Shown here piece by piece: positions 1 to 64,000 of a stretch of 64,000 bases of DNA (positions are counted from its first letter, which is position 1; every line of letters starts with the position of its first letter). The notes under the pieces were generated by a model that ran no database searches, was not told where the DNA came from, and saw nothing but the letters and a program-made list of their open reading frames with translations. The stretch comes from a virus, in the IMG/VR virus record IMGVR_UViG_3300028840_002702, positions 1-64,000 of that record, one strand, 5' to 3'. The translations under genes and the position numbers were made by a program.

Positions 1-10
1 TAGTTCTTTT

Positions 11-313
11 ATGTATTGGGATCATTATAAAAAATATGACATTAAAAAATTAATTAAGACAATTAAAGATTACGCTAGTCGAAGATCTTTAGATAGTCAT
101 GCTGTTTATAATGATATGAAAATTTTTGATCTAATGGAACATGAATTTAATGCAAATGATATTTTAGATTTTCTTCAAAATAATCTTTATTATTCTGAAA
201 CGGTACTTACAAGAGATAGATCAATTAAATTTAATTATTATTTTCTATCTTTCATTTTACAAACAAGAAAAAGAGGAGATTTAAATCTCCTCAAAAAGTT
301 TGATATCAATTAG
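11..313 (+). CDS. hypothetical protein, 100 aa, possibly 5'-truncated by the window edge
   Basis: I do not recognise this protein. It is small, charged and rich in Tyr, Asp and Lys, with no membrane segment. The frame has no stop between base 2 and the first ATG, and no clear ribosome binding site precedes that ATG, so the real start may lie outside the window. It converges on the minus-strand late genes: its last four bases overlap the stop of the neighbouring gene. Its 3' end also contains the palindrome that serves as terminator for that opposing unit. Confidence 0.5.
   Translation: MYWDHYKKYDIKKLIKTIKDYASRRSLDSHAVYNDMKIFDLMEHEFNANDILDFLQNNLYYSETVLTRDRSIKFNYYFLSFILQTRKRGDLNLLKKFDIN
273..292 (-). 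terminator. Rho-independent terminator of the minus-strand late unit
   Basis: Perfect 20-base palindrome GAGGAGATTTAAATCTCCTC. Read on the minus strand it is followed by TTTTTCTTG, a good U-tract. On the plus strand the following bases are A-rich, so it should work mainly for minus-strand transcripts. It lies 18 bases past the stop of the last minus gene and inside the coding end of the convergent plus gene. Confidence 0.7.
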
Positions 314-696
314 ATTGGTAAGTCTGATCCAGGTTCATCAGCCACTCTTATAGCACGAATAGTTAATGTATTATCAGGAAGTGTTAAACCAAGATTCTCA
401 GCAATTGCTTCCATCAATTTAGTTTGTGCTTCTCTTTCAATACTTTCAATTTTTTGTTTACGTAAAGCGTCCCATTCTTCTTGTGTATAAACAGGTTCAA
501 CTGGTTCTTGAGCTACTGGAGCAGTAAATACTCCATCAGCGTATGTTGACCCTGCGACAGGTACTTCTTGGCCCTCTGTCAGTTCTACATAAACAATTCC
601 ACATTTTGGAACATCAGCAGGTTTGAACTTAGGGTTATCACTCTCGATTACGGAACCTTTAACAATTCCATCTTTTACTTCAATCCATCGTTTCAT
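310..696 (-). CDS. tail fibre/adhesin partner protein (assembly-protein-like), 128 aa
   Basis: The start at 696 is chosen because AAGGAA sits 8 bases upstream of that ATG; a longer reading from 723 has no such signal and would overlap the preceding gene. The N-terminal half (GIVKGSVIESDNPKFKP) resembles small tail-fibre assembly proteins. The C-terminal ~55 residues, with REAQTKLMEAIAENLGL and a TIRAIR segment, are clearly paralogous to the 67-aa protein encoded at 1332-1535. Each of the two paralogues follows a glycine-rich adhesin gene, so a chaperone or attachment role for the upstream adhesin is inferred. Last gene of the minus-strand unit, before a terminator. Confidence 0.6.
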   Translation of the reverse strand: MKRWIEVKDGIVKGSVIESDNPKFKPADVPKCGIVYVELTEGQEVPVAGSTYADGVFTAPVAQEPVEPVYTQEEWDALRKQKIESIEREAQTKLMEAIAENLGLTLPDNTLTIRAIRVADEPGSDLPI

Positions 697-707
697 ATTA
701 ATATTCC

Positions 708-1328
708 TTAATTTATTTTCCAAATTATGAGTTTCGCGGCTCCACCTTTAGATCCAGGTCTGCGGTAGCGACTGCCTCCACCTAGTCCACCTGCACCCCA
801 ACTAGATGCCTCATTGACGTTTTCACTATTGGCCTGAGTACCAGAAGAGTATCGTTTTGTCGAACAAGGCCCAACGGAGAATCCACCTCCACCATTTCCA
901 CCAGCACCTTCATTACCGTCTTGACCTTCGCCTCTACCACCAGCAACACGACCATCGCCACTGCCACCAGTACCTCCAGCACCTCCACTCGCTTCGCCTG
1001 TGTCACCTGCTCCACCCCCTACTAGGGTTAACAGATTACCTGCGACATCGCCTGCTAGTGTCGTGTCAGCACCGGCACTACCGAGTCCACCGGAAACACC
1101 ATAAACACCGCCTGCACCTGCGGCACCAAGAACAGCAGTTAATGTAGCATCGGCAGATACGTCAATAGTACCTCCACCGTATTCGCCTGCCCCTCCACCG
1201 GAACCGGCAGCTATTTGATCGGAACTGGCTCCACCCCCGCCACCAGCGGCGGTTCCTGTCCAACCGAGAGTGTTCCATGTTGAAACATCTATCGTATCAT
1301 TTTCTACAAGTACATATACTTCAGCCAT
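708..1328 (-). CDS. glycine-rich tail-tip adhesin, 206 aa
   Basis: Long glycine-rich stretches (GGGGGA, GGSGDG, GGNGGGG) make up most of the protein, as in the glycine-rich-motif adhesins at the fibre tips of T2- and S16-type phages (gp38 class). N-terminus (TIDVSTWNTLGW, then TGTAAGGGGGA) and C-terminus (KLIIWKIN) match those of the 459-aa protein at 1535-2914, so the two are paralogues differing mainly in the middle. Likely a receptor-binding protein. Base composition is far more GC-rich than most of the window, mainly because of Gly and Ala codons. A small partner gene follows, with its RBS overlapping this stop codon. Confidence 0.65.
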   Translation of the reverse strand: MAEVYVLVENDTIDVSTWNTLGWTGTAAGGGGGASSDQIAAGSGGGAGEYGGGTIDVSADATLTAVLGAAGAGGVYGVSGGLGSAGADTTLAGDVAGNLLTLVGGGAGDTGEASGGAGGTGGSGDGRVAGGRGEGQDGNEGAGGNGGGGFSVGPCSTKRYSSGTQANSENVNEASSWGAGGLGGGSRYRRPGSKGGAAKLIIWKIN

Positions 1329-1331
1329 AAT

Positions 1332-1535
1332 TTAGTCCTCACAATTAGTTGGGTAAATGTCGCCAACATTGTCAGCGGCACGGATAGTTCGGATTGTCTC
1401 CACCTGTGTAGGGAGGGTTATACCAAGGTTTTCGCAGATTGCCTCAAGCATCTTGGTTTGTGCTTCTGGTTCTAATTTTTCAATACAACGCTGTCTACGG
1501 AGATCATGTAAGTCTTGTTCTTCTTTTGTAATCAT
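1332..1535 (-). CDS. small adhesin partner protein, 67 aa, paralogue of the 128-aa protein at 310-696
   Basis: Consists almost only of the domain shared with the C-terminus of the protein at 310-696: both contain EAQTK, an L/A-rich helix ending ENLGI or ENLGL, then TLP and TIR segments. The ATG overlaps the stop of the upstream adhesin gene by one base (TAATG), implying translational coupling. Function is unknown; its position suggests an assembly factor or tip-binding partner of the 459-aa adhesin. Compared with its paralogue it lacks the N-terminal ~70 residues. Confidence 0.6.
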   Translation of the reverse strand: MITKEEQDLHDLRRQRCIEKLEPEAQTKMLEAICENLGITLPTQVETIRTIRAADNVGDIYPTNCED

Positions 1536-2914
1536 TAGTTAGCTTTCCATATTATTAGTTTCGAGTGTCCGCCATCGGAGGCACTATTATTTCCAATGTT
1601 TCCTCCACCACCTGCGCCGAATGCGGCATTTTTGGCGGAAGTACCGTCAATACTTTGTAGATCGCTTGTTAGATTAGCGGCTGTAGTACCTTGACTCATA
1701 CCACCGCCTCCAGAAGCTATCGTACCAGTTCCACCTTTACCTCCAGGAGATCCGTCTACTCTTCCCGAACCTGTACCACCAGTTCCACCTAGTCCTACAG
1801 TGTCAGATCCATCACCGCCTTTACCGCCAACCAGTTCCAGTATTGTAGTGGTGCCATCAGCAACTATTGTGGTATTGGTTGCGTCTGTACCAGCAGTAGC
1901 GCCACTACCTGCAGCACCTGCTCCTGGAGATCCCCCACTGATTTCGATGGATGTGTAGGAAGATACATCAATAACTCCACTACCAAACTCACCTGCGCCT
2001 CCACCACAACCCGTGCGATTGTTGTTATCAAGCATAGGGGGGTTATCTCGGTACGGATGATACTCGGACAACAACATGGCTTGGTTTTGCGTCATCCATC
2101 TGTGGAAGAGGTAACCTTGAACCTTGTTGCGATCCTCTTGGCTCAGTACGTCTGTGATTAGAATCTCACCTACGTAGGCATTAATGGATATAGCATCGCC
2201 ACCAACAGTATCCACAAGGATCGGATCGGCGGCATTGTTAACGCCCGGATGGACGTAGCACTTCCCGTTCAGATAGAGCCTGCGGCGGGACTCATTAAGC
2301 ACGTTCGGAAATGCCCATGAATAGAGCCAAGGTAGGCCGTTAACGTATCCAGTATAAGTACCGGGTATATCGTTGTCCGCAAACGCATACGACTGATAGT
2401 TCGTCTGCATCGCACCTCCACCCTCATAACCTAGCGTGGTTGTGTTGGCGTATATCTCGTTCGTGCCGCCTTGGAGGTACATGAACCCACGACCATTCGT
2501 ATTGACATTTTCCTCAATCCAATGTACCTCTTTGCCGTACAGATCAACATCAGTGGCAAACTGCAACTCTGAAGTGTTCGAGTACTTTACTGTCTGCCGT
2601 CCGCCGAGAATGTCATGGTCAGTAGCCAGATACTCCGGCTTGGTACCCGTTATTCCACCAGAGAGGTCATTGGAACCTTTCTTGTCAGCCCAAGCATCAA
2701 TGTCACCCAACGTTTCGGTTATCGTAGTTGCGTCTGAAGCATCATACCAATGGTGTAAAAGATCACCTAATTCGGCAGGTGTCCAGAGTTCAGCACTGAC
2801 TGCACCGGCACCACCACCTCCACCTGCGGCTGTGCCATACCACTCTAATTCACTCCAAGTGGATACGTCAATAGTCCTACTATTATTTCCTAATATTGTA
2901 TGTACATTAGCCAT
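1535..2914 (-). CDS. glycine-rich adhesin with an inserted LamG/lectin-like domain, 459 aa
   Basis: The first ~37 residues (TIDVSTWSELEWYGT, GGGGGAGA) and the last ~150 (glycine-rich, ending KLIIWKAN) match the 206-aa adhesin at 708-1328. Between them, at about residues 40-300, is a ~260-residue insertion starting WYDASDATTITETLGD. The insertion shares its opening pattern (HWYDASD, then W.DK.G..NDLS, then KPEYL) with the large fibre protein at 4701-6947 and looks like a concanavalin/LamG-type carbohydrate-binding fold. The insertion's codons are visibly more GC-rich than the fibre genes upstream, suggesting separate acquisition. RBS AAGGAAATT precedes the ATG. Likely a receptor-binding tip protein. 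Confidence 0.65.
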   Translation of the reverse strand: MANVHTILGNNSRTIDVSTWSELEWYGTAAGGGGGAGAVSAELWTPAELGDLLHHWYDASDATTITETLGDIDAWADKKGSNDLSGGITGTKPEYLATDHDILGGRQTVKYSNTSELQFATDVDLYGKEVHWIEENVNTNGRGFMYLQGGTNEIYANTTTLGYEGGGAMQTNYQSYAFADNDIPGTYTGYVNGLPWLYSWAFPNVLNESRRRLYLNGKCYVHPGVNNAADPILVDTVGGDAISINAYVGEILITDVLSQEDRNKVQGYLFHRWMTQNQAMLLSEYHPYRDNPPMLDNNNRTGCGGGAGEFGSGVIDVSSYTSIEISGGSPGAGAAGSGATAGTDATNTTIVADGTTTILELVGGKGGDGSDTVGLGGTGGTGSGRVDGSPGGKGGTGTIASGGGGMSQGTTAANLTSDLQSIDGTSAKNAAFGAGGGGNIGNNSASDGGHSKLIIWKAN

Positions 2915-2930
2915 TAGTTAATTTCCTTTT

Positions 2931-3026
2931 TTAATCGTCTAATAGTAACAATATAAGCATTGCCGTTTCGCCATCAATTTGGCCACTTTCAGCAAGATAT
3001 GTTACAAAGTTTATATAGTGAAACAT
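2931..3026 (-). CDS. tiny hypothetical protein, 31 aa
   Basis: A 32-codon reading frame sits neatly between two fibre genes. GGAAATTT lies a few bases upstream of the ATG, and the stop (TAA) lies just ahead of the RBS of the next gene. Sequence: MFHYINFVTYLAESGQ, a short acidic stretch, then a run of Leu/Ile ending LDD. It could form one amphipathic or membrane-associated helix. I do not recognise it. Its exact fit in the gap is the main support. Confidence 0.45.
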   Translation of the reverse strand: MFHYINFVTYLAESGQIDGETAMLILLLLDD

Positions 3027-3041
3027 TTTTAAATTTCCTTC

Positions 3042-4691
3042 TTATCCGTAAGCTTGTCCATACTGTCCAAGATAATTAGTTCCATCATAGAAAATAGTTA
3101 ATGTATCAATACTACCGCTTACTGGAGTAATATTAAGCGTATGTGGTGCACCACCACCAGGAAGTAAAACTTCTGATGGAAGCGTAACATCAATAAATGG
3201 CGCTGCAGTAGCCTGACAAAATTTAAGTAGATATGATGCTCCGTCTTGTGGATTACTAAATGTTAATGTAACTCCACCAGATGGTGCTGAATCTAAATCA
3301 ATGATTTGTCCATTACCATCATTCCAATCAATATTTTGTGCTGATGTACTTGGAGTATGAGTAGCGGGTAAAGCTGAATAAATTTGTCCATGAACAACAA
3401 ATTCACCAGTTCCTTCTACAGTATATGCACCTTGAATATCTGAATAATTAGATGAATCAGGTGAAGTAGTATAAGTAGGAATACCTGCATTTTTAATTGT
3501 TAAATCAGAAAGTACATTTGTACCTGGATTAATTGTACAAGAATTATCAAAAATAAATTGTGATGGTGTAGATACTGTTACTTCATCAAGATCAATATAA
3601 CAATCAGTAAAGAAATATTTTGCGTCAGTAATACTACCACTAAAAATATTAGCTTCGTTAAAAGCTAATCCTTTAAACATAAACCACGATTTTTCAATAT
3701 CATCAGGACCATCAATTTTAAATGTATTTCCAGAAACTGCTGGTAAGTATGCAGAAAGTATATTTTCTCCTGGAATATTAGGTGATTCATCTGCTTTAGT
3801 TGCAACTATATGCATTTGATTATAAACATCAGTTGCTCCACTAACAGTAACAAAGTTATCTTCAATAGAAGCTTCACCAATATTAAGATTTTGATTAATA
3901 TTGATATATCTTTTTTGGATAAAATCAGTTTGAGTACTCCAAGGATAAGCAGCTTCATCACCAAATGCTTGACCAATAGAACGATAAGGATCCCACATTG
4001 AATGACCAACAGTAAAGTCTTTAGTTCCAGCTAAGTCTTCTTCAACATATAAAGTATTTCTTAATTCAGCATTATAAGCACTTAATGGATAACCACTCAT
4101 TTCAGTTGTAAATTGTAACATAACAGATTGAGATTGAGCTGTTGCAGTCCAACCATTTTCAGTGTCATAAGCTTCTACAATACCTGAAACTTCACCAGCA
4201 GTTACACCACTTGTACCTGCTGATCCAATTACCCAAGCATTACTTCCAGCATTCCATTCTAAGCGATCACCAGTATTAAGCAATGATGGTATATAACTTA
4301 CATCATTAAGTCCACTAAGAGTATCACTTCCAATACCCCATGTTCCACTTGTAGCATTTACATGTGAATAAACATTATTCCAATCAAGATAATTATCATT
4401 AACAGTATTATATGTCCAATTCCAATTTGCACTTCCTGCTTGAACGGTTGTATTAAGACCGCTTAAATCAAGACTTGCTAATTGTGCTTCATTTGCAGCA
4501 ACTCTCACATCTAATGCATCTATTTCCGATTCTAAGATACCAGATGTCACTGCAATGTCATTTCGGACTGAGTTATAAATGATTAAATCGTTATCATATA
4601 ATCTCATTAAAGATCTATTAATTACATTATGACCGATAAATTCATTAACATAAATTTGAATTTTTGATTTGTCGGTTAAATTAAGTGACAT
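3042..4691 (-). CDS. tail fibre-like structural protein, 549 aa
   Basis: N-terminal ~60 residues are helical (KSKIQIYVNEFIGHNVINRSLMR begins this part), followed by a heptad-like stretch (LESEIDALDVRVAANEAQLASL) that could trimerise. The remainder is rich in Ser, Thr, Asn, Gly and short beta-like strands (WNWTYNTVNDNYLDWNNVY), as in fibre shafts; the C-terminus ends in a small beta-rich module. No enzymatic motif seen. Ten bases separate it from the upstream 748-aa gene. Its place in a baseplate-to-adhesin gene order supports a fibre or fibre-connector role, but the assignment is by context and composition. Confidence 0.5.
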   Translation of the reverse strand: MSLNLTDKSKIQIYVNEFIGHNVINRSLMRLYDNDLIIYNSVRNDIAVTSGILESEIDALDVRVAANEAQLASLDLSGLNTTVQAGSANWNWTYNTVNDNYLDWNNVYSHVNATSGTWGIGSDTLSGLNDVSYIPSLLNTGDRLEWNAGSNAWVIGSAGTSGVTAGEVSGIVEAYDTENGWTATAQSQSVMLQFTTEMSGYPLSAYNAELRNTLYVEEDLAGTKDFTVGHSMWDPYRSIGQAFGDEAAYPWSTQTDFIQKRYININQNLNIGEASIEDNFVTVSGATDVYNQMHIVATKADESPNIPGENILSAYLPAVSGNTFKIDGPDDIEKSWFMFKGLAFNEANIFSGSITDAKYFFTDCYIDLDEVTVSTPSQFIFDNSCTINPGTNVLSDLTIKNAGIPTYTTSPDSSNYSDIQGAYTVEGTGEFVVHGQIYSALPATHTPSTSAQNIDWNDGNGQIIDLDSAPSGGVTLTFSNPQDGASYLLKFCQATAAPFIDVTLPSEVLLPGGGAPHTLNITPVSGSIDTLTIFYDGTNYLGQYGQAYG

Positions 4692-4700
4692 ATTAAGCTC

Positions 4701-6947
4701 CTATTTTCCTGTCCAAATTATTTTCCATAGTTGCGTATTTGCTGGCGCAACTTTCTTTGCAAATTCTCTAACAGCTCGTTCTACAATACGTTGAACAAGT
4801 AATCTTTGTTCTTCATCTACGATTGATTCATTAAGCTGACTATTTTTAATTTCAATTGAGTAAACGTTAGATTTATGCTCAGCACCAAGCCCAGCACGTG
4901 CTACTCCTTTGATTCGTTCAATAAATTGATAATCCCAAATTCCACCAGATAATGTTTCAACAATTTCCATATTAACAACAGTACCAGAACCTTCAGGAAT
5001 TGGGTTATTTACAGTTTCTGAGTTACCATAATTAGTACCAAGATCATAAGATGTCCAAATAATATTTCCATTTGTTCCGATTCTATCATAAACTCTTGTT
5101 CCACTAAGTTGAACAGCATTATAAATTGCACTAGTTGAATCATTAATTACAGAATTTACATCGTATTTATAATCTGCAAATCCTTGTAATGGAAATTCAT
5201 CCATATACATATCACCAGTATCAAAATTATAATAAACTAAATCAACTGGTATTTCAGACATATGAGCAAAATGTACTCCACTAAGAATAGCACGAGGTAA
5301 TCCTGATAATTCATTCCACCAACCAGAAGTATAATCACAAGGATTATAAACAACTACATTTTCTGGTAGTTCACTATATGTATCTTTATCAAAATTATAA
5401 TAACGAGTAGCATTTAAACTATTAGTTTTAAATCCAAGTCCGGCATTATCTAATTGTACAATTTGTTCAATTGGTCCTTCAGCTCCTAACATTTCAACAT
5501 CAGTTTCATACGCTGAATTAACATCAGGATTTGCTGTTGCATTTTCTTGTCTAAAATCTTCGCTTGCATAAATACAACCAAGCCAAATGTTTCTAATTGT
5601 ATCTTTAATACGATATTTTGTATTATTATCAATTCCAAGCACTTTAACATTATCATTAGTTTCAATAAGTTGAGCTTTATTCGATGTAACTGCACGTTGT
5701 AATTTTAAATTACCTTTATAATCAATATTATATTTGTATGTAATATTAATACCATCTGCATGTGCATAAACATTATTACCTGATAAAGCAACTTGATTAC
5801 CAAATAAACTATTGTTGTATTGACCCCAATAGTTATCTTCATTTGTATTAACTACTTTTGCCCAACCTTGATAATCTGTATTTGCCGTATAACCTGAAAT
5901 AATCGAATCCATATACCATGATTCAATTTTCCCAGTATTACTTCTAAAATTTGGAGCGCCAATTAATATTAAATCACCAGAAAGATCAATATCTGTACCA
6001 AAACCAGATAATTGAGATTCACGTTTAAACTTTTCAGTCCAAGTACCATCAACTTTTTCATAAAGATGAACAGAATTTCTTGAAATTTCGTTAAACCATT
6101 TTGTTTGTAATTTACTAATAATATTTTTAACTCGACCATCGTCTAATCTTTCATTAAAAATTAGTAGTTCTCCAACCTGAGCCGAGGTATTATATCCACG
6201 TAATAAAAAGTTTCTTCCAGAAATATTATAATCATCACCTTGTGTAGTATCAGTAGAAATTATTTGATCTTGCTTCCAAATATCTTGACCTTCACTTACA
6301 CCAGATCTATATGTCCAAATATCTAAATCATAAGTTCCACCAGAATCACTAAAATCAATATTAATGGAACCGCTTGTTGTATCACCATAAATGAAATATA
6401 CATTATCATCATTGATTGCAGTACCAGTATTTTGAATATCAAAAGTATTATCAATAGTTGAAAAATCAGTTGTTAATCTAATCGCACCACTTATATCAGT
6501 TTTACTCACCATAAAAACTGTTACTGCAGAAAGAGGAATATTCATTCCTGAAACTATTGGTGAAGTTAATTGATCATTACTATCAAACTCAATAACATTT
6601 TTATTCGTTAATGTTTGACCTGATAAATATGTAGGCTTAAATCCAGCGAATCCCTGAGAAAGATCATTATTATTTCCACTTTTATCATCCCACTGATCAA
6701 TAATACCACCAGTTTCGGATACAGTATTTTCATCAGCTGCATCATACCACGCAACTATATTTCCATATAAAAACGGATTAAATGTAGATTCAGCTTCATA
6801 TGTAATTAATACACGATCAGGGTCACCAGTTCTATCTGGTGCAATAACTGCTCCTGAAATACCACTAGGTGGTGTACTTTTTGTATAAAGAGCACTAATT
6901 TCAGAAGTACTTAAATTTAAGGATTCGTTTAGACTAAAAGTAAACAC
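4701..6947 (-). CDS. large tail/fibre protein with LamG-like and FG-GAP-like segments, 748 aa
   Basis: Residues ~55-290 start FNPFLYGNIVAWYDAADENT and carry W.DKSGNNNDLSQ and KPTYLSG, the same LamG-like pattern inserted in the adhesin at 1535-2914. A following segment (SGFGTDIDLSGDLILIGAP, then NTGKIESWY) resembles FG-GAP/integrin beta-propeller repeats, and a second, weaker copy (FGNQVALSGNNVYAH) follows. The C-terminal ~100 residues are helical and charged. Likely a virion adhesion or fibre protein in the same late unit. Which tail structure it belongs to cannot be told from the sequence. Confidence 0.55.
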   Translation of the reverse strand: MFTFSLNESLNLSTSEISALYTKSTPPSGISGAVIAPDRTGDPDRVLITYEAESTFNPFLYGNIVAWYDAADENTVSETGGIIDQWDDKSGNNNDLSQGFAGFKPTYLSGQTLTNKNVIEFDSNDQLTSPIVSGMNIPLSAVTVFMVSKTDISGAIRLTTDFSTIDNTFDIQNTGTAINDDNVYFIYGDTTSGSINIDFSDSGGTYDLDIWTYRSGVSEGQDIWKQDQIISTDTTQGDDYNISGRNFLLRGYNTSAQVGELLIFNERLDDGRVKNIISKLQTKWFNEISRNSVHLYEKVDGTWTEKFKRESQLSGFGTDIDLSGDLILIGAPNFRSNTGKIESWYMDSIISGYTANTDYQGWAKVVNTNEDNYWGQYNNSLFGNQVALSGNNVYAHADGINITYKYNIDYKGNLKLQRAVTSNKAQLIETNDNVKVLGIDNNTKYRIKDTIRNIWLGCIYASEDFRQENATANPDVNSAYETDVEMLGAEGPIEQIVQLDNAGLGFKTNSLNATRYYNFDKDTYSELPENVVVYNPCDYTSGWWNELSGLPRAILSGVHFAHMSEIPVDLVYYNFDTGDMYMDEFPLQGFADYKYDVNSVINDSTSAIYNAVQLSGTRVYDRIGTNGNIIWTSYDLGTNYGNSETVNNPIPEGSGTVVNMEIVETLSGGIWDYQFIERIKGVARAGLGAEHKSNVYSIEIKNSQLNESIVDEEQRLLVQRIVERAVREFAKKVAPANTQLWKIIWTGK

Positions 6948-6952
6948 TTATT

Positions 6953-7798
6953 TTACCTCTTAATAATACAATTAACTTTTCCGTGCTGAGGATTATCTTT
7001 TGACTCTAATGCACGTGCAAATCCAAATACATACTCATTGGAGTTTGCAGCTGCTCTACCAACACCTTTAGCCGATGATGAGACAATAACATCACCTTTC
7101 TTTACTCGACCAATAACTTTAACAGGAACTTTACCAACAAGAGCAACCGTTACACCATTACCTTCAGAGTTCATTAATAACGCAGGTTTTTCAGATACAA
7201 CTCCAATACATTTAATATCGAGTTCTTCATCAGTTGCTTGGACTTCATAATCACCTTCATCAGATACACTAACTAATGTACCAATAGTTAGTTCTTCTTC
7301 GCAAGTATAGATCTCAGCAATATCAGCATAAAGCGCGTTTGTTGCAGTACCATTAAAATTAGTTGCATAAATATTTGCCCATTTTGCACCAGCAGTTCCT
7401 AGATCATACACATTATCTGCGTTAGGTGTATCAGATGCATTACGACGTAAATATTGAGCATCTAATACATTATCATTATAATCGGTAATATATTGAATAT
7501 TTGGAACATACGCTGAAACAGCTTCAGCACCAAGTAATACACCAGAAGCATATAAGTCGACATCTTGACTTATTGGCCATTGGAGTGTTGCAGTTTTCAA
7601 GTTTTCAGGCGTAATTGCACCTTGACCGTCACCAGTAATAAGATCGGCTTGATATGCCAATTGAATAATACCAGCAGTATGTACTTGTGAGTAGGTGTTA
7701 AGTGCGTTAAAGTTTGTAACAATATCGTAACGACTATTAATAAGTAGATCAGCCGAACTAATTGTATTCAAAGTTCTTAATGTTTCACTAAATAGCAT
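6953..7798 (-). CDS. tail fibre protein with C-terminal YADIAE domain, 281 aa
   Basis: Contains NADNVYDLGTAGAKWANIYA, a common fibre motif marking the end of a shaft, then LYADIAEIYTCEEELTIGTL and a C-terminal ~100-residue domain with VALVGKVPVKVIGRVKKGD and GVGRAAANSNEYVFGFA. This pattern is common in T4-like and cyanophage fibre or short-fibre proteins and recalls Peptidase_G2-type autoprocessing or intramolecular chaperone domains. Virion location is inferred from this and from gene order. An AATAAATA late-promoter-like octamer lies about 25 bases upstream. Confidence 0.6.
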   Translation of the reverse strand: MLFSETLRTLNTISSADLLINSRYDIVTNFNALNTYSQVHTAGIIQLAYQADLITGDGQGAITPENLKTATLQWPISQDVDLYASGVLLGAEAVSAYVPNIQYITDYNDNVLDAQYLRRNASDTPNADNVYDLGTAGAKWANIYATNFNGTATNALYADIAEIYTCEEELTIGTLVSVSDEGDYEVQATDEELDIKCIGVVSEKPALLMNSEGNGVTVALVGKVPVKVIGRVKKGDVIVSSSAKGVGRAAANSNEYVFGFARALESKDNPQHGKVNCIIKR

Positions 7799-7820
7799 AT
7801 TCTTAAATCTCCATTAGATT

Positions 7821-7828
7821 TATTTATT
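7821..7828 (-). promoter_or_regulatory. late-promoter-like octamer AATAAATA
   Basis: On the minus strand the bases read AATAAATA, one mismatch from the T4 late consensus TATAAATA. It lies in the 32-base gap upstream of the fibre gene starting at 7798, one of the few gaps in the minus-strand late unit. Activity is not provable from the sequence. Confidence 0.35.
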
Positions 7829-7830
7829 AC

Positions 7831-8511
7831 TTAGATCTTAATTATGAAATTAAGAGCTATGTATGGCTGCATATTTTCATGGGCGCCATCTCCACCTGTA
7901 CTACCAGTATTTACTGTACCTACAGATCCTGCTAAATCATTATTGGTTCGTGTAGCAGGTGCACCACCACCAGAACCTCCTCCAACATCTACAGTATGAG
8001 TATGTGACGGCATTTCAGCTTCAGTTAATTGATGAGTTTCTGTACCACCAGTATCAGCTAAACTTCTTGCAGTTAAACCTGCACCAGTACCGACACCAAT
8101 TGTTGTACGTCCTCTCATATCAGGTAATTGGAATGTAGCACCTGTACCACCATATGTATAACCAATAACAGCAAATAAGTCAGCGTATGTAGTTGTAGAA
8201 ACTAAACTTCCATCGCAAATCAACCAACCAGTTGGTGCAGAAGCACCAGCAAAAGCTACTACAGTAGCAATTGGAGATTCACTTGTATTTGTTGCATTAG
8301 CTTCAATACCAGATAATTTAGTACGTTCAGTTGTTGTCATTCTAACATAAGAACCTGCATCATTGATATTATCAATATCATGAGTATGACTAGATACAAT
8401 AATTGAATATGGAACTTTATATGATGTTCCGCTTCTTTGCATATAGACATCGTCAGTATTCAACATTGCACCAGCAAGTTGTGTTAATTGGCTTAGTTTT
8501 GCATCAGCCAT
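7831..8511 (-). CDS. tail collar domain protein, 226 aa
   Basis: The middle contains PTGWLICDGS, then TYADLFAVIGYTYGGTG and FQLPDMRGRTTIG, the hallmark of the phage tail-collar domain (Pfam Tail_Collar, as in T4 gp12 and microcystin-dependent-protein families). C-terminal HTHTVDVGGGSGGG and the ending ALNFIIKI are typical of receptor-binding short fibres, where His residues bind metal. An upstream N-terminal ~85 residues include a shaft-like stretch (TTTERTKLSGIEANAT). Its stop codon overlaps the ATG region of the large baseplate gene by one base, so the two are probably coupled. Confidence 0.8.
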   Translation of the reverse strand: MADAKLSQLTQLAGAMLNTDDVYMQRSGTSYKVPYSIIVSSHTHDIDNINDAGSYVRMTTTERTKLSGIEANATNTSESPIATVVAFAGASAPTGWLICDGSLVSTTTYADLFAVIGYTYGGTGATFQLPDMRGRTTIGVGTGAGLTARSLADTGGTETHQLTEAEMPSHTHTVDVGGGSGGGAPATRTNNDLAGSVGTVNTGSTGGDGAHENMQPYIALNFIIKI

Positions 8512-11500
8512 TATCTATCCTCCAATAGTAATCTATCTCCGGTTTCTACTAATAAGCTATCACCGGATTCTAAGAGAAGGTCTGAAATTAAAGGACTTGT
8601 TCCTTCTCCAACAGTTATCTTATCACCAACAGAGAAATCAGCCGATAGATTTCCTGTAACAGTGAGTTGTGTTCCATTCTTAGCAATAATACTTGTATTA
8701 ACAGTTGATTCTATTCTATCAGCAGAATTATTGTGAATTGTTACTGATCCACCATTATCAAGTTCGTTAACAACAAATACATCTGCACTTACTGTCCAAT
8801 TATCCATATCTAATGGATCAATCATATCAAATGTCATGCCACTAGTTGCCATATATAATACTTCGGCATAATGTCCAGCACGAATCCAATAAGTACCACT
8901 ATAACCGCTAGTAACAAATTCACTAGCAGCATCATCGAAATCAACTTTCATATTATGACAACCATGACCATTATATGTTACTGTCACATTATAAAAGTTA
9001 TTATTTTCATCTTTAGTACCAAAATTCCATGTTTCACCAGGAGTTGTAAATTCATGGAATGCAATAGATGTATCATTCCAACGGAAATAAGATGAAAGTT
9101 CATCATCACTTAATTGAGTATATATCCAACCAGATGGAAATATAGATCCTGCTCTAGTATCTTCCCATGCAGTATCCATGTCAGCCCAAGATGGATAAAT
9201 ACCACCAGCCCAAAGACCAAAGTACTCATCATTACTATTATAGCATAAGAAGGATACTGAATTAACATCAAATCTTGCTGAAGTTGATGGATCAGATGTT
9301 CCTAAGAATTGTGTTTGTACATAATTATCGTCATTAATATTGTAATTATGTACAGCACCTGAAGCAATATATTCACCATCAATTTCACCACCAGCCCAAC
9401 CTTCCCAAGCTTGAACACTTTGATATGTCACATCGTTATAACCAATAAAATTATCAGTAGTATATGTTTGTGGAAATGTAGTTTCTGGAATAATAGCAAA
9501 ACTAATTGTTCCAATACCATTATGAAAACCATGTTTAAAATCATTATAGCGAGGATCATAAAAACCAGATCCATCAGAACCTGTCCATAAACCAGAAGGT
9601 ACACCATCTGGAATATCTGGTAATACAGTTTCATAAGAGATTGTTAAAACATCACTAAATTTAGAAAGTTTCCAAGGATTATGATTATCAGGATTATCAA
9701 AGATATTATATTTTGCTGCCGCAGCTTTTGTTTTTAGTTTAAGACCATTTGTATTATCATATGCTCTAAATCTAAATTTTGCAAGATATTCATTTGGTTT
9801 AGTAGAATGAGGAACAAAATCTTGAAGTGCTACATGAACCATAGTAGCGCCACTATCACCATCAGTTCTGTAAATACCAATATGTTTTTCATTAACACCA
9901 TCCAAATCATATTCAACTAAATTACCTAAAAGTCTTTGTCCTACAAATGGATTTTTCTCACTTTCCAGATTTCGGCTAATATTAGCCATTAAAATTGATC
10001 CATTCAAATTACCACTCGGGCTATCACCAATATGCATCCATAAAATATTTGAAGATTCTAAGGTTGTAAATCCAAAATCATAACATTTTCTTGAATATTC
10101 ATCAAAAACATCACCTTTTAACATTTGTGATTCGGTATCAAGCTGCCAATGATATTCTGAATTTAAATCAGAAACTGGGAATGAAAGTGGGTGATTTTTA
10201 TATTTCATCCACAATTCACCTTGATCATCATAATTTTTTGTGTCTTTAAATAATGTATATTGATTACCAAATTTATCTATACCAAATTGATAGATCTTTT
10301 TATTAGCTAAATTTTGAATATCAGAAATATAGTTTAAAATTTGCCATTTAATTTTTGTTTCTTCAGCTTCGGTAATTTCAAGATGTCCATACCAATTATC
10401 AAAATTACTTTCAAATGTTGCAGGACTATCAAGATAAGCTGATAGTGCTGGGAAATAAAATGGACCATCATAATCAATTTTTTCATTCTCAGTTCCAGTT
10501 TCATCAAGATTATAACTATATTCATATTCATCACGATAGACGGTAAACATATCATTATCTTTTCGCCACATATCAATAACATTACCATTAGCGTCATAAC
10601 GTTGAGGTAATATTGCTGAAATTTCTGTATAATCACGTGGAGTATATGTATAGATATTTTCAAGAATTAATTCTTGATTAATAATACGTTCTAAACCATA
10701 TAACCATGGAATATAAGCAATTGATGGATGAATAGAATTAGTAATATTTGTCCATGGTAATGTACCACTAGGTTCTCCCAAATATTTAAAATGCATACCA
10801 GAAAGATTTATATTTCCAACCCAACCTGTTAAATCACTATCAACATTACGATATATACCACCATAATTAATTGATGCACTAGTTGCACCCATATTATAAA
10901 TATGGGCTAAGAACGCGCTCAACTCAATATCAGTCATATCATCTAAGCCAATATTATCATAGAATGATCTTACTTCAGCAGAAGTATGTTGACTATTTGT
11001 TATATTTGTTGCATCTTCCCAATAACGATCAGCAACAGTATTAAGATCAGCTTCAGAATAACTAGAAATTTCAGCACTTATATTATGATATTGTGTTGTA
11101 TCATTATATTCAACAACACTAATTGAGTTAAAAAAGTCAGATGAAATAACCAAATTATTTCTAATTGTCATATCATTGACAGAAAGATCACCAGATAGAA
11201 CTTCATCAAAACTATGTAATCTCCAACTTTCAGGACTTGAAAATTCTCTATAAAGGTATTCAGAAATTAGAGTTCTCATAATTCGTTCAGTACCTAACAT
11301 TTGATGTTTTTGTGCCATTGAACGAACATTTTCACGTTGGTATGAAATTTGTAAACAAATATTTCTAATAGAATATGTTGCATTTTCAATCATATCACCG
11401 GAAAGTGGCAATCCTGATAGCGGATGATCGCTATCATAAAAATCAAAGAAGTTATAAGATTGACCAGAAATTAAATCAAATTGTTCATTTTCTTGTTCTA

Positions 11501-12563
11501 CATTTGAACTTTTAGCTAGTATATTCAAATTTTCAATAAAGCGAATATATTCTCTAACTTTACGTTCTTTTTCATATCTATATCTTCTAAAAGTATTTGG
11601 TTGGTCACCATATTTTTCAAATTGCTTACGGCGTTCAACTTCTTCATTAATAAGATCTTGCTGATTAGTTGGATAATCAACTAATGAAGCTTCACCTCTA
11701 ATAATCTTATCTAACTCTTCATTTACAAAGAAAGCAAGTGGAATTCCATATTGCTCTTTAAGAGCAATAATATCTGGATCGTCATCAGGCGTATCAAGAA
11801 TTGTACGAACTGATTTTTCAAATGATACATAAATCTTATCATACATTTCATTAATAATACCATCAAGATTTACAAAATGTTCAAGAGTAGCAGAAACTTG
11901 ATCGTCGATATATTGAATATAAAGATCATCATCTACAACATTATATCCACTTGTTACACCGCCAATAACATTAGAGTATTGCGAAGTATTATAAATTCCA
12001 GAAACATGATAATCTCTTGCTGATAGTGCATCACCTTCTATCCAAGGTCCACCGGAAGTATTAACCCAACCAGTAAGATATCCATCCATAACTCCCGTAA
12101 CAGTTGTTTCAGTTGTAGCTAAAAGAGTATTAAGCGATGAATCAGTTAATGCATATCCTTGTTCAATAACGGTAGTTTTTGGAATTGAAAGTGTATCAAT
12201 AAGTTCTTTAATTTCGAGAGGATAATCAATATCAAAAACTTTCATTGTTTCAACACCAACGGATTGTGCTAATGATTGTAGTGAATAAACGTTACATGTA
12301 TTAATATCTACATTTGCCGCTGGTAAATTACCAATTCTCTCATAAATTTGAGCAGCTTCTTTTTCAAATGCTGCAGATAGTGTTACCCATGTTGAAGCAA
12401 ATTCAGGACATTGATTAAAAATAATACGACCTTCAGAATCTCTTGGAAGATTATTACGAACAACATCTAGATAACCTTGTTGCCAATCGTAATTTCTTAT
12501 GAAATCATGAAGTTTCTCTGTAAGTGAGAAATCTAAAAATCTTCTATCTACGTTATTTGACAT
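8511..12563 (-). CDS. very large baseplate wedge protein, gp7-like by position, 1350 aa
   Basis: Directly follows the gp6-like gene with 8 bases between, as gene 7 follows gene 6 in T4; T4 gp7 is ~1030 residues, so this is longer. The N-terminal region (LHDFIRNYDWQQGYLDVVR; TWVTLSAAFEKEAAQIYERI) is helical and fits a baseplate connector. The rest is mixed, with many aromatic and Asp/Asn residues. The last ~25 residues form short imperfect repeats (LLLESGDSLLVETGDRLLLED), probably a beta-ladder tail. Function is inferred from order, size and the neighbouring gp6-like gene rather than from a recognised motif. Confidence 0.6.
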   Translation of the reverse strand: MSNNVDRRFLDFSLTEKLHDFIRNYDWQQGYLDVVRNNLPRDSEGRIIFNQCPEFASTWVTLSAAFEKEAAQIYERIGNLPAANVDINTCNVYSLQSLAQSVGVETMKVFDIDYPLEIKELIDTLSIPKTTVIEQGYALTDSSLNTLLATTETTVTGVMDGYLTGWVNTSGGPWIEGDALSARDYHVSGIYNTSQYSNVIGGVTSGYNVVDDDLYIQYIDDQVSATLEHFVNLDGIINEMYDKIYVSFEKSVRTILDTPDDDPDIIALKEQYGIPLAFFVNEELDKIIRGEASLVDYPTNQQDLINEEVERRKQFEKYGDQPNTFRRYRYEKERKVREYIRFIENLNILAKSSNVEQENEQFDLISGQSYNFFDFYDSDHPLSGLPLSGDMIENATYSIRNICLQISYQRENVRSMAQKHQMLGTERIMRTLISEYLYREFSSPESWRLHSFDEVLSGDLSVNDMTIRNNLVISSDFFNSISVVEYNDTTQYHNISAEISSYSEADLNTVADRYWEDATNITNSQHTSAEVRSFYDNIGLDDMTDIELSAFLAHIYNMGATSASINYGGIYRNVDSDLTGWVGNINLSGMHFKYLGEPSGTLPWTNITNSIHPSIAYIPWLYGLERIINQELILENIYTYTPRDYTEISAILPQRYDANGNVIDMWRKDNDMFTVYRDEYEYSYNLDETGTENEKIDYDGPFYFPALSAYLDSPATFESNFDNWYGHLEITEAEETKIKWQILNYISDIQNLANKKIYQFGIDKFGNQYTLFKDTKNYDDQGELWMKYKNHPLSFPVSDLNSEYHWQLDTESQMLKGDVFDEYSRKCYDFGFTTLESSNILWMHIGDSPSGNLNGSILMANISRNLESEKNPFVGQRLLGNLVEYDLDGVNEKHIGIYRTDGDSGATMVHVALQDFVPHSTKPNEYLAKFRFRAYDNTNGLKLKTKAAAAKYNIFDNPDNHNPWKLSKFSDVLTISYETVLPDIPDGVPSGLWTGSDGSGFYDPRYNDFKHGFHNGIGTISFAIIPETTFPQTYTTDNFIGYNDVTYQSVQAWEGWAGGEIDGEYIASGAVHNYNINDDNYVQTQFLGTSDPSTSARFDVNSVSFLCYNSNDEYFGLWAGGIYPSWADMDTAWEDTRAGSIFPSGWIYTQLSDDELSSYFRWNDTSIAFHEFTTPGETWNFGTKDENNNFYNVTVTYNGHGCHNMKVDFDDAASEFVTSGYSGTYWIRAGHYAEVLYMATSGMTFDMIDPLDMDNWTVSADVFVVNELDNGGSVTIHNNSADRIESTVNTSIIAKNGTQLTVTGNLSADFSVGDKITVGEGTSPLISDLLLESGDSLLVETGDRLLLEDR

Positions 12564-12571
12564 AATTTACC

Positions 12572-14449
12572 TTAATATTCTATTGATGCCTGACCAAAAG
12601 ATTCAGACAAGATTTTAATTCTATCATTTAAATTTGTTTCAATTAAATTAGGAAATTGGAAATCTTCTAATTTAATTGTACCTCTTATAATATCAACATC
12701 AGCTCCATTAATTGGAATAGGTGTCCATTTAGCAAAACTAATTCCATTAAAATATTGAGTTTCACTTACTGGTGTCCCTGTTGCTCTATATGCTGTACGT
12801 ACTTCTTTAACACCACTAATTGATGCAAGATTTGTATAGAGCGTATTGAAATTAATTTCAGTACCTAATTTATTAACTAATGGATTGAAAAAGTTTGTAA
12901 TTTGATTTAAAGCCTGAGATCTAATTTTTTCAACTGAAATAAATGTATTTTGATCTTTGATAATTTCAATCCAGTTTTCAAAGTTCGGGTCCCAGTCATC
13001 AACTGAATAGCTGTTATTTGTATGACATGGAATGAATAATACATCAAGTGCTTCTTGGAGCTTAGGTTCAGCTGTTAAAACTTTAATTGGCTGTAATTCT
13101 TCTTGAATTAAACGTTCATCTAATTCAGTTTCTCTTGATTTAACCCAAATATAAATGTTATTAAAATCACAAGAATCAACATATTCATAACCATTAGCTC
13201 TAATATCTTCACGTAAAAAACCGTAATTAAAAAGCCAACGATAAAACGTTGCCATATATTCCCAATTATTCATAACATTAACGTCATAGATATCAGGACC
13301 ATGATATCTAGACATATAATTTTCAAAGTCTGATTCTGACATTAATCTATTTCCAGTTCTAAAAGAAACCGGAGCATTTTCTCTAATAGAATCAACAGTT
13401 TCAAAATCACCAAATTCTGTTGATGGTTGAATATTTTGGAAATGAATATTATCCATTTCAGTTTCATTAACTAATAAATCAGTATCATAAGTTTCAAGAC
13501 CAATTAAATTAAGAAATGTATTTGTATCTAATCCAGCAATTCCCCACGTCATTCCTCCATCAACATTAATAATATTAGCTCCAATTTTTCCATCAGGACC
13601 ATTACCATGAAGATATGCTACGTATATTTCATCAGCTTCTTGTAATTTTTTACCATGTATACCATCACCGAATTTAATAGTATAAAAGCCGTTTTCATTA
13701 ATACGTAGTTCAAATGATCTTGAATCCGGACTTAATACAGAAGTATCAGTTCCAAAAATAGTACCTTCAGTAATTGCATTATATTGTTCATAAACAAACT
13801 CACCAATTGTAGAATCATACGTTTTTACAAATACATCTATATATGGATGAGAAATATATTGTGGATTCTCGTCATCAAGTAAAGAAAGATCTAATTGAAA
13901 TTCTTCAAATGGTGCACCACCAGCAGTAAATGTAGTATCATAAAGTCTCCAACGACCATTTATCATTGTAAATGTATTTACATTACTTGCAGTATTTGTT
14001 TTATCGACATATAAATCACTAATCATTGAATAATAGATTTGGTCACCATTTGAATCAGTAAGACCTGTATCAATATATGCGTATTTAGGAATTTGTTTTT
14101 GTGATGATGAATCATCAAAAATTGTTCCAGAAGGTGCGTCATCAGCATCTCTATAAGATACTGTAGTTTTACAAGATTGATATCCAAATGGATTATAACC
14201 AAGCATTTTTACAATACGATTTATATTTTCGTATAGTTGAGCGTCAGTAAAAATAGATTCTGATGCACCATGATTAGTGTAATACATCAAAACTTCGAAA
14301 GTATGCGAAAATACATCAACTAAAGCAAGAAGATTAGATCCTTCAAATAAATGATCTGTAAAATTAGTATCTTCAGATAGTTTTTGAATAATTGCTTCTT
14401 TGATTGATATCGCATCAAATTTAAGATATTCGGTGTTAAAATCAGGCAT
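12572..14449 (-). CDS. baseplate wedge subunit, gp6-like (baseplate J family), 625 aa
   Basis: The N-terminal pattern (IIQKLSEDTNFTDHLFEGSNL, truncated here, then LLALVDVFSHTFEVLMYY) matches T4 gp6, where an acidic-aromatic stretch followed by EGS and a long helix opens the protein; the length is close to T4 gp6 (660 aa). Mid-protein motifs FRTGNRLMSESDFENYMSR and ISGVKEVRTAYR are typical of baseplate J-type wedge proteins, in which these segments build the wedge fork. Expected in the contractile tail baseplate. The start has no close competing Met. Confidence 0.75.
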   Translation of the reverse strand: MPDFNTEYLKFDAISIKEAIIQKLSEDTNFTDHLFEGSNLLALVDVFSHTFEVLMYYTNHGASESIFTDAQLYENINRIVKMLGYNPFGYQSCKTTVSYRDADDAPSGTIFDDSSSQKQIPKYAYIDTGLTDSNGDQIYYSMISDLYVDKTNTASNVNTFTMINGRWRLYDTTFTAGGAPFEEFQLDLSLLDDENPQYISHPYIDVFVKTYDSTIGEFVYEQYNAITEGTIFGTDTSVLSPDSRSFELRINENGFYTIKFGDGIHGKKLQEADEIYVAYLHGNGPDGKIGANIINVDGGMTWGIAGLDTNTFLNLIGLETYDTDLLVNETEMDNIHFQNIQPSTEFGDFETVDSIRENAPVSFRTGNRLMSESDFENYMSRYHGPDIYDVNVMNNWEYMATFYRWLFNYGFLREDIRANGYEYVDSCDFNNIYIWVKSRETELDERLIQEELQPIKVLTAEPKLQEALDVLFIPCHTNNSYSVDDWDPNFENWIEIIKDQNTFISVEKIRSQALNQITNFFNPLVNKLGTEINFNTLYTNLASISGVKEVRTAYRATGTPVSETQYFNGISFAKWTPIPINGADVDIIRGTIKLEDFQFPNLIETNLNDRIKILSESFGQASIEY

Positions 14450-14490
14450 AATATAAATTCCTCAAAAAATACAAGACATTCCTTTAATCA

Positions 14491-14498
14491 TATTTATT
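14491..14498 (-). promoter_or_regulatory. late-promoter-like octamer AATAAATA upstream of the gp6-like gene
   Basis: Minus strand reads AATAAATA, one mismatch from TATAAATA, about 42 bases upstream of the gp6-like ATG and within the 73-base gap after the small terminase candidate. Similar to the octamer at 7821-7828. Confidence 0.35.
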
Positions 14499-14522
14499 CA
14501 ATCTGGGTTATCTTGTAGATTT

Positions 14523-15062
14523 CTATTCTTCAATTTCATCAACATCTAATAATCTAGCGTCTCCGTTAGATAAGATGTCTTTACTTTGTTCTCTAAGCAT
14601 ATCAACTAATTCTTCTTGACTCATGGAAATACTATTTTGTTGAATATAAGTATTACCACTTCCAGCATCTAAAGATTTTTGTTGAGCTTTAAATTCAGCA
14701 AGATCACGACGTGCACTTATTTTCATTTCTTCTAATTCATAAGCGTTTTGATGTCGTTTTTCTATAAGCCTTGTCTTATTAAATTCTGATAATAAGTGAC
14801 TAATTGAAGATATCATACTTGAAGCGGCAGACACTGTATCTGGATCAGGTGCTGCCTCGAGAAGAGATTGGGCTGTGTCCATCAGCCTATTACTTGTTTT
14901 AAGAAGCTTTTTCATTTCATTATCAATGAAATGTTCTTCATTATCTTCACTTTGAACTATAGGTTCTTCTTCTTGAACCTGTTCAATTTCACTATTATCA
15001 CTTGTCTCTTCGACAACAATATCGAATAATTCGTTTAATCCATCGTCGTCTATTCTATTCAT
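14523..15062 (-). CDS. candidate small terminase subunit, gp16-like, 179 aa
   Basis: Architecture follows T4 gp16: an acidic N-terminus, a central pair of helices (RLMDTAQSLLEAAPDPD and SMISSISHLLSEFNKTRL), a charged linker, then a short beta-like segment (NTYIQQNSISMS) followed by an acidic helix (QEELVDMLREQ). T4 gp16 has the similar order LMDAAKIFLETAKNADSP, then MNIQNATVFMGSPTELMDE. If correct, it recognises DNA for packaging by the large terminase, which is not in the window. First gene of the minus-strand late unit, preceded by two TATAAATA octamers. The alternative is an unrelated coiled-coil virion protein. Confidence 0.55.
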   Translation of the reverse strand: MNRIDDDGLNELFDIVVEETSDNSEIEQVQEEEPIVQSEDNEEHFIDNEMKKLLKTSNRLMDTAQSLLEAAPDPDTVSAASSMISSISHLLSEFNKTRLIEKRHQNAYELEEMKISARRDLAEFKAQQKSLDAGSGNTYIQQNSISMSQEELVDMLREQSKDILSNGDARLLDVDEIEE

Positions 15063-15088
15063 AATGTAACCTTTTGCTTCATCATTTT

Positions 15089-15096
15089 TATTTATA
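15089..15096 (-). promoter_or_regulatory. T4-type late promoter octamer TATAAATA (proximal)
   Basis: Exact TATAAATA on the minus strand, 27 bases upstream of the ATG of the small terminase candidate. This is the sequence recognised by gp55-type sigma in T4, and a gp55-like gene lies on the opposite side of this same intergenic region. A second copy lies at 15126-15133. Confidence 0.65.
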
Positions 15097-15098
15097 AA

Positions 15099-15127
15099 GT
15101 TTACATTCTAAAATTTGTGATTATATA
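15099..15127 (+). promoter_or_regulatory. early-type promoter (GTTTAC, 17 nt, TATATA) ahead of the late sigma gene
   Basis: GTTTAC at 15099-15104, exactly 17 bases, then TATATA at 15122-15127. The same GTTTAC-like hexamer, 17-base spacing and TATA-type -10 recur upstream of genes at 18555, 26739, 33209, 39664, 44650, 47370 and 60894. It resembles remembered T4 early promoters, which the host sigma-70 RNA polymerase uses. Confidence 0.65.
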
Positions 15128-15133
15128 TTTATA
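15126..15133 (-). promoter_or_regulatory. T4-type late promoter octamer TATAAATA (distal)
   Basis: Second exact TATAAATA on the minus strand, 37 bases from the first. It overlaps the -10 element of the plus-strand early promoter (15122-15127), so late minus-strand and early plus-strand initiation would compete here. Confidence 0.5.
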
Positions 15134-15177
15134 AGCAGGGCAAATAATGTTTGTCCACCAACTGAGAACACAAAATT

Positions 15178-15606
15178 ATGAAAAGGAAGCATAAAGAACA
15201 TTATGTAAACAATAACGAGATGTTTCAAGAAATTTTAAAATATCATGAAACTGGTCAAATTTCAGATGAACTCGGTACAATGTTTATGAAGATTGCTAAA
15301 CGTTTTGGATCCCAACCTAAATTTTCGGGATATTCATATATAGAAGACATGATTAGTTCCGCCGTAGAACGTATGGTTGAACAAATTGATAAATTTGATG
15401 TTAATAGACGTCCTGCAAATCCATTTGCATATTTTACACAAACTACACGTAATCAATTCTTAGCAATACTTAAACGTGAAAAACGTCAACGTGATATCAA
15501 ATCTAAATATCGTACAAAAGTTTGGGAAGATTTATGTACGGATGAACAACTAGAACAAGCAAATGAAACAACTGATGAAGATGATACCTTTTACACAGAG
15601 GAATAA
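15178..15606 (+). CDS. 55: late-transcription sigma factor, gp55-like, 142 aa
   Basis: Matches the T4 gp55 pattern: HYVNNNEMFQEIL near the N-terminus, then KRFGSQPKFSGYSYIEDMIS and NPFAYFTQTTRNQFLAILKR, corresponding to the sigma region-2 core-binding and -10-recognition helices. T4 gp55 is 185 residues; this one is shorter at the C-terminus, which is acidic. It would direct RNA polymerase to TATAAATA late promoters, exact copies of which lie on both sides of this gene. An early-type promoter precedes it, and the gp47-like gene follows after 3 bases. Confidence 0.85.
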   Translation: MKRKHKEHYVNNNEMFQEILKYHETGQISDELGTMFMKIAKRFGSQPKFSGYSYIEDMISSAVERMVEQIDKFDVNRRPANPFAYFTQTTRNQFLAILKREKRQRDIKSKYRTKVWEDLCTDEQLEQANETTDEDDTFYTEE

Positions 15607-15609
15607 TTA

Positions 15610-16704
15610 ATGGATACAGTCACAATCAATTCGAGAAAAGTAGCGATGTTTTCCGATTTACATTGGGGAAAATCAAGAGATTCAGATGTAAAATTAGAAT
15701 CAGCCAAAAAATTTATTGATTGGTTTATAGAGCTTATTAAAGAGCGAAATATTAAAGATGTACTATTTCTTGGAGACTGGTTTGACAATCGAAATCTAAT
15801 ATCAGTTAAAACACAAAACTACTCTTACGAAGCTCTTCGAAAATTTTCTGAAAATGGCATTAACTTATATATGATTGTCGGAAATCATGATGCATATTTT
15901 AAAGATACTATCGAAGTTAACAGTATTAAACACTATAATGATATTCCACATATTCATCCAGTAGAAGAACTTACTAAAATACATTTTGCACCAACTGACA
16001 AATATGGTTTAATGTGTCCATGGGATACTTATCGTGAAATGGACGAAAAATTTGATGTAATGTTTGGACATTACGAATTTAAAGGTGCTTATCTCGTTGG
16101 AACAGTAAGTAAACATGGAATGAATATTGATGATTTATTTGAAAATGCACCACTTATTTTTGGTGGACATTATCATATAAGCGCTGATTATCAACATGAA
16201 AATGGTAGAGTAGTTACTTTAGGTTGCCCACTTCAATTGGATTGGGGTGACTTTGAAAATGATAAAGGTGTTTATATCTTAAATACTGAAGATATGACAT
16301 TTGAATTTATCAAAAATAAAATAAGTCCAAAACATATACGAATTTATTGGACACATATTAAAGAGAAAACTGAAAAATTTGATACAATAACTGGTAATTA
16401 TGTAAAATTTGTGGTTGATAGTAAACCGAAATTTGAACACATAATGAAAGTTTTAAACATCATTAATTCAAAAGATCCAATTAAAACATGTGAACCTGAA
16501 TTTGTTTATAACAAAAATATTAATATTCTTGAAGGTGTTGATATAAGTGATGAAAGTGATAGTGTATTAACAATGTCCAAATTAGAATATATGGAAAAAT
16601 ACATAAAAGAATATTTTAAGAATTCTGAAGATATGGCAGACTTAGATGCTAATCTTATGATTGATATGATGAGAAACCTTTATAAGGAAACAGAGTTAGA
16701 ATAG
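15610..16704 (+). CDS. 47: recombination nuclease subunit, gp47/SbcD/Mre11-like, 364 aa
   Basis: Calcineurin-type metallophosphoesterase motifs in order: FSDLHWGK (~14-21), LGDWFDNR (~54-61), VGNHDAY (~92-98), and GGHYH (~185-189). These ligate the two metal ions of Mre11-family nucleases. With the gp46-like gene, which begins 2 bases downstream, it should form the phage end-resection nuclease used in recombination-dependent replication and host DNA breakdown. Length is close to T4 gp47 (339 aa). Confidence 0.9.
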   Translation: MDTVTINSRKVAMFSDLHWGKSRDSDVKLESAKKFIDWFIELIKERNIKDVLFLGDWFDNRNLISVKTQNYSYEALRKFSENGINLYMIVGNHDAYFKDTIEVNSIKHYNDIPHIHPVEELTKIHFAPTDKYGLMCPWDTYREMDEKFDVMFGHYEFKGAYLVGTVSKHGMNIDDLFENAPLIFGGHYHISADYQHENGRVVTLGCPLQLDWGDFENDKGVYILNTEDMTFEFIKNKISPKHIRIYWTHIKEKTEKFDTITGNYVKFVVDSKPKFEHIMKVLNIINSKDPIKTCEPEFVYNKNINILEGVDISDESDSVLTMSKLEYMEKYIKEYFKNSEDMADLDANLMIDMMRNLYKETELE

Positions 16705-16706
16705 AT

Positions 16707-18503
16707 ATGAATAAAATACATTTCAACAACATCACAATTAAAAACTTCTTCAGCATTGGTGCAGAAGTCCATTTAAATTTTAATGACTATAATGGTATGA
16801 ATTATGTCTTCGGATTTAATAAAGACTTAAATGTTAAAAATGGTAGTGGTAAATCTGCTATTTTTATTGATGCAATTCTTTTTGCACTTTTTAACAAAAC
16901 AAGTAAAGGTGTAAATAAAAGTTATATTCCTCATCGTCTTGTTGGTAAAGAATGTTTAGTAACAATTAACTTTGATATCGATGGAATTAATTACACAATT
17001 GAAAATGGTGTTTATCCAACATACATTAAATTGTGGAAAAAAGAAGATGGAAAAGAAAAAGAAGATATTACAAAATCTTCAATTAAAGAAACTTCAGAAT
17101 ATATCGAAAAAGAAGTTTTGAAATCAACATTTTTAATGTTTAGAAATAGTTTAGTACTTTCTATTAATGATAATAAACCAGTTTTTAGAATGGGAAAATG
17201 GGAAACTAGAAATTTTACTGAACAAATGTTGAATATGTCTCATATTGGTCGTATGTATAATAAAGCAAAAGAAAAACTAAATGCATTAGATAATACATTA
17301 AATCTAAAACGACAATCAGTAAACTCGCTTGAACGAGATGTTAATGAATTTAAAACTAAAGCTGAAAGTTTTAGTAAAGATCAGAAAAAACTTATTCAAA
17401 AGCTTGATAATGATCTTCTAGATATTGAAGGTCAAATAGGTGCTATGAATACTGATGATACTAAATATATTGAAAAGAAAACAGCACTTGAAGAAAAGAA
17501 AACTCAACTTACTGAAAAGTTTGAAGAAATCAAAAAATCAGTTTCTGATTTAGATATTAGACTAACTGAAATTACAACTGAAATTAGAAACTTTGAAAAT
17601 TCTAAAAAGAAATATTCTAAAGTTCTTGATATTATTTGTGATGAATGTACAAAGAAAACTGATGAAGTTTTAGGAATTGATAAAATTAAAGAATCAATGG
17701 ACGAGCGTACTAATGAAATGGATGAAATTAAGAAAAAGAAAGCTAAATTTAAAGCTTTGCTTGAAAAAATAATGGAATCTAATAAAGCATTGGTTCAAGG
17801 AATTGAAACTCAGAAACATATGATTTCAAAAATTAATTCTAATAGAGCTGAACTTCAATATCTTACAAAAGAACTTGATGAAAAAACAGCTCAACTTGCA
17901 GTTGAAAAGAAAAAGACTTCTCCGTTCGATGATCTTATTGAAAAGTATCAAAAGGAACTAAATGTTACAACTGATACAATTAAGGAGATGGTTGAAAATA
18001 GAAAGTATATGGACTTTTTAGTATTTATGACATCTGAAGAAGGTGTACGAAAACATCTACTTTTAGATTATGTAAATATTTTGAATAATAGAATTAGAAA
18101 TTATCTTGAAGAAATGGCGTGTGAATATACAGCAGTTTTTGATGGTAACTTTAATTGTGAGTTTATTACAACAACTGGTCCATGTCATTATGATAATTTT
18201 AGTGCTGGTGAAAAAGTTAGAATTGATTCAGCATTTATGTTTGCTGTTCGTGATTTATTATTTGGTCAAGGAACATTACAATCTAATCTATTCATCTGTG
18301 ATGAAATCTTGGATGCATCTTTAGATGAATATGCTATTCAAAGTGTAATTAAAATTCTAAAAGAAATTGCAAAGACACAAACAGTATTTGTAATATCTCA
18401 TCGAGAATGTGTATCTCCTGAAGATTTCAATAATATTGTTACAATTAAAAAGCAAAATGGATACACTACAATTATTGATGAAGATTTAGAAGAGAATATT
18501 TAG
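16707..18503 (+). CDS. 46: recombination ATPase subunit, gp46/SbcC/Rad50-like, 598 aa
   Basis: Walker A motif NGSGKSA (~45), long coiled-coil arms rich in Lys and Glu with a CDEC zinc-hook motif in the middle (~311-314), ABC signature FSAGEK (~497) and Walker B LFICDEILD (~527). This is the full Rad50/SbcC layout in a short phage version; T4 gp46 is 560 residues. Partner of the gp47-like nuclease immediately upstream. No defect seen. Confidence 0.9.
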   Translation: MNKIHFNNITIKNFFSIGAEVHLNFNDYNGMNYVFGFNKDLNVKNGSGKSAIFIDAILFALFNKTSKGVNKSYIPHRLVGKECLVTINFDIDGINYTIENGVYPTYIKLWKKEDGKEKEDITKSSIKETSEYIEKEVLKSTFLMFRNSLVLSINDNKPVFRMGKWETRNFTEQMLNMSHIGRMYNKAKEKLNALDNTLNLKRQSVNSLERDVNEFKTKAESFSKDQKKLIQKLDNDLLDIEGQIGAMNTDDTKYIEKKTALEEKKTQLTEKFEEIKKSVSDLDIRLTEITTEIRNFENSKKKYSKVLDIICDECTKKTDEVLGIDKIKESMDERTNEMDEIKKKKAKFKALLEKIMESNKALVQGIETQKHMISKINSNRAELQYLTKELDEKTAQLAVEKKKTSPFDDLIEKYQKELNVTTDTIKEMVENRKYMDFLVFMTSEEGVRKHLLLDYVNILNNRIRNYLEEMACEYTAVFDGNFNCEFITTTGPCHYDNFSAGEKVRIDSAFMFAVRDLLFGQGTLQSNLFICDEILDASLDEYAIQSVIKILKEIAKTQTVFVISHRECVSPEDFNNIVTIKKQNGYTTIIDEDLEENI

Positions 18504-18508
18504 TTTCA

Positions 18509-18537
18509 GTTTACTTTGTCAAAAATTGAATTATATT
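18509..18537 (+). promoter_or_regulatory. early-type promoter (GTTTAC, 17 nt, TATATT)
   Basis: GTTTAC at 18509-18514 followed by TTTG, 17 bases, then TATATT at 18532-18537. It sits in the 51-base gap after gp46 and drives the APS kinase and the start of the carbohydrate island. Confidence 0.65.
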
Positions 18538-18554
18538 TATGAAAGAGGTTTAAA

Positions 18555-19055
18555 ATGGAAAAATATGGAAAGACATTGTGGCTATGTGGTTTACCATGTT
18601 CCGGAAAAACTACATTAGGCGATGCTTTAAAAAAGAAATATTTGACAAACGCAATAAGATTAGATGGTGATCATGTTAGAGAAGGTTTATGCTCAGGATT
18701 AGGTTTTTCTGATGAAGGTCGAATGGAAAATATTAGAAGATGTGCCGAAATTGCCGAGATATTAAATAACCAAGGATTTGATGTAATTTGTACGTTTATA
18801 ACACCTCAATATTCACATCATAAGCTTTTACGTTCTCTTATTACTAGAATTAAATTAATTCATATTGATACTCCTGTAAAAATTTGTGAAGAAAGAGATA
18901 TTAAAGGTATGTGGGCAAAAGCTAAACAGGGAAAAATTAAAGGTTTTACTGGATATGATTCATGTTTTGAAATTCCCAATGCTGATTTACGTATAGATAC
19001 AACACAATCGATCGAAAAATGTGTTAAAGAAATTTTTAAAATATATGAAGGCTAA
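18555..19055 (+). CDS. cysC: adenylylsulfate (APS) kinase, CysC-like, 166 aa
   Basis: Phosphorylates adenosine 5'-phosphosulfate to PAPS, the sulfate donor. Motifs follow the CysC family closely: P-loop GLPCSGKTT (~12-20), LDGDHVREGLCSGLGFS, ENIRRCAEIAEIL, CTFITPQ, then KGMWAKAKQGKIKGFTGYDS and a final DLRIDT. One substitution is visible: the P-loop has Cys where many family members have Ser or Gly. Length is slightly below the usual ~200 aa, mainly at the ends. RBS AAGAGG precedes the ATG. A putative sulfotransferase gene at 23321 would be the natural consumer of PAPS. No sulfate adenylyltransferase is in the window. Confidence 0.85.
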   Translation: MEKYGKTLWLCGLPCSGKTTLGDALKKKYLTNAIRLDGDHVREGLCSGLGFSDEGRMENIRRCAEIAEILNNQGFDVICTFITPQYSHHKLLRSLITRIKLIHIDTPVKICEERDIKGMWAKAKQGKIKGFTGYDSCFEIPNADLRIDTTQSIEKCVKEIFKIYEG

Positions 19056-19057
19056 AA

Positions 19058-19639
19058 ATGAAAAAATATACAATTAAATTAGCAAATAAAAATGGAGAGA
19101 TGTCACAAGACTCCATGCATGCTAATGATGAAAATGAATTACGTATGCTTGCAAAAATGCAGGGTATGGAACTTGTAGAAATTATGGATGAACAGGATTT
19201 AACTTTTGAAAATGTAGCTAATGTTAAATTAGATGAAAATCTTCTCGATGAAAATGGTAAACTTAAACCAATGACCATCGAACAACAAGCTATGGCTGAA
19301 TTAGCAGCTGAAACTAATCCTGAACTTGCAGCTCAGCTTCCACCTGAAATGCGTCCTATGCAACGTGATTCTCAAGGAAATTTAATATCACCACCTCCAC
19401 CACAAGTTACAGTTGCATCGAAAAAAGAAAAAGCAACTTTTTATACTGACAAAACAACTGGTATAGAGTTTAAATTTGTTGGTGATACTGTCTATCGTAA
19501 AGATTGGATTGAAGCTGATACCGATGATTTCAAAATCATTAGAAAAAAATCTAGTAGACAAATTCCAAATGAAGAAATTATTGTTTTTAAACACGATTGG
19601 ATTGAAATAGAAGAAGAAAGCGGAGACGAAGATGAGTAA
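19058..19639 (+). CDS. hypothetical acidic protein, 193 aa
   Basis: I do not recognise this protein. Opens MKKYTIKLANKNGEMSQD with a short beta-like N-terminal domain (~1-50). This is followed by an acidic linker, a Pro-rich stretch (SPPPPQVTV, ~110-120) and a C-terminal domain ending in Glu/Asp. Overlaps the next glycosyltransferase gene by 8 bases, so it is co-translated with the island. A scaffold or regulator role is possible, but nothing shows it. Confidence 0.5.
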   Translation: MKKYTIKLANKNGEMSQDSMHANDENELRMLAKMQGMELVEIMDEQDLTFENVANVKLDENLLDENGKLKPMTIEQQAMAELAAETNPELAAQLPPEMRPMQRDSQGNLISPPPPQVTVASKKEKATFYTDKTTGIEFKFVGDTVYRKDWIEADTDDFKIIRKKSSRQIPNEEIIVFKHDWIEIEEESGDEDE

Positions 19640-20453
19640 AATTGGCATCGGAATAATTACATGTAACAGAGAAGATTTTTTACAGACTTCATATATGTCT
19701 GTTGCAGTATCTTCTGCTATTCAATTACATGATTGTTTCGTTGTTAATGATGGTGATCCACTTAGTGATGAAACAAGAAACATTATTGGACTAAGTGATG
19801 ATAACCTTATTCAACATAAGAAAAATTGCGGTGTTGCAGTATCTAAAAATAACGCATTAAAACGCATGATGGATAATGGCTGTGATCATTTATTTCTAAT
19901 GGAAGATGATATCAAGTTAACTAATATTTCAACTATTCCAAAATATATTGAAGTTGCAGAAAAGTCTGGTATTCAACATCTTAACTACGGCGGTCATGGA
20001 ATTTATAATAGAACTAAACAAGGTGAAATTGTAACTCGTGCGACTGTTAAAGTTAAAGATAGTGATATTAGTTTAAATCTTTACTATAATATTCTTGGTG
20101 CTTTTTCGTATTATTCAAGAGAAGTAATTGAAAAAGTTGGTTATATGGACGAAACTTTTCATAATGCTATGGAACATGTTGATCATACATATCAGATTAT
20201 TAAAGCAGGATTTCATCCTCCATATTGGTGGTTTGCTGATCTTGCTAATAGCTGGGAATATATCGATGATATTAAACCATTCCATCAAGAAAGTGTAATT
20301 AGAAAAAATCATGATGAGTGGATGGAGAATTATAAAATTGCTTCAGAATATTTTGCAACTAAAAATGGTCACTTTCCAACAGCTGTTCCTGATCCTGGAC
20401 AAGCTGTTGTTGGACAATCACTTAAATTTTTGAGAGATAAATATGGAAATTAA
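19632..20453 (+). CDS. glycosyltransferase, GT2-like, 273 aa
   Basis: N-terminus KIGIGIITCNREDFLQTS, nucleotide-binding VVNDGDP, and acidic metal-binding motif LFLMEDDIKL (~93-102) are the GT-A features of family-2-type glycosyltransferases. Paralogous to the next gene (20443) and to 34398: all share a short ~235-270 residue form, a VGVSKN or VAVSKN helix start and an EDD motif. C-terminal part has aromatic-rich acceptor-type segments (HPPYWWFADLANSWEY). Overlaps its neighbours at both ends by 8-11 bases. Donor and acceptor sugars cannot be told. Confidence 0.7.
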   Translation: MSKIGIGIITCNREDFLQTSYMSVAVSSAIQLHDCFVVNDGDPLSDETRNIIGLSDDNLIQHKKNCGVAVSKNNALKRMMDNGCDHLFLMEDDIKLTNISTIPKYIEVAEKSGIQHLNYGGHGIYNRTKQGEIVTRATVKVKDSDISLNLYYNILGAFSYYSREVIEKVGYMDETFHNAMEHVDHTYQIIKAGFHPPYWWFADLANSWEYIDDIKPFHQESVIRKNHDEWMENYKIASEYFATKNGHFPTAVPDPGQAVVGQSLKFLRDKYGN

Positions 20454-21222
20454 AAGTAAAATTGGTGTTGGAATAATTACTTATAAACGTGAAAAAATGT
20501 TTAATGAAACATTAGACACAATTCCACGCGATAAAGTTCACCATATCGTAGCTGTTAATGACAGCCCTGATGTTAAATATAACTTTGAAGATAAAGATGT
20601 TCAGTATATAGAAAATAAAGTTAATCAAGGTGTTGGTATCTCAAAAAATATTGCTTTGACTAAGCTTATTAATGCTGGATGTACTCATCTTTTTATTATT
20701 GAAGACGACATTCTAATTAAAGATCCAGATGTATTTGAATATTTTATTAAATGTGCAGCAGAATCTGGAATTTGGCATTTGAATTATGGTCATACCGGAT
20801 CAAAACAAATAATTCATAGAAAGAAATATGACGAACAAGAATTGATATTCTATCCAGATCCTCAGGGTGGATTTCAATATTTTCATATCACATTGATTAA
20901 TAAGTTTAAAGGTTTTGATCCAGTGTATAAGAATGCATTTGAACATGCAGATTATACTTATGTGTTAACAAAGGCTGGATTAATGCCACCATTTTGGTGT
21001 TTTCCTTGTCCAGCAGAACCTGAAAATTACATAGAAATTAATGGAGATTATGAAGAATCTACCATTACTGATAAACCTATGTATAAAGAAAATTATAGTA
21101 CGTCGGCACAACACTGGGTTCAAAAACATGGATCTTTTGTCTCGGCAATTCCAAGACCAACTATAAATGATGTTGAAATAAGCCTTAAAAAAATTAAAGA
21201 AATGTATAGCGTGGGAAAATAA
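20443..21222 (+). CDS. glycosyltransferase, GT2-like, 259 aa
   Basis: Paralogue of the preceding gene: SKIGVGIITYKREKMFNETL, IVAVNDSPD, QGVGISKN, and IIEDDILIKD as the acidic metal site. C-terminal PPFWCFPCPAEPENYIEIN aligns with the acceptor-side segment of its neighbour. Starts inside the end of the previous gene (11-base overlap) and is followed after one base by the GT2-GT29 fusion gene, so these three form a tight translational block. Confidence 0.7.
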   Translation: MEIKSKIGVGIITYKREKMFNETLDTIPRDKVHHIVAVNDSPDVKYNFEDKDVQYIENKVNQGVGISKNIALTKLINAGCTHLFIIEDDILIKDPDVFEYFIKCAAESGIWHLNYGHTGSKQIIHRKKYDEQELIFYPDPQGGFQYFHITLINKFKGFDPVYKNAFEHADYTYVLTKAGLMPPFWCFPCPAEPENYIEINGDYEESTITDKPMYKENYSTSAQHWVQKHGSFVSAIPRPTINDVEISLKKIKEMYSVGK

Positions 21223-21223
21223 A

Positions 21224-22684
21224 ATGATTGATTTTTCAAATGTAACATTTATATATCACTATAGAAAAGACTGTGACGAACGTCTTGAAAATTTAAAGAT
21301 TTCACTTGGATATTACAAAGAGCATTTTAAAGATGTTGAAGTAATTTTAGTAGAAGATGATAAAGCATTAACTATTGATAAAGAAAAAGAACTTATGTCT
21401 ATGATTGATAAAGTATTCTTTTTGAAAAATAGTGGTGTTTATGCTCGACCAGCTAGTTATAATGTTGCTGCTAAGTTATCTACTAGACCAATTATTATGA
21501 CTATGGATACTGATGTTATTCTTAAACCTGAATATCTTGAAAAAGCTATTAAACTTCTTGATAATGAAAAAATTGGTATGATTATTCCTTATAATGGCAT
21601 TGTGATTAATACTGATCAAACAATTAAAGATAAGTTTAAAGAAAATGCTAATTATGATATTCTATTAGATTATGTTCCAAAGCAATTTGATATTCTTTAT
21701 AAAGAAGAACATACTCAAATTCAACACAATAGAAGTGTTGGCGGTATTACAATTTTTAAGAAAGACCGTTACAATGATTTTGGTGGTTATAATCCAAACT
21801 TTCTTGGTTGGGGATTTGAAGACAATGAACTTGTTTGCCGTATTAAGAAAATGGGTTATGAAATTGGTCGTATTAATAATAAAGATGCTTGGATTTGGCA
21901 TTTAACTCATCCTGGAACAATTAAAAATAATCATCCATTCTATGATAATAATCAAAAAATTAATAATGCGGTTACTCGAATGAATAAAGAAGAATTGCGT
22001 TTATATATTGATTCTTGGATGAAAAATGCAAGTGCTGAATTTGCTGAAATGATTAAAGGAAAACGTGTTGCAGTTGTTGGTCCAGCACCTCATATTGTTG
22101 GATCTAAACAACGTGAACTTATTGATTCTTATGATATTGTTGTACGTATCAATAAAGCTCTTCCAATTCCAGAACATTTACAAGTTGATATTGGAACAAA
22201 AACTGATCTTCTTTATAATTGTCTTAATACTTGGGATGAATGTGGCGGAGCATATAATATTGATCTTTGGAAAAAAAGTGGAGCTCAATGGGTTATTTGC
22301 CCATATCCACCAATTAAACCATTTGATGTTGATATCAAAAAATTTATAAATCATAATAATAATCGTATTCCATTTAGACATTTTCCAATTGGTCCATATA
22401 ATGAGTTATTTAAAACTTTAGGTACACGACCAAATTCTGGTTATTTGGCAATTCTTGATTTATTAATGTATGATATTGAAGAACTTTATATTACAGGATT
22501 TTCCTTCTTTAAAGGTGGCTATTATCCAGAATATAGACAAAAGAATGAACAACAAGTAATGGACTTTATGTCTAAAGGATGTGGTCACAAACAAGGTCCA
22601 CAGATTGAACATTTTAAAGCTTTAATGAGAAAAGATAGTCGAATTAAAGTTGATGATTATTTAAAGGATATGTTAAATGATTAA
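21224..22684 (+). CDS. two-domain glycosyltransferase: GT2/GT7C-like plus GT29 sialyltransferase-like, 486 aa
   Basis: Residues ~1-265 form a GT-A domain with MTMDTDVIL (~92-100) and a galactosyltransferase-type FGGYNPNFLGWGFEDNE motif (~187-203). Residues ~278-486 match family-29 sialyltransferases: VAVVGPAPHIVGSKQ, then LIDSYDIVVRINKALPIP (L-motif-like), and GTRPNSGYLAILDLL with ELYITGFSFF (S-motif-like). It is probably a bifunctional enzyme that adds two sugars in turn. Paralogue of the C-terminal half of the 711-aa protein at 28802; the two genes share a ~37-base almost identical stretch at the start of the GT29 part (~22052 and ~30307), pointing to recent duplication or gene conversion. 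Confidence 0.7.
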   Translation: MIDFSNVTFIYHYRKDCDERLENLKISLGYYKEHFKDVEVILVEDDKALTIDKEKELMSMIDKVFFLKNSGVYARPASYNVAAKLSTRPIIMTMDTDVILKPEYLEKAIKLLDNEKIGMIIPYNGIVINTDQTIKDKFKENANYDILLDYVPKQFDILYKEEHTQIQHNRSVGGITIFKKDRYNDFGGYNPNFLGWGFEDNELVCRIKKMGYEIGRINNKDAWIWHLTHPGTIKNNHPFYDNNQKINNAVTRMNKEELRLYIDSWMKNASAEFAEMIKGKRVAVVGPAPHIVGSKQRELIDSYDIVVRINKALPIPEHLQVDIGTKTDLLYNCLNTWDECGGAYNIDLWKKSGAQWVICPYPPIKPFDVDIKKFINHNNNRIPFRHFPIGPYNELFKTLGTRPNSGYLAILDLLMYDIEELYITGFSFFKGGYYPEYRQKNEQQVMDFMSKGCGHKQGPQIEHFKALMRKDSRIKVDDYLKDMLND

Positions 22685-23324
22685 AAATACATTAAAGATA
22701 AATATAGATTTATCAACAGCTACCAAATATGATAAACTTATAGGAAATTTAAGTAAAAATATGTATGGAAGAATATGTGAAGCCCCAGCAGTTCATATTC
22801 TTCCAATAATAAAAGATTATATGGGAGATAAATGTAAAGTTTATGTTGAAACTGGATCTTTATTCGGAGGATCTTTAATATTATTAATGCAAGATGAAAC
22901 ACCATGTGAATTTATTGGTATTGATTTATTTGATGGTTATTACGATAAAGATATAGATCCAGTATCAAAATTAACTTTATGTGTAGATGATGTTCATAAA
23001 AATATTGAAAAATATAATAAACATGAACATAAATATACTCTTATTAAAGGAAGTTCATATGATCTAAACACTGTAGAAAAATTTAGAAGTTTAGGAAAAA
23101 GTATTGATCTATTATTTATTGACGGAGATCATTCTGAAATAGGTGTTCTTGGTGATTATAATTCTTATAAGGAATTTGTAAATAAAGACGGATTAATTAT
23201 GTTCGATAATTATGAATCATGTTGGAAAGAAGTAAAACCAACAGTTGATTCAATTGATTTTGAAAATGATGGATTTCAAAAAATAGGTCAATATGGACAA
23301 GCATTAATAGTTAAGAAAAAATGA
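22677..23324 (+). CDS. SAM-dependent methyltransferase-like protein, 215 aa
   Basis: Class I Rossmann pattern: VYVETGSLFGGSLILL (~60-75, glycine-rich loop replaced by a TGSLFGG form), FIGIDLFDGYY, then SIDLLFIDGDHSE and DGLIMFDNYE, as in the Methyltransf_24/TylF-type families where D.DH coordinates a metal. Sits in the carbohydrate island, so O-methylation of a sugar is a reasonable guess. Overlaps both neighbours by a few bases. Confidence 0.6.
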   Translation: MIKNTLKINIDLSTATKYDKLIGNLSKNMYGRICEAPAVHILPIIKDYMGDKCKVYVETGSLFGGSLILLMQDETPCEFIGIDLFDGYYDKDIDPVSKLTLCVDDVHKNIEKYNKHEHKYTLIKGSSYDLNTVEKFRSLGKSIDLLFIDGDHSEIGVLGDYNSYKEFVNKDGLIMFDNYESCWKEVKPTVDSIDFENDGFQKIGQYGQALIVKKK

Positions 23325-24019
23325 GTTATACATTAAAAATATATGGTGAAAGATGTTCTGGTACTAATTATCTTAAAGAGCTTTTAAAGAAAAATATCAA
23401 AGAACAAGTTTATATGCATACAGATAAAAATCATATAGTTAATTATTGGAAACATGCATGTCCTGAAGAAATTAAAAGTACCGAACGTTTTACAGTAAAA
23501 GGCGATAAAATTTTATATATTTTTATCATACGTGAGTTAGATTCATGGTTAAAATCATTTTTCAAATATCAATATCATCTTGTAAAGAAAAAATATTTTA
23601 AACAATTTGTAAAAGATCCATTTGTTGTTAAACATACACATAAAGACTATTTTTCAAATAAGTCTATTAATTTTGATGATGAAGATAAAACAGTTTTTGA
23701 ATTAAGATATTATAAGATAAATTCTTATTTAGAATTTGCAAAAACACACGATTGTATTTTTGTTAATCTTTATTGGTTGCAACAAAATTATAAGAAATTT
23801 TTTGATATAATAAAAGAAAATTTTTCTGATATTAGAATTAATGAAAATATTGTAAATATTGATAAACATACAAAAACAAAAAATTCTATTAAAAATAGAA
23901 CATATAATGATATTGATATAGAAGAAGTAAGAAATTTAATATCAAATCAGACTGATAAAATTATGGAAGATTTTGTAAATAATTTAACTTATAAAATAGA
24001 GAAAAATGGAGAGAAATAA
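23321..24019 (+). CDS. putative PAPS-dependent sulfotransferase-like protein, 232 aa
   Basis: Begins LKIYGERCSGTNYLKELLKK, resembling the 5'-phosphosulfate-binding loop of sulfotransferases (GxxxSGTxxL), and has YIFIIRELDSWLKSFFKY (~67-84), matching the RxxxxWxxS-type 3'-phosphate-binding segment. Pairing with the APS kinase 4.3 kb upstream makes a sulfation role plausible. Other P-loop enzymes remain possible. ATGA overlap with the previous gene and a one-base overlap with the next. Confidence 0.5.
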   Translation: MSYTLKIYGERCSGTNYLKELLKKNIKEQVYMHTDKNHIVNYWKHACPEEIKSTERFTVKGDKILYIFIIRELDSWLKSFFKYQYHLVKKKYFKQFVKDPFVVKHTHKDYFSNKSINFDDEDKTVFELRYYKINSYLEFAKTHDCIFVNLYWLQQNYKKFFDIIKENFSDIRINENIVNIDKHTKTKNSIKNRTYNDIDIEEVRNLISNQTDKIMEDFVNNLTYKIEKNGEK

Positions 24020-25026
24020 TGAAACCAATTATTACATTATTGGGTTATACAGGATCAAATCATTCACATTATTGGCCACAGCTAAGATTTTTTGACGTTT
24101 TTAAACATGCTGGTTATGATGTTGAATGGGTAAATATGAATGAAGTTCGCCAGACAAATCGCCCAAGAATTTATATTACATGGAATCAACCTGCATGTGA
24201 TATAGTCGTTGCAAGAGGTCTTTATAACCATAAGCGTGGAGATGTAATTATTCAGAAATTAACTTCACTTGGAGCTGGTGATGATCATGTTAATTGGGGA
24301 AATGATGCAATGGGTTTCTTCCAAAAATGGTCTTGGAATACTTATAAACGTGTAGAATATTTTTATGATATGGGTGTAAATATTCATGCTTTTGGTTGTA
24401 AAACAGTATCTGAACCATTTCCTGAAAAACATCGTATAGTATCAAAACTTGGTGATAGAGTTCATTGGTTTAATTGGGGTCCTTGTCTTTATGATTATAA
24501 TGAACTTCAAAATATGAAACCAATTATAACTGATTTTAAATATGATATTGGTTATGTTGGAATGAAGTGGGGATCAGTTGGTCGTGGAAATATTGATTCA
24601 TGGGAAACTTATATTGATCCATTAGTAAAAGAATTTTCAAATAATGCTTTAGCTGGTGCTGGAAATCCAATGGGTCAAGTTAGTAATGAAGTTCATAAAG
24701 AAATTTTAACACAGTCTAGATTATGTCCAATTATGCACTGTCCTTCATGGATTGCAGAACAAGGTTGCCAAGATAGAACATATACTGTATTTGCATCTGG
24801 TAGATTTGGTGTTATTGATAATCCAGGAATTTACGAGTTCTTCGATGAAAAAGAAGTTGTATGTGAAACAGATCCGGGTGAATATTTTGAGAAATCAAAA
24901 TACTTTGCTAATAATATAGATGCACAGATTCCTTATATTGAAACATTCCAAAAACGTATTAAGGAAGAGCTTAATTTCTATGTCACATGGCCTAGAATTA
25001 TAGAAAAGGTTTGGAAGGAAAATTAA
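24019..25026 (+). CDS. glycosyltransferase, GT-B fold, CgeB/Glyco_trans_1_2-like, 335 aa
   Basis: N-terminal half (ITLLGYTGSNHSHYWPQLRF) resembles the acceptor Rossmann domain. The C-terminal half carries YDIGYVGMKWGSVGRG and the donor-site segment RTYTVFASGRFGVIDNPGI followed by FFDEKEVVCETD, the usual CgeB-like pattern (an F.S.G...V.D start and an E/D-rich retaining site). Many Trp and His residues. Likely retaining transferase in the island; sugar unknown. Confidence 0.6.
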   Translation: MKPIITLLGYTGSNHSHYWPQLRFFDVFKHAGYDVEWVNMNEVRQTNRPRIYITWNQPACDIVVARGLYNHKRGDVIIQKLTSLGAGDDHVNWGNDAMGFFQKWSWNTYKRVEYFYDMGVNIHAFGCKTVSEPFPEKHRIVSKLGDRVHWFNWGPCLYDYNELQNMKPIITDFKYDIGYVGMKWGSVGRGNIDSWETYIDPLVKEFSNNALAGAGNPMGQVSNEVHKEILTQSRLCPIMHCPSWIAEQGCQDRTYTVFASGRFGVIDNPGIYEFFDEKEVVCETDPGEYFEKSKYFANNIDAQIPYIETFQKRIKEELNFYVTWPRIIEKVWKEN

Positions 25027-25027
25027 G

Positions 25028-25837
25028 ATGAGTTTAATAAGTCAAAAAGAATATGATAAACTTCCAAATAAAGAAGATTATACTGCTCTATCAGGTGTTA
25101 TTCCATTAAATAACGAAATAGTTTATATACATAATGACGAAATTATAGTAGATCAAGATACATATCATAACTGTAATTGTATGTCTGTTGCTACTGGTGA
25201 CGAAACATTCGAAGAAGAATTTTCAATGAGAACTTTTCCTCCATCATTAAACGATAATGAATGGTGGAGGATTGGTGAGGATCCAGATCCTATAAAACAA
25301 AAGTTAAAACTACATCTAGGTTGTGGTAATAAACATATTGACGGTTATACAAATATCGATTGTAGATATCAACCAGGTGTAGATAAAATTGATAATGTTC
25401 AATATCTTCGTAGTTATAAAGAATGTAGCATAGATGAAATTTATGCTTGTCATGTTCTTGAACATGTTGGCAGATGGAATTATCTAGATACGCTTAAACG
25501 TTGGTTTAATCTTTTAAAACCTGGTGCTAAACTTTATATTGCAGTTCCTGATTTTGAAGCGATTGCCGAATATTATATCAAAAATAAGAAAAGTCAACAA
25601 GATATTATTGGTCTTCTTTACGGCGGTCAAGATTACGAAGGTAATATTCATACATACTGTTGGGACTTTAAACAACTTTCAATTGATTTAGCTTCTCTTG
25701 GATTTAAAGATATTAAACGTTATGATTGGCGAGAAACTGATCATGCACATATTGACGATTTTTCTCAATGTTACTTGCCTCATATGGACAAAGAAAACGG
25801 AACATTAATGAGTTTAAATGTGGTTGCAACAAAATGA
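25028..25837 (+). CDS. SAM-dependent methyltransferase (Methyltransf_11-like), 269 aa
   Basis: The N-terminal ~95 residues are an unrecognised domain (NNEIVYIHNDEIIVDQDTYH). Then comes a clear class I methyltransferase: KLHLGCGNKHIDGYTNID (~98-115), IDEIYACHVLEHVGRW, LKPGAKLYIAVPDF. The pattern HVLEHV and the short C-terminal extension match the family often found in polysaccharide clusters. The following gene starts inside its stop (ATGA). Confidence 0.75.
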   Translation: MSLISQKEYDKLPNKEDYTALSGVIPLNNEIVYIHNDEIIVDQDTYHNCNCMSVATGDETFEEEFSMRTFPPSLNDNEWWRIGEDPDPIKQKLKLHLGCGNKHIDGYTNIDCRYQPGVDKIDNVQYLRSYKECSIDEIYACHVLEHVGRWNYLDTLKRWFNLLKPGAKLYIAVPDFEAIAEYYIKNKKSQQDIIGLLYGGQDYEGNIHTYCWDFKQLSIDLASLGFKDIKRYDWRETDHAHIDDFSQCYLPHMDKENGTLMSLNVVATK

Positions 25838-26694
25838 TTAGAGTAGCACTTAAAAATTTTTGGAAAACATGTCCAAATGAAAAGTTTGCGATGGATATGT
25901 TGGCACCAATGCAAAATGATTTCGATATTGTTTACGACGAAGAAAATCCTGATATCGAAATCTGCTCTACTTTTGGCACTGAACCTCTTAATCCAAAAAT
26001 TATTAGTGTTTTTTGGGCTATGGAAGGTATCTGGGATATTAAAAAGTTCGATATATCAAAGTATGATTATGCATTTTACTTCTTTCCAGAATCTATGGTC
26101 AATGATCCTAAATATTGTAGAATTAATATGGTTTCACCAGGACTAGTTGGTCCACGAAATATTAATATTAACGAAGTAAAATTAACACATACTAAATTTT
26201 GCAATTTTATTTATAGTCATCCTGTTCCATTTAGAAACGAAATGTGTGGGGTAATATCTCAATATAAACGTGTAGATGCACCCGGATGTTGTATGAATAA
26301 TATGGAACCAATTGGAAAACATAGTGATCCATGGACAAGTAGAAATTCTAGTTCTTGGGTAAATGAAAAATTTGAGTTTCTTAAGCAATATAAATTTACA
26401 ATTGCATGTGAAAATCATAGTCTTCCAGGATATGTTACTGAAAAAATTATTCAACCATTAAATGCAAATAGCATTCCGCTATATTGGGGTAATCCATATA
26501 TCGCTTTAGATTATAATCCAAAAGCTTTTATTAATTATTATGACTTTGGAAATATGATTGATTTTGTCAAAAAAATCAAAGAAGTCGATAATGATAATAA
26601 ATTGTATGAAGCAATGCTACATGAACCAAAAGCATTTCAGCATAATCAACAACGTAGTATAGATCATTGGGCAAAAATTTTGTTATCAGTTTAG
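25834..26694 (+). CDS. alpha-1,3-fucosyltransferase-like (GT10), 286 aa
   Basis: Start at 25834 chosen because its ATGA overlaps the previous stop; an upstream reading has no support. The GT10 signature is nearly complete: FCNFIYSH-type segment, YKRVDAPGCCMNN, KFEFLKQYKFTIACENHS, GYVTEKIIQPLNANSIPLYW (truncated here) and PKAFINYYDF. These residues bind GDP-fucose. It lacks membrane segments, as bacterial GT10 enzymes do. Predicted to transfer fucose onto a glycan such as a GlcNAc residue. Confidence 0.8.
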   Translation: MIRVALKNFWKTCPNEKFAMDMLAPMQNDFDIVYDEENPDIEICSTFGTEPLNPKIISVFWAMEGIWDIKKFDISKYDYAFYFFPESMVNDPKYCRINMVSPGLVGPRNININEVKLTHTKFCNFIYSHPVPFRNEMCGVISQYKRVDAPGCCMNNMEPIGKHSDPWTSRNSSSWVNEKFEFLKQYKFTIACENHSLPGYVTEKIIQPLNANSIPLYWGNPYIALDYNPKAFINYYDFGNMIDFVKKIKEVDNDNKLYEAMLHEPKAFQHNQQRSIDHWAKILLSV

Positions 26695-26722
26695 TTTACA
26701 TTGAAAAAAATTAGATTATAAT
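26694..26722 (+). promoter_or_regulatory. early-type promoter (GTTTAC, 17 nt, TATAAT)
   Basis: GTTTAC at 26694-26699, 17 bases, then a perfect TATAAT at 26717-26722; AAAGAGG RBS follows before the gene at 26739. Best -10 of the promoter family in this window. Confidence 0.7.
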
Positions 26723-26738
26723 AATCAAAGAGGTTAAT

Positions 26739-27557
26739 ATGATCAAAATAAAATTTCATGCAAACTGGCGGCCAGATGATTATGTCTTCAACTGGATTTC
26801 TAAATATACAGCCAACGGTACAACGTGGGGAGATCTTCAACTTGTTTCTGGTAATGATTATGATTATTTAGTTATTATGAATTACCCAACTAGTGGATAT
26901 AAATTCGATCCAAAACGTGCAATCTTTCTACAAACCGAAGCTCCTGATATTAGACGTAATTGGGGTAAATGGAATGATTCTATGGATAAATCTCCATACT
27001 TTTATGTCTATCCTTTCCCAACTGTATTTGGTTGGTCGATGAATATTTCTTACCAAGAACTTCAAGAAAAAGAATTTGATAAAATTTCCGTTATGTCTGG
27101 TGTTATTTCTAATAAGAATCACTTTTATGGACAAAAACGACGTCTTGAATTTGTTAACAAATATTTGAAAAACAAAGATTATTACACTGCATTTGGTCGT
27201 GGTAATGGACTACCAACTGTTGATAAAAGTGAAGCTTTATATGATTACAAATATACTTTTAATGTAGAAAACCAATTTGAGAAAAATTTTATTACTGAAA
27301 AACTTCATGATGGATTTATTGCAGAATGTTTAACTTTTTATGACGGTTGTCCAAATACTGAAGATTTTTATGATGACGACGCATATATCAGAATTGATAT
27401 TTCCGATTATGATAAAACTATTACAATTATCGAACAAGCAATTGAAGATAATGAATGGCAAAAGCGTCTTGAAAAAATTAAACAAATGAAATATAGAATT
27501 ATGAATGAATTACAACCAATGCCTTTGGTTGAAAAAATTATTAAGGAAAATCAATAA
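26739..27557 (+). CDS. fucosyltransferase-like glycosyltransferase (diverged GT10), 272 aa
   Basis: C-terminal half shows a diverged GT10 donor site: YKYTFNVENQFEKNFITEKL (truncated here), then DGFIAECLTFYDGCPNTEDFY and YIRIDISDYD, parallel to the FTIACENHS, YVTEKI and IPLYWG block of the neighbouring enzyme. N-terminal half (YVFNWISKYTANGTTWGD; RAIFLQTEAPDIRRNWGKW) is unlike its neighbour. Has its own early-type promoter, suggesting a second transcription unit in the island. Sugar specificity unknown. Confidence 0.6.
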   Translation: MIKIKFHANWRPDDYVFNWISKYTANGTTWGDLQLVSGNDYDYLVIMNYPTSGYKFDPKRAIFLQTEAPDIRRNWGKWNDSMDKSPYFYVYPFPTVFGWSMNISYQELQEKEFDKISVMSGVISNKNHFYGQKRRLEFVNKYLKNKDYYTAFGRGNGLPTVDKSEALYDYKYTFNVENQFEKNFITEKLHDGFIAECLTFYDGCPNTEDFYDDDAYIRIDISDYDKTITIIEQAIEDNEWQKRLEKIKQMKYRIMNELQPMPLVEKIIKENQ

Positions 27558-27558
27558 T

Positions 27559-28143
27559 ATGCATGGACATATTTTAATACTCGAAAATAAAGATACTATG
27601 AAAGACAATATTGTTGGTGGTATTTTGGTAGAAATTGGATCTGATAGAGCATCTGGATCTACTAAAGCATTAGCTCAAATGGCTAAAGAATTTGATATGG
27701 ATTTCTATACTGTTGATCCAGACGAAGGTGCGTATGAACGTTCAACAAATATTCTTAAAAATATTGATGAAGATTTTAAAGCTGTACAAGATCTTGGTGA
27801 AAATTTCTTAGATAAATTTGATGGTGAAATTAATTTGATTTATATGGATGCGTTTGATAATGTATTAGAAAATTGGCCACATAAACAAGCAACAATTGAT
27901 ACTTATAAGAAACGTGGTGTTGATCTTAATAATGAAAATTCTTGGAAAATGCATCTAGAGGCATGTCAAAATGCGATTGATAAAATTCCAGTTGGATGCT
28001 ATATTTGTTTTGATGATACAGTTCAACGTGGCAATGAATGGGAAGGCAAAGGTAAATTAGCAATTCCATTCTTATTAAAAAATGGTTTTGATATTATTGA
28101 TAATGACTATAATAATTGTCTAATACTTCAGAAGGAAAAATAA
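27559..28143 (+). CDS. methyltransferase-like protein (Methyltransf_24 type), 194 aa
   Basis: Start at 27559 follows AAGGAAAA by 8 bases and lies just after the preceding stop; a longer reading would overlap it. GGILVEIGSDRASGSTKAL replaces the usual glycine-rich SAM loop, followed by FYTVDPDEGAYERST, LIYMDAFDN and GCYICFDDT, the acidic ending of the metal-dependent O-methyltransferase pattern. It could also be a metal-dependent hydroxylase-like relative. Stop overlaps the next ATG (TAATG). Confidence 0.5.
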   Translation: MHGHILILENKDTMKDNIVGGILVEIGSDRASGSTKALAQMAKEFDMDFYTVDPDEGAYERSTNILKNIDEDFKAVQDLGENFLDKFDGEINLIYMDAFDNVLENWPHKQATIDTYKKRGVDLNNENSWKMHLEACQNAIDKIPVGCYICFDDTVQRGNEWEGKGKLAIPFLLKNGFDIIDNDYNNCLILQKEK

Positions 28144-28805
28144 TGGCCCATAAAATTTTTATTCCAATTAAGGCGGAATCGCAAAGAGTACCTGGAAAAA
28201 ATTTCAGAGATTTTCATGGTAAACCTTTATGGAAACATACATTAGATAAATTAGTAGATTATGATGTATACGTAGATACAGATTCTGGTGTTTTAGTAAG
28301 AGAACTTGAAGAAACATACGAAAATGTAACTGTAATTCCAAGACGTCAAATGCATATAGGAAATGATGTTCCTGTTAATTGGTTGCTTGGTTATTTTGCA
28401 AATGAATGTCATGAAGACGATATCGTAGCACAAGTTCACGTAACATCTCCATTCTTAAAAGCTGAAACGCTTGATAAAATATTTAAAATGTTTGAAGGTG
28501 GTGGAGTTGATTCAGTAGCAACTGTTGATGTTATTCAAGCAAGATGTTGGCGAACAGAAGCACCGAAAAGATTTATTCCAATTAACCATGATCCAGAGAT
28601 TCTTGAACAAACACAAGATATTAATCCTGTTTATGTTGAGAATTCTTTAGTTTATGCGTTTCATGTTAGTCATTTTTTGAATACGCGAAATAGATTTAGT
28701 GGAGCTTATAAGCTCTTTTATGAAACACAATTTCCTGAAAGTTTAGATATTGATACAGAAGCAGATTGGGATTTGTGTGTTAAAATGGGAGAAATTTACA
28801 AATGA
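28143..28805 (+). CDS. CMP-sialic-acid synthetase-like cytidylyltransferase (NeuA family), 220 aa
   Basis: Starts with KIFIPIKAESQRVPGKNFRD and FHGKPLWKHTLDKL, matching the P-loop-like RSGSKGIPGKN and GKPL motifs of acylneuraminate and KDO cytidylyltransferases. Also YVDTDSG, VAQVHVTSPFLKAETLDKIF (ligand and metal site), VYVENSLVYAF and DIDTEADWDL at the end, all in family order. It would activate a nonulosonic acid as CMP-sugar, the donor for the two GT29-like domains in the island. NeuB- and NeuC-like genes are not in the window, so the sugar may come from the host or from genes outside. Confidence 0.75.
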   Translation: MAHKIFIPIKAESQRVPGKNFRDFHGKPLWKHTLDKLVDYDVYVDTDSGVLVRELEETYENVTVIPRRQMHIGNDVPVNWLLGYFANECHEDDIVAQVHVTSPFLKAETLDKIFKMFEGGGVDSVATVDVIQARCWRTEAPKRFIPINHDPEILEQTQDINPVYVENSLVYAFHVSHFLNTRNRFSGAYKLFYETQFPESLDIDTEADWDLCVKMGEIYK

Positions 28806-30937
28806 ATAATGGTAATGGATTGAAATTTATTTTTGGCATTAAAGCTTTAGATCCATATAAGACAAGAAGATTAATAGAACAATTTGAACAAACACGTAGT
28901 AAAAATACTAATTGGCTTCTTATTGTAGCATATAATAGATTTGATTCAGAAGTTTGTGAAATTGTTAGTATGCTTGATAATCTAACAAAAGTTGAAACAA
29001 TCGCTCTAAATTGTATTAATAATCCAGGTCAAATGACTAATAAGATTTTTAAAGAAGCCAGTAAATATGAATTTGATTATGGTTTTATTGCAAGTGATTC
29101 TGTTCAATTTAAAAAAGAAGGCTGGGATGGTCTTTATTATAATGCATCAAATTATACAAATTATGACTGCTTATATTTCTATGATCAAGAAAACCCAGTT
29201 TGTAATGAGACTCCTCGTAATTGGAGCCCTGTTATTAATAGATGTCAATTAAAGCATGTTAGAGATACATTTTTTACTTTTACAAAATATTCTCTTAACA
29301 AAGTTGGTTATTATGATTTAGAAAATATGCCAATATTAGCAGCACACGATTTCTTTTTAAGAGCTGCTGATCTAAGTTTCAACGATAAATATGATCCTTA
29401 TGATGCATTTAATAGTGAGCAATACGTAAAAGCTGATCCAGAATTTCCACCATTTGCAGGCGTTGATTCACCAGAACTTAAGAGAATGAGTCAACCACGT
29501 ACATCACATAGAGTCGAATTTAAAAGTATTTATGATAAACTTTTCGATTGTGATAAGATTGTAACATTTGTTATGTGTCTTAAAGAACGATCTGATCGTG
29601 CAATGAAATCTATTAAAAGTGTTGTAACAGCGGCAAATTTAAAATATATGGATTTTATCATTGTTGAAGATAAAAGTCTTGATCAATTAGATCTTTCGAA
29701 GTTTAAATATGTTGATAAAATCAAACATTATGTTGTTAACACTGGTGATTCTTGGAATAGATCAAAGCTTTTAAATTTTGGATTTAAACGTGCAACAACA
29801 CCATTAATCGCAAGTTGGGATTGTGACATTCTATTTCCTAAAGCTTTTGGGAAAAAATTAAAAGAAGTTTGTGATCCACTTGATTTTGAAAGAAATATTA
29901 TGAAAATTAATTCAAAAGAATCTGCAGAATGTTTCGTTAATGGTACTCTTTATGAAAAGGGAGCGATTAGAGGCGGAATGTGGTTATATGATAAAAATGT
30001 TCTTGAATCAGTTGGTGGATATGACGAAGCATTTGTAGAATGGGGTCATGAAGAAATGGATATTCATGAACGTCTTGAACGAGCTCGTCAAACTAATATT
30101 ATTGAAATGAAAGATATTAATATAGATTTAATTCTTACTCATATTTCTCATAGTGATTCTTTACGTGGTGATTGTGTTAATAATCATAGAAATCATGATA
30201 TTCGCTGTGCTCATAAACATTATGGAATTACAAATGTTAATCATAATGGTTGGGGTCAACTTCCAATTTTAAGAAAAAGAAGTACTGATACAGCGTATGC
30301 TAATTTTCTTAAAGGAAAACGTGTTGCAGTTGTTGGTCCAGCACCTTCTATTATTGGATCTAAACAAAGAAAATTAATAGATTCTTATGATGTAGTTGTT
30401 CGTATAAATAAAGCAATGCCAGTTCCAAAGAATCTTTATAAAGATACTGGCGGTCGATGTGATGTACTTTATAATTGTATGAATACAAGTGAAGAATGTG
30501 GTGGAACTATTGATTTTATCGCATTAAAAAAAGGTAAAACAAAATGGATTGCTTGTCCTTATCCAAAAGCTGGTGAATTTGAAAAAGATGTAACTAAATT
30601 TGAACAAATAAATCCCAAGTTTCCATTTCATGTAATTGATACTGAAAGATACTTTGCTGTTGAAAATTATATTGGAACACGTCCAAATACAGGAATTGGT
30701 ACAATTCTTGACTTACTTGATCACGACATTGAAGAACTTTATATAACTGGATTTACATTTTTCCAAGGTGGTTATCATGAACATTACCGTGGTTATACTG
30801 AAGAACATGTAATGGATTTTATGGCTCAATATGGAAAACACGATCAAGAACCTCAGAAGAATTTAATTAAAGAACTATATTTGTATGATCCTCGTATTAA
30901 TGTAGATGAAACACTTAAAGAAATTTTGGAGAGATAA
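28802..30937 (+). CDS. three-part glycosyltransferase ending in a GT29 sialyltransferase-like domain, 711 aa
   Basis: Residues ~1-240 form an unassigned N-terminal domain with a GT-A look (FIFGIKALDPYKTRRLIEQF). Residues ~250-480 are GT2/GT7C-like: FVMCLKERSDRAMKSIKS, LIASWDCDILFP (acidic motif) and GGYDEAFVEWGHEEMDIHER (truncated). Residues ~503-711 are GT29-like: VAVVGPAPSIIGSKQRK, DSYDVVVRINKAMPVP, GTRPNTGIGTILDLL, ELYITGFTFFQGGYH. Paralogue of the 486-aa fusion at 21224. Overlaps the cytidylyltransferase stop by 4 bases (ATGA), so donor synthesis and transfer are probably co-translated. Confidence 0.7.
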   Translation: MNNGNGLKFIFGIKALDPYKTRRLIEQFEQTRSKNTNWLLIVAYNRFDSEVCEIVSMLDNLTKVETIALNCINNPGQMTNKIFKEASKYEFDYGFIASDSVQFKKEGWDGLYYNASNYTNYDCLYFYDQENPVCNETPRNWSPVINRCQLKHVRDTFFTFTKYSLNKVGYYDLENMPILAAHDFFLRAADLSFNDKYDPYDAFNSEQYVKADPEFPPFAGVDSPELKRMSQPRTSHRVEFKSIYDKLFDCDKIVTFVMCLKERSDRAMKSIKSVVTAANLKYMDFIIVEDKSLDQLDLSKFKYVDKIKHYVVNTGDSWNRSKLLNFGFKRATTPLIASWDCDILFPKAFGKKLKEVCDPLDFERNIMKINSKESAECFVNGTLYEKGAIRGGMWLYDKNVLESVGGYDEAFVEWGHEEMDIHERLERARQTNIIEMKDINIDLILTHISHSDSLRGDCVNNHRNHDIRCAHKHYGITNVNHNGWGQLPILRKRSTDTAYANFLKGKRVAVVGPAPSIIGSKQRKLIDSYDVVVRINKAMPVPKNLYKDTGGRCDVLYNCMNTSEECGGTIDFIALKKGKTKWIACPYPKAGEFEKDVTKFEQINPKFPFHVIDTERYFAVENYIGTRPNTGIGTILDLLDHDIEELYITGFTFFQGGYHEHYRGYTEEHVMDFMAQYGKHDQEPQKNLIKELYLYDPRINVDETLKEILER

Positions 30938-30938
30938 T

Positions 30939-31685
30939 ATGCCAATACGTTCCGAAAATTATAATGCTCGTCAAGATATCAACTTATGGCAACAAATTCC
31001 ATCTACGGTAGTAACTGAAATATATACACAATTTACTAGAGTAAATGGAATCGTATTTGATTTAGAACATGGTTGTTTTAACGATGAAACTTTATATTCG
31101 TGTATTCAAGTTGCATGTCTTGGTAAAAAACGTCCAATAGTTAGACTTCCTTATTTAGATAAAGGTAGATTAAGAATGTGTTTAGATGCTGGTGTTGGTG
31201 GTGTAATTCTATCAACAGTTGAAACTAAAAAACAAGCACAAAAATTTCTTGATGAATGTCTTTATTCTAGAAAACGAGGTCAGGGACTTGTTCGTCAAAA
31301 TATGTGGAATGATGCTATGATAGCAGATGGTAGAAATTATATTGACAATCATTTACAAATTATTCCACAGATCGAAACTAAGAAAGGTGTAGAAAATATT
31401 GACAAAATTTATGATAAGCGATTTACTTATTATATGGTTGGCCCTTATGATCTATCCGCAAGTTATGGATGTGCTGGTAATTTTGAAGCTCCAGAATTTC
31501 AAAATGCAATGTCTAAATTGGGACAAAAATTAGGTGAGGATGGTAAATTAGCTTTCCATCTTGTTAAAGATATAACTAAATCAAAAGTATATGCTAAGGC
31601 TGATTGTGGAATGCTAGCACTTGGCATGGATACAATTTTTTTAAATGAAGGAATGGAACAATGTATAAAGATAGTATCGCGGTAA
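30939..31685 (+). CDS. HpcH/HpaI-type aldolase, 248 aa
   Basis: Start at 30939 is the Met just past the previous stop; the overlapping longer frame is unlikely. Family motifs: VNGIVFDLEHGCFND (metal and substrate side), RPIVRLPYLDKGRL, IIPQIETKKGVENIDKI and YYMVGPYDLSASYG. These class II pyruvate aldolases cleave or form 4-hydroxy-2-oxo acids. In a glycan island it may supply or recycle a keto-sugar acid. The next gene, a 2-hydroxyacid dehydrogenase, starts inside its 3' end. Confidence 0.75.
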   Translation: MPIRSENYNARQDINLWQQIPSTVVTEIYTQFTRVNGIVFDLEHGCFNDETLYSCIQVACLGKKRPIVRLPYLDKGRLRMCLDAGVGGVILSTVETKKQAQKFLDECLYSRKRGQGLVRQNMWNDAMIADGRNYIDNHLQIIPQIETKKGVENIDKIYDKRFTYYMVGPYDLSASYGCAGNFEAPEFQNAMSKLGQKLGEDGKLAFHLVKDITKSKVYAKADCGMLALGMDTIFLNEGMEQCIKIVSR

Positions 31686-32575
31686 CATCAAAAACATTAT
31701 CAAATCAAGAAGGATTTGTTAAATGGCTTAAAAGACATTTTAAAGAAGTTAAATTAAATCAAAGTGATAAATTACGTGATGAAAAACTTATAGAGTTTTT
31801 ATCTGATGTAGATTATGTTGTACTTGGTACTGAACCATTCCATAAAGATATTATCAAAAATACTAAAAATTTAAAGGCGGTCTTTAAATATGGAGTTGGT
31901 ATTGATAACATCGATTTCTTTGTTGCTGGTAAAAATAATCTTCCTATTTATTATAAGAAAGGTACAAATAGTGATGCTGTTACTGAAATTGCTTTAAGTT
32001 ATATTATTCAATTATTGAGAAATCAACATATTAGTTTTGCCGCTGCCCGAAATGGTTGTTGGGATAAACAAAAGGGTAAAGAACTATCTGAATCAATTAT
32101 TGGAATTATCGGTTTTGGTAATATTGGTCAATGTCTAAATACTAAACTTACTAGTCTTTTATGTTATGATATCTTATGGCATGATAAAAACAATCATAAA
32201 AATTCAATTTGTAACAAAGATTTAGAATTTGTTTTAAGTAACGCTGATGTTATTTCAATTCATATTGATAATGAAGATAGAATGAATACTAATTTCTTTG
32301 ACGATGAAAAATTAAGTCTTCTTAAAGATGGTGCATATATTGTCAATACAGCACGTGGTTCTATAATGGATTATGATGCGCTTGAAAAACATCTTCCAAG
32401 ACTTGGAGGAGTTGCATTAGACGTTTATCCTTATGAACCTAATATTCCTGAATTTTTATTGGATTCTGACAAAGTTATTTTATCATGTCATATTTGCGGA
32501 AGTTCAGAACAAGGTTTGAAGAATGGTGAAGAGTTTATTAAAGAAAGTATTAAAACTCATATGGAGAAAAAATAA
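31661..32575 (+). CDS. D-isomer-specific 2-hydroxyacid dehydrogenase, 304 aa
   Basis: Has the NAD-binding loop IGIIGFGNIGQCL (~143-155), the substrate-domain AVFKYGVGIDNID and YYKKGTNSDAVTEIALSYII segments, the catalytic Arg in IVNTARGSIMD, and His in LSCHICGSS. Glu lies in the usual YPYEPNIPEF context. It would interconvert a 2-oxo acid and a D-2-hydroxy acid. Overlaps the aldolase gene by 25 bases, so the two products probably act in one pathway. Confidence 0.8.
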   Translation: MYKDSIAVTSKTLSNQEGFVKWLKRHFKEVKLNQSDKLRDEKLIEFLSDVDYVVLGTEPFHKDIIKNTKNLKAVFKYGVGIDNIDFFVAGKNNLPIYYKKGTNSDAVTEIALSYIIQLLRNQHISFAAARNGCWDKQKGKELSESIIGIIGFGNIGQCLNTKLTSLLCYDILWHDKNNHKNSICNKDLEFVLSNADVISIHIDNEDRMNTNFFDDEKLSLLKDGAYIVNTARGSIMDYDALEKHLPRLGGVALDVYPYEPNIPEFLLDSDKVILSCHICGSSEQGLKNGEEFIKESIKTHMEKK

Positions 32576-32850
32576 TGAAGTGTTATAAATATACTGCAAT
32601 GGATGCTCAAGGAAAAGAGAAAAGTGGAAATATAGATGCTGAGAATGAAAATGATGCTAATGCTAAATTGAAAGAAATCGGTCTTTTTCCTACAAGTATT
32701 TCTAAAATAAAAACACCTAAGCAACCATCTGAAGAAGATAAAAAATCTACTATAGAACAAATTTTTGACAATTCCCTTATCAGAGAACCTGAAAAAATCA
32801 AAATTAAACTTTTCGGGTTAATTACAGTACTAACAATAGAGAAAAACTAA
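32575..32850 (+). CDS. small protein resembling the GspF/PilC N-terminal cytoplasmic domain start, 91 aa
   Basis: First ~45 residues (YKYTAMDAQGKEKSGNIDAE, then NDANAKLKEIGLFPTSISKI) follow the pattern seen at the N-terminus of type II secretion/type IV pilus GspF/PilC proteins (Y.A.D..G....G..EA....A...L...GL.P). The membrane and helical core of that family is absent; the rest is a charged linker and a short hydrophobic end (IKIKLFGLITVLTIEKN). Role in the phage unknown. Start codon overlaps the preceding stop (TAATG). Confidence 0.5.
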   Translation: MKCYKYTAMDAQGKEKSGNIDAENENDANAKLKEIGLFPTSISKIKTPKQPSEEDKKSTIEQIFDNSLIREPEKIKIKLFGLITVLTIEKN

Positions 32851-32852
32851 AT

Positions 32853-33125
32853 ATGGAATGGATTAAAGAAGACGTAGAAAAAATATCTGAGATGTTTGAT
32901 ATTACCAAAGAAGAAGTTATGGATTTAGAATGTTTTAGTCTAGACCTTACAGATGATGAAATGGAACAACTAACAGAAGATATTCGCGATCTTGAATATG
33001 ATGTTGAAGAAGGTAAAGGAACGTGCAAATTATGTTTTGATAATCCATCTTCATTTCTTACCGCAACAGAAGCTTATGATGAATTCTATGGTTATGAACC
33101 ATCTGATATTTCATTTGACGAATAA
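32853..33125 (+). CDS. hypothetical acidic protein, 90 aa
   Basis: I do not recognise this protein. Strongly acidic (DITKEEVMDLECFSLDLTDD) with helical segments, one CKLC motif around residue 58 and an aromatic-acidic C-terminus. Closely spaced (2 bases) after the previous gene. Followed by an 83-base gap holding a weaker early-type promoter. Confidence 0.45.
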   Translation: MEWIKEDVEKISEMFDITKEEVMDLECFSLDLTDDEMEQLTEDIRDLEYDVEEGKGTCKLCFDNPSSFLTATEAYDEFYGYEPSDISFDE

Positions 33126-33149
33126 AAATATTAAAAAGTTTTGTGAAGA

Positions 33150-33178
33150 GTTTATTTTTACGAGATTTGGTTTATCTA
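33150..33178 (+). promoter_or_regulatory. weaker early-type promoter (GTTTAT, 17 nt, TATCTA)
   Basis: GTTTAT at 33150-33155, 17 bases, TATCTA at 33173-33178, in the only sizeable gap of this part of the island, followed by AGGAG RBS before the gene at 33209. Both hexamers depart from the better promoters of the window. Confidence 0.4.
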
Positions 33179-33208
33179 TAAACAATTAAAATATTTTTAG
33201 GAGTCTTT

Positions 33209-34396
33209 ATGCTTTCACAATATAATGTTATAACACACCCCGCTGATAACGGAGGTTGTGGACATTACCGAATGAAATTTCCAGCTTGGGCAGCACAATC
33301 TTTGCGTAAAGATATTAGCATAGTTGAATCACCCAAGCTAATTCATATCCCAGGATTTTATCAAGACGTTAGAATGGTACGCATTCAGCGCCAATTAGCA
33401 GATTATTCATTTAAATTTGTACTTGAGTTTCTAAAGCCATTATCCGAAAAAATTGGATTTTGGCTTTCTTATGAAATTGATGATGTTGTTGGACGTCATG
33501 ATATTCCACGCTATAATTCCGGTTGGCAAACATTTCAGAATGATAAACTCATGATGAATATGAAATATATTTTGCAACTCTGCGATGTAGTTACTGTTAC
33601 AACACCGGAACTTGGTAATTATTATCATAGAAAATTTGGTGTTGATAAAAATAATATCATAGTAATTCCAAACTATCTTCCAAGATGGTGGATTGGTGAA
33701 AGTTATGATTTGGAAAAAATCAAAGCTAAAATTCAATCTGAACATAAACCTAGAATTGGATTTATTAGTTCATCTACTCATTTTGATCTATTTAATAGAA
33801 ATGATGGTGTTGATGATTTTACACATATCGTAGATTTTATTAGAGATACTGTTGATAAATATCGGTGGGTATTTATCGGTGGGGTTCCACAACAACTAAA
33901 AGATTTAGTTGAAGATAAAAAGATTGAATTTAATCCCGGTTTTGATATTTTGAATTATACGCGAATTGTTAATAGTATGAAGTTTGACTTAATGGTTGCT
34001 CCTCTTCAAGATAATGTTTTTAATAGATGTAAATCTAATATCAAATTTATTGAAATGGCCGCACTTGGTATTCCTTGTATTGTTCAAGATTTAACTCCAT
34101 ACAAAAAATATACTGATCTTCGCTTTACTGATGCAAATGATCTTCAAGATAAGATTGATTTTGTATTATCTAATAAAGAAAGATATCTTGACCTCGTTAA
34201 AAATAATCGTGACATCATTGATAATGGTGATTCTAACGCACCAAAAGGATGGTGGCTCGAAAATAATATGGATGTTTGGTTCCAACAATTTTGTGTTAAT
34301 CAACGTTCATTACGTTTTGATTTAAGAGAAATTAATTTCGAAGAAATAACTCCGGAAAATAAAAATAACGCCGGTGAAATAACGTTTGAGGTTTAA
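33209..34396 (+). CDS. glycosyltransferase, GT4-like (GT-B fold), 395 aa
   Basis: N-terminal VITHPADNGGCGHYRMKFPA shows the glycine-containing loop of GT-B enzymes. The C-terminal half has PRIGFISSSTHFDLF, YRWVFIGGVPQQL, and the donor-site run VAPLQDNVFNRCKSNIKFIE (truncated) followed by AALGIPCIVQDLTPYK, in the order expected for family-4-type transferases. No membrane segments. Preceded by RBS AGGAGT. Acceptor unknown. Confidence 0.65.
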   Translation: MLSQYNVITHPADNGGCGHYRMKFPAWAAQSLRKDISIVESPKLIHIPGFYQDVRMVRIQRQLADYSFKFVLEFLKPLSEKIGFWLSYEIDDVVGRHDIPRYNSGWQTFQNDKLMMNMKYILQLCDVVTVTTPELGNYYHRKFGVDKNNIIVIPNYLPRWWIGESYDLEKIKAKIQSEHKPRIGFISSSTHFDLFNRNDGVDDFTHIVDFIRDTVDKYRWVFIGGVPQQLKDLVEDKKIEFNPGFDILNYTRIVNSMKFDLMVAPLQDNVFNRCKSNIKFIEMAALGIPCIVQDLTPYKKYTDLRFTDANDLQDKIDFVLSNKERYLDLVKNNRDIIDNGDSNAPKGWWLENNMDVWFQQFCVNQRSLRFDLREINFEEITPENKNNAGEITFEV

Positions 34397-34397
34397 G

Positions 34398-35105
34398 ATG
34401 CAAGATATTTTATGTGGAATTTTAAATTATGGTAGAACCCATAAAGATATGAAAAAAGTACCCAATAAGATAAAGGGTGATGTCGTTATTTGTACCGATA
34501 ATCCTGAATTTTGGGGTAAAAGAGAAACAATTGCAGCTGAAGAATCTGTTGCAGCTAGTAAAAATAAGATTATAGATTTAGCTATTGAACGTGGTTATAA
34601 ATATGTGTTTATTATAGAAGATGACATTATTCCAAAGAATAAAAGTCTTTTTCTTGAATATAAACAAATGATGCAAAAATATGATTTATGTGGTATTATG
34701 TATGGTTATGATACTCCAATGAATAAAGTATTTGGAAAAAGACCTAATGCATCACTTATAATTACTGATCATCAAGGACATATAGTAAATATTAATCGCT
34801 ATCCTTGTTCATCTTTTATTGGCTTAAAAGTTAAACCTGACATGGTTAAATTTGATGAACAACTTTGTATTTTGGAAACAGATTTTTTGTTTATTGATAT
34901 GCATAAAAAGGGTGATCACCCATTTAATGGCTTCTTTTTTGACATATCAAAAAGCTGGGAAAAATTTAAGAAAATTGATGTTAAAAGTATTCGTAAGAAA
35001 AATCTTAATATGATTAATAAAGACCGTGAAGTAAGAAAAAAATGCGAAATTAAGCCAGATTTTTCTGCTGATGCAGTCCTCAAATATATGAACGAACACA
35101 GGTAA
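34398..35105 (+). CDS. glycosyltransferase, GT2-like, 235 aa
   Basis: Third short GT2-like paralogue: VAASKNKIIDLAIERGYKYV (truncated), then FIIEDDIIPKN as acidic metal site, parallel to the proteins at 19632 and 20443. C-terminal part is Lys-rich. Start at 34398 lies directly after the preceding stop. Last member of the carbohydrate island before the chaperonin gene. Confidence 0.65.
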   Translation: MQDILCGILNYGRTHKDMKKVPNKIKGDVVICTDNPEFWGKRETIAAEESVAASKNKIIDLAIERGYKYVFIIEDDIIPKNKSLFLEYKQMMQKYDLCGIMYGYDTPMNKVFGKRPNASLIITDHQGHIVNINRYPCSSFIGLKVKPDMVKFDEQLCILETDFLFIDMHKKGDHPFNGFFFDISKSWEKFKKIDVKSIRKKNLNMINKDREVRKKCEIKPDFSADAVLKYMNEHR

Positions 35106-35109
35106 AAAC

Positions 35110-35490
35110 ATGGAAAACATGGAAGTAGAAATGCCGAAAGGTATTGACTTCAATCCAGCAGGATTGGGTGGAGTCTACAGTAGAAAAGTTCATCTATCTG
35201 AAGATTCTACTGCACTCAATGATTTAGTAATTATTAAAATCATTGAACAAGATAGTAATAAACAAAAAGTTGGAGATATCTTTCTTCCTGATTCTACCAT
35301 TACAAATGTAGAATTGTTGAAAGGCGAGATTATTAGTCTAGGTCCCGAAGCAGCGAGGGCAAACATCCAAAAGGGTGACATTGTTTTATATGACAAGTGG
35401 TCAACCTTCTATAAACCGCCGACCACTCCTGGAACATTTGTAATCACAAAAATTGAGAATGTAATTTCTAAAGTTAAAAAGGAAAATTAG
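35110..35490 (+). CDS. GroES/gp31-like co-chaperonin, 126 aa
   Basis: After a ~30-residue N-terminal extension, the Cpn10 fold pattern is visible: LNDLVIIKIIEQD, KVGDIFLPDS, LKGEIISLGPEA, IQKGDIVLYDKWSTFYKP and FVITKIENVIS. The central region is where the mobile loop (IFLPDS) contacts GroEL. T4 gp31 performs this role for capsid protein folding. Slightly longer than T4 gp31 (111 aa). Starts 4 bases after the upstream stop and ends just before the RNR gene. Confidence 0.75.
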   Translation: MENMEVEMPKGIDFNPAGLGGVYSRKVHLSEDSTALNDLVIIKIIEQDSNKQKVGDIFLPDSTITNVELLKGEIISLGPEAARANIQKGDIVLYDKWSTFYKPPTTPGTFVITKIENVISKVKKEN

Positions 35491-35491
35491 T

Positions 35492-37819
35492 ATGTCGCTT
35501 AGAGCGCTCTCCGACTATACAATCTACGCTAAATATGCCAGATATTTACCTGACATGTTTAGACGTGAAACATGGGAAGAACAAGTAGAACGTGTATTTG
35601 CAATGCACGCTACAAGATTTACTGACGTTTTGGAAAATAATCCAGAATTTAAAGACGAATTTGAATTTGCAAAACGTCAAGTACTTAAGAAACGTGTATT
35701 AGGTAGCCAACGAAGTCTTCAATTTGGCGGGCCGCAGATAGAAAAACATAATGCAAAGATGTATAATTGCGCATTTGGATATATTGATAGACTAGAGGCT
35801 TTTAATGAAGCCTTTTATCTTTTATTATGCGGAGTTGGAGTAGGATTTAGTGTTCAACAACATCATGTCAGTTGTCTTCCCGTAATTAATAAGATTTCAG
35901 ATGATGCAGAAGAAGTTATATTTGAAATTGAAGATTCAATTGAAGGTTGGTCTGAATCTCTATCTGCACTTTTAAGTTCTTACTATAAAGAAGGTTTAAT
36001 GCCTGAAATGTATGGTAAGAAAATTAAATTTGTATACGATAAAATTCGTCCTGAAGGTGAACTTATTTCTGGTGGATTTAAAGCACCTGGCCCAAATGGT
36101 TTGGAAAAATCATTGGAAAAAATTAGAACACTTCTAAATAGAACAGAAACAAAACTACGTCCAATTGATGCTTATGATATTCTTATGCATATGTCTGATG
36201 CAGTTCTTTCTGGTGGTGTACGTCGATCAGCAACTATTTGTTTGTTCTCTCCCGACGACGATGAAATGATGAATGCAAAAACTGGCAATTGGTTTAAAGA
36301 AAATCCACAGCGTGCTCGTTCTAATAACTCAGCTTTATTAGTTAGAGGTGAAACTTCTGAAGAACAATTTGCCAAATTAATGAAGTCAACAAAAGAATTT
36401 GGTGAACCTGGTTTTATTTGGGCTGAAGACAAAGATATCGGTTTTAATCCATGTGCTGAAATTGGTTTGTATCCAAGAACTTTAGATGGACGTTCTGGAT
36501 TTCAGTTTTGTAATCTTACTGAAATTAATGGCAAATGGTGTTCAAGTAAAGATAATTTCTTGAAAGCTTGTAGAGCAAGTGCAATTATTGGTACAATGCA
36601 AGCTGCTTATACTGATTTTAAATACGTATCTGACGCTACTAAAGAAATTACTGAATACGAATCATTACTTGGTTGTTCAATTACTGGAATGATGGATAAT
36701 CCAGATGTTCTTTTTGATCCAAAAATTCAGAAAGAAGGTGCCAAATGTATAATTGAGGTTAATGAAAAAATTGCTAAAATGATTGGTATCCGTCCAGCAG
36801 CTCGTGTTACAGCAGTTAAGCCAGCTGGTACAACTTCTTGTGTTCTTGGTACAGCATCTGGTATTCACCCGCATCATTCTCGTCGTTATATGCGTCGTGT
36901 TCAAGCTAACTATTTAGAATTTCCAGTTAGACAATTCGCAGAAGTTAATCCATCTGCTGTTGAAGATTCTGTATGGAGCAATAATAACACCGATAAAGTT
37001 ATTACATTCCTTTGTGAAGTTCCGCCAGGAGCTATTGTTAAGAACCAACTAAAAGCAACTGATTTGCTTGAACGTGTTAAATTAACACAACAAAATTGGA
37101 TTGAAGCTGGTACTGTAAAAGAACGTTGTCGAATACCTGAACTTCGACATAATGTTTCTAATACTGTTACTGTTCTTGATGATGAATGGGATGAAGTAGA
37201 AAATTATATCTTTGAAAATAGAGGTTGGTTTGCAGGTATTTCATTACTTCCAGCTTCTGGTGATAAAGATTATCCACAAGCACCATTTACAACAGTACAT
37301 ACACCTCGTGAAATTGTACGTGAATATGGTGACGCATCAGTATTTGCTTCTGGAGTAATTGTAGATGGTCTTAAAGCATTCAATAATAATCTATGGGATG
37401 CATGTAACTGTGTTCTTGGTATTGGCGAAGTACTTCCAGAGAAAAAATCTCATCGAGAAGAACCAACACGACCACGTAAAAATGGTTATTCACCTGAAGA
37501 ATTTAATAAGAAACTTGTTAAATATGCAAGAGACCTTGAAAAATATTATGCTTCTGTTGAAGAGTATGATAAATGGTGGTATAAGAAAGAATGGGTCCGC
37601 CGCGCGGAAGGTTTTGCTGAAAAATATTTTAATGGTGATCTAAAGCGTATGACATACTGTTTAAAAGATGTCAATAACTGGAAAGTTTGGTGTGATCTTA
37701 ATAGAGAATATAAAGAAATTGATTGGTCTGAAGTTCAAGAACTTGAAGCACATTATGAATCAGTAGATACTATGGGCGCCCAAGCTTGTTCTGGCGGCAA
37801 ATGTGAAATTAGCTTCTAA
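35492..37819 (+). CDS. adenosylcobalamin-dependent (class II) ribonucleotide reductase, 775 aa
   Basis: Single-subunit length and motifs fit class II ribonucleoside-triphosphate reductase: KYARYLPDMFRRETWEEQV near the start, MYNCAFGYIDRLEAF with one redox Cys, GVGVGFSVQQHHV, the active-site NPCAEIGLYP (~318-327), AVKPAGTTSC, and a C-terminal ACSGGKCEI redox pair. No separate small subunit or activase is nearby. It would make dNTPs without oxygen, but needs cobalamin from the host. Followed directly by a long hairpin-forming sequence. Confidence 0.85.
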   Translation: MSLRALSDYTIYAKYARYLPDMFRRETWEEQVERVFAMHATRFTDVLENNPEFKDEFEFAKRQVLKKRVLGSQRSLQFGGPQIEKHNAKMYNCAFGYIDRLEAFNEAFYLLLCGVGVGFSVQQHHVSCLPVINKISDDAEEVIFEIEDSIEGWSESLSALLSSYYKEGLMPEMYGKKIKFVYDKIRPEGELISGGFKAPGPNGLEKSLEKIRTLLNRTETKLRPIDAYDILMHMSDAVLSGGVRRSATICLFSPDDDEMMNAKTGNWFKENPQRARSNNSALLVRGETSEEQFAKLMKSTKEFGEPGFIWAEDKDIGFNPCAEIGLYPRTLDGRSGFQFCNLTEINGKWCSSKDNFLKACRASAIIGTMQAAYTDFKYVSDATKEITEYESLLGCSITGMMDNPDVLFDPKIQKEGAKCIIEVNEKIAKMIGIRPAARVTAVKPAGTTSCVLGTASGIHPHHSRRYMRRVQANYLEFPVRQFAEVNPSAVEDSVWSNNNTDKVITFLCEVPPGAIVKNQLKATDLLERVKLTQQNWIEAGTVKERCRIPELRHNVSNTVTVLDDEWDEVENYIFENRGWFAGISLLPASGDKDYPQAPFTTVHTPREIVREYGDASVFASGVIVDGLKAFNNNLWDACNCVLGIGEVLPEKKSHREEPTRPRKNGYSPEEFNKKLVKYARDLEKYYASVEEYDKWWYKKEWVRRAEGFAEKYFNGDLKRMTYCLKDVNNWKVWCDLNREYKEIDWSEVQELEAHYESVDTMGAQACSGGKCEISF

Positions 37820-37826
37820 TTAATAA

Positions 37827-37916
37827 GGAACTTGGAATTTCAAATTTTAATTGTAATTCATAATCAGAAATATGGGTCCTGATGAATTTGTTACAATTAA
37901 TGAAATTCCAAGTTCC
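37827..37916. other. 90-base long imperfect hairpin after the RNR gene
   Basis: Outer arms GGAACTTGGAATTTCA (37827-37842) and TGAAATTCCAAGTTCC (37901-37916) pair perfectly over 16 bp. After a 5-by-1 internal loop a second 9 bp stem forms (TAATTGTAA at 37848-37856 with TTACAATTA at 37891-37899), and TTCA/TCAG segments continue inward. It starts 8 bases after the RNR stop; a weak U-run (GAATTTT) follows. It may be a terminator, RNA-stabilising 3' structure, regulatory RNA, or remnant of a mobile palindrome. Confidence 0.6.
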
Positions 37917-37945
37917 GAATTTTAACAAAAAAGAGAAAAAGAGAA

Positions 37946-38278
37946 ATGAAAAAAGAAAATTTATCAGCGGGGCATATTACGTTAGGATGTCTTTGGGTTT
38001 TAATGATATTTCCAATAGCAATATTTTTAAACGCATACACCTTAATGAATATTTGGAATTGGTTTATTTCACCATTAGGTCTTACTACAATAAATTTAGT
38101 ACACGCTATGGGGATCTCAACAGTTATTGGATTTTTCTTAATCAATATTAAAACTAATGATTCTCCAGTAAAAACTAACGAAACTATTATTGAATTAATA
38201 ACTAGATGTACAGCAAAAATAATTTTTGTTCCATTGTTCATACTTTTGTATGGTTATATTTTGTCAAAATTTATGTAA
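37946..38278 (+). CDS. small membrane protein, 110 aa
   Basis: Three hydrophobic segments are visible: ~11-34 (LGCLWVLMIFPIAIFLNAY), ~47-65 (TTINLVHAMGISTVIGFFL) and ~91-107 (IIFVPLFILLYGYILS). No recognised family. The A/G-rich stretch AAAGAGAAA serves as RBS. Situated just behind the long hairpin, so its expression may depend on readthrough of that structure. Inner membrane location is inferred. Confidence 0.55.
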   Translation: MKKENLSAGHITLGCLWVLMIFPIAIFLNAYTLMNIWNWFISPLGLTTINLVHAMGISTVIGFFLINIKTNDSPVKTNETIIELITRCTAKIIFVPLFILLYGYILSKFM

Positions 38279-38287
38279 GGTATAATT

Positions 38288-38689
38288 ATGAAAGAATTAA
38301 CTATTTATGATTTAGCTGAAACGTTATGGCGTGTAGATACCGATCCTATTTTATTAGGTGTTTTCGATGGTTATGAAATTTTTAATACTCAATTTCATAT
38401 TGAAATGAAGGATATAAATCCAAATGCCGTTATTGCATGTAATATTGAAGAAGGTTGGATTGATATTGAACCAATTAAAAATGCACAAATACCGGCTCAA
38501 CCATTTATGACAACACAAAATAGTATAGCTAATAAATTAGTGCAACGACCTGATTTATATGATAAAGTTACTAAACGTCGCACACTTATTGGAAAAGTTA
38601 TTATCTATGATTTAGAAGGTTTAAAACCACTTGTTGAATTTGAAAGAACAATTAAATCTCCAGGATTTTCTATTTATGAAGCAGGGTAA
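38288..38689 (+). CDS. hypothetical protein, 133 aa
   Basis: Not recognised. Begins MKELTIYDLAETLWRVDTD; mixed alpha/beta, with Ile/Val-rich strands and no membrane segment or metal motif. Overlaps the next gene by 14 bases, so the two are probably co-translated. Confidence 0.5.
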   Translation: MKELTIYDLAETLWRVDTDPILLGVFDGYEIFNTQFHIEMKDINPNAVIACNIEEGWIDIEPIKNAQIPAQPFMTTQNSIANKLVQRPDLYDKVTKRRTLIGKVIIYDLEGLKPLVEFERTIKSPGFSIYEAG

Positions 38690-39602
38690 TAAAGAATATA
38701 TTCAAGATTGTCAAAAACCATTTGGCACAAATAGTCATATTGTTAAAACTTTAATTAATTTGATGTCTACTGAGCCCCTTTTTGGGGTTCAGGCTATTAG
38801 TGATATCAATAAATGTGTATATGCTGTTGATACTCATACTGATATGTACATTAATAATGATGTAAATCCAGTAAAAATTAATGATCATGATAAATTTACT
38901 ATGACCGCTAGATCTATGGAAGAATTAGCTAAGAAATTAGATAAGTATATTGTAGAAGAAATTATAGATTGGGTTCAACATGTTGAGCCACTAGATCTAG
39001 ATATTTCTAACGAAGATACAATTAAAGTTTGTCTAAGATCTAGTTATTTAAAATTGACACGAAGTCTTTCAAGACCAATTCAACCACAAGATTTAGTTGT
39101 TATTGGACCACCTCGTGTTACGTCATTTATTCCACCACTAAATCGTAGAATTAATAATGAATCTGATACTACCATTGTTACACATGGTGCTGAATCAAAT
39201 CCATTCATGAGTCCTGTGATTTTGGCAATTGAACATATTGGTGTAAGTCATAGAGATTATGCTATTAGATGTGCTGTTAAAATTTTAGATCCTGATATTC
39301 ATTTTTGTATAATGGAGAATACAAAAACTCCAATATATTCTAAAGATGAAGAAACTGATCTAAAAATTGATCCTACAATGGTTCCTAGAAAGATTAATAC
39401 ACCTGTTGAATTTAAGCAGCTAACACCAAATAATATAACTGATGATGAAAAAGAAATGATTTTGAAAAAATGGAAACCACTTCTTGACGCTGATAAAATT
39501 CCAATGGATGATAATACGCGCGCAGCTACAGCAATGGTACTTGAAAATACACAACGTGCTTTTCAGGTTCCAGAACAAAATAAAAATAAAAAGAAAAATT
39601 AA
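38676..39602 (+). CDS. hypothetical protein, 308 aa
   Basis: Start at 38676 is used because a longer in-frame reading would overlap the upstream gene more and has no RBS. Not recognised. Features: IINLM-type helical N-terminus, IVEEIIDWVQHVEPLDLDIS, a conserved-looking VVIGPPRVTSFIPPLNRRIN stretch, and a Lys-rich C-terminus (QNKNKKKN). A promoter for the next gene lies immediately behind its stop. Confidence 0.5.
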   Translation: MKQGNKEYIQDCQKPFGTNSHIVKTLINLMSTEPLFGVQAISDINKCVYAVDTHTDMYINNDVNPVKINDHDKFTMTARSMEELAKKLDKYIVEEIIDWVQHVEPLDLDISNEDTIKVCLRSSYLKLTRSLSRPIQPQDLVVIGPPRVTSFIPPLNRRINNESDTTIVTHGAESNPFMSPVILAIEHIGVSHRDYAIRCAVKILDPDIHFCIMENTKTPIYSKDEETDLKIDPTMVPRKINTPVEFKQLTPNNITDDEKEMILKKWKPLLDADKIPMDDNTRAATAMVLENTQRAFQVPEQNKNKKKN

Positions 39603-39607
39603 GATTA

Positions 39608-39636
39608 GTTTACTTTGATATTTTTTGATTTATATA
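39608..39636 (+). promoter_or_regulatory. early-type promoter (GTTTAC, 17 nt, TATATA)
   Basis: GTTTAC at 39608-39613 followed by TTTG, 17 bases, TATATA at 39631-39636. RBS AGAGGA follows before the gene at 39664. Same architecture as the other members of the promoter family. Confidence 0.65.
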
Positions 39637-39663
39637 CAAACATAAATTTATTTAGAGGATATT

Positions 39664-39987
39664 ATGGCTAAAAAACAAAAAGAATCAACCAAATTTTCTT
39701 TGGCATTAAAAGAACTCGGTTACGAATCAATCGGTGAATTTGTTGAACTAGTAGGTGGCTTTGCTGCTATGATTAGTGAAGGTAAAGATGCAAGTATTAT
39801 GGCAAAACCACTTGCTGAACACTGTGGTGTTTTGATTGAACGTATGGGACACCTTGATGCTGTTAAGAAAAAGAACCGCGATCTCAAAGAAATTGATGAA
39901 CAAATTGAGAAAGCAAAAGAAGATAAACCAGCAATTACAATGGATTTGGATCCTTCATTGATTGCAAACCTTAAAGGTCAAAAATAA
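39664..39987 (+). CDS. hypothetical protein, 107 aa
   Basis: Not recognised. Helical and Lys/Glu-rich, with FSLALKELGYESIGEFVELV and a central coiled-coil-like stretch (LKEIDEQIEKAKED). Its stop overlaps the dUTPase start (ATAATG), so it heads the nucleotide-metabolism run transcribed from the promoter at 39608. Confidence 0.5.
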   Translation: MAKKQKESTKFSLALKELGYESIGEFVELVGGFAAMISEGKDASIMAKPLAEHCGVLIERMGHLDAVKKKNRDLKEIDEQIEKAKEDKPAITMDLDPSLIANLKGQK

Positions 39988-40478
39988 TGATTAAATTTTC
40001 AAAAGTACGTGACGTAAAATCACCAACCCGAGCTAATACTACTGACGCAGGTATTGATTGGTTTATTCCTAATGATCTTACTAACGAAGTCTTTGAAGAA
40101 AAGAATAAAGTTAGTAATGCTTATGTTGGTTTAGGCGGTATTGTAATTACACCACATGGTAGAGCGTGTATTCCAGCTGGAATACATATTAATATCGATG
40201 AAGGTTGGGCGCTTATTGCTGCTAATAAATCAGGCGTAGCTACTAAGAAAGGTCTTGTATTTGGTGCACAAGTTGTTGATAGTGATTATCAAGGTGAAGT
40301 TCACATTAGCGTAATTAATACAACTGATAAAGAAGTAATTCTTGAATTTGGTGCTAAAATTATTCAATTCCTTTATATGCCAGTTGGATTGGATATGCCA
40401 GAAGAAGTTCCATTTGAAGATCTTTATACTGAAGAAACTAATCGTGGTACTGGTGGATTTGGATCATCTGGAGTATAA
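39987..40478 (+). CDS. dut: dUTPase (trimeric dUTP pyrophosphatase), 163 aa
   Basis: All five motifs are visible in order: DAGIDWFIP (1), AANKSGVATKKGL (2), GAQVVDSDYQGEVHISVIN (3), GAKIIQFLYMP (4) and NRGTGGFGSSGV (5). Hydrolyses dUTP to dUMP and pyrophosphate, keeping uracil out of DNA and supplying dUMP for thymidylate synthesis (ThyX in this window). Longer than a minimal dUTPase because of an insertion between motifs 1 and 2. Confidence 0.85.
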   Translation: MIKFSKVRDVKSPTRANTTDAGIDWFIPNDLTNEVFEEKNKVSNAYVGLGGIVITPHGRACIPAGIHINIDEGWALIAANKSGVATKKGLVFGAQVVDSDYQGEVHISVINTTDKEVILEFGAKIIQFLYMPVGLDMPEEVPFEDLYTEETNRGTGGFGSSGV

Positions 40479-40481
40479 TAA

Positions 40482-40781
40482 ATGTCTATAACCAAACAAA
40501 CTGTGTATATATGCGATAATTGTAATGACAAGAAAACATATAATGAAGATACGTTTGGTGGAGCTCGCCCCTATGTGTACAATTTAGAATGTACTGGGGG
40601 TGGAGTTCTAAGAGATTCTAAACAGACTAAATACAATTTTTGTTCTCTTCAATGTGTGGGTGAGCATGTGCATAAACAAATTGAATTAGAATCTGTAAAT
40701 AAAAACCAAGACACACGTGTACAGGATGCTTTAGATGCCCTCAAAGGAAATTATAGATCAGACGTTTCTACGGATAGCTAG
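40482..40781 (+). CDS. zinc-ribbon-like small protein, 99 aa
   Basis: Two Cys pairs suited to bind zinc: CDNCNDKKTY (~11-14) and FCSLQCVGEH (~64-69, with a His near). Between them is a Gly-rich loop. Role unknown; it may be a nucleic-acid binder or adaptor. Its 3' end overlaps the dCMP deaminase start by 47 bases. Confidence 0.5.
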   Translation: MSITKQTVYICDNCNDKKTYNEDTFGGARPYVYNLECTGGGVLRDSKQTKYNFCSLQCVGEHVHKQIELESVNKNQDTRVQDALDALKGNYRSDVSTDS

Positions 40782-41223
40782 AGAAATAGCTAACTTTTCA
40801 AATTGTGTTTCATTTAATGTTGGTTGTGTTATCGTAAAAGATGGTCGCATAATTTCAATGGGTTACAATGGTACACCAAAGGGATTTCAAAATTGTTCAG
40901 AACGATTTCCAAATTTAATTGAACGCCCTCGTAAAACATGGTCAACTGATGAACGTGACGAACATCATGCTTTTTCAGAAGCTCATGAAATTCACGCAGA
41001 AGAAAATGCGATCAATTTTGCTGCTCGACATGGTTTAAGTATTGAAGGTTCAGATGTCTATTGTACTTTACAACCTTGTAATCGTTGTCTTAAAATGTTA
41101 TGTGCACCAGGAATTAAGCGTATTATTTATAGTGAAGAATATGATAAATGTAATCATTGTTCGGAAGTAAGGGAAATGGTAATAAATAGTGGAATTAAAT
41201 TAGAATGGATCCCCTTAAAGTAA
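40735..41223 (+). CDS. dCMP deaminase, 162 aa
   Basis: Zinc-dependent cytidine/deoxycytidylate deaminase motifs: HAEENAINFAARHG (His and catalytic Glu) and QPCNRCLKMLCAPG (two Cys ligands), plus SFNVGCVIVKDGRIISMGYN (truncated). Converts dCMP to dUMP for dTMP synthesis by ThyX. In phages with modified cytosine it also lowers dCMP. Overlaps neighbours at both ends. Confidence 0.85.
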   Translation: MPSKEIIDQTFLRIAREIANFSNCVSFNVGCVIVKDGRIISMGYNGTPKGFQNCSERFPNLIERPRKTWSTDERDEHHAFSEAHEIHAEENAINFAARHGLSIEGSDVYCTLQPCNRCLKMLCAPGIKRIIYSEEYDKCNHCSEVREMVINSGIKLEWIPLK

Positions 41224-41597
41224 TAATTGCTGGAACTAGATCAATTGAAGATATCCAATTAATTTATAATGCTATTGAAGATTCTGGTTTTGAAATTTCA
41301 GAAGTTGTGAGTGGTTGTGCTAGAGGTGTAGATTCTCTGGGTGAACAATGGGCAGAAGAAAATAATATTTCTATCAAAAAGTTTCCCGCTGATTGGAAAG
41401 ATTTAGAAACTCCACCTGTACGAATTAAAACAAACGGATATGGTCAGTATAATGCATTAGCTGGATTTGTTAGAAATCAAAAAATGGCTAATTACGCTAA
41501 TGCACTTATAGCAATAACTACAGGAAGTCCTGGAACTAAGGATATGATAGATCGTGCAAAGAAAAATGGTCTATATGTATTTGTAAAATATGTCTAA
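41205..41597 (+). CDS. YspA/DprA-like SLOG-family protein, 130 aa
   Basis: Pattern KVIIAGTRSIEDIQLIYNAI, VVSGCARGVDSLGEQWAEEN and ALIAITTGSPGTKDMIDRAK match SLOG-superfamily proteins (DUF2493/YspA type), which bind nucleotide-derived ligands. Phages often encode single-domain members; function is unproven. Overlaps the dCMP deaminase by 19 bases and the next gene by 8. Confidence 0.65.
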   Translation: MDPLKVIIAGTRSIEDIQLIYNAIEDSGFEISEVVSGCARGVDSLGEQWAEENNISIKKFPADWKDLETPPVRIKTNGYGQYNALAGFVRNQKMANYANALIAITTGSPGTKDMIDRAKKNGLYVFVKYV

Positions 41598-42678
41598 AAA
41601 AGTATTTGTATCAGGTTGTTATGATATTATCCATGGTGGCCATGTAGAATTTTTTACTCAAGCTAAAAATCATGGTGGACCAAAAGCAAAATTAATTGTT
41701 AGTTTTGCAAGTGATGATGTTTTACTTAAATATAAAGATCGAAAATCGTCTTTACCTCAAGAACATAAAAAACGAATTTTAGAATCACTTGCAGTAGTTG
41801 ATGAAGTGGTTATAGGAACTAACGTGGACAGTGACGGGATAGATTTCTATGATCATTTCATTAATTTAAAACCGGATTATCTTGTAGTTACTGAAGATGA
41901 TAAATATGAAGAACAAAAAAGAGCACTTTGCAAAAAAGTTGGTACTGAATATATAATTCTTCCAAAAACATTACATTATGAAAAGATCTCAACAACTGAA
42001 ATTGTTAATTGGATTAAAGCTCCAAAAGAAGTTCCATTAAGAGTTGATTTTGCTGGTGGTTGGTTAGATGTTCCAAAATATTCAGATAAAGATGCATACA
42101 TTGTAAACTGCTCAATCAGTCCTTTAGTATCACTTAAAGAATGGTCATACAACATTAAAAGTGGATTGGGTGGATCTGGCGCTTATGCAATACTCACAGG
42201 TGTTGATGGTGTTAAGAGTGAATTAGATATGGGTGTTGGGTGGCAAGATCCAGCAATTATTCAAGAAACTGGATTATGTGTTTGGCGATCTGGTGAAAAA
42301 CCTGTATTAGAAGTTAAAGTTAATCCCGATTTTCTTCAAGGTAAGATGGCATTATTTTGGACTGGTTATGATCATGATACTCCATCAAATGTAAATAACA
42401 AACGTCCATTTGATAAAATTAAACGTGCATCAATACGTGCAGCAGACGCTGTAGTTGAAAAAGATTATAATCTACTTTGTATTGCTATAGATATTTCGTT
42501 TTCAGCTCAATTATCAGAAGGCATGGCTTGGCTTCCTATTACAGATGGTTGTATAGCACGTAAATATTGCGGTGGTGGTTGGGGTGGCTATGCTCTATAT
42601 ATGTTTGATACAGAAAACAATAGAGATAAATTTTGTGAACGAACAGATGTAATTCCAATAGAACCATTTATGCGATGA
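41590..42678 (+). CDS. fusion of cytidylyltransferase-like nucleotidyltransferase and GHMP sugar kinase, 362 aa
   Basis: Residues ~1-140 are a nucleotidyltransferase: VFVSGCYDIIHGGHVEFF with the HxGH-type motif (HGGH), and KISTTEIVNWI as the ISTT[ES] signature near ~133-143. Residues ~148-362 are GHMP-kinase-like: PLRVDFAGGWLDVPKYSDKD (substrate start, like sugar kinases of the HddA/fucokinase group), SGLGGSGAYAILTG (ATP loop) and KYCGGGWGGYALYMF (motif 3). One chain could phosphorylate a sugar and activate it with a nucleotide, as FKP-type fucose salvage enzymes do with a different transferase domain. No such fusion was recalled from T4. Confidence 0.7.
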   Translation: MSKKVFVSGCYDIIHGGHVEFFTQAKNHGGPKAKLIVSFASDDVLLKYKDRKSSLPQEHKKRILESLAVVDEVVIGTNVDSDGIDFYDHFINLKPDYLVVTEDDKYEEQKRALCKKVGTEYIILPKTLHYEKISTTEIVNWIKAPKEVPLRVDFAGGWLDVPKYSDKDAYIVNCSISPLVSLKEWSYNIKSGLGGSGAYAILTGVDGVKSELDMGVGWQDPAIIQETGLCVWRSGEKPVLEVKVNPDFLQGKMALFWTGYDHDTPSNVNNKRPFDKIKRASIRAADAVVEKDYNLLCIAIDISFSAQLSEGMAWLPITDGCIARKYCGGGWGGYALYMFDTENNRDKFCERTDVIPIEPFMR

Positions 42679-43127
42679 AGTTTCAAACAACAGCTGATAG
42701 TCCAAATAGAATTCGAGATAAACAATGGGTTGAAGAAACTTATAATCTCGACGAATTTGGCTGTTCAGCTTATGAAATTTATACGCTTAAACGAACGTTA
42801 ATTGCAATAGGATATATTAGGATAGTATATGGTGATCATGGTCCATATATTGAATTAGACGAGAAAAATCTAATTGAAGATAATTGGAAACCGATCATTA
42901 GAAAAAGTAAATATGCATATTACGACGAACGCTATCCAATAGATGGTTCAGAATGTATGTTGTATATTCAGAAAAGACGAGTAACTGATCTTGCTAATCC
43001 TCCTAAAGGAAAAAGATCAGTTCGAAATGACAGAATTGGTGGATATGCAGATTACAGAGTTGGCAAATTGTATATCTCACCAGAATTTATTTTACCACAA
43101 AAGGCTGTAGATCTGAGTGAACTATGA
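42675..43127 (+). CDS. hypothetical protein, 150 aa
   Basis: Not recognised. Contains RIRDKQWVEETYNLDEFGCS, then YYDERYPIDGSECMLYIQKR, and a final RNDRIGGYADYRVGKLYISP. The Tyr-rich ending suggests a compact mixed fold. Overlaps the previous stop by 4 bases (ATGA) and the next start by 4, so it is part of a translationally coupled run. Confidence 0.5.
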   Translation: MKFQTTADSPNRIRDKQWVEETYNLDEFGCSAYEIYTLKRTLIAIGYIRIVYGDHGPYIELDEKNLIEDNWKPIIRKSKYAYYDERYPIDGSECMLYIQKRRVTDLANPPKGKRSVRNDRIGGYADYRVGKLYISPEFILPQKAVDLSEL

Positions 43128-43492
43128 AAATTACTAATACTTATGAAGCAAAACTTTATATTGGTCTAAAAGAAGGTTATGAAGGCTGGGTACGTGATAT
43201 TACTGAAATTGAAACAGTTTGTCAACAATATTGTAACGATATTGGTCTTGGAGTAACTATTACACCAACAAAATTTGTTTATACCGGTGGAAATGAAAAT
43301 GGCGCAATTATTGGATTGATTAATTATCCACGATTCCCAAAAGAACCAGAAGAAATAACTCAACATATGGCAAATATTGCTGCTATACTGATCCCAAAAT
43401 TGAAACAACATAGAGCAACTATTGTTTGTACAGATAAAACAATTATGATTGAAAAGGAAGATATTGAAGATGGAAATGAAAAAACAGATTGA
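43124..43492 (+). CDS. hypothetical protein, 122 aa
   Basis: Not recognised. Mixed alpha/beta: YEAKLYIGLKEGYEGWVRDI, TITPTKFVYTGGNENGAIIG, then HMANIAAILIPKL and a strand pair. No membrane or metal motif. Ends inside the start of the next gene, whose best RBS (AAGGAAG) lies within it. Confidence 0.5.
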   Translation: MKITNTYEAKLYIGLKEGYEGWVRDITEIETVCQQYCNDIGLGVTITPTKFVYTGGNENGAIIGLINYPRFPKEPEEITQHMANIAAILIPKLKQHRATIVCTDKTIMIEKEDIEDGNEKTD

Positions 43493-43922
43493 AGAACAAT
43501 TTGACATAATGGTTGCATTTTATGACGCTTTTATTCGAAGCGAACATAATAAAGATGTACATTTTATCACTGATTCAGAAAAAGCTAATGAAGCAATACC
43601 AGTTGCAAAACCAATGGAAAGACGATTTGGTTATGCATTTTTTTCAAAAGAATTTTATCGTGATATGATATTTCTTTATAATGGAATGCAATTTAAGGGT
43701 GATGTAACTCCTCTATTAATCATGCAAGATGAAGAAAAAGTTTATGCTTTATTATACAGTCCGAGTTTTCGTAAACTGGAACCAGAAGAAATTGTTCCAA
43801 AATATATTTTTGCTGTTGAAAAATTAATCAATGAAGAACATTCTAAAGAAGGAAGTAAAATCGTTGGAGTGCGGTTCCTTTGTCCTTGGAATGAATTCGT
43901 TGAAGAAGATGATGTAAAATAA
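43470..43922 (+). CDS. hypothetical protein, 150 aa
   Basis: Start at 43470 is favoured because AAGGAAG lies about 10 bases upstream; an earlier in-frame Met at 43449 lacks such a site. Not recognised. Contains QFDIMVAFYDAFIRSEHNKD, AFFSKEFYRDMIFLYNGMQF and FLCPWNEFVEEDDVK. Followed by a sequence resembling one arm of the terminator at 44552. Confidence 0.45.
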   Translation: MEMKKQIEEQFDIMVAFYDAFIRSEHNKDVHFITDSEKANEAIPVAKPMERRFGYAFFSKEFYRDMIFLYNGMQFKGDVTPLLIMQDEEKVYALLYSPSFRKLEPEEIVPKYIFAVEKLINEEHSKEGSKIVGVRFLCPWNEFVEEDDVK

Positions 43923-43942
43923 TTTTTCTGTCAAAATTTTAA

Positions 43943-44125
43943 TCAAAGTATATTAAGGTCGTAGAAGATTTATTCACTTATAAGTTAGGATTAGTTACTG
44001 AACATTCTGATTATCCAATAACACAGCATGTTCTTAATGTATGTGATTGGAAAACTATGAAATGTGGAGGAACTACCATAAGTGGTGGAGGAGGATCTAA
44101 TTATGAAAAATTTGATGAATTATAA
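43943..44125 (+). pseudogene. open frame of 60 codons with no usable start, probable gene remnant
   Basis: From 43943 the frame reads SKYIKVVEDLFTYKLGLVTE, continuing through QHVLNVCDWKTMKCGG and TTISGGGGSNYEKFDEL to a stop at 44123. No ATG, GTG or TTG exists before an internal ATG (which would leave 22 residues). The GGGGSN stretch vaguely recalls the GGGGTDF motif near the end of VWA-like metallopeptidase-related proteins, but that is only an impression. The preceding bases resemble the 5' terminator arm found again at 44552, as if a segment was duplicated and a gene lost. Confidence 0.4.
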
Positions 44126-44128
44126 ATA
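44121..44128 (+). promoter_or_regulatory. T4-type late promoter octamer TATAAATA
   Basis: Exact TATAAATA on the plus strand, 17 bases before the ATG of the protein at 44146, with AAAGGAGA RBS between them. The only other intergenic plus-strand copy I found precedes the tandem capsid-targeting-like genes at 57453. Confidence 0.65.
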
Positions 44129-44145
44129 TCTTAAAGGAGATTTTT

Positions 44146-44535
44146 ATGAACAAATTTAATAAAAAATACGAAAAATTACTTCAAGAATATCGCTATCATT
44201 CTGATTATGCAAAACTTGGAACTGAAAACAGAGCAACTTTAGAAGTTGAAAATTTACCTGCAGGTTATGTTTGGGAATTACTTAATAAAGATAATTTTCA
44301 AGCTGTAACAAAACAAATTGGCGCCCCACCCTCAACAGATGATGGACAAGAAATTTTTGTTTTGAAAAAAGGTTCTGAATATAAAGTTGCTTTTATTGTT
44401 AATCCAAAAGATGGTACTCCTGTTCTTCTTTTCCATAAATATGGTACTAAAGGATTAGAAAAACATGCAGAAGCATTAGATATAACTTTTGATGATATTG
44501 GAGCCGGTGATTGGCGAGAGTATATTCAAAAATAA
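44146..44535 (+). CDS. putative capsid-internal protein with targeting-like N-terminus, 129 aa
   Basis: N-terminus MNKFNKKYEKLLQEYRYHSD matches the opening of three later proteins (MNKFTNKY..LLEAF, MNKFNNKY..LIEAF) up to the point where T4 gp21 protease would cut after (L/I)xE. The rest is a compact alpha/beta protein (YKVAFIVNPKDGTPVLLFHK) without a known motif. Preceded by a late promoter and a strong RBS (AAAGGAGA), unlike most plus-strand neighbours. Suggests a late-made protein carried in the head. The residue after the putative cut is Tyr, not Ala. Confidence 0.5.
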   Translation: MNKFNKKYEKLLQEYRYHSDYAKLGTENRATLEVENLPAGYVWELLNKDNFQAVTKQIGAPPSTDDGQEIFVLKKGSEYKVAFIVNPKDGTPVLLFHKYGTKGLEKHAEALDITFDDIGAGDWREYIQK

Positions 44536-44551
44536 TTTCTATCAAATTTAT

Positions 44552-44590
44552 AAATCAAAGTATATTTCTTAGTATACTTTGATTTTTTCT
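44552..44590 (+). terminator. Rho-independent terminator overlapping an early promoter
   Basis: Perfect 13 bp stem: AAATCAAAGTATA (44552-44564), 8-base loop, TATACTTTGATTT (44573-44585), then TTT C T. It ends the late-type gene at 44146. Its 3' arm contains the GTATACTTTG element of the promoter at 44572-44600, so one sequence both stops and restarts transcription. Confidence 0.75.
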
Positions 44591-44600
44591 TGTTTATATA
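44572..44600 (+). promoter_or_regulatory. early-type promoter of the DNA polymerase gene (GTATAC, 17 nt, TATATA)
   Basis: GTATAC at 44572-44577 followed by TTTG, 17 bases, TATATA at 44595-44600. The -35 element lies inside the terminator's 3' arm. A 49-base leader with GAGGAG RBS leads to the polymerase ATG at 44650. Confidence 0.6.
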
Positions 44601-44649
44601 TCTATATCTGAAACGAAAGACGGTAATACCGCAACACGAGGAGAAATTA

Positions 44650-47319
44650 ATGTACAGAAATGTAGTGTACCGTGTCGGTCCTGACACTGGTTGGAAAGGT
44701 GAAATTACGCTTTACACCTGGGATGAAGATGGAATTCCCGAAGAAAGAGTTTACCCCCACAAATCAAGACTTTATTACGAACGCCCAAATGGACATTATA
44801 AATCCATGTATGGCACTCTACTCGAAAAGAAAGAATTTGATTCTATTATTGAAAGATCTCGATGGATAAAAAATAATCCTGGTATTAAAATCTTTGAATG
44901 TTTTCATCCCGAACGTGAATTTCTAATTGATTACTTTGATGGTGAACAAGAAAAAGATGATTTTGCAAAACACGAACTTCGTACACATATTATCGATATT
45001 GAAATAGCGGTTGAAGAAGAATTCCCGCTACCAAGTAATCCAATTTATCCAATTAATGTACTTACTGTGTATGACAATTATCTTGATGAATATCATACAT
45101 GGATCTTTAAACATAAAAAATGGTGTAAGCCAGATACAGACTTTACAATAATCCCAGATGATATTGATAAAAGCGTTGAAATTCCTACAAACGTTGAATT
45201 ACATGTATTTGATGATGAAATGGAAATGTATATGGACTTTCTTCGTTGGTTCAAACATAATAGACCAGATGTTTTAACTGGTTGGAATGTAGAAGACTTT
45301 GATATTCCATATCTTGTTGAACGTATTGAAGTATTTCTTGGTGAAACTGTTGAACTATTATCTCCTGTCGGTACTATTAAGAAAGAAATGCGCGAACAAC
45401 GTGGGTTTGATTCTCGTAAACTCTATTCTTATAAAGTTAAAGGTATTTCTACGTTAGACTATTTACCAATTTATCGTTTTAAATTCGGCGCTAATCTTCC
45501 ATCATATAAATTAGAAAATGTAGCTATGGAAGAACTTGGATATGGTAAAATTAGTTATGAAGGATCATTTAAGCAGTTCTATCGTAATCATTTTGTAAAA
45601 TTTGTATATTACAATATTATTGACGTAAAAGTAGTTAAGGATTTAGATACAAAACTTAAATATATAGCTCTTGCTCGTAACATTTGTAATATTGGTTTAA
45701 GTGAATATGAATCAATCTTTAGATCTTCACCAGCTATTATCGGTGCTCTTTGTCTTCAAGCACATCAAATGGACGTAAAAATTATGACAAACGCTGGTGT
45801 TGAACCAGTTGAAGCTAGTTTTACAGGTGCGTTTGTGTTTGATGTTAAACGTGGTATTTATCATGGTGGAACAAGTTCATTAGACTTAAATTCGCTATAT
45901 CCAAACTTGATGATTAACTTAAATATTAGTCCTGAGACTAAAATAGGTAAGATAATTTATCGAGATGATGATGAAATTATGATTAAATTTCAAAATGGAT
46001 CTATCAAAAAGATGCATCCATCGAAATTAGAAGAACTTCGTGGTAAAGTTACAATATCTCCAAATGGTGTCTTATACATTAATCCGAAGAAAAAGGTTGG
46101 ATTAATGCCAGCATTCCTTGAACGTCTTTATAAGAAACGTAAAGAAGTTCAAGCTCGAGATAAAGTTGTACAAGATAAAATCGAGAAAATTAAAGCCAAA
46201 CTTAAAGAACTTTCTAAAGAAAAAGTTGATATTGTTAAACCAAAATTAGCTGAGCTTGAAACATTGCATCAAAATCTAAATAATAGACAACATGCTTATA
46301 AAATCTTTCTTAATTCTATTTATGGTCAGCTTGGTAACCGTTACTTCCCACTATTTGATCTTGATAATGCTGAAGCTGTTACACTCTCAGGACAAAAAGT
46401 AATTAAAGAATCTGCACGTTTTCTACAAACATATTTTCAAAAGAAATACAAGCTTTCAGATTATGAAGCACCGCTTGCTGGTGATACTGACTCATTATAT
46501 TTTGATTGTTCACCAACAACACAAGCAGTACTTGGCCATCTTCCTGAAAAATGGGATGACGAAATGATTCAACGAGTTTGTGACGAGCTTGATAAAGATC
46601 TTGTGAAAAAGATTAATGCCAATTGTGGTAGAATTACTGAACAAGAGTTTATGTCTCCGTTAAAAAATATTGTATTTAAACGTGAAACATTCTGTACTGA
46701 AGCAATGTTCCTTGCTAAGAAACGTAATATTCTACATGTTCGTAACGATGAAGGTATTCCAGTAGATAAATGGAAATGTACTGGTGTTGATATTAAACGT
46801 AATGAACTTCCTGGAAAAATCAAAGATTCATTAAAGCATATTATGTTTACTTCTCTTGTTGATAGATGGACAGCTGGTGATTATGCTGGTGAAATCAAAG
46901 AAGTTTGGCATAAATTTAATGAATTGACAGCTGATGATATTGCTTTTAATAAAGGTTATACAACTGAAAAGAAATCTAATGGATTTTTGAAAGCTGAAAA
47001 AGGATCTCTAATACATGCTAGAGGTGCAATCTATCATAATCATATTATCGAAAATTTGAAACTTGAAGATCAATACGATAAAATTCAAGTTGGAGATAAA
47101 ATTAGATTTGCACGAGTATTAAAAACTAATGTGTATGGTATAGATGTTATCGCTTGGAAAGACGAATGGCCACCAGAATTTGATGAAATTTTTACTATTG
47201 ATTATCAAATGATGTTTGAAAAAGTTGTTCTCGCTCCTCTTAAAAGGATTATTGAAATCAACAATTGGTCAAGAATGCACCCAGCAAACGAAGTAGAAAC
47301 AGATATAATGAATTTGTAA
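44650..47319 (+). CDS. 43: family B DNA polymerase, gp43-like, 889 aa
   Basis: Start at 44650 follows GAGGAG by 7 bases; the longer reading from 44590 includes promoter sequence and is rejected. Exonuclease motifs IIDIEIAVEE (~114-123) and LTGWNVEDFDIPYL (~208); polymerase motifs SLDLNSLYPNLM (~412), FLNSIYGQLGN (~553) and GDTDSLYFD (~611). T4 gp43 is 898 residues. Includes a long Lys-rich fingers region (KEVQARDKVVQDKIEKIKAK). Replicative polymerase with proofreading. Confidence 0.9.
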   Translation: MYRNVVYRVGPDTGWKGEITLYTWDEDGIPEERVYPHKSRLYYERPNGHYKSMYGTLLEKKEFDSIIERSRWIKNNPGIKIFECFHPEREFLIDYFDGEQEKDDFAKHELRTHIIDIEIAVEEEFPLPSNPIYPINVLTVYDNYLDEYHTWIFKHKKWCKPDTDFTIIPDDIDKSVEIPTNVELHVFDDEMEMYMDFLRWFKHNRPDVLTGWNVEDFDIPYLVERIEVFLGETVELLSPVGTIKKEMREQRGFDSRKLYSYKVKGISTLDYLPIYRFKFGANLPSYKLENVAMEELGYGKISYEGSFKQFYRNHFVKFVYYNIIDVKVVKDLDTKLKYIALARNICNIGLSEYESIFRSSPAIIGALCLQAHQMDVKIMTNAGVEPVEASFTGAFVFDVKRGIYHGGTSSLDLNSLYPNLMINLNISPETKIGKIIYRDDDEIMIKFQNGSIKKMHPSKLEELRGKVTISPNGVLYINPKKKVGLMPAFLERLYKKRKEVQARDKVVQDKIEKIKAKLKELSKEKVDIVKPKLAELETLHQNLNNRQHAYKIFLNSIYGQLGNRYFPLFDLDNAEAVTLSGQKVIKESARFLQTYFQKKYKLSDYEAPLAGDTDSLYFDCSPTTQAVLGHLPEKWDDEMIQRVCDELDKDLVKKINANCGRITEQEFMSPLKNIVFKRETFCTEAMFLAKKRNILHVRNDEGIPVDKWKCTGVDIKRNELPGKIKDSLKHIMFTSLVDRWTAGDYAGEIKEVWHKFNELTADDIAFNKGYTTEKKSNGFLKAEKGSLIHARGAIYHNHIIENLKLEDQYDKIQVGDKIRFARVLKTNVYGIDVIAWKDEWPPEFDEIFTIDYQMMFEKVVLAPLKRIIEINNWSRMHPANEVETDIMNL

Positions 47320-47348
47320 CTATACTTTGTTTAAATCTAGGTTATATT
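47320..47348 (+). promoter_or_regulatory. early-type promoter (CTATAC, 17 nt, TATATT)
   Basis: CTATAC at 47320-47325 followed by TTTG, 17 bases, TATATT at 47343-47348. Immediately follows the polymerase stop and precedes the gene at 47370 and the DNA-modification genes. Confidence 0.55.
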
Positions 47349-47369
47349 ATTAAATAAGGTCATGCATTA

Positions 47370-47702
47370 ATGAATATAGGTGAATTGAAGGAGATGATCT
47401 GGTCAATTATCGACGTACATATTGGAGGGATTCCAGTTACGGAGAAAATTTACATAGACATCAGTAACAACTATTTGCAAGAAGATGAACTAGGATTCTG
47501 TGAAACAACTGATGATTTTAAATCAGCATTCATAACATTTAATGAATTAGAACTTAATTGTATGGATGATTCAGAACAAATTGACGTTATATGTCATGAA
47601 ATAGCTCATTTAATTTGTGAAGATAAAGAAGAATTTGAAGAACATGATCAACTATGGCAGAATGTTGTAGTTGCACTTGGTGGAATGCCAAATTATTATT
47701 GA
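47370..47702 (+). CDS. SprT-like zinc metallopeptidase-fold protein, 110 aa
   Basis: Contains HEIAHLIC (HExxH, residues ~71-75) with a downstream EEHDQLWQN, the spacing seen in SprT/Spartan-like single-domain zincins, where a second His completes the zinc site. Short for the family; the DNA-binding tail is missing. Target unknown. It begins the transcript that carries the putative DNA-modification genes. Confidence 0.65.
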   Translation: MNIGELKEMIWSIIDVHIGGIPVTEKIYIDISNNYLQEDELGFCETTDDFKSAFITFNELELNCMDDSEQIDVICHEIAHLICEDKEEFEEHDQLWQNVVVALGGMPNYY

Positions 47703-47712
47703 GAGTTAAATA

Positions 47713-48915
47713 ATGAAAATCTGTTGTATTGAATATAATTTTGATGCATTTAATGGTGGTGCAGCCACCTTTACCCGAGAGACAGTCAAACTATTTAATA
47801 AGTATTCTGATACGTTTGATGTAGATATTGTACAGTACGATCCAATTGAAAAGAAGTGTGAAGTACTTGAAGTTAAACATATTGATGACGTTGATATAGA
47901 ATCTTACGATATTGTAATGCATGGATGTGTAAACTGTGTTAATCGTGAGAATGACGAAATTCTTGATCTGTTAGTTAGCTTGAAGAATCCTCGTACTGTA
48001 TTCTTTGAACATGACCGTTATCCTGTACAACGTGTATTTTGGCATCAAAAGAAAAAAGCACGTACTGCAATGGCATGTGATTATATTATTACATGTCATC
48101 CTTTTATGTATAAAGAATTTGTTGAAGATAAAAGTAGAATCTTAGAATATAATACTTGGTTGAACTATAGAGATGTAACTGATGTTACTGAAGTTAAACC
48201 TTTTAATGAGCGCGAAATTGATGTTCTTTATCAAGCTCGTATTGCTCCCAAGAAAGGTTCTGATGGATATCTTGAATTTGCAACAACAACTAAAGAACTT
48301 GGTCTTTATGAAAATTATATGATGTATGGATTTACTGGAATGCCAGCAGAAATTTCTTGTAAAAAACATCCATCAGTATTTACTCGAATTCATAAAGATC
48401 CAAATAAACTGGTTTATAATACTCCAAAATCATTTATTGAACTTAATAAATTTGTTACCACAAATGAAGGTGTCTTAGATAATTTCAATAATGCTAAAAT
48501 TACTTGGGCAGCTTATAAACTTGGTAAACAAAGTAAAGATGTAAATGTTAAAATGCATAAAGGATGGGAAGGTGCTCAGCTCGAAGCTTTGGCTGCTGGA
48601 ACTATTCTTATCTGTAATGGTTTACAACGTGATCTTGAAATCTGCGGTAAACGTCTCGAAGAATATGGTTGTTTTTTCTTTATCGACGATAACCAAATGG
48701 AGCCGCTAATTGAAGAAGTTAAGAATGCTAATCTTGAAGAAATGTATCAGAAGTTAATGGAATTTAGAAAGATTCTATTTAATGATAAGAATTTCGTTCA
48801 AGGTTGGGCTGATGTTTTAATTCCGATTTATAAAGGTGAAAAGAAAGAAACTTTTATAATTGAAGCAAGCACTTTTAAGGAATATAAAGAAAATAACAGT
48901 ACAAGAACTAATTAA
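47713..48915 (+). CDS. GT-B glycosyltransferase resembling T4 DNA alpha-glucosyltransferase (AGT), 400 aa
   Basis: Order of features parallels T4 AGT: a start like MKICCIEYNFDAFNGGAAT with a glycine loop, TVFFEHDRYPVQRVF (AGT has VVVYQHDHS at this place), ADYIITCHP-type segment, YQARIAPKKGSDGYLEFA (AGT: IGRTTTWKGFYQMFDF), and a donor-site AQLEALAAGTILI (AGT: THLELGACGTIPVF). Length equals T4 AGT (400 aa). Next to a C5-methyltransferase-like gene and a BGT-like gene, so DNA is a plausible acceptor. It could instead be an ordinary GT4 enzyme; the comparison is by eye. Confidence 0.5.
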   Translation: MKICCIEYNFDAFNGGAATFTRETVKLFNKYSDTFDVDIVQYDPIEKKCEVLEVKHIDDVDIESYDIVMHGCVNCVNRENDEILDLLVSLKNPRTVFFEHDRYPVQRVFWHQKKKARTAMACDYIITCHPFMYKEFVEDKSRILEYNTWLNYRDVTDVTEVKPFNEREIDVLYQARIAPKKGSDGYLEFATTTKELGLYENYMMYGFTGMPAEISCKKHPSVFTRIHKDPNKLVYNTPKSFIELNKFVTTNEGVLDNFNNAKITWAAYKLGKQSKDVNVKMHKGWEGAQLEALAAGTILICNGLQRDLEICGKRLEEYGCFFFIDDNQMEPLIEEVKNANLEEMYQKLMEFRKILFNDKNFVQGWADVLIPIYKGEKKETFIIEASTFKEYKENNSTRTN

Positions 48916-48937
48916 CATTTTAATAATTGAGGACTAA

Positions 48938-50224
48938 ATGAAAAAACATAAAGCTATCGCATATGCGATTTTTACCGGATCAAATTATATCGGCTGTATG
49001 AATACGGGTCGTTTTGAACAAGACACAATTCTTGAAAATTCTGATGCATGTTTAGAAGGAAATTCGATGCATCTCGCTGGGTGTACTGCAAATTTAAAAA
49101 TTGTCAAACCTAGTGAATGGAAAGAAGAAAATTATTTAGAAAATCATCCAAGTTGTGGTTGTGATTATTTCTATGCTAATCCAAATTGTAGTGGATTAAG
49201 TCGAATTAATCGTAATGCTAATGCAGATCATTACAGAAATTTTTCTCTAAATGAATCTGTTGATATTATTGACAAGCTTGGTCCAAAAACTTTCTTTATT
49301 GAAAATGCTCCAACACTAAGTAGTCAAACTGGCTGGCCTATTCTTACTCGAATGGCAGAAGTACTTGGCGAAAATTACACATTCAATGTAACTCGTGATT
49401 ATGGAAAATTTCACAATGTTCCAATGGGAAGACATCGTACTTTGGTAACTGGTTATCGCCGTGATGTTTTTGATAATAAAACTTTCAAACTTCCACATAA
49501 AGTTGTAACAACTAAAAAACTACTTGAAGAAGTTGGTTCAGATTTGATGCCACAAGATGTAGGTGTATTTAATTACGAACCATTTACTCATGATATGATT
49601 CAAATTGTTGAACAAAATTTCGAGATCTTTCAAGAAATTATTGAGAAGTATCAAAAGAAATTTACTATACTTTCTATTATTCTTTCAACTCATCCTCGTA
49701 ATATCAATAAAGCGTTGGAAGAATCTTATGACTGGGATACAATCATAAGAAAAACTAAGATGGAAAATGACAAGCATAAAGATAGTATTATTCGAGACAT
49801 TGATCGTAAGATTGTGAAACTCGCTGGAGGCGGGGGTGTCTGGGATAAGAGTCCAACACTGATTCATAAAGATGTTCAAATGGGAATTAGTCTGACTGCT
49901 ATGGCAATTATGTATAATTACGAAGAACGTCGTTTGTTTAATATCCGCGAATACGCAAACATGATGGGATATCCAAATGATTTCGTATTCAAACCTGGTG
50001 TTACAATTGGACATATTGCACAGGGTGTTCCAGCGAATTTTGCACAATATGTTCATGAACATATCGCTAACGTTCTTGATAATCCTCAAGGTAATGTTGA
50101 ATCAGTTGATGCTGATGCGGTTGTTCAATTGAATAATGCTAAAGAAGCAAGAACTGCAGCGGTTGATCTTGAAAGATTTAAAATACTCGGAAATATTAAC
50201 TCAGCATTTGTAAAAGGAGAATAA
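48938..50224 (+). CDS. C5-cytosine DNA methyltransferase-like protein with variant PNC motif, 428 aa
   Basis: Expected C5-methyltransferase order is visible: FTGSNYIGCMNTG (motif I-like), YFYANPNCSGLSRINR (motif IV, catalytic Cys84 but PNC rather than PPC), FFIENAPTL (motif VI, Glu122-Asn123), GRHRTLVTGYRRDV (motif VIII-like), REYANMMGYPNDFVF and IAQGVPANFAQYV (motifs IX-X). The region between VIII and X holds a long helical insert that may be the target-recognition domain. The Pro-to-Asn change beside Cys84 is unusual. It lies between the AGT-like and BGT-like genes. Confidence 0.65.
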   Translation: MKKHKAIAYAIFTGSNYIGCMNTGRFEQDTILENSDACLEGNSMHLAGCTANLKIVKPSEWKEENYLENHPSCGCDYFYANPNCSGLSRINRNANADHYRNFSLNESVDIIDKLGPKTFFIENAPTLSSQTGWPILTRMAEVLGENYTFNVTRDYGKFHNVPMGRHRTLVTGYRRDVFDNKTFKLPHKVVTTKKLLEEVGSDLMPQDVGVFNYEPFTHDMIQIVEQNFEIFQEIIEKYQKKFTILSIILSTHPRNINKALEESYDWDTIIRKTKMENDKHKDSIIRDIDRKIVKLAGGGGVWDKSPTLIHKDVQMGISLTAMAIMYNYEERRLFNIREYANMMGYPNDFVFKPGVTIGHIAQGVPANFAQYVHEHIANVLDNPQGNVESVDADAVVQLNNAKEARTAAVDLERFKILGNINSAFVKGE

Positions 50225-50227
50225 CAG

Positions 50228-51517
50228 TTGAAAAAGATCTGTGTATTTAAAGTTGGTAAAAGTCCAAAGTTTTTCTGCAATGTAGATGTCAATGATCATC
50301 AATCGCGTATGATGGGTGACTGGGAGTTAGTCGAACTTATTCGACTACTCTCAAATGAACATCCTGATGATCAAATTTATATTGTAGGACGAGCAAGACC
50401 TCAAAAGGGTTTTGATTTTAATGAACAATTCCCAAATGGTAATGTAAAGTATCTTCGTTTTGATAAAGATAAAGAAGATACTTCATTTGAGGCTGCACAA
50501 TTCTATACTTCACATCCAGAGCTTGAAACAGTTGATGAATTCCATTATCTTATGGGTCCACATGCCAGATATAATGGAAATATGAAACTCTGGGATGACG
50601 AAAAGGATAAACCAGTAAAAAGTATGATGTGTTTTGAAAATTATGTAGCTCCTCTACATGCTTTAATGAACGCACATCCAAAAGCTGCCCATTTTCCATA
50701 CATTTCTGACCGTCGATATGTATTTATTGGCCGAGATTTGGTTACACAGCCCAAAATTATGCTTGCACAGAACGTCAAACCGTTCGAATTGGAGAATATT
50801 ACCTTCAATAAAGCTGATGAAACGTCAAAACAGGGTTCTCAAGGGCCTAAAAAGTACACAATGGTACCATTTAGGTTCGATACATTGGTACTTTATGGTA
50901 AAAATAGGGACGAAATGACCCAAAATATGGTAAATTGGGAGTCCAGACCGTACGAAATATCAGTTGTAGCCAATCAAGTGGCCCCAAATATGGAAGGAAG
51001 TAGGTTCCAGGAGATCAAAAAGAACGTTCTGGACGTATATCCGGCCGAAAAAGTGGGTATAATTGGTCAGTGGAAGATAAAAGAAGTGGTAGAAGACCAT
51101 ATAGATTACGTTCATGAGGGTAGAACTGATGGTTGGGGTACTGATTATTACGAAGAAATGAAGAAATTTAAGTATTCTATCATATTCTTTAACTGGAGAG
51201 ACTGTTCTACTAAGACATCTAGAGCTCAAATTAAGGATAATTGGATAACACCTAAGGTTTATGAAACAATGCTGCTTGGATGTGGTACTTTTATCCATGT
51301 AGAAGACCCTGAAATGCGTAAATGGTTCATTCCATACCTTGGAGATAAACTACTTTTCAGCACACCTGAAGAGTTGAAGCATAAAATTGATACTTTTACT
51401 AAACAAGATATCATTGATGCTCAATTAGAAGTACTAAAACAGTCATATTTTGATGGTTCTTACTTCAAAAAATTTATTGATAACGTAAGAAGTAAAATTT
51501 ATGGCAATAGTAAATAA
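50228..51517 (+). CDS. glycosyltransferase resembling T4 DNA beta-glucosyltransferase (BGT), 429 aa, TTG start
   Basis: Starts with TTG at 50228, with AAGGAGA about 8 bases before it. C-terminal donor domain contains KDNWITPKVYETMLLGCGTF (20 residues), then IHVEDPEMRKWF, LLFSTPEELKHKIDTF, and a final YFKKFIDNVRSKI; T4 BGT has the parallel DNFITLRVWETM, then a TPKHR-type stretch, FYVNNRAELIDRV and FKKAIDL. The N-terminal ~200 residues are longer than in T4 BGT (351 aa). Located beside a C5-methyltransferase-like gene and within 4 kb of a dCMP-hydroxymethylase-like gene, which supports a DNA acceptor. Assignment by eye. Confidence 0.5.
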   Translation: MKKICVFKVGKSPKFFCNVDVNDHQSRMMGDWELVELIRLLSNEHPDDQIYIVGRARPQKGFDFNEQFPNGNVKYLRFDKDKEDTSFEAAQFYTSHPELETVDEFHYLMGPHARYNGNMKLWDDEKDKPVKSMMCFENYVAPLHALMNAHPKAAHFPYISDRRYVFIGRDLVTQPKIMLAQNVKPFELENITFNKADETSKQGSQGPKKYTMVPFRFDTLVLYGKNRDEMTQNMVNWESRPYEISVVANQVAPNMEGSRFQEIKKNVLDVYPAEKVGIIGQWKIKEVVEDHIDYVHEGRTDGWGTDYYEEMKKFKYSIIFFNWRDCSTKTSRAQIKDNWITPKVYETMLLGCGTFIHVEDPEMRKWFIPYLGDKLLFSTPEELKHKIDTFTKQDIIDAQLEVLKQSYFDGSYFKKFIDNVRSKIYGNSK

Positions 51518-51884
51518 ACAATTTGAAGATTTTGTAGCATATGATCCACACCAACTAATAAATTGCGGTCATAACTGGCTACCAGAGAAAAGTAATATGT
51601 ATAAAGTAAACGATGTAATTAAATTTTCTAATACACAATTGGTTCATCCAGATATCATTAATAAAAAGTTTCTAATAACTGAACGATTAGTAGCTCATGT
51701 ATCAATGATTTCTTTAGATGAAGATGAAATTGCACTTAATATCGACTATCAAACTGTTCAAGATTTAGGTGGAGCAAAAATTGGATATCGTAGACAGAAA
51801 GCTGTTGGATTCTGGGCAAGTCTACGTAAAGATCCTGAATATGAAATTATTAATCTTGCAAATGAGAAAAATATAGATGGCTAA
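51501..51884 (+). CDS. hypothetical protein, 127 aa
   Basis: Not recognised. Overlaps the preceding gene by 17 bases. Beta-rich, with MYKVNDVIKFSNTQLVHPDI, LVAHVSMISLDEDEIALNID and a C-terminal YRRQKAVGFWASLRKDPEYE. No metal or membrane motif. Confidence 0.45.
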   Translation: MAIVNKQFEDFVAYDPHQLINCGHNWLPEKSNMYKVNDVIKFSNTQLVHPDIINKKFLITERLVAHVSMISLDEDEIALNIDYQTVQDLGGAKIGYRRQKAVGFWASLRKDPEYEIINLANEKNIDG

Positions 51885-52083
51885 TTTTGAAAATATCTCA
51901 AATGGAAAACACGGTGAAAATTCAAACGCATTTTGTGAACATTGTTATACACTTGAAAAGGGTATTGAATTATATATGGACGGATGTACTTGGTGTAGAG
52001 CTTGTATGATTGCAAATGGTTGGACTGATGAAAAACTTAATGATATGAGAGATAATGGTACTGAATATGACGATACAATCTGA
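51877..52083 (+). CDS. small zinc-finger-like protein, 68 aa
   Basis: Two CxxC pairs: FCEHCYTLEKGIELYMDGC and TWCRACMIANGW, spaced as in small zinc ribbons, followed by an acidic tail (MRDNGTEYDDTI). Overlaps neighbours at both ends. Could bind nucleic acid or a protein partner; function unknown. Confidence 0.5.
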   Translation: MANFENISNGKHGENSNAFCEHCYTLEKGIELYMDGCTWCRACMIANGWTDEKLNDMRDNGTEYDDTI

Positions 52084-52324
52084 ACCAGAACATCATAAAC
52101 GTTATAGAGTAGCATGGGAGGCTCATAGAGATCCCGATACACCAAAATCTTGCTTAAAAGATATTGAAAATGAAATGGATAATGCTCAGAATGATTTTAA
52201 GTGGGATGAATTTCAAGAATTCAAACAAACACTTCCAGGTTATATAGAACATTGGGAAAAAATGAAAAATGATCTTGATAAAAAATTGCTTGATATTATT
52301 GACAAAGAGATAAAAGATAAATAA
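52055..52324 (+). CDS. hypothetical helical protein, 89 aa (or 85 aa from 52067)
   Basis: Charged, mostly helical (KDIENEMDNAQNDFKWDEFQ, then HWEKMKNDLDKKLLDIIDKE). Two starts are possible: 52055, with GAGA about 7 bases upstream, or 52067, which reduces overlap with the previous gene. Its stop abuts the ThyX start (TAATG). Not recognised. Confidence 0.45.
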   Translation: MVLNMTIQSEPEHHKRYRVAWEAHRDPDTPKSCLKDIENEMDNAQNDFKWDEFQEFKQTLPGYIEHWEKMKNDLDKKLLDIIDKEIKDK

Positions 52325-52941
52325 TGAAAAATACTATTGAACTTTTAGGAATTTATGGATCAGATTTAACACATGCACAATCGGCATGGACTTCAACTGA
52401 ACGTGAATTAGATCAAAAGAAATTAAATCGTGTACCACAACTATTAAAATATCTAGCTGAAAATAAACATGAAACTCCATTTGAGAAAAGTACATTACAT
52501 TTCTTGGTAACATCAGAAATTGCTTCTCATATTCACATGCTTAAACATCGAATTGGTGTTTCTATTAATGCTGAATCTGCTCGTTATAAAGAATTAAATG
52601 ATGACAAATACTATATTCCTGACGATTGGCCAGAATTTCTACGTAAAGATTATATCAATTATATGGAAAAAGCATTTGAAAAATATCATGAAGTTTTAGC
52701 TCATTTAGAAATAATTGGATTTGATAGAAAACGTGCTAAAGAATCTGCTAGATTTTATCTTCCATACGCTAATCAAATCAAATGTGATATAACATTTAAC
52801 TTTCGATCATTTGTTCACTTTCAACGTCTTAGAAATGATGAACATGCTCAATTAGAAATTAGAGAAATTGCGCAACAGATGCTTAAGTTAGTTAAAGATC
52901 ATGGTGATTTTTTCCATACAATTAATGCGTTTAACTTGTAG
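52324..52941 (+). CDS. thyX: flavin-dependent thymidylate synthase ThyX, 205 aa
   Basis: Carries the ThyX signature in the form KHRIGVSINAESARY (consensus RHRxxSxNxxSxRY) at ~74-88, with ETPFEKSTLHFLVTSEIASH before and FNFRSFVHFQRLRNDEHAQL (truncated) after. Makes dTMP from dUMP using methylenetetrahydrofolate, NADPH and FAD. The nearby ThyA-fold protein at 54441 looks specific for dCMP, which explains why the phage keeps ThyX for thymidylate. Confidence 0.85.
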   Translation: MKNTIELLGIYGSDLTHAQSAWTSTERELDQKKLNRVPQLLKYLAENKHETPFEKSTLHFLVTSEIASHIHMLKHRIGVSINAESARYKELNDDKYYIPDDWPEFLRKDYINYMEKAFEKYHEVLAHLEIIGFDRKRAKESARFYLPYANQIKCDITFNFRSFVHFQRLRNDEHAQLEIREIAQQMLKLVKDHGDFFHTINAFNL

Positions 52942-52971
52942 ATAAATAATGATTTTAGAGGAAACAGAATA

Positions 52972-53589
52972 ATGAGTGTAAAAGTACAATTTTGGTCTTA
53001 TAATGATCCTGATTTACATGTAGCATGGTTTCAAAATCTATCTGATTTAGATTATGTAGAAATTAAAGAAGGTGACATTTTATCTGAAGGTTGTGATATT
53101 TTAGTAAGTCCAGCAAATAGTTTTGGTTTTATGGATGGCGGCATAGATCTTCATTATAGAAATTTTTTTGGAATGGAGTTAGAAACCAGAGTTAAAAATG
53201 AAATTATTAATTATCGGGATGGTGAACTTCCTGTAGGAGATGCACTAACAGTACCAACAATGAATGAAAAATTTCAATGGTTAATGGTACTTCCAACTAT
53301 GAGAACACCAACTATTCTAAGACCTTCTGATCCAAATATTTATCTCGCGGCAAAAAGATTAGCATGGAGTATAAAAGGTTGGATGAATGAAGGTCGAGAT
53401 AAGATTATTGCAGTCCCTGGACTTGGAACCGGTGTTGGTAAAATGCCTCCAGATATTTGTGCTAAACATATTAGACTTGCTTTTGATAGGGTTATGAGTC
53501 CTAAAACTTGGTCTCCAACATGTTTTAGTGATGCTAAACTTCCTGGTGATACTCGTATGAGTATGCACGATTTCTTTCCTTCATTTTAA
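52972..53589 (+). CDS. macro-domain-like protein, 205 aa
   Basis: Contains IKEGDILSEGCDILVSPANS then FGFMDGGID and VGKMPPDICAKHIRLAFD, matching macro-domain ADP-ribose-binding loops (PANS..FGxMGGGI and GxGxG, here PGLGTGVGKM). Macro domains bind or remove ADP-ribose and related nucleotides. In a phage it may reverse host ADP-ribosylation or process a nucleotide signal. RBS AGAGGAAA precedes the ATG. A strong terminator follows. Confidence 0.7.
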   Translation: MSVKVQFWSYNDPDLHVAWFQNLSDLDYVEIKEGDILSEGCDILVSPANSFGFMDGGIDLHYRNFFGMELETRVKNEIINYRDGELPVGDALTVPTMNEKFQWLMVLPTMRTPTILRPSDPNIYLAAKRLAWSIKGWMNEGRDKIIAVPGLGTGVGKMPPDICAKHIRLAFDRVMSPKTWSPTCFSDAKLPGDTRMSMHDFFPSF

Positions 53590-53601
53590 TTAAAAAGATT
53601 T

Positions 53602-53645
53602 ACACAAATGGTTTACTTAGAACTATTTGTGTTTATTTATTTTTA
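53602..53645 (+). terminator. Rho-independent terminator after the macro-domain gene
   Basis: Stem of 12 pairs with one G-U: ACACAAATGGTT (53602-53613), 7-base loop, AACTATTTGTGT (53621-53632), followed by TTATTTATTTTT. It ends the transcript carrying the modification genes and ThyX. Confidence 0.75.
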
Positions 53646-53660
53646 ACAAAGGAAATTAAA

Positions 53661-53900
53661 ATGGATAAGAAAATTGTAAAAATTCCTTTACGTGATCGTT
53701 TTCGAAATGGAGGAAATCAAAGAACTAGTATTCTTGGTTATCTTGAAACAGACGAAATTGAATTATCAACTTTAGCATGGTTATTAGCCAATAAAATTGA
53801 ATTGAAATTGGCTGGGGAAGTAAGACTTGATCAACATGGTCACTATGAATTAACAGAAATTAGATTTGAAGCAATTCCACATGAGCGTAATAAAAAGTAG
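53661..53900 (+). CDS. hypothetical protein, 79 aa
   Basis: Not recognised. Lys/Arg-rich N-terminus (KKIVKIPLRDRFRNGGNQRT) and a helix (LSTLAWLLANKIELKLAGEV) followed by strands. RBS AAAGGAAA precedes the ATG. Overlaps the next gene by 20 bases. Confidence 0.5.
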   Translation: MDKKIVKIPLRDRFRNGGNQRTSILGYLETDEIELSTLAWLLANKIELKLAGEVRLDQHGHYELTEIRFEAIPHERNKK

Positions 53901-54444
53901 TATAATAGTAGAAGGTTTAGATTGTACAGGAAAAAGTACAATAATCAAACATATTCAAAATGAAATTCCTCGATTAAAATATTATCATTTTGAATTCCCA
54001 CAAGGTAATACTGATATTGAAAAGTATGCATTTCAATGGGGTCAGTTTGATATGATGTTTAAATTTATTGAATTGACAAATGGTAGTACACAGTTTATAT
54101 TTGATAGAGCACATATCGGTGAATATATTTGGGGTCCAAAATATCGAAAAATGTTTCCTGATTATATGCCAATGATTGAAGATAAGTATAAAAATCTTCC
54201 AATAGTTTTACTTCATGTTCATGCTCACCATTCAAAAATTTATCAACGTTTTGAACAACGTGAAGATGAGAAAACACCTGGTATTATGTATATTAAAGAA
54301 TATCTAAATAAGTTTAGACTATTCTGTGAACGGAGTCCATTTTATACAATATCACTTAATACGACCGATTTGGAAACACCAGATCAAATTAGCGCTGCAG
54401 TTAAAGATGTAGTTAGACAAATAGACGAATTCGAAAATAAATGA
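53881..54444 (+). CDS. deoxynucleoside monophosphate kinase-like P-loop protein, 187 aa
   Basis: Start at 53881 (MSVIKSS), inside the end of the previous gene; an upstream TTG is less likely. P-loop VEGLDCTGKST (~10-20), DRAHIGEYIWGPKYR (~75-90, the DR-type thymidylate-kinase motif) and QREDEKTPGIMYIKEYLNKF (lid, truncated). Fits thymidylate-kinase-like or dNMP kinases. Placed directly before the dCMP-hydroxymethylase-like gene, so phosphorylation of a modified dCMP, the role of T4 gp1, is a reasonable inference. Confidence 0.65.
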   Translation: MSVIKSSIIVEGLDCTGKSTIIKHIQNEIPRLKYYHFEFPQGNTDIEKYAFQWGQFDMMFKFIELTNGSTQFIFDRAHIGEYIWGPKYRKMFPDYMPMIEDKYKNLPIVLLHVHAHHSKIYQRFEQREDEKTPGIMYIKEYLNKFRLFCERSPFYTISLNTTDLETPDQISAAVKDVVRQIDEFENK

Positions 54445-55175
54445 AAATTTTCAAAGACATACATAAAGCATATCGTGGCGTATTAATTGATGTTCGCGAT
54501 AATTACGATCACATTTGTGCTCCACGTGAACAAGAAATTAGAGAAATCAGAGACTACTCATTTCGTATTGATAATCCAGTAGCTGAAGCTATTATTACAG
54601 CTGATGAAAAACGAAATGAAGTTATTGAAGATTATACTATGAAAGAATGGAAATTGTACGATTCATGTAGTAACCAAGTTCAGGATTTTGCAAAAGCATC
54701 CAAATTTTGGAATAAGCTACAAAATCCTGATGGTACAGTGAACTCAGCATATGGTTATTTGATTTGGAAGAAAAAATCTTTTGGAACCATAGCTTACGGT
54801 GATGGTCTGCATAGAACTCCATGGGAATGGGCTAAAGAATCTTTGATAAGAGATAAAGATTCTCGTCAGGCATTTCTTAAATTCTCTTTGCCAGAACACC
54901 AATGGTTTGGGAATAAAGATCAGACTTGTACGATGCATGCTAATTTCCTCATTCGTGATGATAAGTTACATTTAACTGTTGTTATGCGTAGTAATGATGT
55001 TAAACTTGGCTTAGCTTACGATCTTCCATGGTTTGTATCTCTCTTGGATAGAATGCAAGATGATCTTATTGAGACTTATCCAGAATTGAAAATTGGAACT
55101 TATACTCATATTGCTCATAGTATGCATATGTACGAAAGAGATTTAGAAGATATTAGTAAGATGATCGGGGTTTAA
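54441..55175 (+). CDS. ThyA-fold deoxycytidylate enzyme, likely dCMP hydroxymethylase (gp42-like), 244 aa
   Basis: Catalytic Cys163 in QTCTMHANFLIRDDKLHL, then VMRSNDVKLGLAYDLPW, corresponding to the RSxDxxLGxPFN block of thymidylate synthases. Where thymidylate synthase has the dUMP-specifying Asn of PFN, this protein has Asp194, as T4 dCMP hydroxymethylase does (MRSNDVVFGFRNDYAW). Other shared traits: VNSAYGYLIW (T4: INSNYGWAIW), KDSRQAF (T4: PDSRRGI), and a final HIAHSMHMYERD. Expected to make 5-hydroxymethyl-dCMP. A dCMP-methylating variant is the alternative. ATGA overlap with the kinase gene upstream. Confidence 0.6.
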   Translation: MKIFKDIHKAYRGVLIDVRDNYDHICAPREQEIREIRDYSFRIDNPVAEAIITADEKRNEVIEDYTMKEWKLYDSCSNQVQDFAKASKFWNKLQNPDGTVNSAYGYLIWKKKSFGTIAYGDGLHRTPWEWAKESLIRDKDSRQAFLKFSLPEHQWFGNKDQTCTMHANFLIRDDKLHLTVVMRSNDVKLGLAYDLPWFVSLLDRMQDDLIETYPELKIGTYTHIAHSMHMYERDLEDISKMIGV

Positions 55176-55188
55176 CTATCCTAAAATT

Positions 55189-55464
55189 TCATTTCTTGGC
55201 TAATTCATTTTTTTCATTAATGGAATCAAATTCAATACAAAGTTTAATCATTTCAGAATTTAGTTGTAGTTTTTGATTTTGTTTATTAAGAATTTTAACT
55301 AAACGTTTTCTTGTTGTTGAATCAACTGATTTACTTTTAAGAGCGTTTTCAATTTTAGAAATACGGACCATCTGAGATTGACGTTGAACATGAAGCTGTA
55401 TCATTGTATCAGATGCCATTGTCACTGTAGAAACTAATAAAAGAGCCAAGATTAGAAATTTCAT
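55189..55464 (-). CDS. small exported protein on the opposite strand, 91 aa
   Basis: N-terminus MKFLILALLLVSTVTMASDT is a typical Sec signal peptide, with likely cleavage after ~residue 18. The mature part is short, basic and helical (MVRISKIENALKSKSVDSTT, then LVKILNKQNQKLQLNSEM), compatible with a coiled coil in the periplasm. It is the only minus-strand gene in the right-hand 49 kb. TTGGCA, 17 bases, TATTAT lies upstream on its strand, and AAAAGGAAAA serves as RBS. Function unknown; lysis or host-surface roles are possible. Confidence 0.55.
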   Translation of the reverse strand: MKFLILALLLVSTVTMASDTMIQLHVQRQSQMVRISKIENALKSKSVDSTTRKRLVKILNKQNQKLQLNSEMIKLCIEFDSINEKNELAKK

Positions 55465-55594
55465 TAAAATTTTTCCTTTTGGTTTAAATTGTATAATATT
55501 ATATAGAATTTTCTATGCCAAACTTGGAAAAAATGACACATTTATTTATGACAGAATAACTTACGACTATCTATGATAGAAGCTAATGAGAATG

Positions 55595-55619
55595 TGTGAC
55601 ATTAATATCACATTATAAT
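55595..55619 (+). promoter_or_regulatory. operator-like palindrome overlapping a TATAAT box
   Basis: TGTGACATTAATATCACA (55595-55612) is an 18-base near-perfect palindrome with arms TGTGA and TCACA, immediately followed by TATAAT at 55614-55619, 21 bases before the ATG at 55640. The arms resemble a CRP half-site, but the 8-base spacer differs from CRP's 6. It sits between the lone minus-strand gene and the plus-strand genes. A repressor or activator site is inferred. Confidence 0.4.
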
Positions 55620-55639
55620 GAGATATAAAAGTACCAACT

Positions 55640-55924
55640 ATGAATAAACAACAAATAAAAGAGACAATAATATCCCTTTATCCTGACTTAACGTCATCAC
55701 AACTCAATGAAATAACTGAGTATATAATGATCTCTGAAGTTGATTTTGATAAAGTATTAATTGAAGAATTTGCACAAAAAATACAAAATTATATTGATAG
55801 ACAAACATGGAGTCTTTTAAGAAGTGCAATAATGGAACAAGATGAATTTGAAGAAACAAAAATGGTTACTCCGTTTAATCCGTTTGAAAATAACTTAAAT
55901 ATATTTGGTGATAATGATGATTAG
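55640..55924 (+). CDS. hypothetical protein, 94 aa
   Basis: Not recognised. Helical N-terminus (QQIKETIISLYPDLTSSQLN), acidic C-terminus (PFENNLNIFGDNDD). Follows the operator-like palindrome. Its end overlaps the next gene's start by 11 bases (ATGATGATTAG). Confidence 0.5.
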   Translation: MNKQQIKETIISLYPDLTSSQLNEITEYIMISEVDFDKVLIEEFAQKIQNYIDRQTWSLLRSAIMEQDEFEETKMVTPFNPFENNLNIFGDNDD

Positions 55925-56297
55925 TTTATGGAAAGATAAAAATACTGGTGAGTGGATTACAGATGATGGTCAAATATTTGATATTGATGATTATATCTTA
56001 ATAGATATATTTGATTTTTGTGGATGCGGTCATACAAAATCTGCAGTTGAACATATTATCGGTGCTCTAAAACTTATTAAAGAAAAAGATGAAATTAATA
56101 AAAATACTAAATTCGAAGATTGGTATGAAGAATGGGCTGAAAAAGTAAGTAATTTCTTTAATCATGATAGGGGTGCTCAAACAATTATGTGGTATTGTTT
56201 TGACAGAGCGGGACTTACTGACCATGGTGGCAGTGTTCCTGGTTGGTTAACTGAAAAAGGATATGATCTTATAGATCTATATGAAAAGGTAACTTAA
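55914..56297 (+). CDS. hypothetical protein, 127 aa
   Basis: Start could be the Met at 55914 or 55917; both overlap the preceding stop. Not recognised. Includes DFCGCGHTKSAVEHIIGALK and WYCFDRAGLTDHGGSVPGWL, with a Cys-Gly-Cys-Gly-His turn that might bind metal. Acidic and aromatic overall. Confidence 0.5.
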   Translation: MMISLWKDKNTGEWITDDGQIFDIDDYILIDIFDFCGCGHTKSAVEHIIGALKLIKEKDEINKNTKFEDWYEEWAEKVSNFFNHDRGAQTIMWYCFDRAGLTDHGGSVPGWLTEKGYDLIDLYEKVT

Positions 56298-56299
56298 AA

Positions 56300-56677
56300 A
56301 TGAAAAGTAGACAAGGATTTGTAAGTAATAGTAGTTCATCTAGCTTTGTTATAATTGGAGCTAAACTTAAACAAGATATTCAAAATATTTCTGAAGAAAA
56401 AATGATTGAAATTATGAAATCATTTAAACTTGAATATGATGAAAAATATCCTGAAGATTCTTTTTGGGATTATGCATATTGTGAAGATTTTGGTGGTATT
56501 GGTATCGTACATAATACTAATTGTGTTGGAAAAACAGTCGCAACATGGGATGATTGTACTAGTATCAAAGAATTTAATATGAAAAATTTTGATCCTGAAA
56601 AAATTAAAAAACAAATTAAAGATATATTTGGCGAAGATGTTGATGTTAAAATGTATTGTGGAATGACATACGGGTAA
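56300..56677 (+). CDS. SNSSSSSF-leader protein, 125 aa
   Basis: N-terminus MKSRQGFVSNSSSSSFVIIG is the widespread but unexplained leader MKxRxxFVSNSSSSSF, found at the start of otherwise unrelated phage and bacterial proteins. Downstream is an acidic alpha/beta body (DYAYCEDFGGIGIVHNTNCV) with no known motif. A second gene with the same leader follows at 56683. Confidence 0.6.
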   Translation: MKSRQGFVSNSSSSSFVIIGAKLKQDIQNISEEKMIEIMKSFKLEYDEKYPEDSFWDYAYCEDFGGIGIVHNTNCVGKTVATWDDCTSIKEFNMKNFDPEKIKKQIKDIFGEDVDVKMYCGMTYG

Positions 56678-56682
56678 AAATT

Positions 56683-57369
56683 ATGAAAAGAAGAGACGGA
56701 TTTGTAAGTAATAGTAGTAGCAGTAGTTTTATTCTTGGATCTCATAAAACTGTTCTTCAATATGCTATTGATATGGTTCCCTATAGAGAATGGGAAAATA
56801 TTGACTGTGAATTAATTGAACAACTACGAAGTCTTCAAGATGATCCAACATGGAATGATAATGCGCCAATAATGTTTAATTCTTGTAATTATGATACATT
56901 AATTGCTAGACTTGGTGATCATGTTTATATAAGTACATGTAATAATCATCAATTTTATAATGCCTTCGACCATGAAGATATAGTAAATGTTAATCCCGAA
57001 ACTGCTGAAAAAGAACTTGGTATCATAATGAATCCAGGAGAAGCTACTGATTATGCATATGATCTTTATGACTTATATCTGGATAGCTATAGTTTCTACT
57101 TTACACATGTCAGTGAAGAATTTATAAACGAATCTAAAACTGATATTAGAGATCAACCAAAACGTATTAAATCTATGGTTGATAATGTTGCAAAAAGTAC
57201 TGAAAAAGAAGACAGATGGGAATGTAATACTTCTGATCTATCTTTTGATGAAATGGTTGCTTTAATGTATCTTATTAAATCCGGTCAAGCAGATACTATT
57301 ATTTGTATCTCAGATACAACATTCTCTCGACTTGATAATAAAATGAAAGATAAATTCATTAAATACTAA
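56683..57369 (+). CDS. second SNSSSSSF-leader protein, 228 aa
   Basis: Start at 56683 puts the leader MKRRDGFVSNSSSSSFILG at the N-terminus; the upstream in-frame ATG at 56656 overlaps the previous gene and would bury it. The body is unrelated to the neighbour: acidic, aromatic, with NHQFYNAFDHEDIVNVNPET and YLIKSGQADTIICISDTTFS. A terminator and a late promoter follow. Function unknown. Confidence 0.6.
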   Translation: MKRRDGFVSNSSSSSFILGSHKTVLQYAIDMVPYREWENIDCELIEQLRSLQDDPTWNDNAPIMFNSCNYDTLIARLGDHVYISTCNNHQFYNAFDHEDIVNVNPETAEKELGIIMNPGEATDYAYDLYDLYLDSYSFYFTHVSEEFINESKTDIRDQPKRIKSMVDNVAKSTEKEDRWECNTSDLSFDEMVALMYLIKSGQADTIICISDTTFSRLDNKMKDKFIKY

Positions 57370-57387
57370 TTGTAACTGCGAAACATT

Positions 57388-57422
57388 GGAGTCGGCTTTA
57401 TGTCGGCTCCTTTTGTTGTTTT
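57388..57422 (+). terminator. Rho-independent terminator between early and late plus-strand genes
   Basis: GGAGTCGGC (57388-57396), loop TTTAT, GTCGGCTCC (57402-57410): 9 pairs including two G-U, followed by TTTTGTTGTTTTT. A late promoter octamer begins at once behind it, so this point separates early readthrough from late transcription. Confidence 0.75.
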
Positions 57423-57430
57423 TATAAATA
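57423..57430 (+). promoter_or_regulatory. T4-type late promoter octamer TATAAATA ahead of the tandem internal-protein genes
   Basis: Exact TATAAATA on the plus strand, 22 bases before the first of four tandem genes with capsid-targeting-like N-termini, with AAAAAGGA RBS between. It gives late expression to a plus-strand block otherwise surrounded by early-type genes. Confidence 0.7.
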
Positions 57431-57452
57431 TTTCATAAAAAGGATTTATCAT

Positions 57453-58004
57453 ATGAAATTTAACACAATAATGGAAGCATTTAAAATACCTTCTAAACAA
57501 AAACGTTTAGAAAAGATTGGTTTTAATGAAGAATTATTCCAACAAAATATTAAAGAAGCAAGAGATAATACTAGCTTCAATGATTTTGATATTAAACTAG
57601 AATCGGATTTAACACCTTATGGTCTTGAAAGTCTAGTAACACGTCAACTAATAAAATCTGCTGAATTATATGATGGATTTAAACATGAAAAAAATACAAC
57701 ATTCGACTCAGTAATATTATTCATAAAAGAAGCTGAAGACTATAAAATCGACCTCAAGTACATAATTAAATCTGATGATTATGAACAAGTCGAAATATCA
57801 TTTTATGTATTCTTTGATTATCCTAATTATAAACTATCAAAAGGTACATTTGGTGCACGAAAATTTTATAACAGAATAACACATGAAGATGTTTTAGATC
57901 TAAGAAACTATATCTTAACACCAGATGATGTTAGTGTTAGTGAAAGTTGGGGTATTACAGTTGATACTTCTTATTTTAAACTTAGTGAGCTCAGAGATGA
58001 ATAA
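57453..58004 (+). CDS. putative capsid-targeted internal protein 1, 183 aa
   Basis: N-terminus MKFNTIMEAFKIPSKQ. The (I/L)xE followed by Ala matches the T4 internal-protein capsid-targeting sequence (MKTYQEFIAEA), which gp21 protease cuts after the Glu. The same EAFKxP motif opens the next three genes. The remainder is a mixed, acidic alpha/beta domain ending SYFKLSELRDE with no known function. Late promoter directly upstream. If packaged and injected, it would act in the host at the start of infection. Confidence 0.55.
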   Translation: MKFNTIMEAFKIPSKQKRLEKIGFNEELFQQNIKEARDNTSFNDFDIKLESDLTPYGLESLVTRQLIKSAELYDGFKHEKNTTFDSVILFIKEAEDYKIDLKYIIKSDDYEQVEISFYVFFDYPNYKLSKGTFGARKFYNRITHEDVLDLRNYILTPDDVSVSESWGITVDTSYFKLSELRDE

Positions 58005-58521
58005 ATTTACAAACAAATATAATACTTTATTGGAAGCATTTAAACTTCCACAATCTAATACACTAATTAGGCAGTATCAAAATTTATACGATTTAACAGA
58101 AGAACAAACTGAAAAATTCATAAAACATGCGGATTTTGTTGATAAATTAAAAACGATCAAATTTGAAATTCCTGTTAGTAAAGATCCAGATAATAATTAT
58201 GATATGGTTGGTAAAATCCATAAAGTAATTGAAAAGGTCTTACCAAAAAATTATGAAATTGACGCAATGAATAATGTATTCTGGGGTAAACCAATGTTTT
58301 ACACTAAAATAACAGTTGCTAATAGAGAAAATGATGGTACTGCTGCGATAGTTATTCATATAAATCAGGCCGCCAATGGTAAAATTATTGTTGATAATTT
58401 TATTTATTTTGATGATGTCAAATTTTTAAATTCAGAAGAAGTATCTTTAATGGATGATACAATAACAGATAATATCTTTAATGATATAAGATCAGTACCA
58501 AATATTTTTTCAGTAAAATAG
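57997..58521 (+). CDS. putative capsid-targeted internal protein 2, 174 aa
   Basis: Start at 57997 (MNKFTNKYNTLLEAFKLPQS) is set by the motif shared with its neighbours; an upstream in-frame Met at 57925 would hide it inside the previous gene. It overlaps that gene by 8 bases. Body resembles its neighbours in size and in a beta-rich middle (TKITVANRENDGTAAIVIHI). Presumed targeting cut after LLE. Confidence 0.55.
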   Translation: MNKFTNKYNTLLEAFKLPQSNTLIRQYQNLYDLTEEQTEKFIKHADFVDKLKTIKFEIPVSKDPDNNYDMVGKIHKVIEKVLPKNYEIDAMNNVFWGKPMFYTKITVANRENDGTAAIVIHINQAANGKIIVDNFIYFDDVKFLNSEEVSLMDDTITDNIFNDIRSVPNIFSVK

Positions 58522-58530
58522 GAATATAAA

Positions 58531-59076
58531 ATGAATAAATTTAATAACAAATATAAACAATTGATAGAAGCATTCAAAGGTCCATCAAAAGACCAAATAT
58601 TAAAATATTATGGGTTAAGTACTGGTGAATTTTTACAAAAGTACAAACTATTTTTTCGCGATATAAGTTTTAAATCATTTGATATTTACATTTCTGAAAA
58701 ATTTATGGAAGAAATAATTCAAATATTGATTAAATCATATATTGGTTCTAAAAATAAGATCTGGAGTGATACACCGGATCTTACATCACTTATAATTGAA
58801 CGTAATTTTGATGATGAATCAGTTATTTGGTTATATTTTGACTTTATAAATCTTAAAGAGAAAAATATAATTGATGTTTCATTAATGTATGATCCTCATA
58901 ATCAAAAAGTTGATAGATCTTTATTTATACGTGGAAATCAGGTATTTAATATTGATGGTTCTATGTTAGATGAGCAAATATTGTATAAATTTATAGATAA
59001 AATGCAAAATATAAAATTAGATGTCGAATTAGGTAATAAAATTATACATAGTCTTAATACGGAAGATTTAAAATGA
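58531..59076 (+). CDS. putative capsid-targeted internal protein 3, 181 aa
   Basis: Opens MNKFNNKYKQLIEAFKGPSK, almost the same as gene 2 and as the protein at 44146 up to the Glu. The middle has VIWLYFDFINLKEKNIIDVS and the end is helical. RBS AGGAATAT precedes the ATG. Ends in an ATGA overlap with gene 4. Confidence 0.55.
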   Translation: MNKFNNKYKQLIEAFKGPSKDQILKYYGLSTGEFLQKYKLFFRDISFKSFDIYISEKFMEEIIQILIKSYIGSKNKIWSDTPDLTSLIIERNFDDESVIWLYFDFINLKEKNIIDVSLMYDPHNQKVDRSLFIRGNQVFNIDGSMLDEQILYKFIDKMQNIKLDVELGNKIIHSLNTEDLK

Positions 59077-59597
59077 AATTAGAAACATTTTTAGAAGCAT
59101 TCAAAGTGCCACAACATGAAGATTTAATTAAAAAGTTCGAAGTAGAAGGTGCCGTAGAAATGTTCAAACTATTTGGACAAATCAAGTGGGATCCATTTAC
59201 ATTTGAATTTATAGATCAGATAAAACTTGATTATGAAAAACAACAAAATCAATCATTTTCTCTCTTAATTACACTCTTTAAAAATATGAATTATGATACT
59301 AAAATATTTGAAGCAACATTAGAAAATAAAATATATGTTCGCCCACTATCTGATGATTTAGTGCAATTTGATGGAACTAAATTTTCTATATCAGTTGCAA
59401 ATTCTGGTAAAATTATATTCAATATTGAAGCAGTCGCTCAAAATGAAAATTCGTTATCACGCTTTTCTCAAATAGGACCATTTGAAATCTACGATGAAAA
59501 GAAAATGAATACTGCTATTAATATCATTACTTCAGATTACGCTACACTTCATCTCATTGACGATGGCGGTCAAGGTTCAAAAATTCAACTTCCCTAA
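59073..59597 (+). CDS. putative capsid-targeted internal protein 4, 174 aa
   Basis: Opens MKLETFLEAFKVPQHED, the short form of the targeting motif like gene 1 (cut expected after FLE). Body size and the beta-rich centre (KIIFNIEAVAQNENSLSRFS) match the family. Last clear gene before the repeat-rich region. Confidence 0.55.
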   Translation: MKLETFLEAFKVPQHEDLIKKFEVEGAVEMFKLFGQIKWDPFTFEFIDQIKLDYEKQQNQSFSLLITLFKNMNYDTKIFEATLENKIYVRPLSDDLVQFDGTKFSISVANSGKIIFNIEAVAQNENSLSRFSQIGPFEIYDEKKMNTAINIITSDYATLHLIDDGGQGSKIQLP

Positions 59598-59793
59598 AAA
59601 TATTCCATCACAAGCATGGCGGCAGACTTACGATCATGCTCACCTTAAAACATTAATTGAATATAAATTTCGCTATTATATATCTTCATGGCAGTTCGAG
59701 ATCATTCCGAAAGCCATGGGGATATACACTCATCCCTTAGGGACGGATACGATTCAAAGCCTCTTCCTATATGATCCGAAGATTCCTATATAG
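59563..59793 (+). CDS. possible small protein or 3' remnant, 76 aa
   Basis: Frame from ATG 59563 overlaps the end of the previous gene by 35 bases and continues to 59791 (stop to 59793). The product is plausible (KNIPSQAWRQTYDHAHLKTL, then SSWQFEIIPKAMGIYTHPLG) but has no RBS and no recognised family. It may be a remnant left by the events that built the repeats behind it. Confidence 0.3.
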   Translation: MAVKVQKFNFPKNIPSQAWRQTYDHAHLKTLIEYKFRYYISSWQFEIIPKAMGIYTHPLGTDTIQSLFLYDPKIPI

Positions 59794-59809
59794 GGGCTTC
59801 AAAAATAAT

Positions 59810-59853
59810 CAAAAGACGATCAAAAGACGATCAAAAGACGATCAAAAGACGAT
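59810..59853 (+). repeat. four tandem copies of an 11-base unit CAAAAGACGAT
   Basis: Units at 59810, 59821, 59832 and 59843, all identical. The 11-base period is about one helical turn, so a protein bound to each copy would face the same side. Each junction creates a GATC site. A degenerate stretch of ATC-rich repeats follows. Confidence 0.85.
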
Positions 59854-59912
59854 CAAACAATCATCAATCATCAATCATCTATCATATCTTATCTTATCTT
59901 ATTATCATATCA

Positions 59913-59967
59913 TCAATCATATCATCAATCATATCATCAATCATATCATCAATCATATCTCAACAAA
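59913..59967 (+). repeat. tandem 12-base repeat TATCATCAATCA
   Basis: About four copies of a 12-base unit, preceded by shorter TTATC repeats (59885-59912). Together with the 11-base array upstream, three different simple arrays follow each other within 160 bases. No gene is evident here. Confidence 0.8.
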
Positions 59968-60023
59968 CGGGTTATAACCTCAAGAACCCTTCCCATCCCA
60001 GAAACCCTCTATTGGCATTTTTC

Positions 60024-60545
60024 TACGAGCAGGTTATAACCAGTTGTACCGCGCTTATTAACCTCTGAAGTATATGGCTTTTTGTTACGAGCCAGTTGTT
60101 CTAAACAACTTTGGAAGTAAGTAATATACCCGTTGTTACGAGCTCTAATTAGATTAAAGTAATATACCAGTTGTTCTAAACAACTTTGGAAGTAAGTAAT
60201 ATACCCGTTGCTACGAGCTCTAATTAGATTAAAGTAATACACCTGTTGTTCTAAACATATACATTCTACGAGGTTGTGTACGAGTTGTTACGAGCTTGAA
60301 TACATTCAAGTTATTCGCACGTTGTTCTAAACAACTTTGGAAGTAAGTAATATACCCGTTGCTACGAGCTCTAATTAGATTAAAGTAATACACCTGTTGT
60401 TTCAAGCTCTAATTAGATTAAAGTAATATACCAGTTGTTCCTAACTATTTTGGGAGTAAGTAATACACCTGTTGTTCCTAACTATTTTGGGAGTAAGTAA
60501 TATACCCGTTGTTTCAAGCTCTAATTAGATTAATGTAATACACCC
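60024..60545. repeat. array of about 12 alternating 37-38 base units with palindromic heads
   Basis: Two unit types alternate: type A with the 10-base palindrome TCTAATTAGA (at 60144, 60219, 60370, 60408 and 60520), then TTAAAGTAATAyACC; and type B AACTTTGGAAGTAAGTAATA (or TATTTTGGGAGTAAGTAATA). Both end in a shared AGTAATAyACC, then GTTGTT or GTTGCT plus ACGAGC, CTAAAC, TCAAGC or CCTAAC. GTTGTTCTAAACAAC can form a small hairpin. No convincing gene is in this stretch. Possible uses are a protein-binding array, origin, recombination site or repeated RNA element. Confidence 0.8.
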
Positions 60546-60629
60546 GTTGCTTGGTACTTAAAAACCTTTAAAGTATTTGACTATTAGTAGGGAAACTAAG
60601 AATCAAAGCTATTAGCAAAATACTACATC

Positions 60630-60715
60630 CCAGCGTTGTTACGAGCCTTTTGCTACGAGCCTTTGTATACGAGCCTTTTGTAACCGGCTTTTAGATACGA
60701 GCTCTTTTGAACGAG
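60630..60715 (+). repeat. short repeats ACGAGCCTTTTG downstream of the array
   Basis: ACGAGCCTTTTG occurs at ~60640, and near-copies follow (ACGAGCCTTTGT, ACGAGCCTTTTGT, ACGAGCTCTTTTG) at 13-30 base spacing, ending in ACGAGACTTAA. The word ACGAGC continues through the gene cluster behind. An AT-rich stretch (60720-60780) follows. Confidence 0.75.
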
Positions 60716-60766
60716 ACTTAAAGCGAAAAAAAGTTTTAAAAAAGTAGTACTTTTTAATATTTATGT

Positions 60767-60795
60767 ATTTACTTATATCAGTTTTGAATTATATT
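60767..60795 (+). promoter_or_regulatory. early-type promoter (ATTTAC, 17 nt, TATATT) after the repeat region
   Basis: ATTTAC at 60767-60772, 17 bases, TATATT at 60790-60795, matching the window's early-promoter pattern with one change. It would transcribe the gene at 60894 and the small-gene cluster. Confidence 0.55.
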
Positions 60796-60893
60796 ATATA
60801 TAGGTGGAGGGTAATATATAATGGATATATTAACCCTGCTGCCGCCCTTAATTAAAACGGGCATTGCGCCCAACACCAAAAAGGAGATCTACC

Positions 60894-61325
60894 ATGATCA
60901 CCAAAAACGCCGCCACTCTGGCAATCCTGACCGAAGCCCTCAACTCCCTGGCAGTCCGTGCGAAGAAGAACAAACTCCAAGACGGTGACACTAAGTTGCT
61001 CGAATCCATCTGGCGTTGCTCCTTCACATCCCACACCAAATACGACCGCGAAGCGGTTGGCGAGTTCGCAAAAATCATCAACTACGGCGGAACACCTCCT
61101 ACCAAGCCGGAAAACGATGATCAGGAACAATACGACTACGTCGTATCCAACGCCCATAAGTGGATCGCAAAATGGGATATCTGCCCTAAGATAACCGCTA
61201 AGCTCGAAGAAGAAGCTGCCAAGAAGAAAGCTGAGGAGCAAGCCGCGAAGGAAGCTGAGAAAGCGGCTAAGGAAGCCGAAGCCGCCGCTCAGAAGGACGA
61301 ATCCTCGGAAGAGAAATCCGCCTAA
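60894..61325 (+). CDS. GC-rich gene for an Ala/Lys/Glu-rich coiled-coil protein, 143 aa
   Basis: Start at 60894 follows AAGGAG by 8 bases. N-terminal ~100 residues are a compact domain (NAATLAILTEALNSLAVRAK, then SHTKYDREAVGEFAKIINYG), the last ~45 a highly charged helix (KAEEQAAKEAEKAAKEAEAA) like TolA-type coiled coils. Codons end mainly in G or C, in sharp contrast to the rest of the window, indicating separate origin or strong expression tuning. It has its own promoter and strong terminator. Family not recognised. Confidence 0.6.
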   Translation: MITKNAATLAILTEALNSLAVRAKKNKLQDGDTKLLESIWRCSFTSHTKYDREAVGEFAKIINYGGTPPTKPENDDQEQYDYVVSNAHKWIAKWDICPKITAKLEEEAAKKKAEEQAAKEAEKAAKEAEAAAQKDESSEEKSA

Positions 61326-61339
61326 CGGATAACCACCCT

Positions 61340-61369
61340 CCCCGGACCTCCATGGTCCGGGGACCTTTT
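61340..61369 (+). terminator. strong GC-rich hairpin terminator
   Basis: CCCCGGACC (61340-61348), loop TCCAT, GGTCCGGGG (61354-61362): 9 perfect G-C-rich pairs, then ACCTTTTG. It closes the GC-rich gene as a single-gene unit. Confidence 0.75.
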
Positions 61370-61521
61370 GAGTCGCATTAATTGTCCAGAGCAAATAGTT
61401 GTACAGAGAAATTCTCGCGAGCTCGCCGCAATTAGTGGATTCAAGAGGTCCTCGGATACCTTGAAATCCGCAACTTAACCAAACAACGAGCTCCTTTCAA
61501 CGAGCTCAAAGGAACGAAGAA

Positions 61522-61761
61522 ATGAGCATGATCATGGCAATGGTCCCTCACAAGACAACATCTGCCGGGGTACCAATCATCCCTCGTCAGCATCTCTCAA
61601 CTGAAACTCGCTTTAACGCCCGTGAACGTGGTGGTGCGGTTCTTATCACTGGGGAGAAGATCTCCTATAAGAAAGGTGTTGGTTACCTTTATACTCACTC
61701 CTACTCCCTCCGTGCAAAATTGGACACATTCCTCCACTGGTGGGATGGCAAAGTACTCTAA
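61522..61761 (+). CDS. hypothetical protein, 79 aa
   Basis: RBS AAAGGAACGA lies 7 bases before the ATG and contains the local ACGA word. Not recognised; small and basic, with VPHKTTSAGVPIIPRQHLST and a final YSLRAKLDTFLHWWDGKVL. The first gene of the cluster that uses the AAAGGAACGAG-type start signal. Confidence 0.5.
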   Translation: MSMIMAMVPHKTTSAGVPIIPRQHLSTETRFNARERGGAVLITGEKISYKKGVGYLYTHSYSLRAKLDTFLHWWDGKVL

Positions 61762-61796
61762 CGAGCCTTAACGAACGAGCATAAAGGAACGAGATA

Positions 61797-62525
61797 ATGT
61801 CTCACACTTTTCTTAAAACAAATTATGCCGATCATGGCATATGTCTAGGCGTTCCCTACTCTGATGGGAGCGGTTATACCACACCGCAAGTGGTAGAATA
61901 CAACTTGGCGCGCCGAATGTTCTATAACTGGCGGGTAGCAGTATATCGCAACAGTGATAGTCAGATGCAAGTTTTGATCAATCCTACCGATCAAGAAGAA
62001 GCATCTGGATGGTTTAATGGTTCAGAAGAAGTCGAAGGACGAATCATCGAATATGTTGCAATAGACTGTGGATCATTTTTTGATATGGATGATGGAACAT
62101 GTCTTCGAATGTCACATCCAATGGAAGAATTGATTGAGTGGTCATGCATCCTCAACGTATTCAAAGCTAAATTCTGCCCAGACATTGAATTGGCACCTAG
62201 TGCAGGATTCATTGGAGCCAAACGGAATGCGAGAGATTACAAGGTTCGATTAATAGAAGCAATCTCCTCGGCAGACTTTGAAGGGAAGGATGAGATGATC
62301 AGTAACGAGCCCTTTCCAACGACCACTTTTGATCATCAACTTGATCAAAATGATCGCGATAAGATCATTACTAAGATCAATGAGATCTTAAAAGATGGTG
62401 TTAAAGTTGGTTGTGATTCAACGATCGTTGGCAATACTCGACAAATCTGGAAAGCTCTTGGAATTGATCAACATCAAGAAAACCGAGTTGTTAACCTACT
62501 GAAGCGTGTAATTGATAACATCTAA
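61797..62525 (+). CDS. hypothetical protein, 242 aa
   Basis: RBS AAAGGAACGAGATA before the ATG. Largest gene of the cluster; not recognised. N-terminal part is beta-like and aromatic (NLARRMFYNWRVAVYRNSDS), central VEGRIIEYVAIDCGSFFDMD, C-terminal helical (DRDKIITKINEILKDGVKVG, ending LLKRVIDNI). A stretch near 62330-62390 is dense in GATC sites. No metal or membrane motif. Confidence 0.5.
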   Translation: MSHTFLKTNYADHGICLGVPYSDGSGYTTPQVVEYNLARRMFYNWRVAVYRNSDSQMQVLINPTDQEEASGWFNGSEEVEGRIIEYVAIDCGSFFDMDDGTCLRMSHPMEELIEWSCILNVFKAKFCPDIELAPSAGFIGAKRNARDYKVRLIEAISSADFEGKDEMISNEPFPTTTFDHQLDQNDRDKIITKINEILKDGVKVGCDSTIVGNTRQIWKALGIDQHQENRVVNLLKRVIDNI

Positions 62526-62536
62526 ATACGAAGATC

Positions 62537-62803
62537 ATGTCAAACAAAGAAATTATAACATGGAATACTGGGCGCCAGTATACGAGGGAAGGTCAACGAA
62601 TTGGAGCAACTATCCATGAAGGAATAGTTCAATTCTCTGATTATGACCGAATGGTATCGGGGACCTTCCCACATATACCTGGTATTGATCTGAAAGAACA
62701 AGTCATGGATCACTACGACAATAACAAATATAGTTGTAGTATGCCATATGAACACCGACAGGAGTTGGAAGAGTATATCAAGGAACATGCACCAACCCTC
62801 TAA
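62537..62803 (+). CDS. hypothetical protein, 88 aa
   Basis: Not recognised. Starts MSNKEIITWNTGRQYTREGQ, resembling small proteins with a WNTGRxYxxxGQ opening, then DYDRMVSGTFPHIPGIDLKE and a helical end. Weak start signal (ACGAAGATC before the ATG), a degenerate form of the cluster's RBS. Confidence 0.5.
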   Translation: MSNKEIITWNTGRQYTREGQRIGATIHEGIVQFSDYDRMVSGTFPHIPGIDLKEQVMDHYDNNKYSCSMPYEHRQELEEYIKEHAPTL

Positions 62804-62820
62804 CAAGAAAGGAACGAGCT

Positions 62821-63000
62821 ATGATCAACGAGCTAGAACAACAAGAACGACCACCTCAAGTAGTAAAAGAAGAACTAATCAATCTTCTCCAGGAATTCTC
62901 AGATCATCTCTTCAGTGGAAACTATGATGGTGATTGGGATGAAGATGATATCCAAGATATCAAGAATGCAACAGGAATCCTCCAAGACGAAATTGAATAG
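62821..63000 (+). CDS. hypothetical acidic protein, 59 aa
   Basis: ATG follows AAAGGAACGAGCT, the full cluster RBS. Reads MINELEQQERPPQVVKEELI, then LLQEFSDHLFSGNYDGDWDE and ends ILQDEIE. Acidic and helical; not recognised. Short length is offset by the clear start signal and tight packing. Confidence 0.5.
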   Translation: MINELEQQERPPQVVKEELINLLQEFSDHLFSGNYDGDWDEDDIQDIKNATGILQDEIE

Positions 63001-63008
63001 GACGAGCT

Positions 63009-63308
63009 ATGACGAACGAGAAATGTAAATGTAAATGGGGCCAGTATTATTCTGAGAATGAACATGGTCAATCCGTATGGGTCTGTGACGAATGTGGTGC
63101 AGTTCGTGATAAACCAAAAGAACAAGAATTCACCTGCGCAGAATGTAATAAGGAGATTCATGGCAGAATCAATCTAGTGGATCCAGGATCCTATGGATTT
63201 GTTAGATTCAAAAATGAACCACATGAAGAGATCTGTGATGAATGCTGGGATCGCAGAGTCAATAACCAAGGAGATCGTTACTACCTAAATAGCGAGGCAG
63301 CCTACTAA
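63009..63308 (+). CDS. zinc-ribbon protein, 99 aa
   Basis: RBS-like AGGACGAGCT precedes the ATG. Three Cys clusters: CKCKWG (~6-8), VCDECGAVRD and CAECNKEI, then ICDECWDRR, giving four CxxC/CxC pairs enough for two zinc sites. Probably binds nucleic acid or a protein. The next gene starts inside its stop (TAAATG). Confidence 0.55.
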   Translation: MTNEKCKCKWGQYYSENEHGQSVWVCDECGAVRDKPKEQEFTCAECNKEIHGRINLVDPGSYGFVRFKNEPHEEICDECWDRRVNNQGDRYYLNSEAAY

Positions 63309-63497
63309 ATGAAATATGAGAAGATTAAAATCGTTATAGGTGCATTGTGTCTAATAGCATCTATAGGAATAATTACATATATCAGTACGAGACCAATCAA
63401 CGAGCTTGGCTTGTACGAGTTTGTAATCAATTCATTCTTTCTGATACTATGTGCAATCATAGTAGATAAATGGTTGTTTATAAGGATGCGTGACTAG
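63309..63497 (+). CDS. small membrane protein, 62 aa
   Basis: Two hydrophobic segments: ~7-26 (KIVIGALCLIASIGIITYIS) and ~37-57 (YEFVINSFFLILCAIIVDKW). Starts immediately after the zinc-ribbon stop. Contains an in-coding ACGAGC (NELGL region). Inner-membrane location inferred; function unknown. Confidence 0.5.
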   Translation: MKYEKIKIVIGALCLIASIGIITYISTRPINELGLYEFVINSFFLILCAIIVDKWLFIRMRD

Positions 63498-63647
63498 TGT
63501 CACTCGGTGTCCCTCGTTAGCTATCACGCGAGCGAGAACACAATTCCCAACAACCCAAACAAACCCTCCCTAACGGGTAGACCTATGTCTATATAATCAC
63601 GTTTCGTTAAAAGTAAACTAAGAAAAGACTGGAGTTGAAAAAAAGTT

Positions 63648-63815
63648 ATGTTCAATAAGAATGCTCTAATTATAATAGGAGTAGTACTGTTCATTTATGG
63701 TGTTATCTTTCCCCCACCTAAATCAATTGAATTCATGCGTCAACCAATGATTACTGCATCTATTATCCTATTAGTATTAGGTAGTACATATACAAACTTG
63801 GATAAAAAAGAATGA
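63648..63815 (+). CDS. small membrane protein, 55 aa
   Basis: Reads MFNKNALIIIGVVLFIYGVI and, after a short loop, ITASIILLVLGSTYTNLD, so two membrane helices. GGAGTTG lies 16 bases before the ATG. A TATAAT box occurs at ~63591 upstream. The stop overlaps the next ATG (ATGA). Confidence 0.45.
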   Translation: MFNKNALIIIGVVLFIYGVIFPPPKSIEFMRQPMITASIILLVLGSTYTNLDKKE

Positions 63816-63916
63816 AGAACTCAACAAAAGAACTTTTAATATTCATTGCATTATTCCTTAGTATATTATTCATGATGACTGCACCTCTATGGATGTATTG
63901 GATTCTTGGAAAGTGA
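63812..63916 (+). CDS. tiny membrane protein, 34 aa
   Basis: Reads MKNSTKELLIFIALFLSILF and ends PLWMYWILGK: one long hydrophobic helix. The ATGA overlap with the previous gene suggests coupling. Short membrane peptides like this are common in phage early regions; role unknown. Confidence 0.4.
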   Translation: MKNSTKELLIFIALFLSILFMMTAPLWMYWILGK

Positions 63917-64000
63917 TCGCAAATGATCATTTTCAGTAGAAAAGTTGGAATAACCCTAGGGAAGATTTACCTCGTTGTATAAAAATGATCACTTTTTGAT

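Follow-up and report, generated by a model that had tools for sequence, protein, structure and literature searches.

About 20 tightly packed glycan genes lie on an 82.7 kb record (a fragment) of a T4-like virus of bacteria, and three to four of them form a module common to many other, largely T4-like, phages, with genes for GT29 (sialyltransferase-family) domains, a CMP-sugar synthetase-family cytidylyltransferase and an HpaI-type pyruvate aldolase. We regard it as evenly balanced whether this module makes a CMP-ulosonate by way of the aldolase, which would replace NeuB, and transfers it by GT29 as part of an acidic glycan, likelier on a phage structural protein. The broader proposal is tentative and seems to us slightly likelier to fail than to hold: a pathway specific to viruses would be common to many T4-like phages, with an HpaI-type aldolase in the role of the PEP-dependent synthase of the NeuB/KdsA family, giving a new ulosonic acid that a dedicated cytidylyltransferase activates and GT29 enzymes related to animal sialyltransferases transfer.

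The window analysed was the whole stretch of 64,000 nucleotides at positions 1 to 64,000 of IMG/VR record IMGVR_UViG_3300028840_002702. The island occupies positions 18555-35105, all on the + strand (Table 1). A sequence-only reading had described a 16.5 kb run in which nearly all genes touch or overlap; its coordinates were right, with 19 of the 21 junctions from I01 to the ribonucleotide reductase (RNR) gene within 25 nt and the remaining two at 44 and 83 nt. For the gene calls, four start codons were amended by reading and the I12 start was taken from the translation. The record was assigned to the T4-like viruses on the basis of a gp43-type polymerase, a gp55-type sigma factor and a baseplate wedge; a search of 50,697 phage records turned up nothing closely related to it at the nucleotide level. 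Homologues of gp47/gp46 lie upstream of RNR in related records as well, and RNR relatives are encoded in 75 viral loci. Scans for sigma-70 promoters and terminators performed no better on the real than on shuffled sequence, and no Rfam RNA was found.

Table 1 Genes of the glycan island and its flanks, with positions in the window
Feature	Position	Strand	Basis
gp55-like late sigma, gp47, gp46 (upstream flank)	15178..18503	+	sigma: PHROG 234 1.5e-32; gp47/gp46 (15610-18503): reading
I01 APS kinase (makes PAPS, sulfate donor)	18555..19055	+	Pfam APS_kinase 4.2e-42
I02 small protein, no assigned function	19058..19639	+	no Pfam/PHROG match
I03 GT2-like phage glycosyltransferase, I04 paralogue	19632..20453	+	PHROG 2456 1.5e-28
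I04 GT2-like phage glycosyltransferase, I03 paralogue (37%)	20443..21222	+	PHROG 2456 2.3e-28; alignment
I05 GT7C/GT2 domain and C-terminal GT29 domain	21224..22684	+	Glyco_transf_7C 2.7e-13, Glyco_transf_29 1.2e-6
I06 methyltransferase (Methyltransf_24/CmcI-like)	22677..23324	+	Pfam 6.3e-12
I07 candidate sulfotransferase	23321..24019	+	motifs read from sequence only, no profile match
I08 CgeB/GT1-like glycosyltransferase	24019..25026	+	Pfam Glyco_trans_1_2 1.1e-4, slightly below cut-off
I09 methyltransferase	25028..25837	+	Pfam Methyltransf_23 2.2e-4
I10 GT10 fucosyltransferase-family protein	25834..26694	+	Pfam Glyco_transf_10 5.9e-15, 55.8 bits vs 23.9
I11 GT10-like protein	26739..27557	+	Pfam 2e-4, 21.5 bits, below 23.9 cut-off
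I12 methyltransferase	27559..28143	+	Pfam Methyltransf_24 0.0019
I13 CMP-sugar synthetase-family cytidylyltransferase, Lys12/His104/Thr165 phage subfamily	28143..28805	+	Pfam CTP_transf_3 9.2e-15
I14 GT2/GT7C domains and C-terminal GT29 domain	28802..30937	+	Pfam Glyco_transf_29 2.2e-5
I15 HpaI-type pyruvate aldolase	30939..31685	+	Pfam HpcH_HpaI 1e-14; NCBIfam HpaI 8e-27
I16 D-isomer 2-hydroxyacid dehydrogenase (PGDH-like)	31661..32575	+	Pfam 2-Hacid_dh_C 1.1e-31
I17 and I18, two small proteins, no assigned function	32575..33125	+	nothing above cut-off
I19 GT4-type glycosyltransferase	33209..34396	+	Pfam 2.2e-5; PHROG 7162 7.9e-24
I20 GT2-like, distant I03/I04 paralogue (24% identity)	34398..35105	+	PHROG 2456 3.3e-5
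GroES-like protein and RNR (downstream flank)	35110..37819	+	names by reading

The aldolase I15 matched the HpaI structure 4b5s at 9.4e-19 and keeps the active-site motifs FDLEH, VR, QIET and GPYDLS, and was thereby classed by family and motifs as an HpaI class II pyruvate aldolase. I15 and I16 lie inside the island run and had been overlooked in the sequence-only reading; both are relevant to the missing NeuB. Neither NeuB nor GDP-mannose dehydratase was found in the 82.7 kb record, in line with that reading's listing of NeuB and the GDP-fucose pathway among the missing donor genes.

I13, read earlier as CMP-sialate-synthetase-like, belongs to the CMP-sugar synthetase family and is not a canonical sialate synthetase. 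Its best NCBIfam match, PseF (TIGR03584, 1.9e-12), reached 47 bits at a cut-off of 205.7, too low for assignment to PseF. In meningococcal numbering Arg12 is replaced by Lys, Gln104 by His and Arg165 by Thr, with Asp209 and Asp211 kept, and the name CMP-sialate synthetase was dropped on account of these three substrate or nucleotide residues. Arg165 of the meningococcal CMP-Neu5Ac synthetase forms a salt bridge with the Neu5Ac carboxylate (PMC2901514); its equivalent in I13 is Thr, which leaves a carboxylated sugar as no more than a presumptive substrate. The Lys-type I13 groups within a phage clade (support 0.90), and since this clade is tied to HpaI and never to NeuB, and the three residues are replaced, its product is better named CMP-ulosonate than CMP-sialate.

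Both GT29 domains claimed earlier were confirmed: I05 and I14 scored 28.6 and 24.5 bits against Glyco_transf_29 (cut-off 23), the matched part being the motif-L stretch only, and a two-sequence profile of I05 and I14 matched mammalian ST3Gal1 (2wnb) at 3e-5 over motifs L and S. The two domains are paralogous, the C-terminal half of I05 being 50% identical to I14. Residues D527, R534, G631 and H680 of I14 are conserved in 92-98% of 83 phage relatives (98% for the motif-VS His), and I14 carries all of motif L, motif S and the motif-VS His by which GT29 membership was judged. The structure model of I05, of low confidence (pLDDT 42) and used as support only, had GT29 sialyltransferases as its top PDB matches. 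From their sequences, both domains are predicted to transfer a CMP-activated sugar. Single-protein scans with I14, I13 and I07 and the two-sequence GT29 profile returned no relatives in sequence collections; only the wider profiles A4 and A5 were successful. Of 11 GT29-bearing records that measured 100 kb or more, 10 carried T4 Gp23.

Within 6 kb of 34 viral Lys12/His104/Thr165 genes, GT29 was encoded in all 34 cases, an HpaI aldolase in 32, a SIS isomerase in 26 and NeuB in none; the aldolase gene lay directly downstream of the cytidylyltransferase gene in 22, and a 2-hydroxyacid dehydrogenase was near only 6. The linkage of GT29 and HpaI is no artefact of GT29-based searching, since the loci recovered by the I13 profile only (L179-L195; 11 groups at 90% identity) held both in 17 of 17. 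No NeuB was found in whole records bearing the Lys-type module, at sizes up to 201 kb. Among bacterial relatives of I13, the Arg12 type had NeuB nearby in 14/52 and HpaI in 0/52, and the Lys12 type HpaI in 3/17 and NeuB in 0/17. The gene order GT29-CTP transferase-HpaI-SIS recurs among phages; the island differs in that I14 lies between I13 and I15, and the SIS isomerase of other phages' modules is absent from this record, a fragment. Scattering of the island genes in relatives, named earlier as an outcome that would count against an island, was not seen, the core being kept in conserved order across many phages.

The remaining transferases bear out most of the earlier inventory. Several further proteins of GT2, GT7C, GT1 and GT4 type were matched by Pfam or PHROG profiles, as were all three expected methyltransferases (I06, I09 and I12) by Pfam; the I03/I04 family has members in lambdoid phages and Myrna. 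Two GT10 proteins had been proposed: I10 stands well above the cut-off and also matched the structures of FucT (5zoi, 6.5e-20) and FUT9 (5.2e-6), whereas I11 falls slightly below. The APS kinase call was upheld by Pfam and by NCBIfam TIGR00455 (apsK, equivalog-domain model; 148.3 bits, cut-off 138.7). The sulfotransferase call for I07 was confirmed by no profile library and draws on two motifs, a PSB-like GERCSGTNYL and a 3'PB-like IIRELDSWLKS (FIIRELDSWLKS): I07 had zero matches in Pfam, NCBIfam, PHROG and PDB, the models PF13469 and PF00685 matched nowhere in the record, phmmer gave no link to three other sulfotransferase-like proteins, and the structure model (pLDDT 39) was too low to use. 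APS kinase was missing from all 43 related records, which places sulfation outside the shared phage module. The earlier reading is upheld in seeing here an island dedicated to glycans, with donor-making enzymes matched to its transferases; of the terms by which it named the glycan, 'sialylated' is too specific, 'sulfated' corresponds to an APS kinase with a motif-only sulfotransferase, and 'fucosylated' to one solid GT10 protein without a donor pathway.

We propose that the T4-like phage builds and attaches an acidic glycan during infection. I15 would join pyruvate, or hydroxypyruvate that I16 could provide, to an aldehyde sugar, giving an ulosonic acid without NeuB; I13 would activate it as a CMP-sugar, and I05 and I14 would transfer it through their GT29 domains, in concert with the GT2/GT7C domains that each protein also carries. 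The other island transferases would assemble the chain, the GT10 enzymes would attach a GDP-sugar, probably fucose, from a host-supplied donor, the methyltransferases would cap it, and I01 may supply PAPS to the candidate sulfotransferase I07. Points that weigh against this scheme are the Thr of I13 in place of Arg165, the SIS isomerase missing from the record, the position of I14 between I13 and I15, and the scarcity of the dehydrogenase near the viral Lys-type genes. No transmembrane segments were predicted in the 20 island proteins, and the Pfam scan found no flippase, polymerase or lipid-carrier initiating transferase among them; because all look soluble and these functions are missing, the acceptor is more likely a cytoplasmic phage structural protein than a self-made lipid-linked polysaccharide.

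The island may instead serve to alter the LPS or capsule on the surface of the infected host, for instance to mask receptors from competing phages or change recognition by grazers, which we hold to be possible but on balance doubtful. The T4-like cyanophage S-SCSM1 has a similar stretch of genes for epimerases, glycosyltransferases, methyltransferases and fucosyltransferases, which those who described it assigned to the cell wall or LPS (PMC9602691), and such roles have been proposed for cyanophage LPS clusters. The island is also collinear with the early/middle-type genes gp47, gp46 and RNR, and tandem late-promoter-like TATAAATA sites at 15089-15133 precede the opposite-strand structural operon, with none just upstream of I01; however, TATAAATA is overall no commoner than chance, so that this test of expression timing is suggestive at most. 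Lacking flippase, polymerase, initiating transferase and membrane proteins, the island would need host lipid-linked intermediates.

That I15 and I16 are ordinary enzymes of central metabolism (pyruvate or serine related), present in the island by chance while I13 uses a host-made nonulosonate, is improbable. Both enzyme types, HpaI aldolases as well as 2-hydroxyacid dehydrogenases, are widespread in catabolism and the window alone cannot discriminate, but the recurrence of the aldolase beside the viral Lys-type genes (32/34, directly downstream in 22) argues otherwise, as does the closeness of the I13-type cytidylyltransferase and dehydrogenase genes in most bacterial loci; on an Acuticoccus plasmid, HpaI aldolase, cytidylyltransferase, PGDH and HAD hydrolase are encoded consecutively. 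Glycosylation of phage DNA (hypermodification), rather than of protein or envelope, is very improbable. The record does encode a C5-cytosine methylase (48938-50224), ThyX and a ThyA-like protein, and I04 gave very weak matches to a TET-associated glycosyltransferase family (0.017) and to the T4-type DNA glucosyltransferase PHROG 842 (0.0056), yet both are weak beside the far stronger PHROG 2456, and the TET family was not seen among the scanned proteins. We know of no part played by CMP-ulosonate, GT10 or PAPS in DNA modification, which also speaks against this reading.

If the preferred reading, an acidic glycan made through the aldolase module, is true, the combination of aldolase, CMP-transferase and GT29, widespread in phages, would yield CMP-activated acidic sugars by a novel route, would explain how sialic-acid-like glycans could be made by phages without NeuB, and would place GT29, of which animals are the best-known source, in a common phage type. 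The island also offers concrete candidate genes for deciding between virion glycosylation and host-surface change. Its content is above the one or two glycan genes usual in a phage, as had been remarked, but islands this big are already known in T4-like cyanophages; the GT29/cytidylyltransferase/HpaI module is apparently undescribed, no description of GT29 and HpaI aldolase together in phages having been found in the open-access literature.

The cyanophage clusters of S-SCSM1 and P-SSM2 (PMC9602691) resemble the island as big same-strand runs of glycosyltransferases, methyltransferases and fucosyltransferases, whereas S-SCSM1 has many nucleotide-sugar epimerases, and its annotation lists neither GT29 nor a cytidylyltransferase, an HpaI aldolase or an APS kinase in the run. 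Mycobacteriophage Myrna encodes a transferase of the I03/I04 family, but has few glycan genes and, in the stretch viewed, no ulosonate module; capsid and tail-tube glycans have been reported for mycobacteriophages (Freeman 2023, as cited in PMC12619734). The uncultured huge phage LR756508 (484 kb) likewise has, next to one another, several GT29 genes and genes for GDP-mannose dehydratase, GDP-fucose-synthase-like enzymes, a methyltransferase and a sulfotransferase-like protein (also a motif-only call), but uses NeuB and has low protein identity to the island. To our knowledge, the known sialic-acid, pseudaminate, legionaminate and Kdo pathways all use a PEP-dependent synthase of the NeuB/KdsA kind. 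With the bacterial NeuB-NeuA, PseI-PseF and LegI-LegF pathways the island shares the CMP-sugar synthetase fold, I13 being closest to PseF in NCBIfam; it differs in having an HpaI-type aldolase in place of a NeuB-family synthase, and in the replaced Arg12, Gln104 and Arg165. Canonical eukaryotic GT29 has the motif VS H-x4-E, whereas the phage domains have H-x4-Q, are fused to GT2/GT7C domains and have CMP-Neu5Ac as a putative donor only; with ST3Gal1 and ST8SiaIII, to which both the profile and the low-confidence model lead, they share sialyl motif L, the His of motif VS and a PNTG region resembling motif S.

The island comprises about 20 genes (I01-I20 in order), all on one strand, starting 51 nt past gp46 and ending 4 nt ahead of a GroES-like gene, which is followed by ribonucleotide reductase; gaps were 25 nt or shorter at 19 of the 21 junctions. 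Using profiles, families were assigned to APS kinase (I01), methyltransferases (I06, I09 and I12), GT10 (I10 and, more weakly, I11), a cytidylyltransferase (I13), an HpaI aldolase (I15), a 2-hydroxyacid dehydrogenase (I16), a GT4-type protein (I19) and a GT2-like protein (I20). The likewise GT2-like I03 and I04 are paralogues with 37% identity upon alignment. I05 and I14 each join a GT2/GT7C part to a GT29 domain, the GT29 halves being 50% identical. From motif evidence, I07 is a candidate sulfotransferase; sulfation, itself half supported, is peculiar to this phage among those compared.

Coordinates of the island and of further features in the window and in fetched loci
Feature	Record	Position	Strand	Remark
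Glycan island	window	18555-35105
I17	window	32575-32850		resembles by eye the small domain at the N-terminus of GspF (type II secretion)
C5-cytosine methylase	window	48938-50224		same phage as island
ThyX	window	52324-52941		same phage as island
Macro-domain protein	window	52972-53589		same phage as island
Second ThyA-like protein	window	54441-55175		same phage as island
Two TATAAATA late-promoter-like sites	window	15089-15133	-	just 5' of the opposite-strand structural operon; motif without overall enrichment
GT7C-GT10 fusion	L017	252-1844		other pairing of domains fused or adjacent in the window
Reductase with apparent in-frame intein	L017	10001-13207		1068 aa ORF; the insert falls close to residue 92-96 of the window reductase
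GT29/NeuB cluster	LR756508 (L096)	2562-13804

A profile built from the I05 and I14 GT29 domains alone matched mammalian ST3Gal1 in the PDB (3e-5) across motifs L and S, followed by ST6GalNAc2; a low-confidence structure model gave ST3Gal1, ST8SiaIII and ST6GalNAc2 as top matches. With a wider profile, 284 related stretches were found in viral contigs, the best 80 of which were taken forward. The motif-L Asp, motif-L Arg and motif-VS His are each at least 95% conserved (83 sequences), and in 24 of 107 GT29 proteins the N-terminus is extended by >150 residues, as in the window. Of the 11 records that are 100 kb or longer and bear GT29, 10 contain the T4 capsid gene.

All 17 loci fetched by the I13 profile alone (best 17 matches, 42-47% identity; 11 groups at 90% identity) have both a GT29 gene and an HpaI aldolase near the I13 relative. 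Genes mostly run in the order GT29, cytidylyltransferase, HpaI and SIS-type sugar isomerase, the last called from a weak, sub-threshold hit to Pfam SIS. When all fetched viral loci are taken together, 34 genes share Lys12, His104 and Thr165 with I13 (meningococcal numbering), some of them being the same virus recovered from several samples. Their neighbours include HpaI (32/34), SIS (26/34) and GT29 (34/34, a count biased by the 80 loci fetched with GT29); the HpaI count and the 17-locus result are free of this bias. NeuB was found near none of the 34, nor in whole records with the module, up to 201 kb. Among bacterial relatives, Arg12 types have NeuB nearby in 14/52 and HpaI in 0/52 cases, Lys12 types HpaI in 3/17 and NeuB in 0/17; a marine Acuticoccus plasmid carries consecutive HpaI aldolase, cytidylyltransferase, PGDH and HAD hydrolase genes. 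I13 groups with the Lys-type phage sequences and one contig assigned to an archaeal MAG in a clade with support 0.90; the tree does not resolve deeper nodes. The closest I13 relative (54%) lies on L099, a 9.9 kb contig binned as Altiarchaeales, which also encodes HpaI, a dehydrogenase, an I06-like methyltransferase, a sulfotransferase-like protein and a homing-endonuclease-like gene and is probably a mis-binned phage contig.

Kdo and nonulosonate pathways use a parallel enzyme set with KdsA or NeuB at the aldolase step. The proposed pathway would consist of SIS isomerase, aldolase, HAD phosphatase, cytidylyltransferase and CMP-sugar transferase, with the HpaI-type aldolase, whose active-site motifs are kept in I15, in place of KdsA or NeuB. 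I13 keeps the metal-binding Asp 209 and Asp 211 but has lost Arg165, which in the meningococcal enzyme is the proposed binding residue for the Neu5Ac carboxylate (PMC2901514). Neu5Ac itself is an unlikely I13 substrate because of this loss. PseF probably shares Thr with I13 here, and that would fit another nonulosonate.

Judged by its gp55-kind late sigma factor, baseplate wedge protein, gp43-type polymerase and tail fibres, the phage is T4-like; the polymerase is nearest to marine cyanomyoviruses (~30% identity), and no close relatives were found among sequenced phages. The linear virus record has 82,744 bases, of which the window covers bases 1-64000; it is probably a fragment, so gene absences apply to this record alone. 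Among records found through ribonucleotide reductase, several (L030, L032, L038, L060, L066) have gp47, gp46 and then reductase directly, with island genes absent, and one relative (L017/L084; reductase 61-64% identical) carries its own glycan genes 5' of it: an I03 relative, a GT7C-GT10 fusion, PIG-L, an aminotransferase, an RmlD-like protein and GT8 proteins. Because of both arrangements, this site looks like a place of glycan-island gain and loss.

Since strongly hydrophobic segments are absent from all 20 island proteins, and the island encodes no membrane enzyme for chain initiation, flipping or polymerisation, a cytoplasmic acceptor, e.g. a virion protein, is favoured over alteration of the host envelope or surface, the usual interpretation for cyanophages (PMC9602691), which we regard as a lesser possibility. 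For a virion protein as such the chances appear about even; in line with it, I03/I04 relatives are present in Myrna, and virion glycans are reported for mycobacteriophages (Freeman 2023, cited by PMC12619734).

Large glycan islands in phages are already known. GT29 has barely been noted in them: phage TayeBlu has one sialyltransferase annotation, and a coccolithovirus review mentions glycosyltransferase family 29. No description of the NeuB-free GT29/cytidylyltransferase/HpaI module was found in the literature searched. The uncultured huge phage LR756508 has a cluster, unannotated in the deposited record, in which four GT29-type genes and NeuB adjoin GDP-mannose dehydratase, a GDP-fucose-synthase-like epimerase, methyltransferases and a sulfotransferase-like protein.
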